From the NCBI RefSeq assembly GCF_030053115.1, contig NZ_CP125619.1:187001-251000 (forward strand): a DNA stretch of 64,000 nt. The letters are read 5' to 3'. Both the position numbers and the translations under genes were made by a program. Positions 1-64,000 of the stretch are shown piece by piece (position 1 is the first letter of the stretch; each line of letters opens with the position of its first letter). Source of the DNA: Pseudomonas svalbardensis. Lineage in GTDB: Bacteria > Pseudomonadota > Gammaproteobacteria > Pseudomonadales > Pseudomonadaceae. Below the pieces are notes generated by a model. It had not been told where the DNA came from. It saw only the letters and a list, made by a program, of their open reading frames with translations, and made no database searches.

Positions 1-45
1 AGGCACGAACTCCGGCAAACCCTGAGGCCGTTGCTATGCTTTGAG

Positions 46-74
46 TTGATGAGGTCGCGCGTCGAACTCATCAA
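46..74. repeat. Short inverted repeat before the first gene
   Basis: TTGATGAG at 46-53 is the exact reverse complement of CTCATCAA at 67-74, with a 13-base spacer. No T-run follows, so it is not a convincing terminator. It could be an operator for the gene at 108 or the tail of a feature outside the window. Confidence 0.3.
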
Positions 75-107
75 TCAAGGCTCGCGTTGGTCATGGGGAT
101 TCCAATA

Positions 108-746
108 ATGAAAAACCCTTATGCTCCCGGCTTCTGGTGCGCTATAGCGGCATTGGTGTTGCTATCGGCCACTTATTTCTACGGCATCATGCTGGCCCAC
201 CAGATCGACAAGGCGCTGGTGTTTCTCGACAGCGCCGTGGCACTGATTGCCGTGATGGCAATCGTGGTGGTGGCCTGGGCTTCGGTTCAGGGTCAGCGCA
301 TCAAAAAAAGACAGCTCGAACAAGGCAAGACCCTGGTGCTGATCTGGGACACCAAGGTCGCGCTGCGCCGTGTCGAAACGGTGTTCGATCGGTATTTCTG
401 GGGCAGTTACTGGCAGCCGGGGCGTACGTTCCAGGAAGTCATGGGCGAACTTACCGGCACACCGCTGGAAAAAAGCCTCGAAACCCTGAAAAAACAATGC
501 CAGGCGCTGGACAAGCAAGTGTCCGAGGAGGGCTTGCACTGGCTCAATAACGCCAGGGAACTCTCCGATGTCGCCACCGCCATGGCCCGCGAACGTTATC
601 AACTGGACTTCTGCGACCCGCGCTCGGAATCCCCAAGCGGCACGGCGGTGATCAATCGCGACTTCGAAGTGCTGGTCTATACATGGACCGCACGGCTCAA
701 GAGCTTTGATCATCAGCTGGATGAAATTGAAGTGCAGTATTCATAA
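108..746 (+). CDS. Hypothetical membrane protein with two N-terminal helices
   Basis: I do not recognise the family. The 212-residue product has two hydrophobic segments (about residues 8-30 and 39-61), a basic stretch (QRIKKRQ) after the second, and a soluble, mostly helical C-terminal part of about 150 residues, so it is likely an inner-membrane protein with a cytoplasmic domain. Start: ATG 108 has GGGGA at 95-99 eight bases upstream; ATG 93 in the same frame is the alternative. The last 15 codons have a diverged second copy at 1147-1192, which points to a duplication here. No operon partner is visible. Confidence 0.65.
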   Translation: MKNPYAPGFWCAIAALVLLSATYFYGIMLAHQIDKALVFLDSAVALIAVMAIVVVAWASVQGQRIKKRQLEQGKTLVLIWDTKVALRRVETVFDRYFWGSYWQPGRTFQEVMGELTGTPLEKSLETLKKQCQALDKQVSEEGLHWLNNARELSDVATAMARERYQLDFCDPRSESPSGTAVINRDFEVLVYTWTARLKSFDHQLDEIEVQYS

Positions 747-802
747 GATGGATGGTGTATCGCTATAAAACTTCGGGTTTTAATTCAAAAAAACTATTAA
801 TA

Positions 803-820
803 ACTGTCATTTATGACAGT
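803..820. promoter_or_regulatory. Perfect 8-2-8 palindrome, LexA-box-like
   Basis: ACTGTCAT-TT-ATGACAGT is a perfect palindrome 23 bases before the ATG at 844. Its core fits the general CTGT-N8-ACAG form of a LexA site, although the middle is not the usual alternating AT run. It is probably an operator for the small gene at 844; that LexA is the regulator is inference. Confidence 0.4.
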
Positions 821-843
821 GGTGTGCATCTTTCAAAGGGTCA

Positions 844-1149
844 ATGATTAAAGCTCCTAACATCACAATGGAGCAAAAGAATATGGCCTTCACGGACGAC
901 TCATTCAAAAATGTTTCACCGGGCGACAGTATCTATTTTCACGACACCGATGGAGCGCGAAGAGGAACCTTCCAGTCAGCAAGTAATGGGAAGTTGAGTA
1001 TTTATTGGGCGGCCTACTCAAGAGACGCATCGTTCGAGTACTGGACGATTAAGGACATTGAAGTGAACGGCAAAAAACTTGGGGTTGATGGCAGCCTTAC
1101 TGAAAAACCACAACCTTGGCAACCTTGGCAACCTTCGCAGTATCAATAG
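844..1149 (+). CDS. Small hypothetical protein
   Basis: The 101-residue product (88 if started at ATG 883) has no signal peptide or membrane segment and I do not recognise it. Its middle is rich in aromatic and small residues (SIYF, SIYWAAYS, YWTI), suggesting a compact beta-rich fold. The tail contains PWQPWQP, encoded by a tandem CAACCTTGG repeat near 1111-1139. Start choice is uncertain: ATG 844 has AAAGGG only three bases upstream, ATG 883 has GGAG at 870-873. Base composition is more AT-rich than its neighbours. It sits between the gene at 108 and a fragment resembling that gene's 3' end, so it may have arrived with a rearrangement. The palindrome at 803-820 may control it. Confidence 0.5.
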   Translation: MIKAPNITMEQKNMAFTDDSFKNVSPGDSIYFHDTDGARRGTFQSASNGKLSIYWAAYSRDASFEYWTIKDIEVNGKKLGVDGSLTEKPQPWQPWQPSQYQ

Positions 1150-1192
1150 CTTTACCCATCAGCTTGATGAAAGTGAAGTGCAGTATTCCTGA
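1147..1192 (+). pseudogene. 3'-end remnant of a copy of the gene at 108
   Basis: These 46 bases align without gaps to 701-746, the last codons and stop of the first gene, with about eight differences. Read in the matching frame they encode a tail ending HQLDESEVQYS-stop, against HQLDEIEVQYS-stop in the intact gene. No other part of that gene is present, so only the extreme 3' end of a duplicate survives. Confidence 0.6.
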
Positions 1193-1212
1193 ACCTGTAT
1201 TGGCAGGACTGA

Positions 1213-1284
1213 TGCCTTCGCGAGCAGGCTCACTCCCACAATTGACCGCGTGTCCCTGTGGGAGCGAGCCTGCTCGCGATGGCG
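1213..1284. repeat. REP-type palindromic element
   Basis: Inverted arms read CGCGAGCAGGCTCACTCCCA (from 1219) and TGTGGGAGCGAGCCTGCTCG (1257-1276), separated by about 17 bases. This is the common Pseudomonas REP/REPIN arrangement. The rest of 1150-1473 holds only the remnant at 1147-1192 and presumably the promoter of the next gene. Confidence 0.8.
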
Positions 1285-1473
1285 ATTTCATACCCGCCGA
1301 AACTCTCAACCCCCGCGCACGGTCCATAGACACTCTTTACCTTTAATCATTGGGTCGCCCCGTGCGCCTGATGCTAATCTCCATCGCACTTTTAACGCAG
1401 TCGTGACCGTAACCCGTCATGGGTTCAGGGAAGACGACCACACCTTCAACAACGGACATTGATCGGGTCATTC

Positions 1474-2979
1474 ATGAATAAATCTGCAGGCGTGCTTCTT
1501 GGAATCGTCGTTGCCATCGGTGCAATCAGCGCCGGCGGTGCCTGGTACACCGGCACCAAACTCGAAGGTGTGCTGAACACCTCGATCGCCGACGCCAACA
1601 AAGAGCTGCAAACCGCGCTGGTCGGTTCCAACGGCACGGCGTCGCTGGAGCTGGTGTCGCTGGAACGCCATGTGTTCAGCAGCACCGCGCACTACCGCCT
1701 CAAGGGCGAAGGCGAGATGTTCGGTGAAGCACCGGTGGAGTTGCTGTTCGTCGATCGCATCGAGCACGGCCCGCTGCCGTTTTCACGCCTGGTGTCGCTG
1801 AAGTGGCTGCCGGTTCTGGCCACCAGTCACTACGAACTTGAAAGAACGCCGACCACCGAGAAATGGTTCGCCGCTGCCAAGGACAAATCGCCACTCACGG
1901 GCGTGGTCAACATCGGTTACGACAATGCCACCAACGGCACCCTGAAATTGCTGCCGCTGGACGTGGCGCTTGACGACAAGTCCAGCCTGAAGTTTTCCGG
2001 GCTGAACCTCGATGTCGCCGCCAGCGCTCAAGCGCAGAAGGTCAAGGCCGACGGTTACATGGACAGCCTGACACTGAGCACGGTGGCTGAAGATCAGACG
2101 CCGGTGAAGGTCGAACTGAACGGTCTGACCCTGGCCAGCAACCTGACAAAAAGTACCTACGGCTACTACACCGGCGAGAACACCGTCGAGCTGACCGACA
2201 GCAAGACCACCTTCGGCGCCAAGCAGTCAGTCTTGGGTTTCAAGAAGTTTGAAATGAAGAACCAGACCGAGGAATCCGGCACCAGCGCTTCGGGGCGTGC
2301 CGATTACAAGGTGGGGGAGGTGACCCTGAACGGCAAGGCTGTCGGGTCTGCGCAGATGGCCATGAGCCTGAAGAACCTCGACATCCCGGCAACAATGTCG
2401 CTGATGCAGATTTACCAGACCAAACTGCAACCGTACGAGAGGGCCGCCGCTGAGGCCGTGGCTGCGGGTGAACCGGCGCCAGAGCTGGTCCTGACCCCGG
2501 CCGAAGAGGCGCAGGTCAAAACCGGCCTGGAGAAACTGCTGGCCGCCGGCCCGCAGGTCGCCTTGGAGAATCTGTCGTTCAACACCCCCAATGGCGAAAG
2601 CCGCGCCAACCTGGTGCTCGACCTGACCAAACCACAATCCATGGACCTGCCGCCGGACCAGCTGACCCAACAACTGATCGCGCTGCTTGACGTCAACGTG
2701 AAAGTGTCCAAGCCAATGCTCGTTGACCTGCTGAGCGTGCAGTCGCAAATCGACGGTCAGACCGACGCCAAGCTCATCGCCGATCAGGCCACCGCCACCG
2801 CCGACATGTTTGGCAGCATGGCAGTCGGCACGCAGTTGGCAAAACTGGAGGGCAACGACATCGTCGCCAAACTGCACTACGCCAGTAATCAGGTGGAATT
2901 CAACGGCCAGAAGATGACCGTCGAAGAGTTTGTCGGGTTTGTCATGAGCAAATTCGGCGGTAATGTCACCGTCCAGTAA
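1474..2979 (+). CDS. YdgA family (DUF945) protein
   Basis: The 501-residue protein has an N-terminal hydrophobic segment (about residues 5-23) acting as signal anchor, then a long periplasmic region rich in short beta strands and small residues, with a conserved-looking stretch around the NLDIPATMSLMQIY region. This is the layout of the YdgA/DUF945 family of envelope proteins of unknown biochemical role. ATG 1474 (MNKSAG) is preferred over an in-frame TTG at 1459 because the hydrophobic segment then starts at the usual distance from the N-terminus. It is monocistronic and followed directly by a strong terminator. Confidence 0.8.
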   Translation: MNKSAGVLLGIVVAIGAISAGGAWYTGTKLEGVLNTSIADANKELQTALVGSNGTASLELVSLERHVFSSTAHYRLKGEGEMFGEAPVELLFVDRIEHGPLPFSRLVSLKWLPVLATSHYELERTPTTEKWFAAAKDKSPLTGVVNIGYDNATNGTLKLLPLDVALDDKSSLKFSGLNLDVAASAQAQKVKADGYMDSLTLSTVAEDQTPVKVELNGLTLASNLTKSTYGYYTGENTVELTDSKTTFGAKQSVLGFKKFEMKNQTEESGTSASGRADYKVGEVTLNGKAVGSAQMAMSLKNLDIPATMSLMQIYQTKLQPYERAAAEAVAAGEPAPELVLTPAEEAQVKTGLEKLLAAGPQVALENLSFNTPNGESRANLVLDLTKPQSMDLPPDQLTQQLIALLDVNVKVSKPMLVDLLSVQSQIDGQTDAKLIADQATATADMFGSMAVGTQLAKLEGNDIVAKLHYASNQVEFNGQKMTVEEFVGFVMSKFGGNVTVQ

Positions 2980-2999
2980 AACCAGGGCTTACAGACCAA

Positions 3000-3037
3000 C
3001 GCCCGGCCTCTGCGCAACGCAGACGCCGGGCGTTTTG
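3000..3037 (+). terminator. Rho-independent terminator after ydgA-like gene
   Basis: CGCCCGGC pairs with GCCGGGCG, the inner CTCTGCG/CGCAGAC region extends the hairpin, and TTTT follows. It lies 20 bases past the stop at 2979 and separates that gene from the converging reductase gene. Confidence 0.85.
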
Positions 3038-3069
3038 CTGTCTGGCGTTTGAAACGGGGGGAACAGCCG

Positions 3070-4599
3070 CTAATTCAAGTCCCGAATCAGCCGCCACGCC
3101 TCATCCACCGGCAGCGGCTGTTTCATCCGTTCGGCGAGCAGCGCGATTGCACGTTCTTCATCGCATGCCACCGCGGCGACCACCAACCCGTCCTTGCCGA
3201 ACAGGCCGATAAAGGGTGGATGGTCAGGATCGCCTTTGAACTCGACCTCATCCCAGGTCGCGGCGTGGCCGAGGTAGTCGTAGTTTTTACCGAAGTGCCA
3301 GGTCCAGAAATAGGGCACGTCGAGGTAATGCTCGTCGCCGCCGAGCATGTTCATCGCAGCGATCCGTGCCTGTTGTTGTGCCAGGCGCCAGTGTTCGATC
3401 CGTTGGGACTGGCCGTTGAGCGGGAAGGTCGCGATATCGCCGGCGGCCCAAAGCCCATCGGTCACGCGCATTCCGCCGTCGACCTTCAGCGACTGGTCTT
3501 TTTCCAGGGGAAGGCCGGTAAATGCGCCGGTTGCCGGGCTGACGCCAATGCCGACCAACACCAGATCCGCCGGTAAACGTTGACCGTTGTCCAGGCGCAC
3601 CGCTTCGACGCTGGCGGTTCCTTCGATGTGCGTTGCGTTGCCATCCGTATGAAACACCACGCCGTTGGCCTCGTGCAGGGCACGAATCGATTTGCCGACG
3701 GCATCGCCAAACTGTTTGGCAAAAGGCACTGCGTGGCGGGCCAGAACGGTGACTTCCAGACCGTATTGACGCAGGGAAGAAGCGGACTCCATGGCAATAA
3801 AACTGTCGCCGATGATCACCGCTCGTTGGCCTGGTTTTGCCGAGCCCAGAATCCGCTGCGCCTGATCCTTCGAACGCAGCACGAACACCTGCGGCAGATC
3901 GGCGCCAGGCAGCGTAAGCGGATTGGGTGTGCCACCGGTGGAGAGCAGGGCAGCGTCGTAACTCAGCGATTGACCATCAGCCAGGCGCAACGTTTTGTTC
4001 GCGGCGTCCAGGCTCGTCACTTCAGCGTTTATTCGCTCAATGCGCTGTTCGCGGTAAAAGTTTTCATCACGCAGCGGCGGGACTTCTTCCAGCGGCATCT
4101 CCCCGGCAATCACGAATTTACTCAAGACCGTGCGGTCGTAACCGGCGTCGGTTTCACGGTCGATCAACAGCACCCGGCCACCGAAGCCCTTTTCGCGCAA
4201 CGCCGCCGCGCACGCCGTGCCTGCCGCACCGGCACCGATGATCACAAACGTTCGCTCGTCGTCCGCCGGTGGGGTGTGAGCGTCCGACATCGGCTGATCG
4301 TCGACCCAGACCTCGTCATCGCGTACTTCCAGCGGATAGCGCTTGAGGCTGTCCAGGGCCGGCGGTTCGCACAGCGCACCGTCCTCGATCCGATACGCAG
4401 CCTTGTGCCACGGGCAGATCAAACGTCCGTGGCACAGAGCACCGTCGGCCAGCGGCGCCCCGGCATGGGGGCATTCGCCCTGAAAGGCGCGCAGATGATC
4501 GCCCACCCGCAGCAGGACAATTTTCGTGTCTGCGATCTGGACCTCAAGGCCCCGGTTTTCGGACACATCGGCGAAACGGGCGACGCGGTGCAGTGCCAT
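3070..4599 (-). CDS. Rieske domain FAD/NAD-dependent oxidoreductase
   Basis: The 509-residue protein fuses an N-terminal Rieske [2Fe-2S] ferredoxin domain (CPH near residue 40, CPWH near residue 62) to an AIF/rubredoxin-reductase type flavoprotein. The FAD Rossmann motif is IIGAGAAGTACAAALREKG near residue 125, a second GDSFIAMESA motif marks the NAD(P)H site, ATGAFTGLPLE and GLWAAGDIATF are typical of the family, and a reductase C-terminal domain follows. Such proteins pass electrons from NAD(P)H through FAD to an iron-sulfur centre; the partner is unknown. Start: ATG 4599, with GGAGAG just upstream on the coding strand; GTG 4605 is the in-frame alternative. Single gene, convergent with its left neighbour. 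Confidence 0.88.
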   Translation of the reverse strand: MALHRVARFADVSENRGLEVQIADTKIVLLRVGDHLRAFQGECPHAGAPLADGALCHGRLICPWHKAAYRIEDGALCEPPALDSLKRYPLEVRDDEVWVDDQPMSDAHTPPADDERTFVIIGAGAAGTACAAALREKGFGGRVLLIDRETDAGYDRTVLSKFVIAGEMPLEEVPPLRDENFYREQRIERINAEVTSLDAANKTLRLADGQSLSYDAALLSTGGTPNPLTLPGADLPQVFVLRSKDQAQRILGSAKPGQRAVIIGDSFIAMESASSLRQYGLEVTVLARHAVPFAKQFGDAVGKSIRALHEANGVVFHTDGNATHIEGTASVEAVRLDNGQRLPADLVLVGIGVSPATGAFTGLPLEKDQSLKVDGGMRVTDGLWAAGDIATFPLNGQSQRIEHWRLAQQQARIAAMNMLGGDEHYLDVPYFWTWHFGKNYDYLGHAATWDEVEFKGDPDHPPFIGLFGKDGLVVAAVACDEERAIALLAERMKQPLPVDEAWRLIRDLN

Positions 4600-4738
4600 G
4601 ATCACTCTCCAGGCAAGCGTTTCACTTAAGAGTTTGGCGCTTATCTGGAGGTTCAGCCAATTCCCGCTGCCACCGAATGAACGGTCCGGCTATAGTTTGC
4701 ACGCCGACGACGGCCCCACCCGCACAAGGTGCTCCGGT

Positions 4739-5299
4739 ATGACCCGATTGACCTCTCTGAACCCTTGGCTGGCGGCCGTTGCAGTCGCCTTTTGCGTGCA
4801 GTTTCCGGCGCAGGCACAGGAGCGTTTCACCTTGAACATCCCGGGTGTCACCGACGATCGACTGTTCACCTCGGCTGCCGCCAGCGATGCGCCCAATTGT
4901 GGTGGGCACAACCAGTCACCCGCCTTGAATTGGAACGCCGGCCCGGCGGGCACCCTCAGTTACGCCATTGTCATGCACGATCCTGACGGCCAAAAAGGCC
5001 AAGGCGTTGATCACTGGGTGCATTACGGCATCAAAGCCACGACTCATCAGATTGCCGCCGGTGTCGGCGCAAAATCCGCCCTGGAAGGCGTCGGTGGCAC
5101 CAACAGCAAAGGCACCACCGGTTATGTCGGTCCTTGCCCGCCGGTCGGCGACAGCGCGCACCACTACATCATCCAGCTCTACGCCCTGGACCTGGCGCCG
5201 GAAGCTTTGCCCGCCGGCCTGACACGCGCGCAGCTACTGGAAAAAATCAAAGGCCATGTGCTGAAAAACAGCAGTGTGGTACGGCGTTATCACCGCTGA
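4739..5299 (+). CDS. Periplasmic PEBP-family protein (YbhB/YbcL)
   Basis: The 186-residue product starts with a Sec signal peptide (cleavage probably after QAQA near residue 26). The mature part matches the YbhB/YbcL branch of the phosphatidylethanolamine-binding/Raf-kinase-inhibitor-like family: NQSPALNW, AIVMHDPDG, DHWVHYGI, and the GYVGPCPPVGDSAHHY block that forms the anion pocket. The bacterial function is unknown. The open frame extends upstream to 4526 over the reductase gene, but ATG 4739 gives the signal peptide, so the longer version is rejected. Confidence 0.85.
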   Translation: MTRLTSLNPWLAAVAVAFCVQFPAQAQERFTLNIPGVTDDRLFTSAAASDAPNCGGHNQSPALNWNAGPAGTLSYAIVMHDPDGQKGQGVDHWVHYGIKATTHQIAAGVGAKSALEGVGGTNSKGTTGYVGPCPPVGDSAHHYIIQLYALDLAPEALPAGLTRAQLLEKIKGHVLKNSSVVRRYHR

Positions 5300-5386
5300 A
5301 GTTTTTTTCAGCGGCCTTAACCCGAATCTACCGGGCTGTCCGTCTCAGAGGATGAATGGATCAATTTCCTCCTGAGGTCAGCCCCC

Positions 5387-7099
5387 ATGTCCCTCCCTCT
5401 GCATTTCCTCCGCCCGGCCGCCCAGGGTTTCGCCGCCGGGTTGCTGCTGGCCATTGCCGGTTGCGGCGTTTCGTCCAAGCCTGATTCCGCTTCGGTTCCG
5501 CCACCGGCTCAAGCTGCGCTGCCGGCTGAAGCATTGGTGCGCAACGAGGCTGTCATGGCGGACTCCACGATGGCCAAGCGCAGCGTGCGTCCGGCGCCGA
5601 TGGCGAGCTATGCACTGATGTCCGCGGGCGAGGCATCTCCGAATGGATATCGGGATGAGCAGCGGGAGCAGTATCAAGCGTTGGCGGATAACCCGATTCA
5701 CAGCGTGGCCGAAGCGCCTGTCTCGACCTTCAGCGCCGACGTCGACACCGGTGCTTATGCCAACGTCCGCCGCTTGCTCAATCAGGGGCGCCTGCCACCG
5801 GAAGGTGCGGTGCGACTGGAGGAAATGGTCAATTACTTTCCCTACGATTACGCATTGCCCACCGATGGCTCGCCTTTCGGCGTGACCACAGAGCTGGCGC
5901 CGTCGCCGTGGAGCCCGCATACCCGATTGCTTCGCATCGGCATCAAGGCCTCGGACCGCGCGGTGGCGGAACTGGCCCCGGCGAACCTGGTGTTTCTGGT
6001 GGACGTATCCGGCTCGATGGACCGACGCGAAGGTTTGCCGCTGGTCAAAAGCACCCTGAAGTTGCTGGTCGATCAATTGCGCGAGCAGGACCGGGTTTCA
6101 TTAGTCGTCTATGCCGGTGATTCGCGTGTGGTGCTGGAGCCGACCTCCGGACGTGACAAAGCGAAGATTCGTACCGCCATTGATCAACTGACCGCAGGCG
6201 GCTCCACCGCCGGAGCGTCAGGCATCGAACTGGCTTATCAGATGGCGCAGCAGGCGTTTATTCCCAAGGGCATCAACCGCATCCTGCTGGCCACCGACGG
6301 TGACTTCAACGTCGGTATCAGCGACTTCGACAGCCTCAAGCAAATGGCTGTGGATAAACGCAAGACCGGCGTTTCCCTGACCACGTTGGGGTTTGGTGTG
6401 GATAACTACAATGAACACCTGATGGAGCAATTGGCCGATGCCGGCGATGGCAACTATGCCTATATCGATAACCTGCGCGAGGCGCGCAAGGTGCTGGTGG
6501 ATCAACTCGGTTCGACCCTGGCGGTCGTGGCGAAGAACGTGAAGTTGCAAGTGGAGTTCAATCCGGCACAGGTCAGTGAATATCGGCTGTTGGGGTATGA
6601 GAATCGTGCGTTGAAGCGTGAGGATTTCGCTAACGACAAGGTTGATGCCGGTGAAGTGGGTGCAGGGCATACGGTGACTGCGTTGTACGAAATTGTACCC
6701 AAGGGTGAAAAGGGTTGGCTGGAGCCGCTGCGGTACGGCAATCCTGGGGCCGTTGTTTCCGAAAAGACCGGGGAACTGGCGATGTTGCGAGTGCGGTATC
6801 AGCTACCTGAGGGTGGGAGTAGTCGCTTGATCGAGCGGCCGATTGCGGGTGGTTTTGAAGGCAAAGCCAGTGACGACCTAAGATTTGCGGCGGCCGTGGC
6901 GGCGTTTTCCCAGCAGCTCAAGGACGGGCGTTATACCGGCGATTTCAGCCTGAAGGACACCGAGGCTTTGGCGCGCGGTGCGCGGGGCGAAGATCGATTT
7001 GGTCTGCGTGCAGAGTTCGTGCAGTTGGTGGAGTTGGCGCAAAGTCTGCGAACCACGACTGCATCCAATAGTGAGCCGCTTAAAGGAGGCTACAACTGA
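5387..7099 (+). CDS. VWA-domain lipoprotein, YfbK family
   Basis: The 570-residue protein has a lipoprotein signal (AIAGC, Cys26) and a low-complexity linker, then the YfbK-type N-terminal domain (TFSADVDTGAYANVRR), a von Willebrand factor A domain with the metal-binding DVSGS motif (Asp near residue 206), and the C-terminal DUF3520-like region. Such proteins bind partners through the MIDAS metal site; the partner is unknown. The stop at 7097-7099 is followed at once by the sigma factor ATG (7101), whose AAAGGAGG ribosome site lies inside the end of this gene, so the genes are probably translationally coupled. An envelope VWA protein with a sigma/anti-sigma pair suggests envelope signalling (inference). 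Confidence 0.88.
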   Translation: MSLPLHFLRPAAQGFAAGLLLAIAGCGVSSKPDSASVPPPAQAALPAEALVRNEAVMADSTMAKRSVRPAPMASYALMSAGEASPNGYRDEQREQYQALADNPIHSVAEAPVSTFSADVDTGAYANVRRLLNQGRLPPEGAVRLEEMVNYFPYDYALPTDGSPFGVTTELAPSPWSPHTRLLRIGIKASDRAVAELAPANLVFLVDVSGSMDRREGLPLVKSTLKLLVDQLREQDRVSLVVYAGDSRVVLEPTSGRDKAKIRTAIDQLTAGGSTAGASGIELAYQMAQQAFIPKGINRILLATDGDFNVGISDFDSLKQMAVDKRKTGVSLTTLGFGVDNYNEHLMEQLADAGDGNYAYIDNLREARKVLVDQLGSTLAVVAKNVKLQVEFNPAQVSEYRLLGYENRALKREDFANDKVDAGEVGAGHTVTALYEIVPKGEKGWLEPLRYGNPGAVVSEKTGELAMLRVRYQLPEGGSSRLIERPIAGGFEGKASDDLRFAAAVAAFSQQLKDGRYTGDFSLKDTEALARGARGEDRFGLRAEFVQLVELAQSLRTTTASNSEPLKGGYN

Positions 7100-7100
7100 A

Positions 7101-7667
7101 ATGTCAGCGCCTGAATCGAGCGACGAATCGCTACTGGCCCGTTATCGCGCAGGCGACGGGCCGGCGTTCGAGATTCTGTACGCCCGTCACCGCCAAGGGC
7201 TCTACCGATTCCTGCTTGGCCTGAGTGGCAAGTCCGAGCTGGCGGAAGAGGTTTACCAGGACACCTGGCTGAGCCTGATCCGCAGCACCAGTCAGCCACA
7301 AGGCAGGGCGAATTTTCGTACCTGGCTTTACCAGATTGCCCGCAACCGCCTGATCGATCACTGGCGCAAACACGGAATCCACTACCCCTTGCACGACAGC
7401 TATGACGAACAGATCCACGCGCTGAGCGATGACGCTACTGATCCCGAACAACTGCTGAGCCTGAGCCGAGACAACCAGCGCCTCGAAGCGGCCCTGCAAA
7501 ACCTGCCCGCTGACCAGCGCGAAGTGTTCCTGCTGCGCGCTCACGGCGATCTCGACCTGCCGCAGATCGCCACCCTCACCGAAACACCGCTGGAAACCGT
7601 CAAAAGCCGCTTGCGCTACGCCCAGCAAAAACTGCGTCGGCTGCTGGCCGAGGAGGTATTGACATGA
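7101..7667 (+). CDS. ECF-family RNA polymerase sigma factor
   Basis: The 188-residue product has sigma region 2 (FEILYARHRQGLYRFLLG, EEVYQDTWLSLIR, FRTWLYQIARNRLIDHWR) and region 4 (LPADQREVFLLRAHGDLDLPQIA, ETVKSRLRYAQQKLRRLL), the two-domain layout of ECF sigma factors. Start at ATG 7101 after a strong AAAGGAGGC site at 7082-7090; the frame is open further upstream but that would overlap the VWA gene. It overlaps the next gene by ATGA (7664-7667), as sigma/anti-sigma pairs often do. Its target promoters cannot be read from this window. Confidence 0.92.
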   Translation: MSAPESSDESLLARYRAGDGPAFEILYARHRQGLYRFLLGLSGKSELAEEVYQDTWLSLIRSTSQPQGRANFRTWLYQIARNRLIDHWRKHGIHYPLHDSYDEQIHALSDDATDPEQLLSLSRDNQRLEAALQNLPADQREVFLLRAHGDLDLPQIATLTETPLETVKSRLRYAQQKLRRLLAEEVLT

Positions 7668-8287
7668 CTGACGCCCGACCTACACCAGAAGACCAAGTGC
7701 TACAGCATTTTCGCGAGCATGCGAGCGGCGAACCACCGTCCCATCTCGACGCTTTCATCCTGGCCACAGCGCAACGCGAAGCCCCTGCACAGAAACCAGG
7801 TCTGTGGAAACGCTGGGTCCAGGCCTGCCAGAAACCCCGCTGGCAGGTCGCATTTGCCAGCCTCGTCGGTGTGGCCCTGATGCTTGCACTGGTGCAACGT
7901 ACGGAGGAGCAACTGCCGAGCTACGACTTCGCCCCGGCCCCCAAAGCGTCTGCACCGGCCGCCAAAAAAGAAGCACCGTCATCGGCTGCGCGTTCTCTGG
8001 CTGCCCCGGCCGGCGCCATGTCCGCGCCAGAGCTTGCGGCCCCAATGGCCGATCTTGCTGCCCCAGCGCAGAGCGAATCGATCAGCGCTGAAATGGCTGA
8101 CGAAGCGAAGGTCAGCAAACGCCCGGCGATAGCTCCGGCAAAGTTTATCGACGATCAATTAAGGGAAGTGATCCGCCTGCAAAAGGCTGGTCAGGCTCAA
8201 GCGGCCGCTGACCTGATGGCGACATTGCACAAACGCTTTCCCAAGGAAAATCTCACGGCCAGACTCAAGGATTTGCAGAAAAACTGA
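7664..8287 (+). CDS. Probable anti-sigma protein, single membrane segment
   Basis: The 207-residue protein has a soluble N-terminal part of about 58 residues with a central helix (HLDAFILATAQREA), one membrane segment (about residues 60-78), an Ala/Pro-rich linker (about 85-140) and a small helical C-terminal domain (FIDDQLREVIRLQKAGQAQAAADL). Topology and the four-base overlap with the ECF sigma gene support an anti-sigma role. No classical zinc-binding HxxxCxxC motif is visible, so the assignment rests on context. The C-terminal domain, expected in the periplasm, could contact the VWA lipoprotein (inference). Confidence 0.7.
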   Translation: MTDARPTPEDQVLQHFREHASGEPPSHLDAFILATAQREAPAQKPGLWKRWVQACQKPRWQVAFASLVGVALMLALVQRTEEQLPSYDFAPAPKASAPAAKKEAPSSAARSLAAPAGAMSAPELAAPMADLAAPAQSESISAEMADEAKVSKRPAIAPAKFIDDQLREVIRLQKAGQAQAAADLMATLHKRFPKENLTARLKDLQKN

Positions 8288-8367
8288 GAGGCAGAGCGGT
8301 CAGTCATTTGGCATCGACACCCGAAAGCGCGCACTATCGGCCTATAGCCGATGCGTTGGAGGTAGCC

Positions 8368-8574
8368 ATGGCGAAAAAAATCGACCGCATCGCCCAAATG
8401 CTCAACTGCCCGGTGAAGGGGCAGGAATTACGGCGAGCGGTGACTGAGAGTCGTAAGGAGTTTCTGCTGGCGAAGCTGGCAGAAGAAGCGGTAGAGGAAG
8501 ACGTTCTTGATGATGAAGTGATCGAGGATGAAGAGGATGATGAATACGACGAGTTTGATTGGACGACAGAATGA
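8368..8574 (+). CDS. Small acidic protein
   Basis: The 68-residue product has a basic N-terminal half (MAKKIDRIAQMLNCPVKGQELRRAVTESRKE) and an extremely acidic tail, with about 18 Asp/Glu among the last 26 residues. I do not recognise a named family. ATG 8368 is chosen for its TGGAGG site at 8357-8362; the frame opens at 8308 without one. A terminator begins at its stop codon, so it ends its own transcript. The acidic tail could mimic nucleic acid or bind metal or basic proteins, but nothing proves this. Confidence 0.65.
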   Translation: MAKKIDRIAQMLNCPVKGQELRRAVTESRKEFLLAKLAEEAVEEDVLDDEVIEDEEDDEYDEFDWTTE

Positions 8575-8596
8575 AAAAACCGCTTCGGCGGTTTTG
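8574..8596 (+). terminator. Rho-independent terminator
   Basis: AAAACCGC-TTCG-GCGGTTTT is a hairpin with a UUCG tetraloop followed by T residues, directly after the stop of the small acidic gene. The flanking A-run also lets it act in the minus direction for the RhuM-type gene. Confidence 0.85.
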
Positions 8597-8674
8597 TGTG
8601 CGCTCAGGCGGCCCGGTCTGAAAGTTACCGGGTTTCCTGTTGTGACTGTCAGATCAAGTCGAGTTTTCCACATC

Positions 8675-9715
8675 TTAGTGGCGATTTGTTTGTGAAATGC
8701 TGCGTAGTGCCTCAATACCCAAACCTTCACCCTCCGTTTCTTTCAGACTCCGGCGCTGCTCGGCATAGCGTTCATATTCCGCCCGCGCTTTTTCTTCAGC
8801 TTCCTGTTTACTGATCTTTCCCGCACCTTGCAGAACTTCACGACTGTTGAATTCCAGAAATTGGTCCAGCTTTTCCTGCCAGTCCCGTAGGAAAACCTGC
8901 TTGCGCATCAATGCCTGATCTTCTGCGAAATCCAGCCACATGGTGACGATGCGATTTAGCGCACTGATTTCTTCTTGATTAAGGTAATTCTTGGCGATTG
9001 TGACATCGCTTTTGCGCACCTCATCCCCTTTGAACCCCGTCAAACCCAAATTCAGCTTGGTAGCGTCAACGCGATGAGCAATCAACTCGGCTGCCGTCAG
9101 TCCGGTGCTGGCGAAATGCAGCTTATTTTGAATGATCTGGAAGAACGCGGTGGTCTCTTTGTTTGATGGCGCATAGTCCGCAGCCATCGCGAAGATATCC
9201 CTTACCCTTAAATACACCCGCCGCTCGCTGGCCCGAATATCGCGAATGCGTTCCAACATTTCGTCGAAATAATCGGGTACCAGTGAATGTCCTACAGGAG
9301 GATTTCTCAACCTTTCGTCATCCATCACGAAACCCTTGATCAGGTACTCCTGCAGAGTCTGCGTAGCCCACTGACGGAACTGGGTACCGCGTTTAGAGCG
9401 GACTCGGTAACCCACTGCGAGAATCAGCGGAAGGCTGAAGTATTTGACGTTGTAAGGTTTGTTGTCAGCGGCAGTTGTTCGGTAATACCGAACAACTGAA
9501 TCTTCCACTAACTCGCCCTCCGCGAGGATGTGGCTGATGTGCTCGCTGATGGTGGCTTTGGCCTTACCATACAACTCGCAGATCATCGCTTGGGAAAGCC
9601 AAAGCGTATCGGCTCCGAAGCGACATTCAAGGCGGACCTGACCATCAGCGCTTTGAAACAGCAGCAGTTCGCCTTGGGGTGCAGAAGGAAGGTCGTTGTC
9701 TTTTTGATCAATCAT
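8675..9715 (-). CDS. RhuM family protein
   Basis: The 346-residue protein matches the RhuM family: an N-terminal block (LLLFQSADGQVRLECRFGADTLWLSQ, then AMICELYGKAKATISEHI), a Bro-N-like middle part (YNVKYFSLPLILAVGYRVRSKRGTQFRQWATQTLQEYLIKGF) and a C-terminal helical region (NYLNQEEISALNRIVTMWLDFAEDQA). RhuM proteins are common in islands and prophages and are linked to virulence or defence loci; no activity is established. Start ATG 9715 (MIDQKD) is preferred over 9730. It lies 215 bases past the 3' end of tRNA-Arg, a typical integration site, but no integrase or repeated tRNA end is visible. Confidence 0.85.
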   Translation of the reverse strand: MIDQKDNDLPSAPQGELLLFQSADGQVRLECRFGADTLWLSQAMICELYGKAKATISEHISHILAEGELVEDSVVRYYRTTAADNKPYNVKYFSLPLILAVGYRVRSKRGTQFRQWATQTLQEYLIKGFVMDDERLRNPPVGHSLVPDYFDEMLERIRDIRASERRVYLRVRDIFAMAADYAPSNKETTAFFQIIQNKLHFASTGLTAAELIAHRVDATKLNLGLTGFKGDEVRKSDVTIAKNYLNQEEISALNRIVTMWLDFAEDQALMRKQVFLRDWQEKLDQFLEFNSREVLQGAGKISKQEAEEKARAEYERYAEQRRSLKETEGEGLGIEALRSISQTNRH

Positions 9716-9883
9716 CTGGGTGCTCCACAATCAGCCCCGGTTTGTCATTGAGATGGTTGGAACAGGGTCCACGCCGTTGACACAGTTGAACACTCGAGCC
9801 ACAAATCCACCACCATCGGTAACTTGGGTGTCGTCAGTTTTTGTTTCAGACAAAACTGCTCTATTCATTTCATGACGCCCACA

Positions 9884-9920
9884 AAAAAGCCCCAGACCCT
9901 AAGATCTGAGGCTTTTTCGT
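9884..9920 (-). terminator. Terminator of tRNA-Arg
   Basis: Read on the minus strand, AAAGCCTCAGATC pairs with the GGTCTGGGGCTTT side and is followed by a T-run. It lies 10 bases past the 3' end of the tRNA. Confidence 0.75.
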
Positions 9921-9929
9921 TTCTACGTA

Positions 9930-10006
9930 TGGTGCACCAGGCGGGATTCGAACCCACGACCACTGCCTTCGGAGGGCAGTACTCTATCCAGCTGAGCTAC
10001 TGGTGC
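9930..10006 (-). tRNA. tRNA-Arg(CCG)
   Basis: The minus strand folds into a complete 77-base cloverleaf: acceptor GCACCAG/CTGGTGC, D arm GCTC/GAGT, anticodon stem CTGCC/GGCAG around loop CTCCGAA (anticodon CCG), T arm GTGGG-TTCGAAT-CCCGC, and an encoded CCA end at 9930-9932. It reads CGG arginine codons. Confidence 0.97.
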
Positions 10007-10356
10007 AATGCGGGCGCCATGATACTCATATGCGCTGCGGGCGTCCATGCTGCTGAATCGCCTGCGGTTTTCCAAAGCGTAACCTGTGATTGCTACGTTG
10101 ATCAGAAAAATTAGGCAAATGCGGCGTTTTCGTTCTTTTTTTCGAACAGGCTATTGTCCTTTACCCCCTTTGATCCTAGGATTCGTTTGAGATTTCAAAC
10201 GCTCTTGTCTGGGTGCTGAACCGCACGAGTTTCAATCAGTGCGCTATTTATGTGCTTCAGCCCGGTGAATGATTTCCCTGACGGCAGCCTATAAGGCGCC
10301 TTTCTACAATCATAATTCGCTCCGCGCTTGCCGCGGTGCTGTTAAGGAAAGCCGAC
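10007..10356 (+). promoter_or_regulatory. gabD upstream region with two palindromes
   Basis: This 350-base gap carries the tRNA promoter (minus) and the gabD promoter (plus). It contains the 10-base palindrome ATCCTAGGAT (10173-10182) and the inverted repeat CGTTTGA/TCAAACG (10184-10190 and 10195-10201). They are adjacent and could be operator sites for gabDT control. No gene is seen. Confidence 0.4.
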
Positions 10357-11799
10357 ATGCAGCTTAAAGACACCCAGTTGTTCCGCCAGCAAGCCTTTAT
10401 CGATGGCGCTTGGGTTGATGCGGACAATGGTCAGACGATCAAGGTCAACAACCCGGCAACGGGCGAAATTCTGGGCACCGTGCCGAAAATGGGCGCTGCC
10501 GAAACCCGCCGTGCAATCGAAGCCGCTGACAAAGCGCTGCCGGCTTGGCGTGCACTGACCGCCAAGGACCGTGCGAACAAGCTGCGTCGCTGGTTCGAAC
10601 TGATCATCGAGAACCAGGACGACCTGGCTCGCCTGATGACCCTCGAACAAGGCAAGCCATTGGCCGAAGCCAAGGGCGAAATCGTTTACGCCGCTTCCTT
10701 TATCGAGTGGTTCGCCGAAGAAGCCAAGCGCGTCTACGGTGATGTGATTCCGGGCCATCAGCCAGACAAGCGCCTGATCGTGATCAAGCAGCCAATCGGC
10801 GTGACCGCTGCAATCACCCCGTGGAACTTCCCGGCCGCGATGATCACCCGTAAAGCCGGCCCGGCCCTGGCCGCCGGTTGCACCATGGTGCTCAAGCCTG
10901 CTTCGCAAACTCCGTTTTCCGCATTCGCTTTGGCTGAACTGGCTCAGCGTGCCGGCATTCCAGCCGGTGTGTTCAGCGTGGTGTCCGGCAGTGCCGGCGA
11001 CATCGGCAGCGAGCTGACCAGCAACCCGATCGTGCGCAAACTGTCCTTCACCGGCTCGACCGAAATCGGTCGTCAGCTGATGGCTGAATGCGCCAAGGAC
11101 ATCAAGAAAGTGTCCCTGGAATTGGGCGGCAACGCGCCGTTCATCGTGTTCGACGACGCGGACCTGGATAAGGCCGTCGAAGGCGCGATCATTTCCAAAT
11201 ACCGCAACAACGGCCAGACCTGCGTCTGCGCCAACCGTCTGTACATTCAGGATTCGGTCTACGACGCGTTCGCCGAGAAGCTGAAAGTGGCAGTCGCCAA
11301 ACTCAAGATCGGTAACGGTCTGGAAGAAGGCACCACCACTGGCCCGCTGATCGACGAAAAAGCCGTGGCCAAGGTTCAAGAGCACATTGCTGACGCGATC
11401 AGCAAAGGCGCAACCGTTCTGGCGGGTGGCAAGGTCATGGAAGGCAACTTCTTCGAGCCGACCATCCTGACCAACGTGCCGAAGAACGCTGCCGTGGCCA
11501 AGGAAGAAACCTTCGGTCCATTGGCTCCACTGTTCCGCTTCAAAGATGAAGCCGAAGTGATCGCGATGTCCAACGACACCGAGTTCGGTTTGGCTTCGTA
11601 CTTCTATGCTCGCGACCTGGGTCGTGTGTTCCGTGTGGCTGAAGCCCTGGAATACGGCATGGTCGGCGTCAACACCGGGTTGATCTCCAACGAAGTCGCG
11701 CCGTTCGGCGGCATCAAGGCGTCGGGCCTGGGCCGTGAAGGCTCCAAGTACGGCATCGAAGATTACCTGGAAATCAAATACCTCTGCCTGGGCATCTAA
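10357..11799 (+). CDS. gabD: Succinate-semialdehyde dehydrogenase (NADP+)
   Basis: GabD oxidises succinic semialdehyde to succinate, the last step of GABA breakdown. The 480-residue protein is a typical aldehyde dehydrogenase: ITPWNFPAAMITRKAGPALAAGCT near residues 149-172, the cofactor-loop FTGSTEIGRQL, the catalytic Glu in LELGGNAPF and the catalytic Cys in NNGQTCVCANR near residue 288. Start ATG 10357 (MQLKDTQLF) follows AAGGAAAG; an upstream in-frame start at 10336 is less likely. gabT follows 197 bases later on the same strand. Confidence 0.95.
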   Translation: MQLKDTQLFRQQAFIDGAWVDADNGQTIKVNNPATGEILGTVPKMGAAETRRAIEAADKALPAWRALTAKDRANKLRRWFELIIENQDDLARLMTLEQGKPLAEAKGEIVYAASFIEWFAEEAKRVYGDVIPGHQPDKRLIVIKQPIGVTAAITPWNFPAAMITRKAGPALAAGCTMVLKPASQTPFSAFALAELAQRAGIPAGVFSVVSGSAGDIGSELTSNPIVRKLSFTGSTEIGRQLMAECAKDIKKVSLELGGNAPFIVFDDADLDKAVEGAIISKYRNNGQTCVCANRLYIQDSVYDAFAEKLKVAVAKLKIGNGLEEGTTTGPLIDEKAVAKVQEHIADAISKGATVLAGGKVMEGNFFEPTILTNVPKNAAVAKEETFGPLAPLFRFKDEAEVIAMSNDTEFGLASYFYARDLGRVFRVAEALEYGMVGVNTGLISNEVAPFGGIKASGLGREGSKYGIEDYLEIKYLCLGI

Positions 11800-11835
11800 G
11801 CTCGAAGGGATAAGCCCGGCAAGGCATTGCTTCAA

Positions 11836-11869
11836 ACGCAAAGGGCACGAGAGCGCTGTCCCTTTGCGT
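11836..11869 (+). repeat. Intercistronic hairpin between gabD and gabT
   Basis: ACGCAAAGGG pairs exactly with CCCTTTGCGT around a 14-base loop. No T-run follows, so it is more likely an mRNA-stabilising or attenuating hairpin than a full terminator. Confidence 0.55.
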
Positions 11870-11996
11870 GCAACAAACGGAATTTTCTCTGTGGCCGGGA
11901 ACGCTGTGGCAGTCGATCATCGCATGCTGCCGTAGTTGCCTCCCCGCCGCATTTTCCTTGAACCACGCCGCCCGATGAGCGGTGAATGAGGACTTT

Positions 11997-13274
11997 ATGA
12001 GCAAGACTAACGCATCCCTGATGAAACGCCGCGAAGCCGCTGTACCACGCGGTGTTGGCCAGATTCACCCGATCTTCGCCGAGTCCGCGAAGAACGCCAC
12101 CGTGACTGACGTTGAAGGTCGCGAGTTCATCGACTTCGCCGGCGGTATCGCCGTGCTGAACACCGGGCACGTGCACCCGAAAATCATCGCCGCCGTGACC
12201 GAGCAGCTGAACAAGCTGACCCACACGTGCTTCCAGGTGCTGGCTTACGAACCGTACGTAGAAGTGTGCGAAAAAATCAACGCCAAGGTGCCGGGTGATT
12301 TCGCCAAGAAAACCCTGCTGGTGACCACCGGCTCCGAAGCCGTAGAAAACTCCATCAAGATCGCACGTGCCGCCACTGGCCGTGCCGGCGTGATCGCGTT
12401 CACCGGCGCTTACCACGGCCGCACCATGATGACCCTGGGCCTGACCGGTAAAGTCGTGCCTTACTCGGCCGGCATGGGCCTGATGCCAGGCGGCATCTTC
12501 CGCGCGCTGTACCCGAACGAACTGCACGGTGTGAGCATCGACGATTCGATCGCCAGCATCGAGCGCATCTTCAAGAACGACGCCGAGCCGCGTGACATCG
12601 CTGCAATCATCATCGAGCCGGTTCAGGGCGAAGGCGGTTTCTACGTCGCGCCTAAAGAGTTCATGAAGCGTCTGCGCGCGTTGTGCGACCAGCACGGCAT
12701 CCTGCTGATCGCTGACGAAGTACAAACCGGCGCTGGTCGTACCGGCACTTTCTTCGCCATGGAACAGATGGGCGTTGCTGCCGACCTGACCACCTTCGCC
12801 AAATCCATCGCTGGCGGCTTCCCGTTGGCGGGTGTTTGCGGAAAGGCCGAATACATGGACGCCATTGCTCCAGGCGGCCTGGGCGGCACTTACGCTGGTA
12901 GCCCAATCGCTTGCGCCGCGGCTCTGGCCGTGATGGAAGTGTTCGAAGAAGAGCACCTGCTGGACCGCTGCAAAGCTGTCGGCGAGCGTCTGGTCACTGG
13001 CTTGAAAGCCATTCAGGCCAAGTACCCGGTGATCGGCGAAGTCCGTGCCCTGGGTGCGATGATCGCGGTTGAGCTGTTCGTCGACGGCGACAGCCACAAG
13101 CCGAACGCTCCAGCGGTAGCCGCCGTTGTGGCCAAGGCTCGCGACAAGGGGCTGATCCTGCTGTCCTGTGGCACTTACGGCAACGTTCTGCGCGTTCTGG
13201 TACCGCTGACTTCGCCGGACGAGCAACTGGACAAAGGTCTGGCGATCATCGAAGAGTGCTTCTCCGAGCTGTGA
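11997..13274 (+). CDS. gabT: 4-aminobutyrate--2-oxoglutarate aminotransferase
   Basis: GabT moves the amino group of GABA to 2-oxoglutarate, making the succinic semialdehyde that GabD oxidises. The 425-residue protein is a class-III PLP aminotransferase: TGSEAVENSIKIAR, GAYHGRT, IIIEPVQGEGG, the cofactor Asp in LLIADEVQTGAGRTG and the PLP lysine in TFAKSIAGGFPLAG. ATG 11997 (MSKTNAS) is preferred over 11982, placing ATGAGG upstream. A terminator begins 35 bases past the stop. Order gabD-gabT is typical for Pseudomonas. Confidence 0.95.
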   Translation: MSKTNASLMKRREAAVPRGVGQIHPIFAESAKNATVTDVEGREFIDFAGGIAVLNTGHVHPKIIAAVTEQLNKLTHTCFQVLAYEPYVEVCEKINAKVPGDFAKKTLLVTTGSEAVENSIKIARAATGRAGVIAFTGAYHGRTMMTLGLTGKVVPYSAGMGLMPGGIFRALYPNELHGVSIDDSIASIERIFKNDAEPRDIAAIIIEPVQGEGGFYVAPKEFMKRLRALCDQHGILLIADEVQTGAGRTGTFFAMEQMGVAADLTTFAKSIAGGFPLAGVCGKAEYMDAIAPGGLGGTYAGSPIACAAALAVMEVFEEEHLLDRCKAVGERLVTGLKAIQAKYPVIGEVRALGAMIAVELFVDGDSHKPNAPAVAAVVAKARDKGLILLSCGTYGNVLRVLVPLTSPDEQLDKGLAIIEECFSEL

Positions 13275-13308
13275 TCTCCAAGCTCTGACCGATTTGTGAA
13301 CTGATCGA

Positions 13309-13336
13309 CAAAAAACCCGCTTCGGCGGGTTTTTTT
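13309..13336 (+). terminator. Rho-independent terminator after gabT
   Basis: AACCCGC-TTCG-GCGGGTT hairpin with flanking A and T runs, 35 bases past the gabT stop. Confidence 0.9.
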
Positions 13337-13422
13337 GTGTCCCTGGAACCCATCGATGGCAAATGCGCTGTATCGAATGGCCAGCATTGACTAAGGTGCA
13401 AGCACTACTTTGGAGTGTGTAA

Positions 13423-14637
13423 ATGACTGCTGTGGTGTTACCCGCTGCTCCGCGTGTGCTGATTGCCGAGGCCGACCCCTGGTCCCGCGACCTGCTCAAG
13501 CAGGTGTTGTTGAATGTGCGCTGCGACGCACGGCTGGATCTGTGTGCCGATGGTCAGGAAGCGCTGCACCTCTTGGCGGAAAATCCTTACGACCTGGTGA
13601 TCGTCGACTGGGAGTTGCCCGGCGTCGATGGTTTGAATGTCTTGCGCAATGTCCGTCAACGCAAACGTAATCCACCACTGCCGTTCATTCTGATGAGCAG
13701 CCGCAACGACAGCGCCAGTGTGCGCGAAGTCTTGCCCCTGGCGCCTGCGGCGTACCTGACCAAACCCCTGAACATGGAAAGCCTGACCCACCGCCTGCAG
13801 GACTTGCTGCTGAACGCCGGTGAAGAGCTGTCTTGCGAAACGCCTTCGCTGTCGCCAGGCACGACGTTGGCGGTTTACCTGGAGCGTCGACGTGAGCTGG
13901 CCGACGGTGCACCACTGATGACCGACGTACAGTTGGCGGTCAAACGCAGCCTCAATCCCAATGGCCTCGACCTGAAACTGCTGCATGACGAGATCCGTAC
14001 CGATCCGCAAGTCACCGCTGTGCTGATTTCTGCCGCCAACAGCGCGGCCCAGCACCATGGCGCCGCCGTACAAACCCTGTCCCAGGCGCTGCATCGCCTC
14101 GGCACCGGGCAAAGCATGAACCTGATTCTGGGGCTGGCCCTCAAGCGCAGTGCCCGCCTCAGCGATCCGCTTCTGGCCGACTATGCCGAGCGCTATTGGG
14201 AGTTGTCGCTGCGCACCGCCGAGTATGGCCGGACCCTGGCGCGCTTGCTGGATCTGGATCAAGAGCGCTGTTATTGCGCCGGTATGCTGCATCGCCTCGG
14301 TGACCTGGCGCTGTTGCGGTGTTTGCAGGAATGGAAGCAGGCCGGTGGTGAGCTGGATGAATGGGAGGAGGTTGGCGAGGCGCTGGCCGAATTCGGCGCG
14401 GCTTATGGTTCAGCGCTTCGCACTCGCTGGCGCCTGCCGCTGGAGCTGCGAGAGCTGATTGCGGCGGTCTACCAGCTCGGTGGCGGGGTTTACTCCCGCG
14501 AAGCGCTGGTGATGAACATGGCTGCGCAACTGGCGCGGCTGACCGAGCATGAGGGCATTGAGGACCTGGCGAAGAGCCGGACGGCGCGGTTGCTCAAGAT
14601 CGGGTTGCCGGAATTGATGCGTTTGCGCAAGAAATAG
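13423..14637 (+). CDS. Response regulator with HDOD domain
   Basis: The 404-residue protein begins with a CheY-like receiver (acidic EAD near residue 16, phospho-acceptor in VIVDWELPGVDG near 66, Lys in YLTKPLN near 109). A HDOD domain follows (LKLLHDEIRTDPQVTAVLISAANSA, ALHRLGTGQSMNLI, YCAGMLHRLGDLALL). HDOD proteins resemble HD phosphohydrolases but often lack activity and act in signalling. No cognate kinase is adjacent. It faces the diguanylate cyclase gene downstream, so a c-di-GMP connection is possible. Confidence 0.85.
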   Translation: MTAVVLPAAPRVLIAEADPWSRDLLKQVLLNVRCDARLDLCADGQEALHLLAENPYDLVIVDWELPGVDGLNVLRNVRQRKRNPPLPFILMSSRNDSASVREVLPLAPAAYLTKPLNMESLTHRLQDLLLNAGEELSCETPSLSPGTTLAVYLERRRELADGAPLMTDVQLAVKRSLNPNGLDLKLLHDEIRTDPQVTAVLISAANSAAQHHGAAVQTLSQALHRLGTGQSMNLILGLALKRSARLSDPLLADYAERYWELSLRTAEYGRTLARLLDLDQERCYCAGMLHRLGDLALLRCLQEWKQAGGELDEWEEVGEALAEFGAAYGSALRTRWRLPLELRELIAAVYQLGGGVYSREALVMNMAAQLARLTEHEGIEDLAKSRTARLLKIGLPELMRLRKK

Positions 14638-14647
14638 ATCCAAAAAC

Positions 14648-15637
14648 CTAGCCGGAGATGATGCGGTTCTTGCCCTGGCGTTTGGCTTTGTACATTGCCG
14701 CATCCGCGCGGGCAAACAGGCTGTCGACGCTTTCGTCCTCGGCGGTGAGGCTGGTCAGGCCCTGGCTGACGGTGATGCCGAAGGTCTGGTCGCCATGGCT
14801 GAAACTCAATCGCTGAATCTCCCGTTGCAGGCGCTCAGCCACTTGCATGGCCATGTCTGGCGCACAGCCGGGAAACACTGCTGCGAATTCCTCACCGCCA
14901 ACTCGCCCGAACACATCACCTCGACGCAACGTCGCGCGACCGCTCTCGGCGATTCGTTGCAGCACGTTGTCGCCTTCCTGGTGGCCGTAGGAATCGTTGA
15001 TCACTTTGAAGTCATCGATGTCCAGCAGCAGGAATGCCAGTGGTGTGCCTTGGTGCCGTGCCTGTTCGAATTCACGGTGGGCGCAGTCGAAGAAGTGTCG
15101 GCGGTTGCTGCTCTGGGTCAGCACGTCGGTGGTGGCCAAGCGTTGCAGCTCGGTTTCCATCTGCTTCTTGTCAGTAATGTCTTCGGCAATGCCGACGATG
15201 ATCACCGGTTGCCCCGGTTCGGCTTGACGGTTGATGAAGCACTTGTCACTGAGCCAGCGGATCTGGCCGTCGGCGGCAATGATTCGGTATTCGCGGTCTT
15301 CATCGGCGCCTTTGACCAGTACTTCGGCCAGGCTGCGTTCGGCATAGTCCAGATCGTCGGGGTAAATGCTGTCGCGCCATTGGTTGTAGTCGGACAGCAA
15401 CAAGCCTGCGGAGCGGCCGAAAATCCGTTCATACGCGGGGCTGACATACAGCACCCGACGGGATTCCCAGTCGAAGGCCCAAAGCACCGCGTTGACGCTC
15501 ACCAGCAGAGCGCTGAACAGCTGCTCGCGTTCGCTCAGGCGCGCCACTTCGCCTTGTGCATGCATCAGCGCCAGCAAGGTTTGCGCGGCCTCGGGCCACT
15601 GCGGGAGGGATGAGTCTTGTAGGCTTTTATTGACCAT
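14648..15637 (-). CDS. PAS-domain diguanylate cyclase
   Basis: The 329-residue protein has a PAS/PAC sensor (ILYV-like SPAYERIFGRS, REYRIIAADGQIRWLSDKCF, VGIAEDITDKKQME) and a GGDEF domain with the active form GGEEF (GRVGGEEFAAVFPG). The RRGD nine residues before GGEEF fits the RxxD inhibitory site, so product feedback is expected. It should make c-di-GMP from two GTP. No membrane segment is visible, so the sensor is cytoplasmic. Start ATG 15637 (MVNKS); ATG 15643 is equally open. Confidence 0.88.
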   Translation of the reverse strand: MVNKSLQDSSLPQWPEAAQTLLALMHAQGEVARLSEREQLFSALLVSVNAVLWAFDWESRRVLYVSPAYERIFGRSAGLLLSDYNQWRDSIYPDDLDYAERSLAEVLVKGADEDREYRIIAADGQIRWLSDKCFINRQAEPGQPVIIVGIAEDITDKKQMETELQRLATTDVLTQSSNRRHFFDCAHREFEQARHQGTPLAFLLLDIDDFKVINDSYGHQEGDNVLQRIAESGRATLRRGDVFGRVGGEEFAAVFPGCAPDMAMQVAERLQREIQRLSFSHGDQTFGITVSQGLTSLTAEDESVDSLFARADAAMYKAKRQGKNRIISG

Positions 15638-15867
15638 CGACACAAAATCTCAAAGGGCGTGTGCCGCTCGAGGTTCGAAAGCGGCCAATACGCGGGCCTT
15701 TTATCAATTTTTTCCGGTGCCACAAGCAGGCACGTCACGCTGTGGTTGGAGGAAATAATTGATAACAGGTCCCTGCCCGCCTGGATGGCGAAGTGTCTTT
15801 GAGATAGGGGATTTGGAGCTAAGTTCCGAAGGGTGCGCCCACGAACGGGGCGCACCGATCAACGGCG

Positions 15868-17052
15868 TCAGACAGCGGCGGGGCGCAGGGAGTAGGTTTT
15901 CAACTGATCGGCAAAGTCGCGCAGGGATTGAATCCCGCTGGCTTCGGCTTCGTGTATCCAATCCTTGATGGCGGCCAGCATGTCGTGACCATTTGAGCTG
16001 GTCTTGACCCAGATCTGCTGCAAGGCCAGGCGTTTCTCGTAAATTACCTTCAGCGCCTGACTGTGCTCGAGCATGGTCTGGATGCGAATGTGGTGTTTGT
16101 CATCCAGTAGGCTGGTTTCCCGCGAGAGCAGGCGCTTGGCACGGTGGAACTGGTGACGGACCGAGTGATCGACCTTTTCCAGCTCTTGTTTGACCAGCGG
16201 TGCGATCACCAATTTGCGGTACTGGGCCATGATCTGGAAGCGGTTGTTGAGGATCGCCATGGCGGTGTCCATGTCCAGGTTGCCTTTGCCTTCGACCCGG
16301 TGAGCGATTGGCGCAACCCGCTGAACCTTGGCCAGACGCAGGAAGCTGAAGACCTGGATCCAGGCCCAGCCGAGATCGAATTCCCACTTCTTCACCGACA
16401 GTTTTGCCGAATTAGGGTAGGTGTGATGGTTGTTATGCAGTTCTTCGCCGCCGATCAGGATGCCCCAGGGCACCAGATTGGTCGCCGCATCGCGGCATTC
16501 GAAGTTGCGGTAGCCGATAGCATGGCCAAGCCCATTGACCACGCCGGCAGCCCACACCGGGATCCACATCATCTGGATCGCCCAGATGGTGATGCCGATG
16601 GTGCCGAACAGCAGCAGGTCGATGATGCCCATGATCGCCACGCCCAGCAGCGGAAAACGGCTGTACAGGTTGCGTTCGATCCAGTCTTCGGGGCAGTTCT
16701 TGCCGTAGATGCGCAGGGTCTCGGGGTTTTCCGCCTCGGCACGGTACAGCTCGGCGCCTTTGCGCAGAACCGTGGACAGGCCTTTTATGACCGGGCTGTG
16801 CGGGTCATCGACGGTTTCGCATTTGGCGTGGTGCTTGCGGTGGATAGCGGTCCACTCACGAGTGTTCTGTGCTGTGGTCAGCCACAGCCAGAAGCGGAAG
16901 AAATGTTTCAGGCCGGCATTGAGCTCAAGCGAGCGATGGGCTGAATAACGATGCAGATAGACCGTGACGCCAATAATCGTCACGTGGGTCATCAGCAGGG
17001 TGACTGCCACCAGTGACCAGGGCGACAAGCCGAGAAAACCTTCGTACCACAT
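15868..17052 (-). CDS. desA: Delta-9 fatty acid desaturase
   Basis: Membrane di-iron desaturase of 394 residues that introduces a cis double bond at carbon 9 of acyl chains. The three histidine boxes are clear: HRYSAHR near residue 34, HRKHHAKC near 71 and HNNHH near 205. Hydrophobic segments precede boxes 1 and 2 and occur around 130-165. A C-terminal extension of about 150 residues beyond box 3 is helical. The symbol rests on the recalled order in P. aeruginosa (desA next to a GGDEF-EAL gene and oscA-sbp-cysTWA); a DesB-type enzyme is the alternative. It is divergent from the GGDEF-EAL gene. Confidence 0.85.
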   Translation of the reverse strand: MWYEGFLGLSPWSLVAVTLLMTHVTIIGVTVYLHRYSAHRSLELNAGLKHFFRFWLWLTTAQNTREWTAIHRKHHAKCETVDDPHSPVIKGLSTVLRKGAELYRAEAENPETLRIYGKNCPEDWIERNLYSRFPLLGVAIMGIIDLLLFGTIGITIWAIQMMWIPVWAAGVVNGLGHAIGYRNFECRDAATNLVPWGILIGGEELHNNHHTYPNSAKLSVKKWEFDLGWAWIQVFSFLRLAKVQRVAPIAHRVEGKGNLDMDTAMAILNNRFQIMAQYRKLVIAPLVKQELEKVDHSVRHQFHRAKRLLSRETSLLDDKHHIRIQTMLEHSQALKVIYEKRLALQQIWVKTSSNGHDMLAAIKDWIHEAEASGIQSLRDFADQLKTYSLRPAAV

Positions 17053-17187
17053 AGGCTATTGGGCCCTCGATAAAGAAAAAAACAGCCGTTGCATTATCAC
17101 TAAGCTCACAGATAAAACCAGTCGCCCTTTCAGATAAGAGTGGCTGGATGTTTCTTTAAACTATAATTCCATCCTTTTTGAAGGGAC

Positions 17188-19125
17188 ATGGACAGCCGAA
17201 TGTCTGCTACCTATCGCGATGCTTTGCGCGCAGCACTGCTTTACCTTCTGGTTTCCGTAGCTTGGCTGCAGTTCAGTGGCCATTTATTGAACAGTTTCTT
17301 CGATAGTTCTGCAGCGCTAATGCGCTGGCAACTGATCAACGGTTATGCCTGGGTTGTGTTCAGCACCGGGTTGATTTTCCTAGCTCGGGCGCGATTGTTC
17401 CGTTGCCTGGGGATCGGCGCAAAATTGCGTGAGCGCAATGAAGACCACGAGCGTTTGCGTCAGGCGGCCGCGGTGTTCGATTGCACGCGTGAAGGGGTGC
17501 TGGTCACCGACAACAAAGGGTTGATCGTCCATGTAAACCGGGCCTTCATGGCAATCACCGGCTATCAGAGCGAGGAGGTGCTCGGCCAGCGCCCCAGCCT
17601 GTTCAAGTCTGGTCATCATCCGCCGGCTTTCTACCAGGCGATGTTCGCGACACTCAACAGCATGGGCGAGTGGAGTGGGGAAATCTGGAACCGCCGCAAA
17701 AGCGGCGAGATCTACCCGCAGTGGCAGACCATCCGCGTCATTGACGACGAGAGGGGGCGGCGCAGCCATTACGTGGCAGTGTTTTCCGACATTAGCGCAA
17801 TCAAGAACTCCGAACATGAACTGACGCATCTGGCTCACTACGATCCGCTGACCGACCTCCCCAACCGCTTGCTGTTCACCGACCGCACCGAGCAGGCCCT
17901 GGCTGCAGCGCAGATTCACAAGCGCGGCTGCGCGTTACTGATGATCGATCTTGATCACTTCAAGATGATCAACGACAGCCTAGGGCATAGCGTGGGGGAC
18001 CAGTTGCTCAAGGGCGTTGCCGAGCGTTTGAATGCGATGGTCGGTCCGGGAATCACGCTGGCGCGCCTTGGCGGTGACGAGTTCGCCGTGCTGGCTGAAA
18101 GCTGTCCGCAAATGGTGTACGCGGCGGCGCTGGCTCAGCAGATCATCGATGGCCTTAAAGAGCCGTTCCAGATCGACGGGCATCAGTTGTTCGTCAATAT
18201 CAGCGTCGGCATCAGCCTATTCCCCGACGACGCCTTGAGCTCCGAGCAGCTGTTGCGCAATTCCGACTCGGCGCTGTTCAAGGCCAAGAGTGCTGGCCGT
18301 AACGGCTACGCCCTCTATACCGAAGAATTGACCGTCCATGCCCAGCAACGGGTCGAGACGGCATTCGAATTGCGCCGTGCGCTGGAGCAGCAGGAGTTGC
18401 GGGTTTATTACCAGCCGGTTCACGACCTCAAGACCAGCCGCCTGATCGGCGTCGAGGCATTGGTGCGCTGGGAGCATCCACGGCGAGGGTTGGTGTCGCC
18501 GGCAGAATTCATTCCCATTGCCGAGCGCACCGGTCTGATCGCCGAAATTGATGCCTGGGTTATGCGCCAGGCGTGTGAGCAGATGTGCCAGTGGCAGCAG
18601 GCCGGGGTGGTGTTGTCGTTTGTCGCGGTGAATGTTTCTTCTCGATTGTTTGCCCGCCGTGAGCTGTTTGGGCAGGTGGCGAAGGTGCTGAACGAAACCG
18701 GGCTGGATCCTGCCTGTCTGGAGCTGGAAGTCACCGAGAGTGCTGTGATGGATGACCCGGAAGTCGGGCTGGAGCAGATGCACAGGTTGCGTGAATTAGG
18801 AGTTCGGCTGGCCATCGATGACTTCGGTACAGGCCATTCGTCGTTGCTGCGCCTAAAACGGATGCCGGTACAGAAACTCAAGATCGATCAGGGCTTCGTT
18901 GCCGGGTTGCCGTGGGATGAAGATGACGCGGCGATTGTGCGGGTGATCATTGCGCTGGCCCAGAGCATGGAGATGCAGGTTCATGCCGAGGGGATCGAGC
19001 AGGTCGAGCAGGCGGGTTTCCTGCTCGAACACGGCTGCGATCTGGGGCAGGGCTACTGGTTTGGGCGGCCGGTGCCGGCCGGGCAGTTGGAGTGGGATCG
19101 TGTTCCACAGATTCTCCAGCACTGA
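17188..19125 (+). CDS. PAS-GGDEF-EAL c-di-GMP protein
   Basis: The 645-residue protein has two N-terminal membrane segments (about residues 12-32 and 50-66), a PAS domain (FDCTREGVLVTDNKGLIVHVN), a GGDEF domain with intact GGDEF (ARLGGDEFAVLAE) but no RxxD I-site, and a complete EAL domain (GVEALVRWEHP, ELEVTESAVM, IDDFGTGHSS, KIDQGFV, HAEGIEQ). All EAL catalytic residues look present, so c-di-GMP phosphodiesterase activity is likely; the GGDEF part may be regulatory. Start ATG 17188 follows GAAGGGAC; ATG 17200 is possible. It corresponds by position to the protein next to desA in P. aeruginosa. Confidence 0.9.
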   Translation: MDSRMSATYRDALRAALLYLLVSVAWLQFSGHLLNSFFDSSAALMRWQLINGYAWVVFSTGLIFLARARLFRCLGIGAKLRERNEDHERLRQAAAVFDCTREGVLVTDNKGLIVHVNRAFMAITGYQSEEVLGQRPSLFKSGHHPPAFYQAMFATLNSMGEWSGEIWNRRKSGEIYPQWQTIRVIDDERGRRSHYVAVFSDISAIKNSEHELTHLAHYDPLTDLPNRLLFTDRTEQALAAAQIHKRGCALLMIDLDHFKMINDSLGHSVGDQLLKGVAERLNAMVGPGITLARLGGDEFAVLAESCPQMVYAAALAQQIIDGLKEPFQIDGHQLFVNISVGISLFPDDALSSEQLLRNSDSALFKAKSAGRNGYALYTEELTVHAQQRVETAFELRRALEQQELRVYYQPVHDLKTSRLIGVEALVRWEHPRRGLVSPAEFIPIAERTGLIAEIDAWVMRQACEQMCQWQQAGVVLSFVAVNVSSRLFARRELFGQVAKVLNETGLDPACLELEVTESAVMDDPEVGLEQMHRLRELGVRLAIDDFGTGHSSLLRLKRMPVQKLKIDQGFVAGLPWDEDDAAIVRVIIALAQSMEMQVHAEGIEQVEQAGFLLEHGCDLGQGYWFGRPVPAGQLEWDRVPQILQH

Positions 19126-19156
19126 TCGTTCCCACGCAGAGCGTGGAAATGCTCAG
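19124..19156. repeat. Partial copy of a TGATCGTTCCCACGC palindromic repeat
   Basis: TGATCGTTCCCACGCAGAGCGTGGAA is the left part of a short palindromic element also found near 55064, 61166 and 62382. Here the right arm degenerates. It overlaps the stop of the GGDEF-EAL gene. Confidence 0.6.
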
Positions 19157-19174
19157 CATTCTGGTTATATAAAC

Positions 19175-19199
19175 ATTCTTAAATAGTCTTTTTAAGAAT
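19175..19199. promoter_or_regulatory. Inverted repeat upstream of oscA-sbp, candidate sulfur operator
   Basis: ATTCTTAAA (19175-19183) and TTTAAGAAT (19191-19199) are perfect inverted arms with a 7-base spacer. The minus-strand reading TATTCTTAAAAAG resembles motifs near 29228, 51201 and 55044 beside other sulfur genes. CysB is the likely regulator, by inference only. Confidence 0.5.
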
Positions 19200-19280
19200 A
19201 TCCGCACGTCACTACTATTGCTCTCACGCCGCAAGCAGTCTCGCCACTGCCAGGCAACCTCTAGTTGAAGGAGCAGCACC

Positions 19281-19463
19281 ATGAGCGCATCCCTGCGTAG
19301 CGTTGACGGCCAGGACGAAGCAACCATTTTGCGTGAGATCCAGAGCGCCCTGCGCGATCTGCGTTTTGGCGCAGTGGAAATCACCGTGCACAACGCCCAG
19401 GTGGTCCAGATCGAACGCAAAGAGAAATTCCGGTTGCAGAATCCAAGCAACAAACCGAGTTAG
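19281..19463 (+). CDS. oscA: OscA-type small sulfur-starvation protein
   Basis: The 60-residue protein (DGQDEATILREIQSALRDL, then FGAVEITVHNAQVVQIERKE) matches the small OscA family encoded just before sbp in Pseudomonas and linked to organosulfur use under chromate stress. The motif IEITVHNAQVVQIE-like segment is a beta hairpin. Start ATG 19281 follows GAAGGAGCA. It is 71 bases before sbp on the same strand, so it probably heads the sulfate operon and shares the upstream inverted repeat. The biochemical role is unknown. Confidence 0.85.
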   Translation: MSASLRSVDGQDEATILREIQSALRDLRFGAVEITVHNAQVVQIERKEKFRLQNPSNKPS

Positions 19464-19534
19464 AAAACCGGCAACCCGATTCCAGCACACCATAAGAAAA
19501 AGCCAACACAATCAGAATTCCAGGAGCTTTCACC

Positions 19535-20548
19535 ATGTCGTCGATTCGTCATTTCGCTTTGGCCGCCCTGGCCAGTGCCCTTTTTGCGGGTTCCGCGGTT
19601 GCCAAGGATTACGAACTGCTCAACGTGTCGTACGACCCGACTCGCGAGCTGTATCAGGACTACAACGCCGAATTCGTCAAGTTCTGGCAGAAAGACCACG
19701 CCGGCGACAGCGTGAAAATCCAGCAGTCCCACGGTGGATCAGGCAAGCAGGGCCGGGCAGTGATCGACGGTCTGCGTGCCGACGTGGTGACCCTGGCCTT
19801 GGCCGGTGACATCGACGAAATCGCCAAACTCGGCAAGACCCTGCCGGCGGATTGGCAGAAGCGTCTGCCGGAAGCGAGCACGCCTTACACCTCGACCATC
19901 GTGTTCCTGGTGCGCAAGGGCAACCCTAAAGGCATCAAGGACTGGGGCGACCTGACCAAAAACGGCGTGGAAGTCATCACCCCGAACCCGAAAACCTCCG
20001 GCGGCGCACGCTGGAACTTCCTCGCGGCGTGGGCCTATGGCCTGAAAGCCAATGGCGGTGACGAAGCGAAAGCCAAGGAATACGTGCAAACCCTGTTCAA
20101 ACACGTTCCTGTGTTGGACACCGGTGCTCGCGGTTCGACAATCACCTTCGTCAACAACGGTCAGGGCGACGTGTTGCTGGCCTGGGAAAACGAAGCCTTC
20201 CTGGCCCTGAAAGAAGACGGTGGCGCTGACAAGTTCGACATTGTCGTGCCTTCGCTGTCGATCCTCGCCGAACCTCCGGTAGCCGTGGTCGACAAGAACG
20301 CCGAGAAAAAGGGCAACACCGAGATCGCCGAAGCGTACCTCAAGCACCTGTACAGCCCGGCCGGCCAGGAAATCGCGGCAAAAAACTTCTATCGTCCACG
20401 TGACAAGGATATTGCCGCCAAGTACGCCAAACAGTTCCCGACACTGGACCTGGTGACCATCGACAAGGACTTCGGCGGCTGGAAAACCGCTCAACCGAAA
20501 TTCTTCAACGACGGTGGCGTGTTCGACCAGATTTATCAGGCGCAATAA
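19535..20548 (+). CDS. sbp: Periplasmic sulfate-binding protein
   Basis: The 337-residue protein has a Sec signal peptide (cleavage after AVA near residue 23) and the sulfate-binding signatures [11 protein letters not shown] near the mature N-terminus, [25 protein letters not shown] and ENEAFLA. It delivers sulfate (or thiosulfate) to the CysTWA permease encoded next. AGGAGC lies before ATG 19535. A hairpin after the stop may favour higher expression of this binding protein than of the permease. Confidence 0.95.
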
Positions 20549-20567
20549 CCTGAAATAAGCCATAAAC

Positions 20568-20594
20568 GAGCCTCGAATTCCGATTCGAGGCTTT
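20568..20594 (+). terminator. Intercistronic hairpin between sbp and cysT
   Basis: GCCTCGAAT-TCCG-ATTCGAGGC is a perfect 9-bp stem followed by only TTTGCG. The weak T-run suggests a partial terminator or a 3'-end stabiliser for sbp mRNA. Confidence 0.6.
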
Positions 20595-20618
20595 GCGCGT
20601 TCTCAACCAAGGACTTTT

Positions 20619-21437
20619 ATGTCGCGTCGTATCTCCCCCGTCATACCCGGCTTCGGGCTGACGCTGGGCTACACCTTGGTGTACCTCAGCCTGATTGTGC
20701 TCATTCCACTGGCGGCGATGTTCGTGCATGCCGCCCAACTCACCTGGGATCAGTTCTGGGCGATCATCTCGGCACCACGGGTGCTGGCGGCGTTGAAGCT
20801 CAGCTTCGGCACCGCGTTCTATGCCGCGATCATCAACGGCATCATCGGCACGCTGCTGGCTTGGGTGCTGGTGCGCTACACGTTCCCGGGTCGCAAGATC
20901 ATCGATGCGATGATCGACCTGCCGTTCGCGCTGCCCACTGCCGTGGCCGGTATCGCACTCACCGCGCTGTACGCTCCTAACGGTTTGGTCGGTCAATTCG
21001 CGGCGGACCTGGGTTTCAAGATCGCGTATACCCCCCTCGGCATCACGCTCGCACTGACGTTCGTTACACTTCCATTCGTGGTACGTACAGTACAGCCAGT
21101 ACTGGCCGATATCCCACGTGAAGTTGAAGAAGCAGCCGCGTGCCTTGGTGCGAAACCCTTGCAGGTTTTCCGCCATATTCTGGTGCCCGCGCTGCTGCCA
21201 GCCTGGCTGACCGGTTTCGCGTTGGCCTTTGCCCGCGGAGTCGGCGAGTACGGTTCGGTGATTTTCATTGCCGGCAACATGCCGATGAAAACCGAGATCC
21301 TGCCGCTGCTGATCATGGTCAAACTCGACCAGTACGATTACACCGGCGCCACGTCCATTGGTGTGTTGATGCTGGTGGTTTCTTTCGTCCTGTTGCTGCT
21401 GATCAACTTGCTGCAGCGGCGCATCGAAACCCCATAA
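20619..21437 (+). CDS. cysT: Sulfate ABC transporter permease CysT (CysU)
   Basis: The 272-residue integral membrane protein has six predicted helices and the ABC permease EAA loop (VEEAAACLGAKPLQVFRHILVPALLPAW). It pairs with CysW to form the sulfate/thiosulfate channel. Start ATG 20619 after AAGGAC. cysW begins 12 bases beyond the stop. Confidence 0.93.
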   Translation: MSRRISPVIPGFGLTLGYTLVYLSLIVLIPLAAMFVHAAQLTWDQFWAIISAPRVLAALKLSFGTAFYAAIINGIIGTLLAWVLVRYTFPGRKIIDAMIDLPFALPTAVAGIALTALYAPNGLVGQFAADLGFKIAYTPLGITLALTFVTLPFVVRTVQPVLADIPREVEEAAACLGAKPLQVFRHILVPALLPAWLTGFALAFARGVGEYGSVIFIAGNMPMKTEILPLLIMVKLDQYDYTGATSIGVLMLVVSFVLLLLINLLQRRIETP

Positions 21438-21449
21438 GGAGGCGCGAAA

Positions 21450-22322
21450 ATGTCCCAATCGTCTATTAGCGCCGCTTCCTCGGCCAACGCTGCCCGCCGT
21501 GGCAGTGCCACTTCTCGGCGAATCCTGATCAGCCTTGGCTGGCTGATTTTTGCGTTGTTTCTGTTTTTACCGCTGTTCATCGTGGTGTCCCAAGGCCTGA
21601 AAAATGGCCTCGGTGCGTTCTTCACCGCGATCTTTGAGCCCGACGCTTTGTCGGCTCTGAAACTCACGGTGATTGCCGTGCTGATTTCAGTGCCGCTGAA
21701 CCTGGTGTTCGGTGTCAGCGCTGCATGGTGCGTGAGCAAGTACTCGTTCCGTGGCAAAAGTATGCTGGTCACTCTGATCGACTTGCCGTTTTCGGTGTCG
21801 CCGGTAATCGCTGGTCTGGTCTACGTGCTGATGTTCGGTGCTCAGGGCCTGTTTGGTCCGTGGTTGCAGGACCATGACATCCAGATCGTCTTCGCGTTGC
21901 CGGGCATCGTGCTGGCGACGATCTTCGTCACCGTGCCGTTCGTGGCGCGCGAGCTGATCCCGCTGATGCAGGAACAAGGCACGCAGGAAGAAGAGGCCGC
22001 GCGCTTGCTCGGGGCCAATGGCTGGCAGATGTTCTGGCACGTCACCGTTCCCAACATCAAATGGGGTCTGATCTACGGCGTGGTGCTGTGTACGGCGCGG
22101 GCCATGGGTGAGTTCGGTGCGGTGTCGGTGGTTTCCGGGCACATTCGCGGGGTGACCAACACCCTGCCGCTGCACGTCGAGATCCTCTACAACGAATACA
22201 ACCACGTGGCCGCGTTCGCCGTGGCGAGCCTGTTGCTGATCCTGGCGCTCTTCATCCTGCTGCTAAAGCAGTGGAGCGAAAACCGTATTAACCGCCTGCG
22301 CGCCAGCGCCGCGGAGGAATAA
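21450..22322 (+). CDS. cysW: Sulfate ABC transporter permease CysW
   Basis: The 290-residue protein has a polar N-terminal extension (about 25 residues), six membrane segments and the EAA loop ([28 protein letters not shown]). It is the partner of CysT. AAGGAGG overlaps the end of cysT, and cysA follows three bases after the stop, so the set is one transcript. Confidence 0.93.
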
Positions 22323-22325
22323 GTC

Positions 22326-23315
<990 letters not shown>

Positions 23316-23334
23316 AGCAAAAGCATCGTCGGAA

Positions 23335-23417
23335 CGCCGCCCGGAGCCGGCTCGCTCCCACAGGGGTTCTATGCACACCATAGATCCAATGTGGGAGCGA
23401 GCCTGCTCGCGATGACG
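23335..23417. repeat. REP-type palindromic element
   Basis: CGGCTCGCTCCCACA near 23348 and TGTGGGAGCGAGCCTGCTCG at 23391-23410 form the arms, with a degenerate left end. It lies between the converging cysA and Mpo1-like genes. Confidence 0.75.
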
Positions 23418-23419
23418 TC

Positions 23420-23944
23420 TTACGCCGCAGCGTTTTTCTGACGAAGACGCACCACCCCCACCCGCGCCTCGATCTGCTCTTTCAGGTCATGCCGCAACCC
23501 CAGCAAAAACGCCAGCTCAACCACCACAAACAACGGCCCGACAATCAACCCCGTCACATCATCGACAAACGCCGGTTTGCGTCCTTCGTAGTGATGACCG
23601 ACAAACTGAATCGCCCAACCCACCACAAACATCCCGATGCCGCTCGCCAGCCAGACCAGCGTGCTTTGCTGCGCGAGCACATGACCCAGCCAAACACAAA
23701 GACCCAGCAACACGGTCATCAGCACGCCCAGCCGAAACTCCAGTCGCAGATAAAACCACGCCGAAGCCAGCGCCAAAAGCACTGCCGGTGACACCCAAAC
23801 CCCGGCCAGCGGCCACTCGGGCCGTGACAGCAGCACCGCAACGGCGACAACGATCAGCGGAATACCGATAAAGTGGCTGGCAATATTGCGCGGGTCACGG
23901 TGGTAGGCAGCGTATTGACTGAGATGGTCGACGAGGCTTTTCAT
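23420..23944 (-). CDS. Mpo1-like (DUF962) membrane protein
   Basis: The 174-residue protein has the family N-terminus (MKSLVDHLSQYAAYHRDPRN, then IASHFIGIPL) with conserved His residues, and about four membrane segments; the FVGHHYEGRKPAF block is the second His-rich motif. It belongs to the YGL010w/Mpo1 family; yeast Mpo1 is an iron dioxygenase of 2-hydroxy fatty acid alpha-oxidation, but a bacterial role is not known. ATG 23944 is preceded by an excellent AGGAGGAATA site. Confidence 0.85.
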   Translation of the reverse strand: MKSLVDHLSQYAAYHRDPRNIASHFIGIPLIVVAVAVLLSRPEWPLAGVWVSPAVLLALASAWFYLRLEFRLGVLMTVLLGLCVWLGHVLAQQSTLVWLASGIGMFVVGWAIQFVGHHYEGRKPAFVDDVTGLIVGPLFVVVELAFLLGLRHDLKEQIEARVGVVRLRQKNAAA

Positions 23945-24028
23945 TGTTATTCCTCCTGTTGGGTGATGGATCATGCCCCGGGTCCACATTTCGCTCTGTC
24001 AGGCAGGCGACAATCTCTAGGAGTTTTC

Positions 24029-24715
24029 ATGGATATGCAGGTCTGGCGTCCACGCCTGATGAGCGGCCAGTGGTTCAGCCATTTACCTGTTTCCTTACAG
24101 GATAGTCTGCTGTCTGCCGCCCGCGTGCGGCGGTTGTCGCCGGGCCAGCGGCTGTTCAAGCGCGGCGATCCACCGTGCGGGCTGTACGCGGTGCTCGAAG
24201 GTTCGGTGCGGATCGGCGCAGTGAGCGAGCAGGGCAAGGAGGCGCTGTTGAGCCTGGTGGAGTCGCCCCACTGGTTCGGCGAAATCTGTCTGTTTGATGG
24301 TCAGCCGCGCACCCACGATGCGTACGGTGCCGATCAATGCGTCCTGCTGCACATCCCGCAAACGGTGTTGTTAAAGCTGCTTGACGATCAACCGCTGCAT
24401 TGGCGGCAACTGGCGCTGCTGATGAGCCACAAACTGCGCCTGACCTTCATCAACCTTGAACAGCTGAGCCTGATGCCAGCCCCGGCGCGCCTGGCCCATC
24501 GCCTGCTGATGATTGCCGAGGGCTATGGCGAAATCGATCCACCGCGCCGGGTCCTGCAACTGCCCCAGAAGCAACTGGCGTCGATGCTGTCGCTGTCGCG
24601 CCAGACCACCAACCAGATTCTCAAGGACTTGCAGGGGCGGGGGATTGTGAATCTCAAGTACGGCGAGATCGAGATTCTGGATGCGCAACGATTGCGGATG
24701 TTGGCGATTATCTAA
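24029..24715 (+). CDS. Crp/Fnr family transcriptional regulator
   Basis: The 228-residue protein has a cyclic-nucleotide-binding type beta barrel (LSPGQRLFKRGDPPCGLYAVLEG, GEICLFDGQPRTHDAYG), a long dimer helix and a winged helix-turn-helix (LPQKQLASMLSLSRQTTNQILKDLQGRGIVNL). No Fnr-type N-terminal cysteine cluster is present, so it is not an oxygen sensor of that kind. The effector is unknown. ATG 24029 follows TAGGAG. It is divergent from the Mpo1-like gene and may control it. Confidence 0.85.
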   Translation: MDMQVWRPRLMSGQWFSHLPVSLQDSLLSAARVRRLSPGQRLFKRGDPPCGLYAVLEGSVRIGAVSEQGKEALLSLVESPHWFGEICLFDGQPRTHDAYGADQCVLLHIPQTVLLKLLDDQPLHWRQLALLMSHKLRLTFINLEQLSLMPAPARLAHRLLMIAEGYGEIDPPRRVLQLPQKQLASMLSLSRQTTNQILKDLQGRGIVNLKYGEIEILDAQRLRMLAII

Positions 24716-24785
24716 AACCCGGTGTTAGTGGTGGGCTTTGGACGCGAAGGCGCCTAGCCTGTGATGACGACAATCGAGGTGTGCC

Positions 24786-25151
24786 ATGCGTGTGCTGTTA
24801 GTGGAAGACGAACCTGAGACCGCCAAAGTCCTGGCCAAGGGCCTGAGCGAGGCAAGTTATTCGGTGGATGTGGCGGTCAACGGAATGGACGGCCGGCGCT
24901 TTATCGAGTCCGGCAAATACGAGCTGATCATCCTCGACGTGATGCTGCCCGGGCTCAATGGATGGCAGTTGCTGCAGCAGATCCGCAAACTCGGCGAGAC
25001 GCCGGTGCTGTTCCTGACCACCAAGGACGGCATCGAGGATCGCCTGCGCGATCTCGAGTTGCATGAGGATGATTACCTGCTCAAGCCGTTTGCCGTGAGT
25101 GAACTGGTGAAGCGAGTGCGCAAGTTGTTGCGGCGGGATCAGGGGCGCTGA
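24786..25151 (+). CDS. Receiver-only response regulator (OmpR-like, no output domain)
   Basis: The 121-residue product is a complete receiver domain of the CopR/CusR branch (LLVEDEPETAKVLAKGL, phospho-acceptor in LIILDVMLPGLNGWQLL near residue 52, FLTTKDG, YLLKPFAVSELVKRVRKLLRR). It stops at the interdomain linker, where relatives continue into a winged-helix DNA-binding domain. No wHTH coding is visible before hipB, and no histidine kinase is adjacent. It could be a truncated gene or a functional single-domain regulator. Confidence 0.8.
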   Translation: MRVLLVEDEPETAKVLAKGLSEASYSVDVAVNGMDGRRFIESGKYELIILDVMLPGLNGWQLLQQIRKLGETPVLFLTTKDGIEDRLRDLELHEDDYLLKPFAVSELVKRVRKLLRRDQGR

Positions 25152-25194
25152 GACCGGGTCCGATCAATCTATGAGCTAGACTTCGACTTAGTTA

Positions 25195-25251
25195 TGCATT
25201 AAATACAATGCAAATAGGTTATTTCAGTAAATATGCACTGTATATGATGCA
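25195..25251. promoter_or_regulatory. Paired palindromic sites upstream of hipB
   Basis: TGCAT-N8-ATGCA (25195-25212) and a second site with TGCA-N10-TGCA spacing (about 25234-25251) lie in the 100 bases before the hipB ATG. Repeated dyads here are what HipB autorepression would need. Assignment is inferred from position. Confidence 0.5.
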
Positions 25252-25261
25252 GGTGGGTGGG

Positions 25262-25510
25262 ATGGAATACCTCGGCGAATTGATCAGGTTGCTGCGCAAA
25301 GAGCGAAAGATGTCTCAACAAGACCTGGCAAAGCAGTACGGCATGAGCCGTTCCACGATTTCGGGTATCGAGAACAACACCATTTCCGAAATTGGCCTGC
25401 GCAAGGTTGAAGCGATCCTCAATGGCTTCGGGTACGAACTGACGGCCGTGCCGCGGCGGTCGACGCGTCCTACACTGGAGACCCTCAAAAAGGTCAACTT
25501 CCATGGGTGA
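25262..25510 (+). CDS. hipB: HipB-type antitoxin, XRE family
   Basis: The product is 82 residues from ATG 25262 (MEYLGELIRL), which has GGTGGG upstream; ATG 25244 is possible. It carries a Cro/CI helix-turn-helix (KMSQQDLAKQYGMSRSTISGIENN) and a short tail (TLETLKKVNF). It overlaps the next gene by eight bases (25503-25510), typical of a toxin-antitoxin pair. It should bind and neutralise the HipA kinase and repress the operon at the dyads just upstream. Confidence 0.85.
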   Translation: MEYLGELIRLLRKERKMSQQDLAKQYGMSRSTISGIENNTISEIGLRKVEAILNGFGYELTAVPRRSTRPTLETLKKVNFHG

Positions 25511-26735
25511 GCAGCAGGAAAAGGACAGGCTGCACATCAGTGTTTCCGGCACAACGGTCGGAACCCTCGGCCGTGGTCAGTCGCGCATTGATTCAGTGTT
25601 TGCCTACGCCGAAGGCGCGCTAGAAGAAAATGCCGTCTCATTGACCATGCCCGCTCGCCTCGAGAGCTACACGTGGGAGCGAGGTGTCCCGCCGGTTTTT
25701 GAAATGAATCTACCGGAAGGTTCTCTGCGCGATGAGTTGACTCGTCGCTTCAGCAAAGCGATTCGAGGGTTTGACGACTTCGCGATGCTGGCGATCGTCG
25801 GCCCGCACCAGCTTGGGCGAGTGGGGATTGCAAACGCGCAAGAGGTGAGTGACCGGCTTCCAGAAACCAGCCTTGCAGATCTGCTGGTTTATGACGGTGC
25901 GCAAGGTTTGTTCGAAGATCTGCTGCACACCTATGGCCAATATTCGGGCGTTTCCGGTGTGCAGCCGAAGGTGCTTATCCGTGACAGTGCGACAACTGTC
26001 GACCGATTGACCCATCGAGGGGCAACGCATCTGGTCAAATCGTTTCGGCCTGAGGAATACCCTGAACTCGCTGCCAACGAATACTTCTGCATGAGGGCTG
26101 CGCTGCATTCGGGTCTTGAAGTGCCGGTTTTCGAACTGAGCGATCACGGTAAATTTCTGGTCGTCGAACGTTTCGATCTGAATGAAAGAGGTTATCTGGG
26201 CTTTGAGGATTTCTGCGTGCTCAATGCCTGGCCTTCGAAGGCCAAGTACGATGGTTCGTACGAAGGCGCCGTGAGGCAGATCAAGGAGTTTGTCTCCCCG
26301 CCGTTGCTCAACGACGCCCTTGAGTCTTTTTTCACAATAGTGGCGTTGTCATCCGCTCTGAAGAATGGCGATGCTCACCTCAAGAACTTCGGTGTGCTGT
26401 ACGAACATTGCGGGGCTGATGCGCAAATCAGACTGGCTCCGGCCTATGACATCGTCACGACTTCGGTCTACATCAAGGCAGACAGTATGGCGTTGCTGTT
26501 AGGCGGATCAAAGGCGTGGCCCAAATACAAAATGCTGATGCGTTTTGGTCGGTCGGCTTGCAACCTGACCGAGGGACGGTGCAATGAACTGCTGCAGCAA
26601 GTCGCTCATGGAATGGAGGTCGCGAAGGCGGAAATGGTTGATTACATCAGGGAAAATGGCGCCTTTGCCATGGTTGGCGAAGCGATGATCGAGCAGTGGA
26701 AATCAGGTGTAGTACGCAGCTTGGTCAAAAGCTGA
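25503..26735 (+). CDS. hipA: HipA-family serine/threonine kinase toxin
   Basis: The 410-residue protein has the HipA couple domain (residues about 1-110), the glycine-rich GVSGVQPK loop (149-156), Lys179 in HLVKSF, VERFD (221-225), the catalytic NGDAHLKNF (288-296) and the metal-binding Asp in PAYDIVTT (316). Every kinase motif looks intact. HipA kinases phosphorylate aminoacyl-tRNA synthetases or related targets and cause growth arrest; the target here is unknown. The gene ends one base before the converging AraC gene. Confidence 0.9.
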   Translation: MGEQQEKDRLHISVSGTTVGTLGRGQSRIDSVFAYAEGALEENAVSLTMPARLESYTWERGVPPVFEMNLPEGSLRDELTRRFSKAIRGFDDFAMLAIVGPHQLGRVGIANAQEVSDRLPETSLADLLVYDGAQGLFEDLLHTYGQYSGVSGVQPKVLIRDSATTVDRLTHRGATHLVKSFRPEEYPELAANEYFCMRAALHSGLEVPVFELSDHGKFLVVERFDLNERGYLGFEDFCVLNAWPSKAKYDGSYEGAVRQIKEFVSPPLLNDALESFFTIVALSSALKNGDAHLKNFGVLYEHCGADAQIRLAPAYDIVTTSVYIKADSMALLLGGSKAWPKYKMLMRFGRSACNLTEGRCNELLQQVAHGMEVAKAEMVDYIRENGAFAMVGEAMIEQWKSGVVRSLVKS

Positions 26736-27740
26736 TCACCGCAACCCATCCCGAAATTGCCCCGGTGTCATCCCGGTCCAGCGCTTGAAGGCGCGGCTGA
26801 AGCTGCTCGTGTCCGCAAATCCCAGCAGATAGCTGATCTCGCTCAATGAGCATTGCGGATCGCGCAGATGCAGCAGCGCCAGGTTCTCGCGACTCTCGTT
26901 GAGCAGCGTATCGAACCGGTAACCCTCGTCCGCCAGATGCCGTTGCAGGCTGCGCAAACTCAGGTGCAAGGCCTGGGCGATGTGTTCGGCGCTGGGCTCA
27001 CCTTCCGGCAATTGCTCCTCAATGGCGTCGCGAACCTTGCGTTCCCAGGTCAGGGGTTTGAGTTGGGCGAGGGTGCGTTTGAGCACGGCTTCGTTGTGCT
27101 CGGCCAGTTCCGGGTTGGCGTCGTCCAGGTGGCTGTCGAAGTCCACGACGGCGAATTCCAGTCGGTCTTCATCGGCGGCGAAATACACCGGTGAGCGGAA
27201 GACTTTGTGCCATTGATGCGGGTCCGCCGGCTCCGGGCGGCGCAGGTACACCGCCAGCGGGGCGTAATCGCGGCCCAGGCGATTGCGGCAGGTGCGTACG
27301 TAAATCGCCGTGAAGGCGTCGATGGCTTCGAAGGCCGGGGCCGGATTGCCTGGCGGGATCTTCAGGCGGAAGCGGTAGCGGTCCTCGGCGCGAGTCAGTT
27401 CCAGATCCAGGGCATCGCTGACCACCTGGTGATAACGCACGATGCGCTCGAACACTTCTCGCAGACTACCACTGGCCACCAGCGCATAACCGAGCGCGTG
27501 AAACGTGGTGGGGCTGACGAAGCGCGATACCCGCAAACCAATCGCCGGATCACCGCTGACCTGTACCGCGATTTCCCACAGGCGCGTGGTGCCGGACAAC
27601 GGGTAACGGGCGTTCGGGTCGTCCATCAGTTGCGGGTCGAGCCCCGCCTGTTGGCACAGGGCGGTGCTGTCGAGGCCCAGCGCATCGAGTTGCTTGCGCA
27701 GGGCGCGGGTCCAGCTGGCGAGGGAGGTCGGTTCAGTCAT
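26736..27740 (-). CDS. AraC family transcriptional regulator
   Basis: The 334-residue protein has an N-terminal ligand-binding domain of the arabinose-binding-2/OruR kind (ARYPLSGTTRLWEIAVQVSGDPAIGLRVSRFVSPTTFHALGYAL) and a C-terminal double helix-turn-helix (LSLRSLQRHLADEGYRFDTLLNESRENLALLHL, ISYLLGFADTSSFSRAFKRWTGMTPGQFR). It is transcribed away from the desaturase/hydroxylase gene 100 bases to the right, so it probably controls it, perhaps sensing a fatty acid or alkane. Confidence 0.88.
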   Translation of the reverse strand: MTEPTSLASWTRALRKQLDALGLDSTALCQQAGLDPQLMDDPNARYPLSGTTRLWEIAVQVSGDPAIGLRVSRFVSPTTFHALGYALVASGSLREVFERIVRYHQVVSDALDLELTRAEDRYRFRLKIPPGNPAPAFEAIDAFTAIYVRTCRNRLGRDYAPLAVYLRRPEPADPHQWHKVFRSPVYFAADEDRLEFAVVDFDSHLDDANPELAEHNEAVLKRTLAQLKPLTWERKVRDAIEEQLPEGEPSAEHIAQALHLSLRSLQRHLADEGYRFDTLLNESRENLALLHLRDPQCSLSEISYLLGFADTSSFSRAFKRWTGMTPGQFRDGLR

Positions 27741-27840
27741 GCTGATTGGCGCTTCCGGTCAACAGGTTGGCGTTCACGGCTACCGCTTTGCGAGGGTTCA
27801 CAAGGCAGGATGCGAACATCAATAACCAGAGGATGGAAGC

Positions 27841-28914
27841 ATGCACGGTACTTCTGCAAGTCCCCAGCGACTGAATGCAGCTCAGCGATCAGCGCATATT
27901 CGCCAAGTGGTGCTGGCCAAGGGGGTCGAACTGCGTCAGCGCTACCCGATTCTCAACCATCAGGACGCCCTGGGCGCGGGCATTCTGGCCTTCGCGCTGG
28001 TCGGCATGATTGGCTCGGCAACGCTCTACATGACCGGGCACATAGCGTGGTGGGCATGCCTGTTGCTCAACGCATTTTTTGCCTCGCTGACTCACGAGCT
28101 GGAACACGACCTGATTCATAGCATGTACTTCCGCAAACAGCTCGTACCGCACAACCTGATGATGGTACTGGTGTGGCTGGCGCGGCCGAGCACGATCAAT
28201 CCGTGGATTCGCCGGCATCTGCACCTCAATCACCACAAAGTCTCCGGCACGCAAGCCGACCTGGAAGAGCGCGCCATCACCAACGGCGAACCCTGGGGTT
28301 TCGCGCGGCTGTTGATGGTCGGCGACAACGTGATGTCAGCGTTCATCCGTATGCTGCGGGCCAAGACCTGGGCTCACAAGATCAGCATCATCAAGCGCAC
28401 CCTGAGGGTCTACGCACCACTCGCGCTGGTGCATTGGGGGGCTTGGTACATGTTTCTCGGCTTTCACGCGGCGAACGGCATCGCTCATCTGCTGGGTACG
28501 CCTATCGAATGGTCGGCAACTACTTTGTCGGTGATGCAGGTCATCGATATCGCTGCCGTGGTGATCATCGGCCCGAACGTGTTGCGTACCTTTTGCCTGC
28601 ATTTCGTCAGCTCGAACATGCACTACTACGGTGACGTGGAGCCGGGCAATGTAATCCAGCAGACCCAGGTGCTGAACCCGTGGTGGATGTGGCCGTTGCA
28701 AGCGTTCTGCTTCAACTTCGGCAGCACTCACGGGATTCATCATTTTGTAGTGAAGGAACCGTTTTACATCCGTCAGATGACCGTGCCGGTGGCGCATAAA
28801 GTGATGCGCGAGATGGGCGTGCGGTTCAATGATTTCGGGACGTTTGGGCGGGCGAATCGATTTGTGCGCAAGGAAACAACAGAGGCGCAGGAGGTTCGTG
28901 CCGCTCAGGCTTGA
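27841..28914 (+). CDS. Membrane fatty-acid desaturase / alkane hydroxylase family
   Basis: The 357-residue di-iron membrane enzyme shows three histidine boxes: HELEHDLIHS near residue 86, HLHLNHHK near 127 and THGIHHF near 301. Hydrophobic segments occur around 46-85, 100-115, 195-215 and 235-255. The family contains acyl desaturases, hydroxylases and AlkB-like enzymes; the substrate cannot be fixed from sequence. It is divergent from an AraC regulator and followed by a terminator at 29141, so it is a single-gene transcript. Confidence 0.8.
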   Translation: MHGTSASPQRLNAAQRSAHIRQVVLAKGVELRQRYPILNHQDALGAGILAFALVGMIGSATLYMTGHIAWWACLLLNAFFASLTHELEHDLIHSMYFRKQLVPHNLMMVLVWLARPSTINPWIRRHLHLNHHKVSGTQADLEERAITNGEPWGFARLLMVGDNVMSAFIRMLRAKTWAHKISIIKRTLRVYAPLALVHWGAWYMFLGFHAANGIAHLLGTPIEWSATTLSVMQVIDIAAVVIIGPNVLRTFCLHFVSSNMHYYGDVEPGNVIQQTQVLNPWWMWPLQAFCFNFGSTHGIHHFVVKEPFYIRQMTVPVAHKVMREMGVRFNDFGTFGRANRFVRKETTEAQEVRAAQA

Positions 28915-29042
28915 TCGATGTTCTCGGAAACTCAAAACGGCAAAGGCGCCCGTCATCAATCTGACCCAAAAGGGCGATAGGTTATGACGCAAGCAGGGTT
29001 GCTTGGTGGTTACTGTATCGCTGATTGATATATGCGTTTTGG

Positions 29043-29077
29043 ATCTAATAAAGTAATTAAATATTCCTTTATTAGAT
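29043..29077. repeat. Perfect 11-bp AT-rich inverted repeat
   Basis: ATCTAATAAAG (29043-29053) and CTTTATTAGAT (29067-29077) are exact reverse complements with a 13-base spacer. It is too AT-poor in GC to be a terminator and may be a regulator site. The surrounding gap 28915-29299 also holds the terminator at 29141 and the motif at 29228. Confidence 0.45.
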
Positions 29078-29140
29078 AACCGTTTCGGCCAATCATCGCA
29101 TCCAGTGATGTTGATTAGCGCTAGCAGATTTTGAGTTTCC

Positions 29141-29178
29141 GGGGCCGTCTCCTTGGCAGGGTGCGGTCCCTTTTTTTG
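29141..29178 (+). terminator. Terminator after the desaturase gene
   Basis: GGGGCCG pairs with CGGTCCC (one G-T pair) around an 16-base loop and is followed by TTTTTTT. Confidence 0.7.
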
Positions 29179-29227
29179 TCTATTCAAAACTGCTTCATAT
29201 TCTATGTAGGTCTTAATAAATAGCTTC

Positions 29228-29248
29228 TTATTCCTTAACGAATATAAC
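29228..29248. promoter_or_regulatory. TTATTC-type motif, candidate sulfur operator
   Basis: TTATTCCTTAACGAATATAA lies 52 bases before the hydrolase ATG. It is nearly identical to TTATTCTTTAATCGAATA at 55044 and resembles sites near 19175 and 51201. Inference: binding site of a sulfur regulator such as CysB. Confidence 0.5.
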
Positions 29249-29299
29249 TCTCCTCCCTATACTTGCTCAGGAACAGACACGCAGCAGGAGAGTTCCCCC

Positions 29300-29881
29300 A
29301 TGCGCAACGAATCAATTCGCTACCTGATTGTGCCGGGCTGGCAAGGATCGCCAGAAGATCATTGGCAAAGCCATTGGCAGAACAGCCTGCCGAACAGCGC
29401 GCGGGTGGAGCAGGCCGACTGGCTGACGCCGCGTCGTGAAGACTGGGTCGCGGCACTGGCTGAGGCGATTGCCGCCGACAGCACGCCGGTGATCCTGATC
29501 GCCCATAGCCTGGGTTGCATCACTGTCGCGCATTGGGCGGCCACCGCGCCCGTGCAGTTTTTGCGTCAGGTTCGCGGCGCCTTGCTGGTCGCCCCGGCGG
29601 ACGTCGAGCGTGCGGCCTGCGCACCGGCCCTGCGCAATTTCGCACCGATTCCGACCCACCTGCTGCCGTTCCCGAGTCAGGTTGTCAGCTCCGACAACGA
29701 CAGCGCCGTGAGCACTTCGCGTGCATTGGAACTGGCACGTCACTGGGGCGCCGAGGCGGGGATATTGTCGGGTGCCGGACACATCAACGTGAAGTCTGGT
29801 CACCAACGCTGGGAGCAGGGTTTTGCTTATCTCTATCGCCTGCAAAACCGAATGGAACACCACGCCCTGCGCCGCGCTTGA
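29300..29881 (+). CDS. Small alpha/beta hydrolase (RBBP9/YdeN family)
   Basis: The 193-residue protein matches the RBBP9/YdeN serine hydrolases: YLIVPGWQGSPEDHWQSHW at the N-terminus, nucleophile elbow IAHSLGC (Ser near residue 73), the SDNDSAVS acid motif and the catalytic His in GAGHINVKSG. It is soluble; the substrate is unknown. AGGAGAG precedes ATG 29300. It is 73 bases before the broken sigma-54 regulator and in the sulfur-uptake block. Confidence 0.85.
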   Translation: MRNESIRYLIVPGWQGSPEDHWQSHWQNSLPNSARVEQADWLTPRREDWVAALAEAIAADSTPVILIAHSLGCITVAHWAATAPVQFLRQVRGALLVAPADVERAACAPALRNFAPIPTHLLPFPSQVVSSDNDSAVSTSRALELARHWGAEAGILSGAGHINVKSGHQRWEQGFAYLYRLQNRMEHHALRRA

Positions 29882-29954
29882 ACCTTTTCTTTTTTGCTTT
29901 TGTTTTTTAAAACAACGCCCCCCGTCTCCCGGCGGTTTAGGGCGGGAGTCTGCC

Positions 29955-30884
29955 ATGAGTTTTGAAGCCTTCGGTCAGCCGCTGCTGACCTTCCCCGACG
30001 CAGAAAAAAGTCCCCTGAGCATTCGCGCCAAGGCGCTGGTGTTTGTCGATCCGCGTTCCCGTCAGCTTCGCCAGGAGCTGGAGCTATTGGCACCGCGCTC
30101 GATCTCGGTGTTGATCCGTGGCGAAACCGGCACCGGCAAGGAGTTGCTCGCGCGGCACATCCATCGCGCGAGTGATCGCGGCGGGTTGTTCGTGTCGGTC
30201 AATTGTGGCGCGATCAGTCCGACTTACGCCGATGCGGAATTGTTCGGTTATGCCGCTGGCAGTTACAGCGGATCGGCCAGCAGTCGCGCTGGCTGGTTCG
30301 GTTCTGCCAACGGCGGGACGCTTTATCTGGATGAAATCGGCGACCTGCCGCTGCCGATCCAGATCAAATTGCTCGCGGCGCTGGAAAACCACGAAGTCAC
30401 GCGTGTCGGCGCTCACTAACCAAGCCCGGTGGACGTGCGTCTGGTCGCCGCTACCAGCATCGACCTGGCCCAAGCGGTGGCCGCCGGAAAATTCCATGAG
30501 CGGCTCTACCACTACCTCAGCGAAGGCCAGCTCGAACTGCCGGCCTTGCGTGAACGGGTGGGCGATATTCTGTCGCTGTCTGAGTATTTCCTCGGCATCT
30601 ATAGCCAGCGTCTGGACCTGCCGGTGCCGCTGATCAGCGAAGCCGCGCAGCATTTGTTAGAGCAACACAGTTGGCCGGGCAACACTCGGGAGCTGGAGAA
30701 CGTCATTCACTTTGCATTGTTGGTCAGCACCGGCGATGAGATTTTGCCGGAGCATTTGAATCTGCCCGAGGCGCCCACCTCACTGTTACAGATCGAGCGG
30801 CAACTGAAGCAAATTCTCGGCAGCGGTTCCACCGCAGAGAAAGAAGCTTTGAAACAACTCCTCAAAAACACCGCGCTTCTGTAG
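29955..30884 (+). pseudogene. Sigma-54-interacting regulator (SfnR-like) with an in-frame stop
   Basis: The frame encodes an AAA+ sigma-54 activator core: Walker A GETGTGKE (56-63), a region equivalent to GAFTGA that reads GSYSGS (102-107), Walker B GTLYLDEIGD (121-130), then VDVRLVAATSIDL and the WPGNTRELENVI sensor region. A TAA at 30417-30419 (codon 155) splits it, while both sides stay in one frame. Relatives have RVGxxQP here, so a single CAA to TAA change explains it. The final stop (TAG 30882-30884) lies in a REP, and no C-terminal Fis-type helix-turn-helix is encoded. It resembles sulfur-source regulators of the SfnR kind. The first half alone would lack the sensor-2 region. Confidence 0.8.
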
Positions 30885-30961
30885 GAGCGAAGCTTGCTCG
30901 CGAAGCAGGCAATGCGGTGTGTCAGGAAGGACGTTTTCGCGGGCAAGCCTCGCTCCTACAG
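30881..30961. repeat. REP-like palindromic element (GTAGGAGCGA type)
   Basis: CTGTAGGAGCGAAGCTTGCT and GGGCAAGCCTCGCTCCTACA form inverted arms about 40 bases apart. The left end contains the stop codon of the sigma-54 regulator. The same type occurs at 47085-47188. Confidence 0.75.
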
Positions 30962-30995
30962 GTAACCCGCGAACTAGAGCTGTATGAACAAAATG

Positions 30996-31032
30996 GAATA
31001 TGAAAGTGAATAAAAGATATTGTTCGGGAATA
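30996..31032. promoter_or_regulatory. Three GAATA half-sites upstream of metQ-like gene
   Basis: GAATA occurs at 30996-31000, 31008-31012 and 31028-31032, all in one orientation, in an AT-rich stretch about 110-140 bases before the start at 31139. They resemble half of the TTATTC motif found at other sulfur operons. Weak evidence. Confidence 0.3.
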
Positions 31033-31138
31033 AAAAATCCCGGTATTGTCCGCGTCACGCCAGCGATAGCACTTCACTGGCACTCGTACTAAACAAGCCG
31101 TCGTCGATCACGACCGCGATTTTCGATAAGGACACTGC

Positions 31139-31921
31139 ATGAAAAAGGTTCTGTTGTTCACCGCATTGGCGGCTGCCCTGACCGCGGGCCTGGCCCAGGC
31201 TGGCGAGAAACTGGTGGTTGCGGCGACCCCGGTTCCACACGCCGAGATTCTGGAACTGATCAAACCCACCCTCGCCAAAGAAGGCGTGGACCTGGAAATC
31301 AAAGTCTTCACCGACTACGTTCAGCCGAACGTACAGGTCGATCAGAAGCGTCTGGATGCCAACTACTTCCAGACCCTGCCGTACCTGAAAAGCTTCAACG
31401 AAGGCAAAGGCACCAACCTGGTGACCGTGATCGGCGTACACGTCGAACCGTTCGGCGGCTACTCGAAGAAAGTCAAAACCCTGGCTGAGCTGAAAGACGG
31501 CGCAACCATCGCTATCCCCAACGAAGGCAGCAACAGCGGCCGCGCCCTGATCCTGCTGCAGAAGGCTGGCCTGATCGAGTTGAAAGACCCGAAAAACGCC
31601 TTGGCCACCCCGAAAGACATCGCCAAGAACCCGCACAACTTCAAGTTCAAGGAACTGGAATCGGCCATGCTGCCGCGTGTTCTGGACCAGGTCGACCTGG
31701 ACATGATCAACACCAACTACGCACTGGAAGCAGGTCTGAACCCGGCTAAAGACGCGCTGGTGATCGAAGGTGCAGATTCGCCTTACGTGAACTTCCTGGT
31801 GGCTCGTCCGGACAACAAGGACAGCGTTGCCATCCAGAAACTGGCCAAGGCCTTGACCAGTCCTGAAGTGAAAGCATTCATCGCCAAGAAGTACAGCGGC
31901 GCGGTATTGCCGGCGTTCTGA
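31139..31921 (+). CDS. MetQ/NlpA family substrate-binding protein
   Basis: The 260-residue protein has a Sec signal peptide ending AQA-GE near residue 21, with no lipobox cysteine, so it is a free periplasmic protein. Mature motifs are those of MetQ: VAATPVPHAEILE, DYVQPN, LDANYFQTLPYL, IAIPNEGSNSGRALILLQKAGLI, and YVNFLVAR. It should bind methionine or an oxidised/sulfur-containing relative. No metNI genes are adjacent; a polar amino-acid transporter with its own binding protein follows. A second MetQ lies at 46229-47038 with its transporter. Confidence 0.88.
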   Translation: MKKVLLFTALAAALTAGLAQAGEKLVVAATPVPHAEILELIKPTLAKEGVDLEIKVFTDYVQPNVQVDQKRLDANYFQTLPYLKSFNEGKGTNLVTVIGVHVEPFGGYSKKVKTLAELKDGATIAIPNEGSNSGRALILLQKAGLIELKDPKNALATPKDIAKNPHNFKFKELESAMLPRVLDQVDLDMINTNYALEAGLNPAKDALVIEGADSPYVNFLVARPDNKDSVAIQKLAKALTSPEVKAFIAKKYSGAVLPAF

Positions 31922-31948
31922 TTCGCGAGGTAAACCCCTTCAAGGTTT

Positions 31949-31987
31949 CAAACGCCGACGGCTGATAGAGCGTCGGCGTTTTTTTAT
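31949..31987 (+). terminator. Terminator after metQ-like gene
   Basis: AACGCCGACG pairs with CGTCGGCGTT around an 10-base loop, followed by seven T. Confidence 0.9.
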
Positions 31988-32013
31988 TGCGCCAGGATCT
32001 TTTGCTTTAAGGT

Positions 32014-32109
32014 TCAGGCCACCCTGGCCTTCAACGCCCTGCGCAACGCCATCAACAACTTCACGATGTCCTGCGGATCCAGCCGCTGTGGCACTTTTAC
32101 GTCAGCCAT
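32014..32109 (-). CDS. 31-residue small protein
   Basis: A short frame encodes 31 residues (MADVKVPQRLDPQDIVKLLM, then ALRRALKARVA), basic and helical with an amphipathic second half. A good AGGAAGAG site precedes the ATG at 32109. The frame is open upstream to 32268 but without a start in good context. No homologue is recognised; it could be a real small protein or chance. The region to 32389 holds AT-rich DNA and presumably the transporter promoter. Confidence 0.4.
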   Translation of the reverse strand: MADVKVPQRLDPQDIVKLLMALRRALKARVA

Positions 32110-32389
32110 TTTCTCTTCCTTGTGATGGTTCGGCCGGGGAGTCTGGCCAAAAGTTGTGCGTCCTTGGAGGGGTATTCTGAAAAAAAGATCCTTCCTACAA
32201 CGCAAAGAAAAATAGTCGTCTTCCGTTACCACAGCAAATTCGGTAGATAGTTTTTTGCGTGATATCAATATGCTTTAACGGTATTTAAATTCTTCTTTTT
32301 ATACCTTTAAAGTCAGTGCCTGCCGGATGGTTATCCACCACTTATGGACTGCACCACCGTCGCTTACCCCGCGGCGTCCAGGATGTTCA

Positions 32390-33055
32390 ATGAACTTCGA
32401 TTACGCATTTATCCTCAGCACCCTGCCGGCGTTTCTTAAAGCCGTGGGCGTGACGCTGCAGGTTGGCTTCATCGCTATCGGCACGTCGTTGCTGGTGGCG
32501 CTGATCAACGCGACGATTCTGGTGTTCCGCACGCCTTACTTGCAGCGTCTGGTCGGGCTGTATGTGGAACTGGCGCGCAACACCCCGCTGTTGATTCAAC
32601 TGTTCTTCGTCTACTTCGCCTTGCCGGCGCTGGGCATCAAGGTCTCGGGCTTTGCGGCGGCGATCATCACCATGACCTTCCTCGGTGGCGCCTACCTCAC
32701 CGAAGTGCTGCGTGCCGGCGTCGACGCGGTCCCTCAGGCGCAGCTCGAGTCCGGCCGCTCCATCGGCCTGTCCCACGGGCAATTGCTGCGCTACGTGATC
32801 CTGCCGCAAGCCGGCATCCTTAGCCTGCCGTCGCTGTTCGCCAATTTCATTTTCCTGCTCAAGGAAACCACCGTGGTCTCGGCGGTGGCGGTACCGGAGA
32901 TTCTCTACACCACCAAAAGCTACATCGCGCTCTACTACAAAACCTACGAAATGCTCGCCGTGCTGACGCTGATTTGCGTGCTGCTGTTTCTACCGCTGTC
33001 GCTACTGCTCAGCCGTCTGGAAAGGAGGCTCCAGCATGGCCAGTTCGGGTCTTGA
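32390..33055 (+). CDS. Polar amino acid ABC transporter permease 1
   Basis: The 221-residue permease of the His/Glu/Gln/Arg/cystine class has about five membrane segments and the EAA loop (QLESGRSIGLSHGQLLRYVILPQA). VELARNTPLLIQLFFVYFALP is typical of the class. ATG 32390 (MNFDYAF) is chosen because the upstream frame has no membrane-compatible sequence. It overlaps the next permease by 20 bases. Substrate uncertain: a sulfur amino acid is suggested by neighbours. Confidence 0.88.
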   Translation: MNFDYAFILSTLPAFLKAVGVTLQVGFIAIGTSLLVALINATILVFRTPYLQRLVGLYVELARNTPLLIQLFFVYFALPALGIKVSGFAAAIITMTFLGGAYLTEVLRAGVDAVPQAQLESGRSIGLSHGQLLRYVILPQAGILSLPSLFANFIFLLKETTVVSAVAVPEILYTTKSYIALYYKTYEMLAVLTLICVLLFLPLSLLLSRLERRLQHGQFGS

Positions 33056-33695
33056 GTTGCTCTGGGTGTCACTGCCGCAACTAGGCAAGGGCGCTGCGCA
33101 AACCTTGTCGATCTCTTTCCTGAGCATCGCCATCAGCACCGTTGGCGGCGTGCTCTATGGCGTTTTGCGCACGCTGAATTCGAAATGGCTGAACGCAATC
33201 CTGCGCGTTTATCTGGAACTGTTCCGCGCGATCCCAGTGCTGGTCTGGCTGTATTTGCTGTTCTTCGGTCTACCGATTTTCTTCGGCCTGAGCATTCCGA
33301 GCTTCTGGTGCGCGGTGCTGGTGTTGTCGCTGTGGGGCGCCAGCGAAGTCGGCGAAGTGGTGCGCGGTGCGTTGCACTCGTTGCCACGCGGGCAGCGTGA
33401 AGCAGGGTTGTCGATTGGCCTGAACGGTCCGCAACTCTACGGCTACGTGTTGCTGCCACAAGCGCTGAAACGCATGACGCCACCGACCATCAACGTCTAC
33501 ACGCGGATCATCAAGACCAGCTCCCTGGCGGTGCTGATCGGCGTGGTCGACGTGATCAAGGTCGGCCAGCAGATCATCGAGCGCACCTACGAATCAGTGC
33601 TGATCTACGGCGCACTGTTCCTGTTTTTCTTTTTCATCTGCTACCCGCTCTCGGCCGCCTCGCGCGTGCTGGAGCGGCGCTGGACGCAAGCATGA
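33036..33695 (+). CDS. Polar amino acid ABC transporter permease 2
   Basis: The 219-residue partner permease carries LELFRAIPVLVWLYLLFFGLP and the EAA loop (QREAGLSIGLNGPQLYGYVLLPQALKR). GGAGGC lies upstream of ATG 33036. It overlaps both the previous gene (20 bases) and the ATPase gene (ATGA at 33692), so the cassette is translationally coupled. Confidence 0.9.
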   Translation: MASSGLELLWVSLPQLGKGAAQTLSISFLSIAISTVGGVLYGVLRTLNSKWLNAILRVYLELFRAIPVLVWLYLLFFGLPIFFGLSIPSFWCAVLVLSLWGASEVGEVVRGALHSLPRGQREAGLSIGLNGPQLYGYVLLPQALKRMTPPTINVYTRIIKTSSLAVLIGVVDVIKVGQQIIERTYESVLIYGALFLFFFFICYPLSAASRVLERRWTQA

Positions 33696-34474
33696 GCGCA
33701 TTGATCGAGTTCAAGGGTTTCAACAAATTTTTCGGCGAGCAACAGGTGCTCAAAGAGATCGATCTGCAAGTGAGGTCAGGCGAAGTGATCGTCATCCTCG
33801 GCCCCAGCGGCTGCGGCAAAAGTACATTGCTGCGCTGCCTCAACGGTCTTGAAGTCGCACACAGCGGCCGCTTGAATTTTGCTGGACGTGAGTTGCTGGA
33901 CAAAGGCACCGACTGGTGCGACGTGCGGCAGCAGATCGGCATGGTGTTCCAGAGTTACCACCTGTTCCCGCACATGAGCGTGCTCGACAACCTGCTGCTC
34001 GGCCCGGTCAAAGTGCAGAAGCGCGAACGCCGCGAGGCGCGCGCCCAGGCTGAAGCGTTGCTTGAGCGCGTGGGCCTTTCGGACAAGCGCGATGCCTTCC
34101 CGCGTCAGCTCTCCGGTGGCCAGCAGCAACGCATCGCCATCGTCCGTTCGCTGTGCATGAACCCGAACGTCATGTTGTTCGATGAAGTCACCGCCGCCCT
34201 CGACCCGGAAATGGTCAAGGAAGTTCTGGAAGTCATCCAGGGACTGGCCCGCGAGGGCATGACCCTGTTGATCGTCACCCACGAAATGGCGTTTGCCCGC
34301 GCCGTGGCTGACCGGATTGTGTTCATGGATGCCGGGCGAATCCTTGAGCAAAACCCTCCCGAGATTTTCTTTACGAACCCGCAAACCGCACGAGCGCAGC
34401 AGTTCCTGGAGAAGTTCTCCTACGTCGCCGCACTACCCAAAACGACTCAAACAAAGGAACTGGAACTGCTATGA
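33692..34474 (+). CDS. Polar amino acid ABC transporter ATP-binding protein
   Basis: The 260-residue ATPase shows Walker A GPSGCGKST, Q-loop MVFQSYHLFPHMSVL, signature LSGGQQQR, Walker B VMLFDEVTAALDPE and H-loop IVTHEMAFAR. The Glu-Val-Thr after Walker B in place of the common Glu-Pro-Thr is mildly unusual. It overlaps the binding-protein gene by four bases. Confidence 0.92.
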   Translation: MSALIEFKGFNKFFGEQQVLKEIDLQVRSGEVIVILGPSGCGKSTLLRCLNGLEVAHSGRLNFAGRELLDKGTDWCDVRQQIGMVFQSYHLFPHMSVLDNLLLGPVKVQKRERREARAQAEALLERVGLSDKRDAFPRQLSGGQQQRIAIVRSLCMNPNVMLFDEVTAALDPEMVKEVLEVIQGLAREGMTLLIVTHEMAFARAVADRIVFMDAGRILEQNPPEIFFTNPQTARAQQFLEKFSYVAALPKTTQTKELELL

Positions 34475-35337
34475 AAACTGCCAAGACTTCACTGCTGCTA
34501 CTCCCGCTGCTCGGCCTCGCGTTGCTGGCCGGTTGCAACAAAACCGAAGAACCCACCAAACCGGCGGCCACCAGTGCCAGCTATCTGGAAAAAATCAAAG
34601 CACGGGACAAGTTGATCGTCGGTGTCTTCACCGATAAACCGCCGTTTGGTTTCGTCAATGAAGCCGGGCGTTACGTCGGTTTCGATACCGACATCGGCCG
34701 TCAATTCGCCAAAGACCTGCTGGGCGATGAGAACAAGGTCGAGTTTGTCGCGGTAGAACCGGCGAGCCGGATTCCGTTCCTGCAAAGCGACAAGGTCGAT
34801 TTGATCCTGGCCAACATGACCGTTACCCCCGAGCGTAAGGAAGCGGTGGAATTCACCAATCCGAACCTCAAAGTTGCGGTGCAGGCGCTGGTGCCACAGG
34901 CAAGCACTGTGAAGAACCTCGATGACCTGGCGACTCGCACCACCATCGTCACCACCGGCACTACGGCCGATATCTGGCTGACCAAGAATCATCCGGACTG
35001 GAAACTGCTCAAGTTCGAGAAAAACTCCGAGTCTCTGCAAGCATTGGCCAATGGACGGGGCGATGCGTATGCGCAGGACAATCTGGTGCTGTTCAGCTGG
35101 GCGAAGCAGAACCCTGGCTATCGCGTGCTGACCCAGACCTTGGGCGCTGAAGCACCGATTTCGCCGGCGGTGAAGAAGGGCAATATCGAGCTGCGTGATT
35201 GGGTGAATGTCGAGTTGGCGAAGCTGGGTGAAGAGAAGTTTTTGCTCAAACTGTATGACCAATATGTGCGTAAAGAGCTGAGCGATGACATCAAGCCTGA
35301 GAGCGTGATTGTCGAGGGAGGGAAGTGGCAGGGGTGA
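34471..35337 (+). CDS. Amino acid ABC transporter substrate-binding lipoprotein
   Basis: The 288-residue protein has a lipoprotein signal (LALLAGC, Cys near residue 22) and an SBP_bac_3 domain (RDKLIVGVFTDKPPFGFVNEAGRYVGFDTDIGRQFAKDL, LILANMTVTPERKEAVEFTNP). It should feed the permease pair encoded just upstream. Position in the sulfur block suggests a cystine- or sulfur-amino-acid-like ligand, but the pocket cannot be judged by eye. The IS-containing MITE begins 23 bases past the stop. Confidence 0.88.
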   Translation: MKTAKTSLLLLPLLGLALLAGCNKTEEPTKPAATSASYLEKIKARDKLIVGVFTDKPPFGFVNEAGRYVGFDTDIGRQFAKDLLGDENKVEFVAVEPASRIPFLQSDKVDLILANMTVTPERKEAVEFTNPNLKVAVQALVPQASTVKNLDDLATRTTIVTTGTTADIWLTKNHPDWKLLKFEKNSESLQALANGRGDAYAQDNLVLFSWAKQNPGYRVLTQTLGAEAPISPAVKKGNIELRDWVNVELAKLGEEKFLLKLYDQYVRKELSDDIKPESVIVEGGKWQG

Positions 35338-35457
35338 TCTGCTGATTATTCGGTGAGGCTGGAAACCACCCCTCACCCCAGCCCTCTCCCCACGGGGGAG
35401 AGGGGGAAAGGGAGCAGATTGGGTGCAGTGGTCTAATTTCCCCGGACACCCCGATAG

Positions 35458-35784
<327 letters not shown>

Positions 35785-35792
35785 CGTACCGC

Positions 35793-36668
35793 TTGGTTCG
35801 GCAGCTGCAACAGAAGGCTTATTCGGTGGCGTATGTGTGTCGTTTGTTGGGGGTTAGTCGATCCGGCTTCTACGAGGCCAACAAGCGCGCTGAGGCTCCT
35901 GCATCGATCTGCCCCGTTGCTCTGCAACTCAAGGCGTCGTTTGCTGAAAGTGGCGGCTGCTATGGCAGTCGCCCATTGCGTAAAGCGTTACGTGCAAAGG
36001 GTATGGAAGTAGGCATTTACAAGATTCGCCGCATGATGCGCGTCAACGGCCTGCGTTCGGCCTGGAAGCGTAAATTTGTGCACACCACCGACAGCAAACA
36101 TGACCTGCCGATTGCTGAAAATGTATTGAACCGCCAATTTGAACCCGAGGCGGCGAACAAGGCCTGGGTAGCAGACATTACCTACATCCGAACCCGCAGT
36201 GGCTGGTTGTATCTGGCTGTGGTGCTGGACTTGTTCTCACGCAAGGTAGTGGGCTGGTCAATGGCGCCGAACATGCCCGCTGAACTGGTGTGCAGTGCAA
36301 TGCAGCTGGCGGTTGCTCAACGTCAACCGCCACCCGGCTTGATCGCCCACTCGGATCGCGGCAGCCAGTACGCGAGTGCGAGCTACAGAGCGCTGCTGGC
36401 AAGAAGTGACATGCAGCAAAGCATGAGCCGTAAAGGTAACTGCTGGGATAACGCAGTGATGGAGCGCTTCTTCCTGAGCTTGAAAATGGAGCGGGTATGG
36501 CGACGTGATTACGCCAACCATGGCGAGGCGATACGCGACATCACTGAGTACATCGTTGGGTTTTACAACAACGAACGGCTGCACTCGAAACTGGGATATC
36601 TGCCACCGACAGTTTATGAACGGGCGATGGCATCAAAATCACCTATCGAGGTGTCCGGAATTAGTTGA
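35793..36668 (+). CDS. IS3-family transposase OrfB (DDE integrase)
   Basis: The 291-residue frame, opening with TTG 35793, lies in the -1 frame relative to OrfA and is normally made as an OrfAB fusion. It has the HTH_21 domain (YGSRPLRKALRAKGMEVG), and the retroviral-type DDE core: Asp in WVADITYIR, Asp in IAHSDRGSQYAS, Glu in DNAVMERFFLSLK. All three acidic residues are present. Confidence 0.93.
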   Translation: MVRQLQQKAYSVAYVCRLLGVSRSGFYEANKRAEAPASICPVALQLKASFAESGGCYGSRPLRKALRAKGMEVGIYKIRRMMRVNGLRSAWKRKFVHTTDSKHDLPIAENVLNRQFEPEAANKAWVADITYIRTRSGWLYLAVVLDLFSRKVVGWSMAPNMPAELVCSAMQLAVAQRQPPPGLIAHSDRGSQYASASYRALLARSDMQQSMSRKGNCWDNAVMERFFLSLKMERVWRRDYANHGEAIRDITEYIVGFYNNERLHSKLGYLPPTVYERAMASKSPIEVSGIS

Positions 36669-36805
36669 CCACGACAGGGGGCCTTTCAGAACCTGAGTTC
36701 AACTCGGGCTTTCAGGTCGATGTAGCTCGAAAGTACAACTCGATCAGTCCCCTCGCCCCTTGGGGAGAGGGCTAGGGTGAGGGGGTGGATCTAAAGCCCA
36801 GCCAA

Positions 36806-38002
36806 TCAATCCGGCCAATACCACGCCGGCTCATCCAGCATCCGCTGCCCGACAATCCCGGTCTGGCCAAGACTCTTCTCCAGCACAATGCAATTGCACT
36901 CCGGGTCCTCCTGCAACGCCGAAATTAACCGCCGCGCATGAGAAACCACCCACACCTGACACTGCTCCGACGCCCGGATAATCAACCGCGCCAACGCCGG
37001 CAACAGGTCCGGGTGCAAACTGGTTTCCGGCTCGTTCAGCACCATCAGCGTCGGCGGCCGAGGGGTCAGTAATGCAGCGACCAGCAGCAGATAGCGCAAC
37101 GTCCCGTCCGACAACTCGGCGGCGGATAACGGCCGCAACAATCCTTCCTGATAAAACTCGATCGCAAACCGTCCACCTTGCAGCGGTTCGATGTTCAGTC
37201 GCGCGCCGGGAAAGGCATCGCTGATAGCCGCCTGCAAGGCTTCGGGATCGCCGATTTCGATGATGGTCTGCAAGGCTGCCGCCAGGTCGCGACCGTCGTG
37301 GTGCAGCACCGGCGTGCGGGTGCCCAGTTGCGGTTGGCGAACCGGTGCGTCGGCGTCACTGCGAAAGTGATCGTAGAAGCGCCAGCGACGGATGAACTCG
37401 CGCAACTCCAGAACCTCCGGCGAAGAACGCAAACTGCCGACCTGATCGAACAGACTGTCGAAATTCGGCGTGTGCTGGGCCAGTACATCCCAGCTGCGAT
37501 TGGCTCGGGCACGGATCATCGGGCCGTCGCGATCCACCAGCAGGCTGGCCGGCCGATAAATCGGCCCGGCCCAGACGCATTCACGCTTGATTTGCGGGTC
37601 GAGGTTGAAGCGTGACGGAATAGGTGAACTGTGTTCGGGCAGCATGAAGTGGCCGTTGGAATCGGGCAGCCCGAGGCTGATCGAATAGCTGAAATCCTCA
37701 CCGGCAAACCCCAGTCGCAGTCGTTTGACGCCGTGTCTCACCGTAGCCTCGACCGGGACTTCGCCATTACGCATCCGCCGGCTGATGTTTTCCGGCCCGG
37801 CCCAGAAGGTCGAATCCAGCCCACCCTCGCGGGCCAATGCATTGACCACGCCGCCCTGAGCGGTTTCCGCCAGCAGGCGTAACGCGCGGTAGAGGTTGGA
37901 TTTACCGCTGCCGTTGGGGCCGGTGATCAGGTTCAACCGGCCCAGCGGAATCACCAATTTATTGATCGAGCGGTAATTGGCCACCGCGAGGGTTTTGAGC
38001 AT
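36806..38002 (-). CDS. RecF/OLD-like AAA ATPase
   Basis: The 398-residue protein begins with LKTLAVANYRSI and Walker A GPNGSGKSNLYRAL (near residues 27-40); a C-terminal signature ELSDGTLRYLLL is followed by Walker B LMVLNEPETSLHPDLLPAL and the H-loop VWVSHARRLI. This is the single-chain SMC/RecF-like ATPase layout. No TOPRIM nuclease domain is present, so it is not a full OLD nuclease. No defence partner gene is adjacent. ATG 38002 (MLKTLAV) is chosen over upstream frame. Confidence 0.85.
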   Translation of the reverse strand: MLKTLAVANYRSINKLVIPLGRLNLITGPNGSGKSNLYRALRLLAETAQGGVVNALAREGGLDSTFWAGPENISRRMRNGEVPVEATVRHGVKRLRLGFAGEDFSYSISLGLPDSNGHFMLPEHSSPIPSRFNLDPQIKRECVWAGPIYRPASLLVDRDGPMIRARANRSWDVLAQHTPNFDSLFDQVGSLRSSPEVLELREFIRRWRFYDHFRSDADAPVRQPQLGTRTPVLHHDGRDLAAALQTIIEIGDPEALQAAISDAFPGARLNIEPLQGGRFAIEFYQEGLLRPLSAAELSDGTLRYLLLVAALLTPRPPTLMVLNEPETSLHPDLLPALARLIIRASEQCQVWVVSHARRLISALQEDPECNCIVLEKSLGQTGIVGQRMLDEPAWYWPD

Positions 38003-38061
38003 GGGAAGCTTCCTGCTGCGTGGTGCGCCAGTTTGCCTTATTGTCGGAAACACTGTGCCCC

Positions 38062-38196
38062 CTGTAGCCGCTGGCGAAGCCTGCGTTCGGCTGCGCAGCA
38101 TTCGTAAATCCGGCTTGCACGGTCTGCCTGATGGACCGCGAGTTCTGATTTTACGACTGCTGTGCAGCCGAACACAGGCTTCGCCAGCTGCTACAG
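38062..38196. repeat. 135-bp palindromic repeat, copy 1
   Basis: The ends CTGTAGCCGCTGGCGAAGCC and (reverse complement of the right end) CTGTAGCAGCTGGCGAAGCC continue as inverted arms for about 45 bases. A second copy is at 51231-51379. It occupies most of the 306-base gap before the RND operon. Confidence 0.8.
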
Positions 38197-38308
38197 GGAT
38201 CGCGGCGTGATCGCTTTATTTGAAGCCGTGAGACGCACCCTTGGAACCCTGTTCTAAGCTCACAGTCGTATCGCCATTGGCACGTTCGTACAACGCAAAG
38301 GAGTTTGC

Positions 38309-39412
38309 ATGGCTGGTCCCGGATTGAAAATAGTGGTTGGCCTGAGCCTCCTTGTCCTGCTGAGCGCCTGTGGCGATAAAAAACCGGTCGAGAAGGACCG
38401 CCCTCGGGTATTCGTGCAAGAGGTAAAACCTGCGGATTACGCGGCGACGGTGACCCTGACCGGTGATGTTCAGGCGCGGGTCCAGACCGACCTGTCGTTC
38501 CGCGTTGGCGGCAAGATCATCCAGCGTACAGTCGATGTCGGTGATCGGGTTTCGGCCAAACAGGTACTGGCAAAACTCGATCCCAAGGACCTGCAAACCA
38601 ACGTCGACTCGGCTCAGGCGCAGGTTGTTGCCGAACAGGCCCGAGTCAAACAGACCGCCGCCGCATTCGTTCGCCAGCAAAAACTTCTGCCCAAGGGCTA
38701 CACCAGCCAAAGCGAGTTCGATTCCGCCCAAGCCGCCTTGCGCAGCAGTCAGAGCGCATTGACTGCCGCTCGGGCGCAACTGGCCAACGCCCGTGAACAA
38801 CTGAGCTACACCGCGTTGGTCGCCGACGCGCCGGGGGTGATTACCGCACGCCAGGCCGAGGTCGGCCAGGTGGTGCAGGCCACTGTGCCGATTTTCAGCC
38901 TGGCCCGGGACGGTGAGCGCGACGCAGTGTTCAACGTCTACGAATCGCTGCTGACAGAGCCACCAGAGGGTAAAACGGTAGTCGTCAGCCTGCTCGACAA
39001 CCCCGCGATCAAAACCACCGGTACCGTTCGGGAAATCACCCCGGCCGTCTCCGCGCAGACCGGCACGGTGCAGGTCAAAGTCACTCTCAACGGACTACCG
39101 GAAGGCATGCAGCTCGGTTCGGTGGTGAGTGCCACGGCCAAGACGCCAGGCAAATCGGCGGTCGAACTGCCCTGGTCGGCACTGACGAAAAATCTCAGCG
39201 ACCCGGCCGTGTGGCTGGTGGACGGCGAGGGCAAGGCACAGCTGCACACCGTCACGGTAGGCCGCTACCTGACTGGCAAAGTGATCATCAGCGCCGGCCT
39301 GAAGGGTGGCGAAAAAGTTGTCATCGCCGGCGGCCAGTTGCTGCACCCCGGCGTGAAGGTGGAGATCGCCGAAAACACCTATAAGGATTTAGCCGAGGGA
39401 GCCCAGCCATGA
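38309..39412 (+). CDS. triA: RND efflux periplasmic adaptor 1 (TriA-like)
   Basis: The 367-residue lipoprotein (LLVLLSAC, Cys near residue 21) is a membrane fusion protein: barrel-sandwich half (DLSFRVGGKIIQRTVDVGDRV), coiled-coil hairpin about residues 85-165 rich in Ala/Gln, and the second half-motif GVITARQAEVGQVV. Adaptors link the inner-membrane pump to an outer-membrane channel. Two adaptors followed by one RND pump is the TriABC arrangement known from P. aeruginosa (triclosan efflux with OpmH). No outer-membrane channel gene is adjacent, as for TriABC. ATG overlap with the next gene is four bases. Confidence 0.75.
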   Translation: MAGPGLKIVVGLSLLVLLSACGDKKPVEKDRPRVFVQEVKPADYAATVTLTGDVQARVQTDLSFRVGGKIIQRTVDVGDRVSAKQVLAKLDPKDLQTNVDSAQAQVVAEQARVKQTAAAFVRQQKLLPKGYTSQSEFDSAQAALRSSQSALTAARAQLANAREQLSYTALVADAPGVITARQAEVGQVVQATVPIFSLARDGERDAVFNVYESLLTEPPEGKTVVVSLLDNPAIKTTGTVREITPAVSAQTGTVQVKVTLNGLPEGMQLGSVVSATAKTPGKSAVELPWSALTKNLSDPAVWLVDGEGKAQLHTVTVGRYLTGKVIISAGLKGGEKVVIAGGQLLHPGVKVEIAENTYKDLAEGAQP

Positions 39413-40476
39413 AGCGTCTGTTACTGGTTTGCGCCGGTGTGATGCTGGTGGCCTGCTCGGAAAAAGAACCGCCTCCGGAGCCAGTGCGCCCGGTGTTGTC
39501 CATCAAGGTCCAGTCCCTGGACGAAGAAAGCCTGGGCCGCTTCGCCGGCAGCATCCAGGCCCGTTATGAAAGCAATGTCGGCTTCCGGGTGCCGGGACGT
39601 ATCGCCAGCCGTAATGTCGATGTCGGTGCCGAAGTCGATAAGGGCGCGCTGCTCGCCACGCTCGACCCCACCGATCAGCAGAACCAGTTGCGTTCCGCTC
39701 AGGGTGATCTGGCCAGCGTCCAGGCGCAACTCATCAACGCCCAGGCCAACGCCCGGCGTCAGCAAGAGTTGTTCGATCGTGGCGTGGGCGCCCAGGCGCA
39801 ACTCGACATCGCACAGACCGACCTCAAAACCACCCAGGCCTCCCTCGATCAAGCGAAGGCTGCGGTCGATCAGGCCAAGGACCAGCTCAACTACGTCGAA
39901 CTGCGCGCCGATCACAAAGCTGTGGTCACCGCGTGGAACGCCGAAGCCGGGCAAGTCGTCAGCGCCGGCCAGCAAGTGGTGACCCTGGCGCAGCCGGACA
40001 TCAAGGAAGCGGTGATCGACCTGCCGGACACCCTGGTCGACCAGTTGCCGGAAGACGTGGTGTTTCAGGTTGCCGTTCAGCTCGATCCGAGCATCACCAC
40101 CACTGCCATCGTTCGCGAAATCGAACCCCAGGCTCAAAGCGCGACCCGCACCCGTCGCGCCCGCCTGACACTGACCGACACGCCAACGGGGTTTCGCCTG
40201 GGTACGGCGATCAGCGTGACCCTCAGCTCCGCGATCAAACCGCGTATCGAACTGCCCCTGACCGCGCTACAGGAAGTCGATGGAAAATCGCGAATCTGGG
40301 TCATCGATCCGCAGACCCAAACCGTTTCCCCGCGAGACGTCAGCCTGGTCAGCCGCACTGACTCAACGATGGTCCTGGCCAGCGGTGTGAAGTCCGGCGA
40401 GCGGGTGGTCAGTGCCGGCGTGAATAGCCTGAAACCGGGGCAGAAAGTAAAAATCGATGAGGACAGCCCGCAATGA
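39409..40476 (+). CDS. triB: RND efflux periplasmic adaptor 2 (TriB-like)
   Basis: The 355-residue adaptor also begins with a lipoprotein signal (MLVACS, Cys near residue 15), then NVGFRVPGRIASRNVDVGAEV, a long Ala/Gln hairpin (about residues 85-160), and AVVTAWNAEAGQVVSAGQQVV. It overlaps both neighbours by four bases, so the three proteins are probably made in step. In TriABC both adaptors are needed for efflux. Confidence 0.75.
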   Translation: MKRLLLVCAGVMLVACSEKEPPPEPVRPVLSIKVQSLDEESLGRFAGSIQARYESNVGFRVPGRIASRNVDVGAEVDKGALLATLDPTDQQNQLRSAQGDLASVQAQLINAQANARRQQELFDRGVGAQAQLDIAQTDLKTTQASLDQAKAAVDQAKDQLNYVELRADHKAVVTAWNAEAGQVVSAGQQVVTLAQPDIKEAVIDLPDTLVDQLPEDVVFQVAVQLDPSITTTAIVREIEPQAQSATRTRRARLTLTDTPTGFRLGTAISVTLSSAIKPRIELPLTALQEVDGKSRIWVIDPQTQTVSPRDVSLVSRTDSTMVLASGVKSGERVVSAGVNSLKPGQKVKIDEDSPQ

Positions 40477-43400
40477 AAGGGAGTTTCAACTTATCCGAAT
40501 GGGCCCTCAAGCATCAGTCGTTTGTCTGGTATTTGATGTTCGTCGCGCTGCTAATGGGCGTGTTCTCGTACATGAACCTCGGCCGCGAGGAAGACCCGTC
40601 GTTCACCATCAAAACCATGGTGATCCAGACTCGCTGGCCGGGCGCGACCCAGGAGGAAACCCTCAAGCAGGTCACTGACCGGATCGAGAAAAAACTCGAA
40701 GAACTCGACTCTCTCGATTACGTGAAAAGCTACACCCGACCCGGCGAGTCGACGGTTTTCGTTAACTTGCGTGATACCACCAGCGCCAAGGACATTCCGG
40801 AAATCTGGTATCAGGTGCGCAAGAAGATCAACGACATTCGCGGCGACTTCCCTCAAGGCCTGCAAGGGCCGGGATTCAACGATGAATTCGGTGACGTGTT
40901 CGGCTCGGTGTACGCCTTTACCGCCGACGGTTTGTCGATGCGCCAATTGCGCGATTACGTCGAGCAAGTCCGCGCCGAGATCCGCGAAGTGCCGGGGCTG
41001 GGCAAGGTCGAGATGGTCGGCGAGCAGGATGAAGTCCTCTACCTGAACTTCTCCACTCGCAAACTGGCGGCGCTGGGTATCGATCAGCGTCAGGTGGTGC
41101 AGAGCCTGCAATCGCAAAACGCGGTGACCCCGGCCGGTGTAATCGAGGCAGGTCCCGAGCGGATTTCCGTGCGCACGTCCGGGCAGTTTGCCTCCGAGAA
41201 AGACCTGGAAAACGTCAACCTGCGACTCAACGATCGTTTCTACCGCTTGGCCGACGTCGCCGAGATCAGCCGTGGCTATGTCGATCCGGCGACGCCGGAA
41301 TTCCGTTTCAACGGCCACCCTGCTATCGGCCTCGCCATTGCGATGAAGAAGGGTGGCAACATTCAGGTGTTCGGTAAGGCTTTGCACCAGCGCATGACCG
41401 ACCTGACCGCGGACTTGCCGGTGGGCGTCGGTGTGCACACGGTTTCCGACCAGGCCGAAGTGGTGGAAAAAGCCGTCGGCGGCTTCACCAGCGCACTGTT
41501 CGAAGCGGTGGTGATCGTGCTGATCGTCAGTTTCATCAGCCTCGGTGTGCGCGCCGGATTGGTGGTGGCCTGCTCGATTCCGCTGGTGCTGGCGATGGTC
41601 TTCGTCTTCATGGAATACAGCGGCATCACCATGCAACGGATCTCTCTCGGCGCCCTGATCATCGCCCTCGGCTTGTTGGTGGACGACGCGATGATCACCG
41701 TCGAGATGATGGTCACGCGTCTGGAAATGGGCGAGACCAAGGAGCAGGCCGCTACGTTCGCCTACACCTCGACCGCGTTCCCGATGCTCACCGGTACGTT
41801 GGTGACGGTGGCCGGTTTCGTGCCCATCGGCCTGAACGCCAGCTCGGCCGGCGAGTACACCTTCACGCTGTTCGCGGTGATCGCGGTGGCCATGATCGTG
41901 TCGTGGATTGTCGCGGTGCTGTTCGCCCCGGTGATCGGCGTGCACATCCTAAGCGCCAAAGTGAAACCTCACGACGCAGAACCGGGACGCATCGGTCGGA
42001 CTTTCAATTACGGCATGCTCTGGGCCATGCGCAATCGCTGGTGGGCGATCGGCATAACCATTGCACTGTTCGTGGCGTCGGTGTTTTCCATGCAGTTTGT
42101 GCAGAGCCAGTTCTTCCCGTCCTCGGACCGCCCGGAAATCCTCGTCGACCTGAACCTGCCGCAAAACGCCTCGATCGCCGAGACCCGCAAAGCTGTGGAC
42201 AAGCTCGAAGCAACGCTCAAGGACGACCCAGACATCGTGCGCTGGAGCACCTACATCGGCGAAGGTGCGATCCGTTTCTACCTGCCCCTCGACCAGCAAT
42301 TACAGAACCCGTACTACGCGCAATTGGTGATCGTCAGCAAAGGCCTGGAGTCGCGCACGGCCCTGAGTCAGCGCTTGCGTGAGCGGCTGCGCAAGGACTT
42401 CGTCGGTATCGGCAGCTACGTCCAGGCGCTGGAAATGGGCCCGCCAGTGGGGCGGCCGATTCAGTACCGGGTCAGCGGCAAGGACGTCGATCAGGTGCGT
42501 AAACACGCCATCGCCCTGGCCACCGAACTGGATAAAAACTCGCACATTGGCGAGATCATTTACGACTGGAACGAACCGGGTAAAGTTCTGCGCATCGACA
42601 TCGCGCAGGACAAGGCACGGCAATTGGGGCTGTCATCGGAAGACGTCGCCAACCTGATGAACAGCATCGTGGTCGGTGTGCCGGTGACTCAGGTCGATGA
42701 CGATATCTACCTGATCAACGTGGTGGGGCGTGCGGAAGACGCCGAACGCGGCACCCCGGAAACCCTGCAGAATTTGCAGATCGTCACGCCGGGCGGCACG
42801 TCGATTCCGCTGCTGGCTTTCGCTTCCGTGCGTTATGAACTTGAGCAACCGCTGGTCTGGCGTCGCGACCGCAAACCGACAATCACCATCAAGGCTGCGG
42901 TGCGTGACGAAATTCAGCCGACCGACCTGGTGAAACAACTCCAACCCGACATCGATAAATTCGCCGCCAGTTTGCCGGTGGGCTACAAGGTCGCCACCGG
43001 CGGCACGGTGGAGGAAAGCGGCAAGGCCCAGGGGCCGATTGCCAAGGTTGTGCCGTTGATGCTGTTTTTGATGGCGACCTTCCTGATGATCCAGTTGCAC
43101 AGCGTGCAGAAGCTGTTCCTGGTGGCCAGCGTCGCGCCTCTCGGCTTGATCGGCGTGGTGCTGGCGCTGATCCCGACGGGCACGCCGATGGGCTTTGTGG
43201 CGATCCTCGGCATTCTTGCGCTGATCGGCATCATCATCCGCAATTCGGTGATTCTGGTGACGCAGATCGAGGCCTTGGAGAAGGACGGTCATGCACCGTG
43301 GGATGCCGTGGTGCAAGCCACGGAGCATCGTCGCCGACCGATTTTGCTGACGGCAGCGGCGGCGAGCCTGGGGATGATTCCGATCGCCCGGGAAGTGTTC

Positions 43401-43547
43401 TGGGGGCCGATGGCTTACGCGATGATTGGCGGGATTATTATTGCGACGTTGCTGACGTTGCTGTTTTTGCCGGCGCTTTATGTGGCTTGGTACAAAATCC
43501 GCGAACCGAAGAAAGGTGATCGGCTTGAGACCCACCCCTCACCCTAA
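40473..43547 (+). CDS. triC: RND efflux inner-membrane pump (TriC-like)
   Basis: The 1024-residue protein is an AcrB-type pump: N-terminal helix, GAGxxTVE-like region (WPGATQEETLKQVTDRIEKKL), the transmembrane proton-relay block with adjacent Asp residues (LIIALGLLVDDAMITVEMM), and the repeated C-terminal half. Proton-driven drug or solvent export with two adaptors is expected. The last seven codons (ETHPSP and stop) lie inside the left end of MITE copy B, so the natural C-terminus has been replaced. The core is intact. Confidence 0.85.
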   Translation: MKGSFNLSEWALKHQSFVWYLMFVALLMGVFSYMNLGREEDPSFTIKTMVIQTRWPGATQEETLKQVTDRIEKKLEELDSLDYVKSYTRPGESTVFVNLRDTTSAKDIPEIWYQVRKKINDIRGDFPQGLQGPGFNDEFGDVFGSVYAFTADGLSMRQLRDYVEQVRAEIREVPGLGKVEMVGEQDEVLYLNFSTRKLAALGIDQRQVVQSLQSQNAVTPAGVIEAGPERISVRTSGQFASEKDLENVNLRLNDRFYRLADVAEISRGYVDPATPEFRFNGHPAIGLAIAMKKGGNIQVFGKALHQRMTDLTADLPVGVGVHTVSDQAEVVEKAVGGFTSALFEAVVIVLIVSFISLGVRAGLVVACSIPLVLAMVFVFMEYSGITMQRISLGALIIALGLLVDDAMITVEMMVTRLEMGETKEQAATFAYTSTAFPMLTGTLVTVAGFVPIGLNASSAGEYTFTLFAVIAVAMIVSWIVAVLFAPVIGVHILSAKVKPHDAEPGRIGRTFNYGMLWAMRNRWWAIGITIALFVASVFSMQFVQSQFFPSSDRPEILVDLNLPQNASIAETRKAVDKLEATLKDDPDIVRWSTYIGEGAIRFYLPLDQQLQNPYYAQLVIVSKGLESRTALSQRLRERLRKDFVGIGSYVQALEMGPPVGRPIQYRVSGKDVDQVRKHAIALATELDKNSHIGEIIYDWNEPGKVLRIDIAQDKARQLGLSSEDVANLMNSIVVGVPVTQVDDDIYLINVVGRAEDAERGTPETLQNLQIVTPGGTSIPLLAFASVRYELEQPLVWRRDRKPTITIKAAVRDEIQPTDLVKQLQPDIDKFAASLPVGYKVATGGTVEESGKAQGPIAKVVPLMLFLMATFLMIQLHSVQKLFLVASVAPLGLIGVVLALIPTGTPMGFVAILGILALIGIIIRNSVILVTQIEALEKDGHAPWDAVVQATEHRRRPILLTAAAASLGMIPIAREVFWGPMAYAMIGGIIIATLLTLLFLPALYVAWYKIREPKKGDRLETHPSP

Positions 43548-43705
43548 CCCTCTCCCCAAGGGGTAGAGGGGACTGACCGAGTTGGTTTTTAGATATTCTG
43601 CGACCGAGGAAATAGAGTCGAACTCAGGTTTTGAAAAGCTTGAAGATCTGCTCCCTTTTCCCTCTCCCCCTTGGGGAGAGGGCTGGGGTGAGGGGTGGAT
43701 CTTCA
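43526..43705. repeat. MITE copy B overlapping the end of triC
   Basis: An element of about 180 bp starts TGAGACCCACCCCTCACCC and ends with GGGTGAGGGGTGGATCTTCA. It is in inverse orientation to copies A and C and carries the same internal GAACTCAGGTTTTGAAAAGC block. It provides the triC stop (TAA 43545-43547) and fills the gap to the methyltransferase gene. Confidence 0.85.
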
Positions 43706-43719
43706 TGACACACACAATG

Positions 43720-44346
43720 TCACCCCTTACGCCAAACACTCGCCAACCAAGGCTGCTGCTCCCGCGGCAACCCCGCCGGCCGGTAGTAATGCTCCAGCTC
43801 TACAAACCCCACCGCCGTCAGCAATTGCTGCCACGTCTCAAGATCGTGATACGCCCCATAACGCGGCCCATTCCACCCTTCCTGATTCTCGCCACGCGGA
43901 TTGGAACTGAACAACACCCCACCCGGCCTCAAAGTCCGACACAATTCCTTCAACACCCGAGGCAATTCCTGACGCGGAATATGAAACAACACCGCATTGG
44001 CGAAGATCCCGTCAAAGCGTTCAGCCGGCAAATCCAGCTTCAGAAAATCCTGCTGCCAGACCTCACAGCCGCTGTCTTCGCGCGCCATCTGCGCAAACTT
44101 CTCCGAGCCATCAAGCCCGACAGCGGTATGGCCCATGCGCGTGAAGGTTTGCAAATCACGCCCCGGCCCGCAGCCAAAATCAAGAATCTCGAACGGCGCC
44201 TTGCCCTGAATATGCCGCAGCAGCGCATCAATGTTCTGGCTGACATCATGATCGCGAGTCCCTTCGCGGAAACTTTCGGCCACCGAGTTGTAATGGCCCA
44301 GGGTGGTGGAGGTGATCTGCTCAAGGTCGGTGGGGGTCTGTTTCAT
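43720..44346 (-). CDS. Class I SAM-dependent methyltransferase
   Basis: The 208-residue protein has the SAM-binding motif I ILDFGCGPGRDLQTF (near residue 50), the acidic VGLDGSEKF motif II, and the post-core LRPGGVLFSSNPRG. Such fold-only similarity does not fix the substrate. ATG 44346 (MKQTPTDLE) is chosen over upstream frame. It converges on triC and shares no obvious operon. Confidence 0.82.
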   Translation of the reverse strand: MKQTPTDLEQITSTTLGHYNSVAESFREGTRDHDVSQNIDALLRHIQGKAPFEILDFGCGPGRDLQTFTRMGHTAVGLDGSEKFAQMAREDSGCEVWQQDFLKLDLPAERFDGIFANAVLFHIPRQELPRVLKELCRTLRPGGVLFSSNPRGENQEGWNGPRYGAYHDLETWQQLLTAVGFVELEHYYRPAGLPREQQPWLASVWRKG

Positions 44347-44458
44347 GGTCGGCTGCGCAGGCGATTGGGATTTGCCGAATATACGCCATGAGGCAGAAGG
44401 CTGCTGCGCAGCCATTCGCGAAAGCGATATCACTGACACCCAATGACTTGAGCCAGAC

Positions 44459-45103
44459 TCAGCGCTTGTTCAATCCCCGAGCCAAACGATCCCCACCCAA
44501 CTGAATCGCCGCCACCAACACCACCAGCAACACAATCACCGTCAACATGATCTGGCTATCAAACCGCTGATACCCATACCGATAGGCGATGTCCCCCAGC
44601 CCACCCGCACCGATTGCCCCCGCCATGGCCGATGAGTTGATCATGGTCACCAGGGTGATGGTGAAACCGCCGACAATCCCCGGCAGCGACTCGGGCAACA
44701 ACACATGCCAAACGATATGCCAGCGCCGGCAACCCATCGCCTGCGCCGCTTCGATCAACCCGTGATCAACCTCACGCAAACTGACTTCGGCAATGCGCGC
44801 AAAGAACGGTGTAGCGGCGATGGTCAGCGGCACCACGGCCGCCCAAACGCCGTACGTGGTGCCGACGATTAACCGCGTGAACGGAATCAGCGCCACCATC
44901 AAAATCAGAAACGGAATCGAGCGAAACAAGTTCACGAACGCACCCAACGCGCGGTTCAGCGCTGGCGCTTCATAGATGCCGCCCTTGGAGCTGGTGACCA
45001 GGATCACCGCCAGCGGAATGCCCGCCAGCAGCGAGATCAATGACGACACGCCGACCATCAAAAAGGTGTCGATGAAGCCTTGCAGCAAGCGATCAAACCA
45101 CAT
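44459..45103 (-). CDS. metI: Methionine ABC transporter permease
   Basis: The 214-residue permease has five membrane segments and the MetI-type motif ([26 protein letters not shown]). It overlaps metN by 11 bases (45093-45103). Together with MetN and MetQ it imports methionine or related sulfur compounds. Confidence 0.93.
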
Positions 45104-46226
45104 AACCCAGCACCTCCACCTGTTGCGCCCAGTTGCCGGCGCGTTGACGCAATTCCTCTGCGCCGAGGGACGAACCGGTCACCGCCAGCAGCAATTGCCC
45201 GAGGGCATGGCCCTGAATCCGTTCCACGCCACCTTGCAGCAAACGCACGCGACCACCGAGGGCACTGAACAACGCGGCCAAGTCGGGCTCGTCGCTGGCG
45301 CTGCCGGTGAACTGCAAACGCAGCACAACAGCGGCGTCCGAGGACTGTGGATGTGCCTGCAAGCGGCTTTGCAGTTCTTCCGGCAAACCGTGTTGCAACG
45401 GCGCGAGCAAGGTTTTGCTGACCTCGTGCTGGGGGTTGCCAAAGACTTCCCAGACCGGCCCTTGTTCGACGATTCTCCCGTGTTCCAGCACGACGACTCG
45501 ATCACAGATATCGCGAATCACCGCCATCTCGTGGGTGATCAGCACGATGGTCAGGCCCAGGCGCTGATTGATCTCGCGCAGCAGGCCGAGGATTGATTGC
45601 GTGGTTTCCGGGTCCAGTGCCGAAGTGGCTTCGTCGCACAGCAGAATCGCCGGGTCATGCACCAAGGCGCGGGCGATGCCGACGCGCTGTTTCTGCCCGC
45701 CGGAAAGCTGCGCCGGGTAGGCCTTGTGTTTCTCTTGCAGGCCCACCAGCTCGAGCAATTCGCGGACTTTCTGCTCGCGTTTTTCCTTGGGCACACCGGC
45801 GACTTTCAGCGGCAATTCGACGTTCTGCCAAACCGTCTTGGCCGACATCAGATTGAAGTGCTGGAAGATCATGCCGATGCGCCGACGCAGCGCCACCAGG
45901 CGGTCTTCATCGAACTCGCCGATGTCGACCTGATCGATCAACACGCGGCCCGTGCTCGGTTGTTCCAGGCGGTTGATGGTGCGAATCAGCGATGACTTGC
46001 CGGCGCCGCTGCGGCCGATGATGCCGAACACCTCGCCGCGCTGGATCGCCAGGTCGATGCCGTGCAGCGCGGCGACCGGACCTTGCTGACCGTTGTAGGT
46101 TTTGCCCAGGCCGATGAAGCGTACGTGAGCACGGTTCAGGTCTGGGTGCAGTTCGGTTTGTATAGCATGCTCTGGGGTATGGGGGGGCTTTGGAATGTCC
46201 AGTCGCCGTAGGGTAGAGGTCGTCAT
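45093..46226 (-). CDS. metN: Methionine ABC transporter ATP-binding protein
   Basis: The 377-residue ATPase shows Walker [11 protein letters not shown]-loop [14 protein letters not shown], signature LSGGQKQR, Walker [16 protein letters not shown]-loop [10 protein letters not shown], and a C-terminal NIL-type domain (about residues 290-377) that in MetN binds methionine and inhibits transport. The N-terminus is extended by about 35 residues beyond the usual start (a later start is possible). Stop/start spacing to metQ is two bases. Confidence 0.93.
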
Positions 46227-46228
46227 AT

Positions 46229-47038
46229 TCAGCTTTCCCAGCCAGCTTGGTAGAGCTTGCCGTGGGCTTTATCCAGCGCGGCTCGAACGGCCGGCGAATG
46301 CTGGTAGATGTCGACGAACTTGATCAGGCGCGGGTCGGTTTTGCTTTTTGGCTGGATCACGAACTGGATCACGTATTCCTTGTGATCGAGGCCGTCGAAC
46401 AGCAGGGCGGAGCCGGCATCGAAGGTCTTCGACAGGCGAATGTAGGCCGGGTAGCCCTGGACCAGATCGGCGTCGTCATAGGCGCGTACCAGTTGCACGG
46501 CTTCGACCTGAAGGATTTTGATCCTCTTCGGATTGGCGATGATGTCTTCTTCGGTGGCTTTGTAGCCGACACCCGGTTTGAGGGTGATCAGTCCGGCTTT
46601 GGCCAACAGTTGCAAACCACGACCGCTGTTGATCGGGTCGTTGGCGATCGCCACGCTGGCGCCTTCTGGCAGTTCATCGAAGCTTTTGTATTTCTTCGAG
46701 TAGAGGCCGACGTTGTTGATGATCCCCGGCGCGAACGGCACGAGGTCGAAACCGGCGGCGGCCTTGGCGTTTTCCAGGAACGGGACGTGCTGGAAGTAGT
46801 TCACGTCGATGTCGCCGGCGGCGAGGCTGACATTGGGCGCGATCCAGTCGCTGAACTCCACCAGGTCGACTTGCAGGCCTTGTTTCTTGGCTTCTTCGAC
46901 GGCGGCTTCCAGGGGAATGGCGAACGCGGCGGTGGTGCCGACTTTCAGCGGCGCGTCGGCGGCGAAGGTGATGGAGCTGAAAAGGCCGAGGGCCAGGGCC
47001 AGTGCTTTGACTGGGTGGGTCAGGAGTTTCTTGGTCAT
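46229..47038 (-). CDS. metQ: Methionine-binding protein MetQ
   Basis: The 269-residue protein has a Sec signal peptide (cleavage after TFA near residue 26), then the MetQ pattern [71 protein letters not shown]. No lipobox cysteine is seen. It differs clearly from the MetQ-like protein at 31139, so the two are paralogues with possibly different ligands. ATG 47038 (MTKKLL) is preferred over frame extension to 47113. Confidence 0.9.
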
Positions 47039-47084
47039 GGTGGGGTTTCCAGTCAGTGCATGAATGTGTGGTGTTTGGGCGGGC

Positions 47085-47188
47085 CTCTTCGCGGGCAAGT
47101 CGGATCGCCGCACCGCTCGCTCCTACGGGGGAACTGTGATCGCACGGGCGATGTAAAACCTGTAGGAGCGAGGCTTGCCCGCGAAGCT
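47085..47188. repeat. REP-like palindromic element (GTAGGAGCGA type)
   Basis: CTTCGCGGGCAAGTCGGATC with CGCTCGCTCCTAC on the left and GTAGGAGCGAGGCTTGCCCG on the right form an imperfect palindrome between metQ and the monooxygenase gene. It could also stabilise or separate the transcripts. Confidence 0.7.
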
Positions 47189-47189
47189 T

Positions 47190-48548
47190 TTAGCGTCGGA
47201 ACGCAGATCCGGTATGTTGCTCTGGCAAATGCGCTTCACCGTGAAACAGTTTTTCCCGCAGGCTGCCAGGGTCGTAAGCGGTCTTGTACGACCCTCTGCG
47301 TTGCAATTCCGGAATCACAAGCTCAATGAAATCCACATAGCTTTCCGGCGTGACAATTCGCGTCAGATTGAAGCCATCCAGCCCGGTTTCCGCGATCCAC
47401 GATTCCAGCTCATCAGCCACTTGCTCAGGCGAACCGACCACCGTGATGTAGCGACCACCAAGCGCGTGTTGCTCGAGTAATTTGCGGCGGGTCCAGTCGT
47501 TGTTTTGCAGGTTCTTGGTGGCGGACTGGATCGCGTTGCTCTTCACGTACTGGATTGGTTCGTCGATTTCGTACTCGGAAAAATCGATCCCGGTGGAGGC
47601 CGAGAAATGCGCCACGCCGGCCTCGGCACTGGCGTAGCTCAAGTACTCGGCGTGCTTGGCCCAGGCCAGTTCTTCGGTGGCGCCGACAATCACGCTCAGC
47701 CCCATGAACACCTTGATGTCCTCAGGATTGCGCCCGGCCTCAACGGCACTGGCGCGCACCTTGTCCACTTGAATCTTGGTCGATGGTTTGTTCTGGCCGC
47801 TGATGAACACGCACTCGGCATGTCGCCCGGCGAACAGCAAACCACGATCCGAACTGCCGGCCTGGAACAGCACGGGTGTGCGCTGCGGCGACGGCTCGCA
47901 GAGGTGATAACCCTCGACCTGATAGAACTCGCCCTTGTGCTCGACCTTGTGCACTTTCTCGGGCTGCGCATAGATCCGCTGTTGCGGATCGTTAAGCACC
48001 GCGCCGTTTTCCCAGCTGCCTTCCCAGAGTTTGTAGAGCACTTGCAGGTATTCATCGGCCTGGTCGTAACGACGGTCGTGTTCCACCTGTTCACTCAAAC
48101 CCATGGCCTTGGCGGCGCTGTCGAGGTAGCCGGTGACGATGTTCCAGCCGACCCGGCCGCGACTCAGATGGTCGAGCGTGGACATGCGTCGGGCGAACAG
48201 ATACGGCGGTTCGTAAGTCAGGTTGGCGGTGAGACCGAAGCCAAGGTTTTTGGTGACCGCGGCCATGGCCGAGACCAACAGCAGCGGGTCATTGACCGGC
48301 AACTGGATCGACTCTTTGAGCGGTACGTCCACCGAGTTTTGGTAGACGTCGTACACGCCGACGATGTCAGCGATGAACAGGCCATCGAACAGTCCGCGCT
48401 CCAGCAATTGCGCCAGTTCGGTCCAGTATTCGATCGTTTTGTATTGGGTTGAAGTGTCCCGGGGATGCGTCCACAGACCATGGTTGATGTGCCCGATGCA
48501 GTTCATGTTGAACGCGTTGAGCAGGATCTTCTTTTTGGCATCGGCCAT
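47190..48548 (-). CDS. LLM-class flavin-dependent monooxygenase (NtaA/SnaA/DszA family)
   Basis: The 452-residue FMNH2-dependent monooxygenase of the bacterial-luciferase-like fold has NHGLWTHPRDTSTQYKTIEYW at the N-terminus, the family blocks LSRGRVGWNIVTGY and TPVLFQAGSSDRGLLFAGRHAE, and VVGSPEQVADELE near the C-terminus. Members oxidise sulfones, sulfonates, thiophenes or NTA; it needs a flavin reductase not visible here. It is downstream of two SfnB-type genes and next to metNIQ, so a sulfur substrate is likely. The last codon-start overlap with the SfnB gene is one base. Confidence 0.87.
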   Translation of the reverse strand: MADAKKKILLNAFNMNCIGHINHGLWTHPRDTSTQYKTIEYWTELAQLLERGLFDGLFIADIVGVYDVYQNSVDVPLKESIQLPVNDPLLLVSAMAAVTKNLGFGLTANLTYEPPYLFARRMSTLDHLSRGRVGWNIVTGYLDSAAKAMGLSEQVEHDRRYDQADEYLQVLYKLWEGSWENGAVLNDPQQRIYAQPEKVHKVEHKGEFYQVEGYHLCEPSPQRTPVLFQAGSSDRGLLFAGRHAECVFISGQNKPSTKIQVDKVRASAVEAGRNPEDIKVFMGLSVIVGATEELAWAKHAEYLSYASAEAGVAHFSASTGIDFSEYEIDEPIQYVKSNAIQSATKNLQNNDWTRRKLLEQHALGGRYITVVGSPEQVADELESWIAETGLDGFNLTRIVTPESYVDFIELVIPELQRRGSYKTAYDPGSLREKLFHGEAHLPEQHTGSAFRR

Positions 48549-49741
48549 CAGATGGTCCCCCGCAGTGGCGGGTTTTCATCGTTGAGGTAGTAATTGCCGA
48601 CCGCGTGATACTTCCAGCGCACAGGGTCGTGCAGCGTGTGTACCCGAGCGTTGCGCCAGTGACGGTCCAGACCCTGTTCGATCAGGGTTGCCTGGCTGCC
48701 GGCCAGTTCAAACAGCGTGCTGCCAGCGGCGAGGGAAATCTCGGTGCTGATGGCGCGGGCTTCGGCGACGGCAATCGACGCGGCGGCGACGGTCTCGGCG
48801 TTGGTCTTGGCCTGAGCCTTGTCGAGGAATTCGCCGGAGCGTTCCAGCAAGGCTTCGGTGGCGTGCAGACGAATGCTCAAGTGGCCGAAGCTCTTGATGG
48901 TCAGTGGGTCTTCGGTGGCTTTGTCGTTGCCGGAATCGATCCACGGCCGGGTCTTGGTGCGTACGAAATGCAGCGCATCTTCATAGGCGGCGCGGGCGAT
49001 GCCGGTGTCGATAGCAGCATGAAGAATCTGCGCCAGCGGGCCGACGGTGGTCGGGCGCTCGAACGCGCTCTGAAACGGGATCACGTCTTCGGCGGCGACG
49101 TAGACGTCTTCAAACACCACCGAACCGCTGCCGGTGGTGCGCTGGCCGAAGCCGCTCCAGTCGTCGATCACCGTCAGACCCTTGGCGTTACGAGGGACGA
49201 AAGCGAGTTGCTGAACACCGTTTTCGTCCACGACCGACGTCGGAATGCGCTGAGCATAAATAGCGCCCGTGGCGTAAAACTTGCGGCCGTTGATGCGATA
49301 GCCGTCACCGCCGCGGGTCAGGCTGGTGACGCGGTCATGGGCGGTTTTGGTCCCCAGTTCCGCGAGGGCATTGCCGAAGCGTTGGCCGGCCAGCACTTCT
49401 GCGTACAGGCGTTTTTTCTGCTCTTCGCTGCCATTCACCCGCAACACTTCGAGCGCGTAGAAATGGTTCTGCGGAATCTGGCCGAGGGAACCGTCAGCCT
49501 GGGCGATCAGCGCGATCACCTTGGCCAAGGTGACGTTGGAAACCCCGGCGCCGCCATATTCTTTTGGCACGCTGATGCCCCAAAGACCCGAGCGGGAAAA
49601 CACTTCCAGTTCCGGGTGTGGCAAACGGCGTTCGCGGTCGCGCAGGGCGCTGTCGCGTTTGAAATCTTCGGCCAGGTCACTGGCGACGATCAGGGCTTGC
49701 TCATCGCTGGTTATGACCGCGACGTGGTGAGAAAGAGTCAT
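48548..49741 (-). CDS. SfnB-family sulfur acquisition oxidoreductase 1
   Basis: The 397-residue acyl-CoA-dehydrogenase-fold flavin monooxygenase has FSRSGLWGISVPKEYGGAGVSN, ADGSLGQIPQNHFYALE, GRKFYATGA and the C-terminal LDRHWRNARVHTLHDPVRWK typical of SfnB/DszC. SfnB is tied to dimethyl sulfone use in P. putida. ATG 49741 (MTLSHHV) is chosen; the frame is open to 50179 over the neighbouring gene and that extension is rejected. The stop and next start overlap at 48548. Confidence 0.9.
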   Translation of the reverse strand: MTLSHHVAVITSDEQALIVASDLAEDFKRDSALRDRERRLPHPELEVFSRSGLWGISVPKEYGGAGVSNVTLAKVIALIAQADGSLGQIPQNHFYALEVLRVNGSEEQKKRLYAEVLAGQRFGNALAELGTKTAHDRVTSLTRGGDGYRINGRKFYATGAIYAQRIPTSVVDENGVQQLAFVPRNAKGLTVIDDWSGFGQRTTGSGSVVFEDVYVAAEDVIPFQSAFERPTTVGPLAQILHAAIDTGIARAAYEDALHFVRTKTRPWIDSGNDKATEDPLTIKSFGHLSIRLHATEALLERSGEFLDKAQAKTNAETVAAASIAVAEARAISTEISLAAGSTLFELAGSQATLIEQGLDRHWRNARVHTLHDPVRWKYHAVGNYYLNDENPPLRGTI

Positions 49742-49779
49742 GTGTTTCTCCAGAGATCTGGTCAAAAGTGTTCTGGTCG

Positions 49780-51021
49780 TTAAATCCAGGAATGCCGAGC
49801 GGGCAAAGTGCCGTTCAGGTGATAGGTGCCGACTGCGTGATATTTCCAGCGCACCGGATCGTGCAGCGTGTGCACGCGGGCGTTGCGCCAATGGCGGTCG
49901 AGGTTGAATTCGGCGAGGGTCGCGCGGCTGCCGGCCAGTTCGAAAAGCTTTTCGCTGGCCAGCAGCGAGATCTCGGTGGTCAGCACTTTGGCTTCGGCCA
50001 CGGCAATCGACGCGCGCGCGGCGGACTCGGCGGTGAGGGGCGCGGCGTTGACTTGATCGAGCACTTGCCCGGCTTTGCGCAGCAGCGCTTCGGCGGCGTG
50101 CAGTTCGATTTTCAGTTTGCCGATGTCGGCGATCACATAGAGGTCGTCGCTGGCCCGTTCGACCTTGGCGTCGATCCACGGCCGTGCACGGGTTTTCACG
50201 AAATCGATGGCGTCGTCGATGGCGCCCCGGGCGATGCCGGCGTCAATGGCTGCTTGAATCAGCTGCGACACGGCACCCTGAATGTTCGGGCTGTCATTGA
50301 TCTTCCAGTTATCCACCACCAGCTCGGCGTCGACCTGCACGTTGTTGAGCAAAATGGTGCCGCTGGCGGTGGTGCGTTGGCCGAAGCCCGACCAGTCATC
50401 CACGATGCGCAGGCCCGGTGTACCGCGGCGGACGAAGGCCAGAACCTGCTTGCCATCGTCGTTCAGCGCCTTGACGGCGACCCAGTGGGCGAACAGGGCG
50501 CCGGTGGAATAGAACTTCTGCCCGTTGAGGACGAAGCCGTCGCCGTTGGCGGTGATTCGCGCCTTGAGTTCAAGGGTGTTTTTGGTACCGCGTTCAGGTC
50601 CCGCGTTACCGATTCGCCAGCCGTCAAGCACGCTTTTGAACAGCTGTTTTTTCTGCGATTCAGTGGCGCTGCCGAGCACCAGGTTGAGAATGCCGAACTG
50701 GTTTTGCGGGATCTGTCCCAATGCCGGGTCGGCAGCGGAAATGATCGCGAATACGTCGGCAACCGTGACGAACGAAACCTGCGGGCCACCGTACTCACGC
50801 GGGATGGCAATGCTGCCCAGGCCGCTGCGGGTGAACTGTTCGATTTCCGACCATGGCAGCTTGCGCTGCTGGTCGCGTTTGGCTGCTTGCAGGCGAGCGA
50901 CTTGCGCCAGCTCATGGGCGGCCTTGATGGCTTGTGCGTCGTTGCGCAAGACCTGCGCGGGCAACAACAGGGGGGCGATATCCAGATCACTCTGGACGAT
51001 TGCATCTGCCAGACTGGACAT
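49780..51021 (-). CDS. SfnB-family sulfur acquisition oxidoreductase 2
   Basis: The 413-residue paralogue has the same blocks (QFTRSGLGSIAIPREYGGPQVSF, ADPALGQIPQNQFGIL, GQKFYSTGALFAHW, LDRHWRNARVHTLHDPVRWKYH) but a different N-terminus. The two SfnB genes are adjacent and in the same orientation, so this is a tandem duplication with divergence, possibly giving different substrate ranges. Upstream lies an AT-rich region with a TTATTCC motif (51201-51213). Confidence 0.9.
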   Translation of the reverse strand: MSSLADAIVQSDLDIAPLLLPAQVLRNDAQAIKAAHELAQVARLQAAKRDQQRKLPWSEIEQFTRSGLGSIAIPREYGGPQVSFVTVADVFAIISAADPALGQIPQNQFGILNLVLGSATESQKKQLFKSVLDGWRIGNAGPERGTKNTLELKARITANGDGFVLNGQKFYSTGALFAHWVAVKALNDDGKQVLAFVRRGTPGLRIVDDWSGFGQRTTASGTILLNNVQVDAELVVDNWKINDSPNIQGAVSQLIQAAIDAGIARGAIDDAIDFVKTRARPWIDAKVERASDDLYVIADIGKLKIELHAAEALLRKAGQVLDQVNAAPLTAESAARASIAVAEAKVLTTEISLLASEKLFELAGSRATLAEFNLDRHWRNARVHTLHDPVRWKYHAVGTYHLNGTLPARHSWI

Positions 51022-51200
51022 CAGTGCCGCTCCTTGGCTGCACGCAATGCCCTGGCGATCTGCACTGGGGTGATTGTGTTCCGGACCATACCTACCTCAC
51101 ATCTCATGGAAACGTCGCGAGGGTTGCGACGAACGAAAACAAGAATGTCCGGTGGTCCGGTACATATACCCTAAGCGTGTATAAAAAATTAATAAACTAA

Positions 51201-51213
51201 CTTTTAGGAATAA
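51201..51213. promoter_or_regulatory. TTATTC-type motif upstream of sfnB2
   Basis: On the minus strand TTATTCCTAAAAG lies about 180 bases before the sfnB2 ATG and is followed by TTAGTTTATT. It resembles the motifs at 29228, 55044 and 19175. The gap 51022-51377 also contains the palindromic repeat copy 2. Confidence 0.45.
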
Positions 51214-51230
51214 GCATAGAAGGGGTCTCA

Positions 51231-51379
51231 CAGATCCTTCTAGCAGCTGGCAAAGCCTGCGTTCGGCTGCGTAGCAGTCGTGAAATCAGGCGTCGCGGTC
51301 ATTCAGGTTAATCGCGGACTCAGGATTTACGACTGCTGCGCAGCCGAACGCAGGCTTCGCCAGCTGCTACAGGGATCTC
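51231..51379. repeat. 135-150-bp palindromic repeat, copy 2
   Basis: Inverted ends around CAGCTGGCAAAGCCTGCGTT and AACGCAGGCTTCGCCAGCTG, framed by AGATCC and GGATCT. It matches copy 1 at 38062-38196 over most of its length. It reaches the stop codon of the next minus-strand gene. Confidence 0.8.
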
Positions 51380-52142
51380 AGTGTTTGCGGGGTTCGGCGG
51401 CCATGAGTATCTCCTTTGGCCGGGCCTTCAAATAGGGATTGGCGCAACCGATCTTCAGCCTGCGCGGTGGTGCCCAGCGGGAGTTGTTGCCCACCCGGTC
51501 GAGGATGCAGTAAGTCACTTCCAGCCGCAGGTCTTCGCCGGCTTCGAGAATGATCGCCGGCGGCACCCAGACCTGGATCGGCTGGCCGACATCGCCGGCC
51601 TTGAGTCGTGGCAGATCCATGCGCACATCGCCCCAGCGCAGGGTGATTTCGTCGTCGGCGGCCATGTTCAGGTAAGGCTCGATGGTCAATGGAACGCCGC
51701 GCTTGATCTGGTTCGGATTGACTCCCTGACGGCGAATGGTCTCGGGGATATTCACGGGCTCCAGACTCTGGTTTTCATCGCCGCACAGCGCAGACGGTTG
51801 GCCGCCGGGGCAGTCGAGTTTGATCTGCACCCGTCTGGCGGCGGACAGGGTTGGCCCTTGCCCGATCTGCATGATCCGGTAGTGAACGCGCGAGGTGCCA
51901 TTGGCGATGAAGCTCTCGGGCACACGCAGTTGCACCGGTTGGCCGACATCGTTGGCCGTCAGCACTCTGGAGGCCACGTAGCAGTTGTCCCAGAACAATT
52001 CGATCAGGTCGCCTTCGTCCATGCCGGAGTAGGGCGCCACATCGATCAGCAGGCGCGCCGCCGAGGTGATGTTGATGCAGGTCTTGTGAGATTGCGCCAG
52101 GGTCGGGGCCGCAAGCTCGGGTTTGTTCGAAGTGCTTGTCAT
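51378..52142 (-). CDS. Hypothetical protein with two repeated beta domains
   Basis: The 254-residue protein has no signal peptide or membrane segment. Two similar domains occur: about residues 22-112 (GDLIELFWDN..., LTANDVGQPVQLRVP, YRIMQ, AARRVQI) and about 146-236 (DEITLRWGDVRM, LKAGDVGQPIQVWVP, EVTYCILD, PPRRLKI). The shared pattern is an internal duplication of an immunoglobulin-like beta sandwich. Family and role are not recognised. The AT-rich 500-base region to the right probably contains its promoter. Confidence 0.7.
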   Translation of the reverse strand: MTSTSNKPELAAPTLAQSHKTCINITSAARLLIDVAPYSGMDEGDLIELFWDNCYVASRVLTANDVGQPVQLRVPESFIANGTSRVHYRIMQIGQGPTLSAARRVQIKLDCPGGQPSALCGDENQSLEPVNIPETIRRQGVNPNQIKRGVPLTIEPYLNMAADDEITLRWGDVRMDLPRLKAGDVGQPIQVWVPPAIILEAGEDLRLEVTYCILDRVGNNSRWAPPRRLKIGCANPYLKARPKEILMAAEPRKH

Positions 52143-52644
52143 GGGGGTTCTCCTTGAAGCCTTGCAGCGAAAGTCCGTTTCTGAAAGTTTGAAAGGCGTG
52201 AATTACCGAGCAACAAAGTTATTCGCTATTTGTGAGATTAAATAATGAATGAGTTTGAGGTTTAACGCCTGTTGGAGACTAGATAAGAGTGCGCTTGAAT
52301 AGGTGTCAATAGAGTTTGCTAGTTAAGTGTTGGATCTAGTGTTATTCAGAAAAATCCTACGTGTTGAAGTTAATAAGCTGCACCGCTCTGTCGACTTTTA
52401 CCTTGTTTTATGGGCTTTCAGCGCTCTGCTGACGGGGAAGGCCGGTTCGGTGAGGGCGCTGGGTTTGGCGGATTTTAGGCGAGGTTATTCTGTTGCAGGA
52501 CATATATATGTACCGCACGCAGCAATAAAAAATTATCTATTGTTCGGGTGGATGAATAAGCGAAGAGAATATATCGAGAGGTTTTGTTAGTAGGGGTGGT
52601 TGTCACTTCCGTCCATGGAAATTGACAAGTAGTGAAGCGATATT
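52143..52644. other. AT-rich 500-base gap without convincing gene
   Basis: Base composition is clearly lower in GC than around it. One frame (52327-52590, GTG start, 87 residues) has no ribosome site or recognisable domain and is not accepted. The gap likely holds the promoter for the hypothetical protein gene and the 3' end of the cystine operon. Confidence 0.5.
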
Positions 52645-53400
52645 TCAGTGGTGAGCGTTATTCAGGAACTTGCTGAGAAACTGCTTAGTCCGCTCTTCTT
52701 TCGGGTTGGCAAACAGCGCCTTGGCTTCGCCTTGTTCGACGATCACACCCTTGTCGAAAAACACCACGCGGTTCGCCACGTCCCGGGCAAAGCCCATTTC
52801 GTGGGTGACGATGACCATGGTGCGTCGCTCTTCGGCGAGGCTGCGGATGGTCGCCAGTACTTCACCCACCAGCTCCGGGTCGAGGGCTGAGGTAGGTTCG
52901 TCGAACAGAATCACTTCCGGCTCCATCGCCAGCGCGCGGGCAATCGCCACACGCTGTTGCTGACCACCGGAAAGGCGTCGCGGGTAAGCGTCTTCCTTGC
53001 CCGCCAGGCCAACCCTGGCCAAGAGCTTTTTACCCAAGGCAACGGCTTCGGCATGTGGGATTTTTTTCACCACGATCGGGCCTTCGATGACGTTTTCCAG
53101 GGCGGTGCGATGGGGGAACAGGTTGAAGCTCTGGAACACGAAACCTACGTGCTGGCGTAACCGTCGTACCAGGCTCTGCTGCTGGTTCAACGGGCGGCTG
53201 CCATCGATCTCGATGTCACCGACCTTGATCCGGCCGCTGGTGGGTTCTTCCAGGAAATTCAGGCAACGCAGGAACGTTGTTTTACCCGAGCCGCTAGGCC
53301 CGATGATCGCCACCACCTCGCCTTCCTTCACTTGCAGATCGATGCCGTTGAGCACCACTTGACCCTTGAACTGCTTTGTCAGTTTTTCCACGACAATCAT
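52645..53400 (-). CDS. tcyN: Cystine-type ABC transporter ATP-binding protein
   Basis: The 251-residue ATPase shows Walker [11 protein letters not shown]-loop [15 protein letters not shown], signature LSGGQQQR, Walker [15 protein letters not shown] and H-loop [10 protein letters not shown]. It is the last gene of a three-gene minus-strand cassette with permease and binding protein, next to D-cysteine desulfhydrase, hence the cystine assignment. Confidence 0.87.
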
Positions 53401-53404
53401 TGGG

Positions 53405-54070
53405 TCAGGACTCCAGGTCGTGCCGATTGACCCGTGCTTCCAACTGGTTCTGCAGGTGCGAAAGCACCGTGGCCAGAATCCAGTAGATCAGCGCGGCGGC
53501 AAGGTACATGGTGAAAATTTCAAAGGTACGGGCGGTAATCAGCTGCGCCTGACGGAACAGTTCCGGCACCTGAATAGTGGCTGCCAGCGCGGTGTCCTTC
53601 ACAAGCGAAATGAAGCTGTTGCCCAGCGGTGGCAGGGCCGTGCGCATCGCTTGCGGCAGGATGGCCCGACGCAGGGTCTGCGCACGGGTCATGCCGATAC
53701 TCGCGGCGGCTTCCCACTGACCGCGCTCAATGGAGCTGATCGCGGCGCGGAGGATTTCGCAGGCATAGGCCGCCATGTTAAGCGAGAAGCCGATCAGGGC
53801 CGCCGGCAGCGGATCAAGTTCGATGCCCAATTGCGGCAAGCCGTAATAGATCACGAACAGTTGCACCAGCAACGGTGTGCCGCGAAAGAACGACACGTAG
53901 ATGCGGGCGATCCAGCTCACCAGTTTGAAGCGCGACAGTCGCATCAATGCCAGGCCGAAGCCCATCACCAGGCCGAAGAACATCCCGCCCAAGCTCAAGA
54001 TTACCGTGTAATACGCGCCCTTCAGCAGGAAGGGCGCGGAATCCAGCGCGAGTTGGAAAGCTTCTTCCAT
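53405..54070 (-). CDS. tcyL: Cystine-type ABC transporter permease
   Basis: The 221-residue permease has [22 protein letters not shown], typical of the amino-acid permease family, and the EAA loop ([26 protein letters not shown]). It overlaps the binding-protein gene by one base and lies four bases before tcyN. Confidence 0.87.
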
Positions 54071-54870
54071 TATTTAGTGACGTCAGCGCTGAAGTATTTT
54101 TCCGAAAGCTTTTTCAGCGTACCGTCGGCACGCAGCTTGTCGATGGCCTTGTTCACTGCTGCCAGCAACTCAGGCTCGCCTTTGCGCAGGGCGATGCCAG
54201 CTTCCTGGCGGGAGAACGCTTCGCCGGCGGCGGCAGTGTCCTTGGCCTTCTTGGCGTATTCCAGCGCGGCGAGGCGGTCGATCAGAATGGCGTCGATGCG
54301 GCCGACGCGCAGATCCTGGAACTTGGTCGGATCATCGTCATAGGTCTTGATGATGGCTTTTGGCTGATTGTCCTTGAGCCACTGCTCGTAGTTGGTGCCC
54401 AGGCCTACACCGACTTTTTTGCCGGCCAGATCGGCGGCAGTCTTGATGTTCAGCTCCGCAGCCTTCTTGGTTAGCACCAGCGCCTGAATCCCGGAAACGG
54501 TGTACGGCTCGGAGAAGTCATACTTCTTCTTGCGCTCTTCGGAGATGGTTACCTGGTTGATCACGGCGTCCAGACGTTTGGATTCCAGGGCTGCGAGGAT
54601 GCCGTCCCATTTGGTTGGTTGCAGTTTGACCTTCACGCCCAGCTCTTTGGCCAGGGCTTCGGAGAACTCGACTTCGAAGCCGGCCAGCTTGCCGTCGGCG
54701 TCGACGAAACTGAACGGTGGATAAGTGCCTTCCAGACCGACGTTGATAACGCCAGCGTCTTTGATTTTTTGCAGCTGCTCACCGGCAACTGCTTGCCCCA
54801 ACAGACCGGCGCTCAGCGCCAGGCCCAACGAACCAACCAGCAGGTTTCGACGTAGTGCAGAAAAATTCAT
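54070..54870 (-). CDS. tcyJ: Cystine-binding periplasmic protein
   Basis: The 266-residue protein has a Sec signal peptide (cleavage after AVA near residue 29) and an SBP_bac_3 domain (KDAGVINVGLEGTYPPFSFV, GFEVEFSEALAKELG, NQVTISEERKKKYDFSEPYT). This matches FliY/TcyJ-type cystine binders, which in Pseudomonas also take up D-cysteine and related compounds. The operon is followed on its upstream side by D-cysteine desulfhydrase. Confidence 0.87.
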   Translation of the reverse strand: MNFSALRRNLLVGSLGLALSAGLLGQAVAGEQLQKIKDAGVINVGLEGTYPPFSFVDADGKLAGFEVEFSEALAKELGVKVKLQPTKWDGILAALESKRLDAVINQVTISEERKKKYDFSEPYTVSGIQALVLTKKAAELNIKTAADLAGKKVGVGLGTNYEQWLKDNQPKAIIKTYDDDPTKFQDLRVGRIDAILIDRLAALEYAKKAKDTAAAGEAFSRQEAGIALRKGEPELLAAVNKAIDKLRADGTLKKLSEKYFSADVTK

Positions 54871-55043
54871 GACAAGCCCCTGTGTTTTCTTATGGAAGAC
54901 GCTTTAGGAATGTTGGCAAATTCGGGAATTGAACGACTGCGATATCCTGCCCTAAAGCATCGTATGCGTCTCGCTGCAAATTCGCCTGCGGCGCGACTAT
55001 ATGACGAGGCTTTTAGATAGGAAAATAATAAATATTAAGTTTG

Positions 55044-55062
55044 TTATTCTTTAATCGAATAT
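55044..55062. promoter_or_regulatory. TTATTC-type motif upstream of tcyJ
   Basis: TTATTCTTTAATCGAATA lies about 175 bases before the tcyJ ATG. It is the closest match to the motif at 29228. The region 54871-55106 also contains a TGATCGTTCCCACGC repeat (55064-55098). Confidence 0.5.
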
Positions 55063-55063
55063 T

Positions 55064-55098
55064 GATCGTTCCCACGCAGGCGTGGGAACGATGATCAG
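55064..55098. repeat. TGATCGTTCCCACGC palindromic repeat
   Basis: Arms CGTTCCCACGC and GCGTGGGAACG are exact inverted repeats with almost no spacer (CAG), framed by TGAT and ATCA. Same family as 19124, 61166 and 62382. Confidence 0.8.
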
Positions 55099-55106
55099 CC
55101 TGGTCG

Positions 55107-56099
55107 TTAAAGAAAGTCTTTGTAGGCAAACAACGCCGGTGCCCCACCGGTGTGCAAGAAGATGATCGGGCCGTCATTGAAGCGCTGGCGGCCGATGCCA
55201 TCGAGCAAACCCGCCATGGCCTTGCCGGTATAGACCGGATCGAGCAACAGCCCTTCCTGACTCGCCACCAGCTTCACCGCCGACAGTGTCCCGGCATTCG
55301 GCTCGCCATAGCGCGGGCCGAAATACTCGTCCCACAACTCGACCTTGAAACTCGCTGGCAGGCTCACGCCCAGCAGCTCTGCAGTGCGCTCGGCGAGGCC
55401 CTGGACTTTCGGGCGCTGATCTTCATCGCTACGGGAAACCGTGACACCAATCACTGGCAAATCCGGCAGTACTTCACTTAACGCCAGCGCCAGACCGCTG
55501 TGGGTCCCGGCACTGCCCGAGGCCAGAACCACGGCGGCAAATGTCAGCCCGGTGTCCTTGATCTGCTCAGCCAGTTCCAGCCCGGCACGCACATAACCCA
55601 AAGCACCCAGCGCATTGGAACCACCAATCGGCACCAAGTACGGCTTCTTGCCGTTGTTGCATAGACGGTCGGCCAGAGCCTGCAATTGCTCGTCGGCATT
55701 GTCGAGGTTCTCCACCAACTCAACCTTGGCATCGAACAGGTCAAGCAACAGTCGATTGCCGTTACCGACATAGTTAGCGTCGTCGGTGCCGAGAGGGTTT
55801 TCCAGCAACGCAACGCAGCTCAGACCAAGCTTGGCCGCAATGGCGGCAGTCTGGCGCACGTGGTTGGACTGAAGCGCGCCAGCGGTGATCAAGGTGTCGG
55901 CGCCTTGTGCCAGTGCATCGGCCGCCAGGTATTCGAGTTTGCGCAGCTTGTTGCCGCCCATCGCCAGCGGCGTCAGGTCATCACGCTTGACGTACACATC
56001 GCGGCCCAACCAGGCCGACAGGCGTTCGAGTTTTTCCAGGGCGGTAGGATGACCGAGCAGGTCGAGGCGGTTAAAGCGGGCAAGCTGTTGTTTGATCAT
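55107..56099 (-). CDS. dcyD: D-cysteine desulfhydrase
   Basis: The 330-residue PLP enzyme of the ACC-deaminase/DcyD family splits D-cysteine to pyruvate, sulfide and ammonia. It has the PLP lysine in [20 protein letters not shown] near residue 78, LPLGGSNALG-like [13 protein letters not shown] and [13 protein letters not shown] 56099 (MIKQQ) is chosen for family length. It lies upstream of the cystine transporter genes, on the same strand. Confidence 0.87.
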
Positions 56100-56291
56100 G
56101 GGGTCCGTACTGGCGGAGGGAGATGACAGGACTATAGGCACGCCTATTTAGCGGGGCAACTGCCAATCGCCTTATGCCCAAAAGTGCTGAGCACAGCACA
56201 ATCGGTTCTTAATTCGGCTTCCAGACCATGCCGTAAAGTAATCGCGGTTAACGCGGCCAGACAGTCCGGCCGCCCGTGAGGAGTTTTTACC

Positions 56292-57218
56292 GTGAGCGAG
56301 CGTTCCAGTCATTGGCAACTGCAGACCATTGTCAGCCAACTGCGCACGGCGCGTGATCAGTGGCGCGTACAAAATGGTCGCGCCAGCACCGAACAGGGCG
56401 GTCGCGAGTTGCCTTCCCGAGCGGCCATGGCAGAGATTCTCGAAGCCCTCTGTGGCGCGTTGTTCCCGATGCGCCTCGGCCCGGTGGATTTGCGCGAGGA
56501 GAGTGAAGACTTCTACGTCGGCCACACGCTGGACGTTGCGTTGAACGCGTTGCTGGCTCAGGCGCGATTCGAATTGCGCTACGCCGCTCGCCACAGTGCC
56601 CAGGCCGACACTGAAGTCGAGGCCAAAACGATTCAGATCATTCAGGACTTCGCCCTCGCATTGCCGGGGCTGCGCAGTCTGCTCGACACCGACGTGCTGG
56701 CGGCCTATCACGGCGATCCAGCGGCTCGCAGTGTCGATGAAGTGTTGCTGTGCTATCCAGGGATTCTGGCGGTGATTCACCATCGTCTGGCCCATCATTT
56801 GTACAGGTCCGGTTTGCCGCTGCTGGCACGGATCAGCGCGGAGATCGCCCACTCGGCCACTGGCATCGACATTCACCCTGGCGCGCAGATTGGTCGCAGC
56901 TTCTTCATCGATCACGGGACGGGTGTGGTGATCGGCGAGACCGCCATCATCGGCGAGCGTGTGCGGATTTATCAGGCCGTGACGTTGGGCGCCAAGCGCT
57001 TCCCGGCGGATGAAGACGGTCAATTGCAGAAGGGGCAGCCGCGACATCCGATTGTCGAGGATGACGTAGTGATCTACGCCGGTGCGACGATTCTGGGGCG
57101 GATCACCATCGGCGAGGGGTCGACCATTGGCGGTAATGTCTGGCTGACCCGCAGCGTGCCGGCGGGGAGCAACCTGACTCAAGCGAATCTGCAGCATGAT
57201 GACGGGACGCAGAAGTAG
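56292..57218 (+). CDS. epsC: Serine O-acetyltransferase (EpsC type)
   Basis: The 308-residue enzyme acetylates serine, the first step of cysteine synthesis. It has an N-terminal helical domain and a left-handed beta helix: GIDIHPGAQIGRSFFIDHGTGVVIGETA and GAKRFP, with the catalytic Asp/His in DHGTG. Long N-terminus as in EpsC-type enzymes. It is divergent from dcyD. Confidence 0.9.
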   Translation: MSERSSHWQLQTIVSQLRTARDQWRVQNGRASTEQGGRELPSRAAMAEILEALCGALFPMRLGPVDLREESEDFYVGHTLDVALNALLAQARFELRYAARHSAQADTEVEAKTIQIIQDFALALPGLRSLLDTDVLAAYHGDPAARSVDEVLLCYPGILAVIHHRLAHHLYRSGLPLLARISAEIAHSATGIDIHPGAQIGRSFFIDHGTGVVIGETAIIGERVRIYQAVTLGAKRFPADEDGQLQKGQPRHPIVEDDVVIYAGATILGRITIGEGSTIGGNVWLTRSVPAGSNLTQANLQHDDGTQK

Positions 57219-57241
57219 GGCGGTAGAATCGTTGTCTGATT

Positions 57242-57420
57242 TGAGATCCACCCCTCACCCCAGCCCTCTCCCCAGTGGGGAGAGGGGGAAAGGGGGTCGA
57301 TCTCCATGCTTTTCAAATCCTGAGTTCGACTCGGGATTTCAGGTCGCAGAATGTCTACTAAGCACCTCGGTCAGTCCCCTCGCCCCTTTGGGAGAGGGTA
57401 AGGGTGAGGGGTGGATCTCA
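57242..57420. repeat. MITE copy A, intact
   Basis: A 179-bp element with perfect 19-bp inverted ends: TGAGATCCACCCCTCACCC at 57242-57260 and its exact complement at 57402-57420. The core holds CCTGAGTTCGACTCGGGATT. No coding. Copies B and C are at 43526 and 35360. Confidence 0.88.
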
Positions 57421-57557
57421 GATCTGTACAGAGATAATGGCATTTCGCCAATTTCCACTGAACGAATCCCCCAAACCCCACGTCATACCCTTCCTTGAGC
57501 TAGCGTACGAATAGTGCCGCCGAGCCTTGCGATTAGTCCTTAGCACCCTATTCATGT

Positions 57558-57583
57558 TTAACTTGAACGCTCATTCAAGTTAA
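57558..57583. promoter_or_regulatory. 26-bp palindrome upstream of betT, candidate BetI box
   Basis: TTAACTTGAA and TTCAAGTTAA are perfect inverted arms around CGCTCA. The inner TTGAACGCTCATTCAA resembles the operator of the choline-responsive TetR repressor BetI. It lies 93 bases before the BCCT start. This is inference from form and neighbour. Confidence 0.55.
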
Positions 57584-57675
57584 CCGCCGGTTTGCTGCCC
57601 GCTCACAACAGGAGGCTTGCCTTTGCCGAGTCCGTTATTGATTGCCCTGTTTCACCCCCTCGAGGTGCACCTTTC

Positions 57676-59670
57676 ATGAGTGCATCGCCCACCCCCGCTA
57701 GCGGTCAGGTCCGCATGAATCCGCCGGTGTTCTACTTTGCCGCGGGTTTCATTCTGTTGTTCGGCATTGTGGTTATTGCCTTGCCTGAACAGGCCGGTGC
57801 CTGGCTGCTGGAAGCGCAAAACTGGGCGGCCAACACGGTCGGCTGGTATTACATGCTCGCGATGACCCTGTATCTGGTCTTCGTGGTGGTCACCGCCTTG
57901 TCTGGCTACGGCAAGATCAAGCTCGGTGCCGACCACGACGAACCCGAATTCAGTTACCTGTCCTGGGCCGGCATGCTGTTCGCTGCCGGGATCAGCATCA
58001 CGCTGTTTTTCTTTTGCGTATCCGAACCGCTGACCCATTTGGCGCAACCTCCGCAAGGCGAAGCGGGCACGGCGGATGCGGCGCGTCAGGCGATGCAGAT
58101 TCTGTTTCTGCACTGGGGCCTGCACGGCTGGGGCGTGTTCGCCTTTGTCGGCATGGCGCTGGCCTACTTCGCTTATCGGCATAACCTGCCGCTAGCCCTG
58201 CGTTCGGCGCTCTATCCGCTGATTGGCAAGCGCATCAATGGCCCGATCGGCTACGCAGTGGACGGCTTCGGCATCATCGCCACGGTGTTCGGCCTCGGCG
58301 CCGACATGGGCTTTGGCGTGTTGCACCTCAATTCGGGACTCGATTACCTGTTCGGCATCGCTCACACCCAGTGGGTTCAGGTCGGTCTGATCACGTTGAT
58401 GATGGGTGCGGCGATCATCGTTGCAGTGTCCGGCGTCGATAAAGGCGTGCGGGTGATGTCCGACATCAACATGCTGCTGGCCTGCGCGCTACTGCTGTTC
58501 GTGTTGTTCGCCGGCCCCACTCAGCATTTGCTCAACACCTTGATCCAGAACATCGGCGATTACCTCGGCGCGTTGCCGATGAAGAGTTTCGACCTGTACG
58601 CTTACGACAAACCCAGTGACTGGCTGGGCGGTTGGACGGTCTTTTATTGGGCCTGGTGGATTGCATGGTCGCCGTTCGTGGGCCTGTTCATCGCGCGGAT
58701 TTCCCGTGGCCGGACCATTCGCGAATTCGTCTTTGGCGTGCTGCTGATTCCGCTCGGCTTCACCCTCGCGTGGATGTCGATCTTCGGTAATAGCGCCATC
58801 GATCAAGTCCTCAACCACGGCATGAGCGCCCTCGGTATGTCGGCCATCGACAACCCGTCGATGACCCTCTACCTGCTGCTGGAAACCTACCCGTGGAGCA
58901 AAACCGTCATCGCGGTCACGGTGTTCATCAGCTTCGTGTTCTTCGTGACGTCTGCCGACTCGGGCACCGTGGTGCTGTCGACGCTGTCCGCCAAGGGCGG
59001 TAATCCCGATGAAGACGGGCCGAAATGGCTGCGAGTGTTCTGGGGCGCAATGACCGCGCTGGTGACCAGTGCGCTGCTGTTCTCCGGCAGCATTGATGCA
59101 TTGAAGTCGGCGGTGGTACTGACCTCGTTGCCGTTCTCGATGATCTTGCTGCTGATGATGTGGGGGCTGCACAAAGCGTTCTACCTGGAGTCGCAGAAGC
59201 AGATCGCGCAGATGCATTCCCTGGCACCGGTATCCGGATCGAGACGTGGCGGCTGGCGTCAACGCTTGACTCAGGCCGTGCATTTCCCATCTCGCGATGA
59301 GGTTTACCGCTTCCTCGATACGACGGTGCGCCCGGCGATTGAAGACGTCTCGGCGGTGTTCGTCGAGAAGGGTTTGAACGTGGTCACTCAGCCGGACCCG
59401 GCCAACGACAACGTCAGCCTGGAAATCGGTCACGGCGAGGAGCATCCGTTTATCTATCAGGTGCAGATGCGTGGCTACTTCACGCCGTCCTTTGCCCGTG
59501 GCGGCATGGGTTCCAAGGAACTCAACAACCGTCGTTATTACCGGGCTGAAGTGCACTTGAGCGAGGGCAGTCAGGACTACGATCTGGTGGGTTACACCAA
59601 GGAGCAGATCATCAACGACATCCTTGATCAGTACGAGCGGCACATGCAGTTTTTGCATTTGGTGCGTTGA
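57676..59670 (+). CDS. betT: BCCT-family choline/betaine transporter (BetT)
   Basis: The 664-residue protein has about twelve membrane segments, the BCCT motif around FAAGISITLFFFCVSEPLTH and WAWWIAWSPFVGLFIARISR, and a cytoplasmic C-terminal extension of about 150 residues as in osmoregulated BetT. It imports choline or a related betaine. ATG 57676 (MSASPTP) is chosen. The palindrome at 57558 is probably its operator. The extension suggests osmotic gating. Confidence 0.88.
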   Translation: MSASPTPASGQVRMNPPVFYFAAGFILLFGIVVIALPEQAGAWLLEAQNWAANTVGWYYMLAMTLYLVFVVVTALSGYGKIKLGADHDEPEFSYLSWAGMLFAAGISITLFFFCVSEPLTHLAQPPQGEAGTADAARQAMQILFLHWGLHGWGVFAFVGMALAYFAYRHNLPLALRSALYPLIGKRINGPIGYAVDGFGIIATVFGLGADMGFGVLHLNSGLDYLFGIAHTQWVQVGLITLMMGAAIIVAVSGVDKGVRVMSDINMLLACALLLFVLFAGPTQHLLNTLIQNIGDYLGALPMKSFDLYAYDKPSDWLGGWTVFYWAWWIAWSPFVGLFIARISRGRTIREFVFGVLLIPLGFTLAWMSIFGNSAIDQVLNHGMSALGMSAIDNPSMTLYLLLETYPWSKTVIAVTVFISFVFFVTSADSGTVVLSTLSAKGGNPDEDGPKWLRVFWGAMTALVTSALLFSGSIDALKSAVVLTSLPFSMILLLMMWGLHKAFYLESQKQIAQMHSLAPVSGSRRGGWRQRLTQAVHFPSRDEVYRFLDTTVRPAIEDVSAVFVEKGLNVVTQPDPANDNVSLEIGHGEEHPFIYQVQMRGYFTPSFARGGMGSKELNNRRYYRAEVHLSEGSQDYDLVGYTKEQIINDILDQYERHMQFLHLVR

Positions 59671-59678
59671 TCGAACAC

Positions 59679-59939
59679 TCACGTCTCGGTGGTCAACACC
59701 ATGAACAACACCAGCGCCGCCACCGGTACACCGAACACGGCGCTGCCGACCACCAGTTCCGTGCTGAACGGCTGGCCGGCATTGACCATGCCGACCGCGC
59801 CGTTGATCAGCGTCAGCGCCAGCCACAGCACGACAAAGCTGAAGGCCAGGACTTGGCGACTAAAGCCGATTTTCTCGCCGATGAACAGCATCAGCGCCAG
59901 GAGGATCAGGCCGAAGGTGATGATGATCGTGGTGTGCAT
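59679..59939 (-). CDS. Small hydrophobic membrane protein
   Basis: The 86-residue protein has two or three membrane segments (IIITFGLILLALMLFIGEKI, VLAFSFVVLWLALTLINGAV, VVGSAVFGVPVAALVLFMVL). No known family. ATG 59939 (MHTTIIIT) is chosen. It converges on betT nine bases past its stop. Confidence 0.65.
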   Translation of the reverse strand: MHTTIIITFGLILLALMLFIGEKIGFSRQVLAFSFVVLWLALTLINGAVGMVNAGQPFSTELVVGSAVFGVPVAALVLFMVLTTET

Positions 59940-59976
59940 GATGTGTTCCGCCCTTCGAATGTGTGTTGTTTTTGGG

Positions 59977-60050
59977 GCCGCCTTCGCGAGCAGGCTCGCT
60001 CCCACAAGATCGTCGCAATCCTGTGGGCGCGAGCCTGCTCGCGATAGGGG
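59977..60050. repeat. REP-type palindromic element
   Basis: CGCCTTCGCGAGCAGGCTCG and GCGCGAGCCTGCTCGCGATA are the arms. Same family as 1213 and 23335. Confidence 0.85.
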
Positions 60051-60074
60051 CGCTGCGGTGTCAAGTGAGCATAG

Positions 60075-60395
60075 TTAAACTAGCCCGCCGCTGACGCGCA
60101 GGATTTGCCCGTTGACCCAACCCGAATCCGGCCCGACCAGGAACGACACAACGCGGGCGATGTCTTCTGGCTGAGCCAGGCGTTCCAGCGGGGCCATCTT
60201 GAACGTGCCGCGAGCATGAATGTTGAAGTTCTGATCGAACAGCTCATCCGTGTGTTGCGCCAGCGGCAGGACTTTGAGGATGCCGGCGTTGTTCACCAGC
60301 ACATCGACTTTGCCCAGTTGCGTTTCGGTCTCGTCGAACATCCGGCGTACGTCGTCGGCGTTCGCTACATCTGCCTTGATCGCACAGTAGCCGCT
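60075..60395 (-). pseudogene. Short-chain dehydrogenase remnant with two deletions
   Basis: The frame contains the SDR motif VDVLVNNAGIL and then jumps from the NIHARGTF region to MAPLERLAQPEDIARVVSFL and the C-terminal end. The middle of an SDR (catalytic Tyr-x-x-x-Lys and about 100 residues) is missing. Upstream, the same frame continues as AIKADVANADDVRRMFDE to about 60395, then ends, so the N-terminal Rossmann half (TGxxxGIG) is missing too. No start of a full gene exists. Confidence 0.85.
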
Positions 60396-60520
60396 GGTCT
60401 ATAGGGAAATCAGGCCTCTGCACGATAGGCTAATATTTATCAGAGTGTGTATGGTGTGTATTGGCATGAAGCTTCGTCGCGTAGTGTACGCAGCAGGTGC
60501 TGCCCACAAGGACGAAGGTG

Positions 60521-60703
60521 ATGCGAAGTCGGGAAATGATCAGGATGATCGAGGAGGATGGTTGGTATCTGGTGGCCGTGAAAGGCAGCCATCATCAGTA
60601 CAAGCATCCGTGCAAGCCAGGGAGGGTGACGATAAAGCACCCGGACTCGGATCTTCCAAAAGGAACGATCAACAGCATATTGAAACAGGCGGGTCTGAAA
60701 TGA
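60521..60703 (+). CDS. hicA: HicA-type mRNA interferase toxin
   Basis: The 60-residue protein (MRSREMIRMIEEDGWYLVAV, KGSHHQYKHP, RVTIKHPDSDLPKGT) matches HicA: a dsRBD-like fold with the catalytic His in GSHHQY near residue 24. It should cleave mRNA when free of HicB. ATG 60521 has GACGAAGGTG upstream. HicB begins 60 bases later. Confidence 0.9.
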   Translation: MRSREMIRMIEEDGWYLVAVKGSHHQYKHPCKPGRVTIKHPDSDLPKGTINSILKQAGLK

Positions 60704-60762
60704 GCCCCGACACCGGATACGAAAGCCCCGAGCGGGCCACATCACAGGAAGGACTTAGCGAA

Positions 60763-61164
60763 ATGAAATTCCCGGTCGTTCTGCACAAGGATGCCGACTC
60801 AGAATACGGAGTAATTATCCCGGACGTGCCGGGTTGTTTCTCCGCAGGCGGTACTGTGGCGCAGGCATTTGAAAACGTGAAGGAAGCGCTGTCGTTGCAC
60901 TACGAAGGCTTGGTGGCCGATGGCGATCCACTGCCGCAGGTGCATGAGATCGACGCTCATCTTGATAACCCTGATTACGCCGGCGGCGTGTGGGGTGTGG
61001 TCGAATTCGATATCACGCCTTACTTCGGAAAGTCGGTGCGCTTCAATGCCACACTGCCTGAGCAGTTGCTTGAGCGTATTGATCAAACAGTCAGGCGGGA
61101 TCAGCGGTACAGCTCAAGGTCTGGCTTTTTGGCTGCCGCTGCCCTGCGTGAGTTGTCGGCGTAA
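60763..61164 (+). CDS. hicB: HicB-type antitoxin
   Basis: The 133-residue protein has the HicB N-terminal part (MKFPVVLHKDADSEYGVIIP, DVPGCFSAGGTVAQAFENVK) and a C-terminal ribbon-helix-helix-like part (FNATLPEQLLERIDQTVRRD, SSRSGFLAAAALREL). It should neutralise HicA and repress the operon. ATG 60763 follows CAGGAAGGAC; the frame extends upstream over hicA and that is rejected. The pair adjoins the broken dehydrogenase. Confidence 0.9.
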   Translation: MKFPVVLHKDADSEYGVIIPDVPGCFSAGGTVAQAFENVKEALSLHYEGLVADGDPLPQVHEIDAHLDNPDYAGGVWGVVEFDITPYFGKSVRFNATLPEQLLERIDQTVRRDQRYSSRSGFLAAAALRELSA

Positions 61165-61165
61165 A

Positions 61166-61200
61166 TGTTGATCGCTCCTACGCAGAGTGGAACGATCAAC
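61166..61200. repeat. Degraded TGATCGTTCCCACGC-type repeat
   Basis: GTTGATCG and CGATCAAC are exact inverted arms with an 18-base middle that resembles a worn version of the CTCCTACGCAGAGTGGAA repeat. The rest of the gap to 61335 holds the promoter of the next gene. Confidence 0.6.
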
Positions 61201-61335
61201 TGGCAGCAAAGATGAAGTATATGAAACGTTTCAGCATTTTATCGAGTCCGAGGTTCATCGGCGTTTGTCTGGGCGTATGCTGGGCAACTTGCGAAGCAGT
61301 CGATACCAACTTCAAGACAGACAAGAGAGGATTCG

Positions 61336-62373
61336 ATGACCTACACCGCTGCCGAAAACCGCTACGACTCCATCCCTTACCGCCGCGTGGGTCGCAGCGG
61401 TCTGGTGCTGCCGGCGCTGTCCTTGGGCCTGTGGCACAACTTCGGCGACAGCACGCCGATCGATACCCAGCGTTCGTTGCTGCGTACCGCGTTCGATCTT
61501 GGTATCAACCATTTCGACCTGGCCAACAACTACGGCCCCCCGTATGGCAGCGCCGAGATCAATTTCGGTCGTTTGCTGCGTGAAGACTTCAAGCAGTATC
61601 GCGACGAGCTAATTATCTCGAGCAAGGCCGGTTGGGACATGTGGGCCGGCCCTTATGGTCAGGGCGGCGGTTCACGTAAATACGTGCTGGCCAGCCTCGA
61701 CCAGAGCCTGCAGCGCCTGGGCCTGGACTACGTGGACATCTTCTATTCCCACCGCTTCGACCCGGACACGCCGCTGGAAGAAACCGCCAGCGCACTGGCC
61801 ACCGCCGTGCAACAGGGCAAGGCGTTGTACATCGGTATCTCCTCGTACTCGGGCGTTAAAACCCGTGAAATGGCCGCGCTGCTGAAAGAGTGGAAAGTCC
61901 CGTTGCTGATTCACCAACCGGCTTACAACCTGCTCAATCGTTGGGTGGAAAAAGACCTGTTGGATACCACGGACGAACTCGGTACGGGCGTGATTGCGTT
62001 TACGCCATTGGCCCAGGGGTTGTTGACCGACAAGTACCTCAATGGTGTGCCGGCGGACGCGCGGGTCAATCGTCCGGGCGGTGGTTCGTTGCAGACATCG
62101 CACCTGTCCGAAGCCAACATCGCTCATGTGCGTGCGCTAAATGAGATCGCCAAGCGTCGCGGTCAGAGCCTGGCGCAGCTGGCACTGGCGTGGACGTTAC
62201 GCGATCCGCGCGTGACGTCGGCGCTGATCGGTGCGAGCCGGCCGGAGCAGATTATCGAGAACGTCGGTGCGTTGAAGAATCTGAGCTTTAGTGCGGAGGA
62301 ATTGGCGGAAATTGACCGGTTTGCCCAAGAGGGCGGGGTCAATCTTTGGGAGAAGCCTTCGACGGCTGAATGA
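61336..62373 (+). CDS. yghZ: L-glyceraldehyde 3-phosphate reductase (aldo/keto reductase)
   Basis: The 345-residue NADPH-dependent reductase of the AKR14/YghZ family has the pattern YRRVGRSGLVLPALSLGLWHNFG, FDLANNYGPPYGSAE with catalytic Asp and Tyr, IISSKAGWDMWAGPYG with Lys, and YSHRFDPDTPLEET with His. The typical substrate is L-glyceraldehyde 3-phosphate or methylglyoxal. AGAGAGGATTCG precedes ATG 61336. Confidence 0.87.
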   Translation: MTYTAAENRYDSIPYRRVGRSGLVLPALSLGLWHNFGDSTPIDTQRSLLRTAFDLGINHFDLANNYGPPYGSAEINFGRLLREDFKQYRDELIISSKAGWDMWAGPYGQGGGSRKYVLASLDQSLQRLGLDYVDIFYSHRFDPDTPLEETASALATAVQQGKALYIGISSYSGVKTREMAALLKEWKVPLLIHQPAYNLLNRWVEKDLLDTTDELGTGVIAFTPLAQGLLTDKYLNGVPADARVNRPGGGSLQTSHLSEANIAHVRALNEIAKRRGQSLAQLALAWTLRDPRVTSALIGASRPEQIIENVGALKNLSFSAEELAEIDRFAQEGGVNLWEKPSTAE

Positions 62374-62381
62374 CCTCTAAC

Positions 62382-62414
62382 TGATCGTTTCCACGCTCTG
62401 CGTGGGAACGATCG
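62382..62414. repeat. TGATCGTTTCCACGC palindromic repeat
   Basis: TGATCGTTTCCACGC and GCGTGGGAACGATCG are inverted arms around TCT. It lies between converging yghZ and tauD and could act as a bidirectional hairpin. Confidence 0.8.
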
Positions 62415-62424
62415 GGCGATCGGG

Positions 62425-63267
62425 TTACCGGAAAAACGGCACATCCCCCAACACCGTCGCCCGCTGCATCACCCGCCGAGCCGGCCGGTAATCATCTACG
62501 GCGTAATGCTGTGTCACGCGGTTATCCCAAAACGCTACGTCGTCCTTCTGCCAACGCCAGCGAATGGTAAATTCCGGCCGTGTCGCGTGGGCAAACAGAA
62601 GCTTCAGAATCACCTCGCTTTCGGTTTCCGACAGCTCATTGATCTTCGAGGTGAAGCCTTCATTGACGAACAACGACCGGCGTCCGCTCACCGGATGAGT
62701 GCGAATCACCGGGTGTGACAGCGGCGGGTTTTTCCTGCGCGCTTCTTCCCACTGGTCCAAGGCTTCCGGCGTGTTGCCATAACGCTCCAGCGGGAACGAA
62801 CGAGTGAAATCGTGGGTGGCCGTCAGCCCTTCGAGCATGTTTTTCATCGGCGCTGAAAGCGCTTCATACGCCGCGATACCGCTGGCCCACAGCGTGTCGC
62901 CACCAAACTCCGGTAACAACTTGGCGCTGAGCACCGCGCCCAGGGCCGGAGTCGGCAGGAAGGTCACGTCGGTGTGCCAGATCGCGTTGTCGCGCACGTC
63001 GGTGACGGCGGTGTCGAGGATCAGCACTTCGGGCTGTTCCGGCACATTCGGGTAAATCGGGTGAATGTGCAGGTCGCCGAAATTGGCGGCGAAACGTGCC
63101 TGCTGCTGCGGTGTGATCGGCTGATCGCGAAAGAACAACACTTGATGTTTGAGCAGCGCCTGCTCGATGGCGTCACGCTGTTCCAGGTTCAGCGGCTGGC
63201 TGATGTCGACGCCGCTGATTTGCGCGCCGAGGGCCGAGCTTAGGGGGACGATTGTCAGGTTGCTCAT
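62425..63267 (-). CDS. tauD: Taurine dioxygenase (TauD family)
   Basis: The 280-residue iron/2-oxoglutarate enzyme has the iron ligands His and Asp in IWHTDVTF, a distal His in QHYAVDDY and the 2-oxoglutarate Arg in [11 protein letters not shown], with the N-terminal [14 protein letters not shown] of the TauD family. It oxidises taurine to sulfite and aminoacetaldehyde. ATG 63267 (MSNLTIV) is chosen. It follows tauC in the same direction, 60 bases apart. Confidence 0.9.
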
Positions 63268-63327
63268 GGTCTTTCTCTTCAATCCGGGGCGCCGAGCTGT
63301 CGGCGTAGTCAGTGCGATCAAAACGTC

Positions 63328-64000
63328 TTAGTGAGCCTGGCCATGCCACGGCACCAGTTTGCGTTGCAGGGCGCGCAAGCCCATTTCCATGGAGAAGGCG
63401 ATCAGCGCGATCACCAGAATTCCCAGCACCACCACATCGGTGACCAGGAACTGCGCGGCCGACTGCACCATGAAACCCAAACCACTGGTGGCGGCGATCA
63501 ATTCGGCGGCGACCAATGTCGACCAACCTACACCCAGACCGATGCGCACACCGGTCAAAATATCCGGCAGCGCACTCGGCAGAATCACATGGCGAATCAA
63601 CTGCGCCCGGGTCGCGCCCAACGACTGTGCCGCGCGCAGTTTGGCCGGGTCGACGGTACGCACGCCGGTCGCGGTAGCGATGGCGATCGGGGCGAAAATC
63701 GCGAGGTAGATCAGCAAGACTTTCGATAGCTCACCGATGCCGCACCAAATCACGATCAGCGGCAGATAAGCCAGCGGTGGAATAGGGCGGTAGAACTCGA
63801 TCAGCGGATCGAGAATGCCGCGAGCGATGCGATTGTGGCCGATGGCGATTCCAACGGGAACGGCGGTCAGCACCGCAAAGCCCAGGCCCAGGCCGATTCG
63901 GCTGAGACTCGCGCTAAGGTGCTGCCACAACGTTGAATCCATGTAGCCGGTGGTCACCAGCAGCCAGCCTTTTTGCAGTATGGCGGAGGGTGGCGGCAGG
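63328..64000 (-). CDS. tauC: Taurine ABC transporter permease TauC, partial
   Basis: The C-terminal 223 codons of a permease; the reading frame continues past the window edge, where it reads PPPSAILQKGWLLVTTGYMD, so the true start lies outside. It has the EAA loop (LRAAQSLGATRAQLIRHVILPSALPDI) and VGWSTLVAAELIAATSGLGFM, typical of the TauC/SsuC/NitT class. Together with tauD it forms the taurine-use operon. Confidence 0.88.
   Translation of the reverse strand, partial: LPPPSAILQKGWLLVTTGYMDSTLWQHLSASLSRIGLGLGFAVLTAVPVGIAIGHNRIARGILDPLIEFYRPIPPLAYLPLIVIWCGIGELSKVLLIYLAIFAPIAIATATGVRTVDPAKLRAAQSLGATRAQLIRHVILPSALPDILTGVRIGLGVGWSTLVAAELIAATSGLGFMVQSAAQFLVTDVVVLGILVIALIAFSMEMGLRALQRKLVPWHGQAH

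Follow-up and report, generated by a model that had tools for sequence, protein, structure and literature searches.

The question raised by this locus is whether the similar TTATTC-like words in front of several sulfur operons constitute a common control site and, if so, which regulator would bind them. The operons lie in a 36-kb sulfur island within the window, that is, the whole stretch of 64,000 nucleotides that was analyzed; this stretch comes from a Pseudomonas genome assembled as a single contig of 6.36 Mb. The genes concerned are as follows.

19281..23315, plus strand: oscA, sbp, cysT, and two more genes, a probable sulfate transporter operon; the last two genes are assigned by position only
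29300..29881, plus strand: serine hydrolase gene (PF06821)
29955..30884, plus strand: gene for an sfnR-like sigma-54 activator, split into two open reading frames by an in-frame stop
31139..31921, plus strand: MetQ/NlpA-like lipoprotein gene
49780..51021, minus strand: sfnB
52645..54870, minus strand: cystine ABC transporter operon (tcyA, permease, ATPase)

The island also holds amino-acid ABC transporter genes, two SfnB-family genes, a monooxygenase gene, and met-type ABC genes. Because the gap between them is short, the hydrolase and sfnR-like genes probably form one operon. Among the best 80 loci, from which very near records may be missing, the hydrolase shares 99% identity with its counterpart in Pseudomonas sp. 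GM41(2012) and 97% with its counterparts in P. frederiksbergensis AS1, P. mandelii 29, and P. jessenii.

The original prediction placed related words before four operons and three GAATA words before the metQ-like gene. All sequences that it quoted are real and occur once each in the window, and the genes behind them are indeed those for OscA and a sulfate-binding protein, SfnB, a cystine ABC transporter, and the serine hydrolase. ATTCTTAAATAGTCTTTTTAAGAAT at 19175-19199 is a perfect repeat with 9-base arms, CTTTTAGGAATAA is present in a single copy at 51201-51213, and the three GAATA words lie at 30995-31033, all as proposed. Two end coordinates had to be corrected: TTATTCCTTAACGAATATAA, said to end at 29248, spans 29228-29247, and TTATTCTTTAATCGAATA, said to end at 55062, spans 55044-55061. 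The sites and promoter elements are listed below.

19173..19201, plus strand: oscA-sbp site ACATTCTTAAAT...AAGAATAT, an inverted repeat of two half-sites, 29 bases
19213..19218, plus strand: putative -10 box TACTAT of oscA, 40 bases past ACATTC, conserved in the alignment
29197..29208, plus strand: hydrolase promoter, distal half-site ATATTC, 31 bases ahead of the proximal one
29228..29247, plus strand: hydrolase promoter, proximal site TTATTCCTTAACGAATATAA
29258..29263, plus strand: putative -10 box TATACT of the hydrolase gene, proposed from its conservation
30995..31033, minus strand: three GAATA half-sites upstream of the metQ-like gene, with spacing of 12 and 20 bases
32268..32310, plus strand: two half-sites, 31 bases apart, upstream of an amino-acid ABC transporter operon, a predicted further target
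51143..51161, minus strand: ACCGGACCACCGGACATTC, a further conserved element that follows the putative -10 box of sfnB
51202..51213, minus strand: sfnB site TTATTCCTAAAA
55044..55062, minus strand: tcyA site ATATTCGATTAAAGAATAA, a 19-base inverted repeat

The motif is a real, conserved control site linked to sulfur genes. The sites are most probably half-sites for CysB (wTATTCyTwAA), a tetramer of which would activate these operons at low sulfur; we put the probability of this reading at about 0.85.

To assess conservation, 119 Pseudomonas genomes were searched for OscA, TcyA, the hydrolase, and SfnB, and the upstream regions of the best 30 loci for each were aligned. As the original prediction anticipated for related strains, the words are kept upstream of the orthologs. 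The hydrolase half-sites stand at the expected place in 30/30 loci, the oscA site is kept in 30/30 (a count that covers its left arm), the sfnB half-site in 28/30, and the tcyA repeat in just 18/30; the metQ-like triplet recurs with the same spacing in 27/30 loci. In 80 named hydrolase loci, which overlap partly with the genomes of the 30-locus sets, TTATTCCTTAACGAATAT is found upstream of the gene in 64 and a looser form in 68, the direct-repeat word 31 bases ahead is present in 64, and TATACT in 79. Nine of the 12 loci that fail the loose form retain TTATTCCTTAACG, the right half alone being changed. Seventeen deeper loci were picked for the closeness of oscA and the hydrolase gene, an eighteenth fetched locus (L217) being left out. 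All 17 have the oscA upstream words, and 13 have the two genes in divergent orientation around a shared region of 231-264 bases with word arrays. Only two deep tcyA loci were available, one with two words and the second (L218) with no half-site.

Enrichment at sulfur genes was assessed with a half-site matrix (wTATTCyTwAA, 12 positions) trained only on the four window promoters and their orthologs; five half-site groups were used, two of the seven planned groups being empty. The test sulfur loci were fixed beforehand by protein family and fetched together with six random 20-kb stretches. Six weak or fragmentary matches were dropped from the 27 family matches, and the 21 that entered gave 17 lead promoters. 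One of these, sfnB, belongs to the training set, so 16 were tested; they include TauD-family matches without an obvious sulfur link, two leads in one shared intergenic region, and one from an operon cut at the window end. Among the 259 promoters scored in this genome sample, the 16 non-training leads outscore the 67 random-stretch promoters (Mann-Whitney p=2.5e-5), and 15.5 bits are exceeded by 8/16 leads vs 3/67 random-stretch promoters. The eight high leads are those of msuE, ssuE, an sfnB paralog, an ssuA-like divergent pair, a taurine-binding protein gene, a tauA-like gene, and an NMT1-family gene. The promoter of an lsfA-like peroxiredoxin gene takes rank 2, and two adjoining OprD porin genes also score high. 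The three high random-stretch promoters belong to a levoglucosan dehydrogenase-like gene (rank 6) and a TetR/permease pair. The other 8 of the 16 pre-chosen leads fall under 15.5 bits, among them those of a luciferase-like monooxygenase gene (3217646, rank 160) and two TauD-family genes (5814609, rank 99; 1605804, rank 100). The matrix built from the predicted sites scores high at other sulfur operons in this sample of sulfur loci and random stretches, and the proposed term "local regulon" understates the range of the site, which is also found at sulfur loci far away.

Word counts were made on sets that combined the pre-chosen leads with promoters added for their high score, as was the inverted-repeat count given below. 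TATTC/GAATA occurs 22 times in 17 sulfur promoters, a number reached by 0/1000 dinucleotide shuffles (mean 8.4), and 14 times in the 13 non-training ones, reached by 6/1000; these comparisons are not independent of the matrix, because some promoters entered the set for scoring high. In the whole genome the exact 11-mer WTATTCYTWAA has 11 matches, four of them in the window, vs nine for the reversed control, and none of the other seven adjoins a recognized sulfur gene. A Pfam scan beside six of these found aspartoacylase/AstE-like, ABC permease, LamB porin, HxlR regulator, GroEL/GroES, DEAD helicase, and esterase genes, and two without a match. The remaining match (4859707) corresponds to a conserved promoter block, located in relatives upstream of an ECF sigma factor gene. 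The IUPAC pattern TTATTCNTTNNNNGAATA with two mismatches was rejected: it gave 72 matches vs 38 for the control, but nine of them are copies of one unrelated dispersed 18-mer.

Two arrangements of the half-sites recur in the genus. Across the 119 genomes, exact inverted pairs TTATTC-N6..8-GAATA occur 407 times vs 110 for the reversed control, and same-direction pairs 31-32 bases apart occur 500 times vs 191; these ratios do not count independent events, because orthologous promoters recur and near-palindromes are counted on both strands, and some of the matches look like coding DNA. The inverted repeat was rejected as the general form of the site, an 18-20-base repeat being found in 4/16 sulfur promoters (1/12 non-training) and in 0/67 random-stretch promoters. 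Such pairs stand at the oscA, hydrolase, tcyA, and lsfA-like promoters and agree with the view, argued from structure in passages of PMC11329422, that each 19-base enteric element consists of two half-sites. The words lie 30-61 bases ahead of conserved -10-like boxes, as judged by eye in the alignments. No distance is preferred in the profile of half-site to -10 offsets, so a general 40-base spacing, as suggested by visual inspection of several promoters, is not proposed. The activation sites of E. coli CysB are placed 50-60 bases upstream of the start in the same source (PMC11329422).

CysB as the binder is suggested by several observations. The genome encodes one close CysB, 64% identical to that of E. 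coli, the next LysR-type protein being 29% identical, and the stretch LYTSQPGISKQ is the same in the two CysB proteins. In E. coli, TTATTCC is found upstream of cysK, cysP, cysD, and tauA, and GGAATAA upstream of tcyP and cbl. This core is present at 6/10 genes taken to be CysB/Cbl-controlled vs 5/89 others (Fisher p=7e-5), in a test set up after the E. coli promoters had been inspected and with the 99 promoters listed by hand. Among the five others, iap has its upstream region in common with cysD, and a single region serves both fliC and fliD. The Pseudomonas matrix, applied to 117 E. coli promoters, ranks the ten CysB/Cbl genes higher (p=0.008), with tauA 1st, cysD 2nd, and cysJ 10th; cysP, cbl, and cysK rank 53rd-60th and tcyJ 111th. 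At the 0.05 level, 2/10 of these promoters exceed shuffled versions of themselves, and high scores are also given to many unrelated promoters. CysB control of E. coli cysJIH, cysK, cysP, and cysB is described in PMC11329422, and that of tauABCD by CysB/Cbl is stated in the title of a paper. The predicted promoter of cysB itself in this genome contains TTATTCTTCAA adjoining a -10-like TATAGT, which would suit autoregulation. According to the title of Endoh 2003, SfnR of Pseudomonas putida DS1 is under CysB control; in the present genome the hydrolase gene is followed by an sfnR-like gene. Because of the core enrichment in E. coli, the single close CysB, and this title, CysB is the best candidate, and the original suggestion that the regulator is probably CysB holds at the level of prediction.

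Other explanations have to be weighed against this one. Another LysR-type or sulfur regulator of similar specificity could bind the sites instead of CysB, since AT-rich TTATTC-like words might suit such proteins and LysR-type regulators are plentiful (at E <= 0.001, E. coli CysB has 62 matching places in the genome); we consider this unlikely, given that a second close CysB/Cbl copy is absent from the genome and that the CysB/Cbl promoters of E. coli are enriched in this core as well. That the words are generic AT-rich promoter DNA, such as UP elements or -35 regions, and merely look alike is very improbable. The spacing of the half-sites is kept while the flanks diverge, random-stretch promoters score low with the matrix, and AT-preserving dinucleotide shuffles fall short of the word count, albeit in a set partly chosen by score. 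What speaks for generic DNA is the AT content, 53% in the sulfur promoters vs 47% in the random-stretch ones, together with the exact 11-mer being no commoner in the genome than its reversed control.

The least probable alternative, to which we give hardly any weight, assigns the sites to the SfnR/sigma-54 system. An sfnR-like gene does lie inside the block, and SfnR controls some sfn genes according to the titles of references; the motif, however, also stands ahead of oscA-sbp and the cystine transport genes, where the -10-like boxes downstream of it are conserved, and the sfnR-like gene of this genome carries an interruption.

Under CysB control, each promoter would offer several half-site words, either as inverted repeats or in the same direction about 31-32 bases apart, placed either over the -35 region or immediately ahead of it. 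One CysB tetramer would occupy two dimeric sites and, under sulfur limitation, the presumed inducing condition, would recruit RNA polymerase. The predicted targets in the window are the oscA-sbp-cys, hydrolase-sfnR, metQ-like, sfnB, and cystine-transport operons; elsewhere in the genome they would include sulfonate, taurine, and lsfA-like peroxiredoxin genes. A more specific code can be proposed tentatively, at somewhat less than an even chance: the 19-base unit, formerly assigned to one subunit, would be an inverted pair of half-sites (wTATTC-N6..8-GAATAw), and the tetramer would join two units separated by 31-32 bases, or three turns of the helix. On this reading the lsfA-like peroxiredoxin and OprD porins would belong to the regulon, as would an ECF sigma factor in relatives, and CACCGGAYCACCGGACATTC, just after the -10 boxes of sfnB and of that sigma gene, might provide a further layer of control.

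The motif is thus best read as the Pseudomonas CysB site; the biology is known, and the new elements would be a sharper definition of the site and new predicted members of the regulon. The site resembles E. coli and Salmonella cys promoters in its TTATTCC/GGAATAA words (cysP, cysK, cysD, tauA, tcyP, cbl) and in the conserved DNA-binding stretch of CysB, and, as described in PMC11329422, E. coli CysB sites lie upstream of the start region, as the Pseudomonas words appear to do. The enteric consensus is called very weak there, whereas the Pseudomonas half-sites are clearer, some of them forming 18-20-base inverted or 31-32-base direct repeats, and, unlike the enteric regulon, the predicted targets include hydrolase-sfnR and sfnB. 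In common with the CysB-regulated sfnR of P. putida DS1 (title of Endoh 2003), the motif-bearing promoter has an sfnR-like gene behind it, but here the serine hydrolase gene comes first and sfnR is interrupted. Sulfur acquisition genes also fall into CysB-linked groups in the P. aeruginosa iModulons (PMC9023270); these are expression-based, and the text consulted gives no site sequence. No printed sequence of a Pseudomonas CysB site was found in the open-access text available.

The shared sites argue for common sulfur control of the 36-kb island. The half-site predicts new sulfur-starvation genes, and its clear form and conserved spacing make recognition of DNA by CysB testable.

The promoter of sfnB, a gene on the minus strand of the window, carries a second element besides its conserved CysB-like site, and a small reading frame adjoins the gene start.

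51143-51161, minus strand, ACCGGAYCACCGGACATTC, downstream of the putative -10 of sfnB
51021-51089, minus strand, reading frame of 22 codons that overlaps the start of sfnB (TGATG)

In relatives, ACCGGAYCACCGGACATTC is also found downstream of the putative -10 of an ECF sigma factor gene, whose promoter likewise carries CysB-like words (loci L300, L301, L303 and, from this genome, L306 compared). It is a second element common to the sfnB and ECF sigma promoters. The CysB-like promoter of the sigma gene is retained in this genome (L306, G000:C1:4858700-4860700), and the gene itself was not found in the 1 kb read downstream of it.

The nucleotide sequence of the 22-codon frame is nearly unchanged across the relatives displayed in the upstream alignment. 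The sequence at the start of the frame, TGGTCCGG, and the upstream CCGGACCA are complementary, and thus a leader peptide or an RNA switch is possible before sfnB. Rfam, at gathering scores, matched nothing in the region of the frame.

Other features of the window include the following.

11890-11951, gabT RNA motif (RF01738), Rfam match
35793-36668, IS3-family transposase within the sulfur island

The sfnR-like gene downstream of the hydrolase (29955-30884) is interrupted in this genome by a single in-frame stop codon. It is uninterrupted in all 29 other loci of the 30-locus hydrolase set (the best from 119 Pseudomonas genomes) and is a single open frame also in 80 of 80 named loci. The 18-mer TTGTTCGTTCGTCAAATA is a dispersed repeat, with nine identical copies across the chromosome (e.g., at 645359 and 6011400 of G000:C1).

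Elsewhere, at L158 (8406-12333), high-scoring sites were observed at an lsfA-like peroxiredoxin gene and two OprD-family porin genes, which adjoin ssuE and taurine genes. Possibly, the two OprD-family proteins are sulfur-starvation porins.
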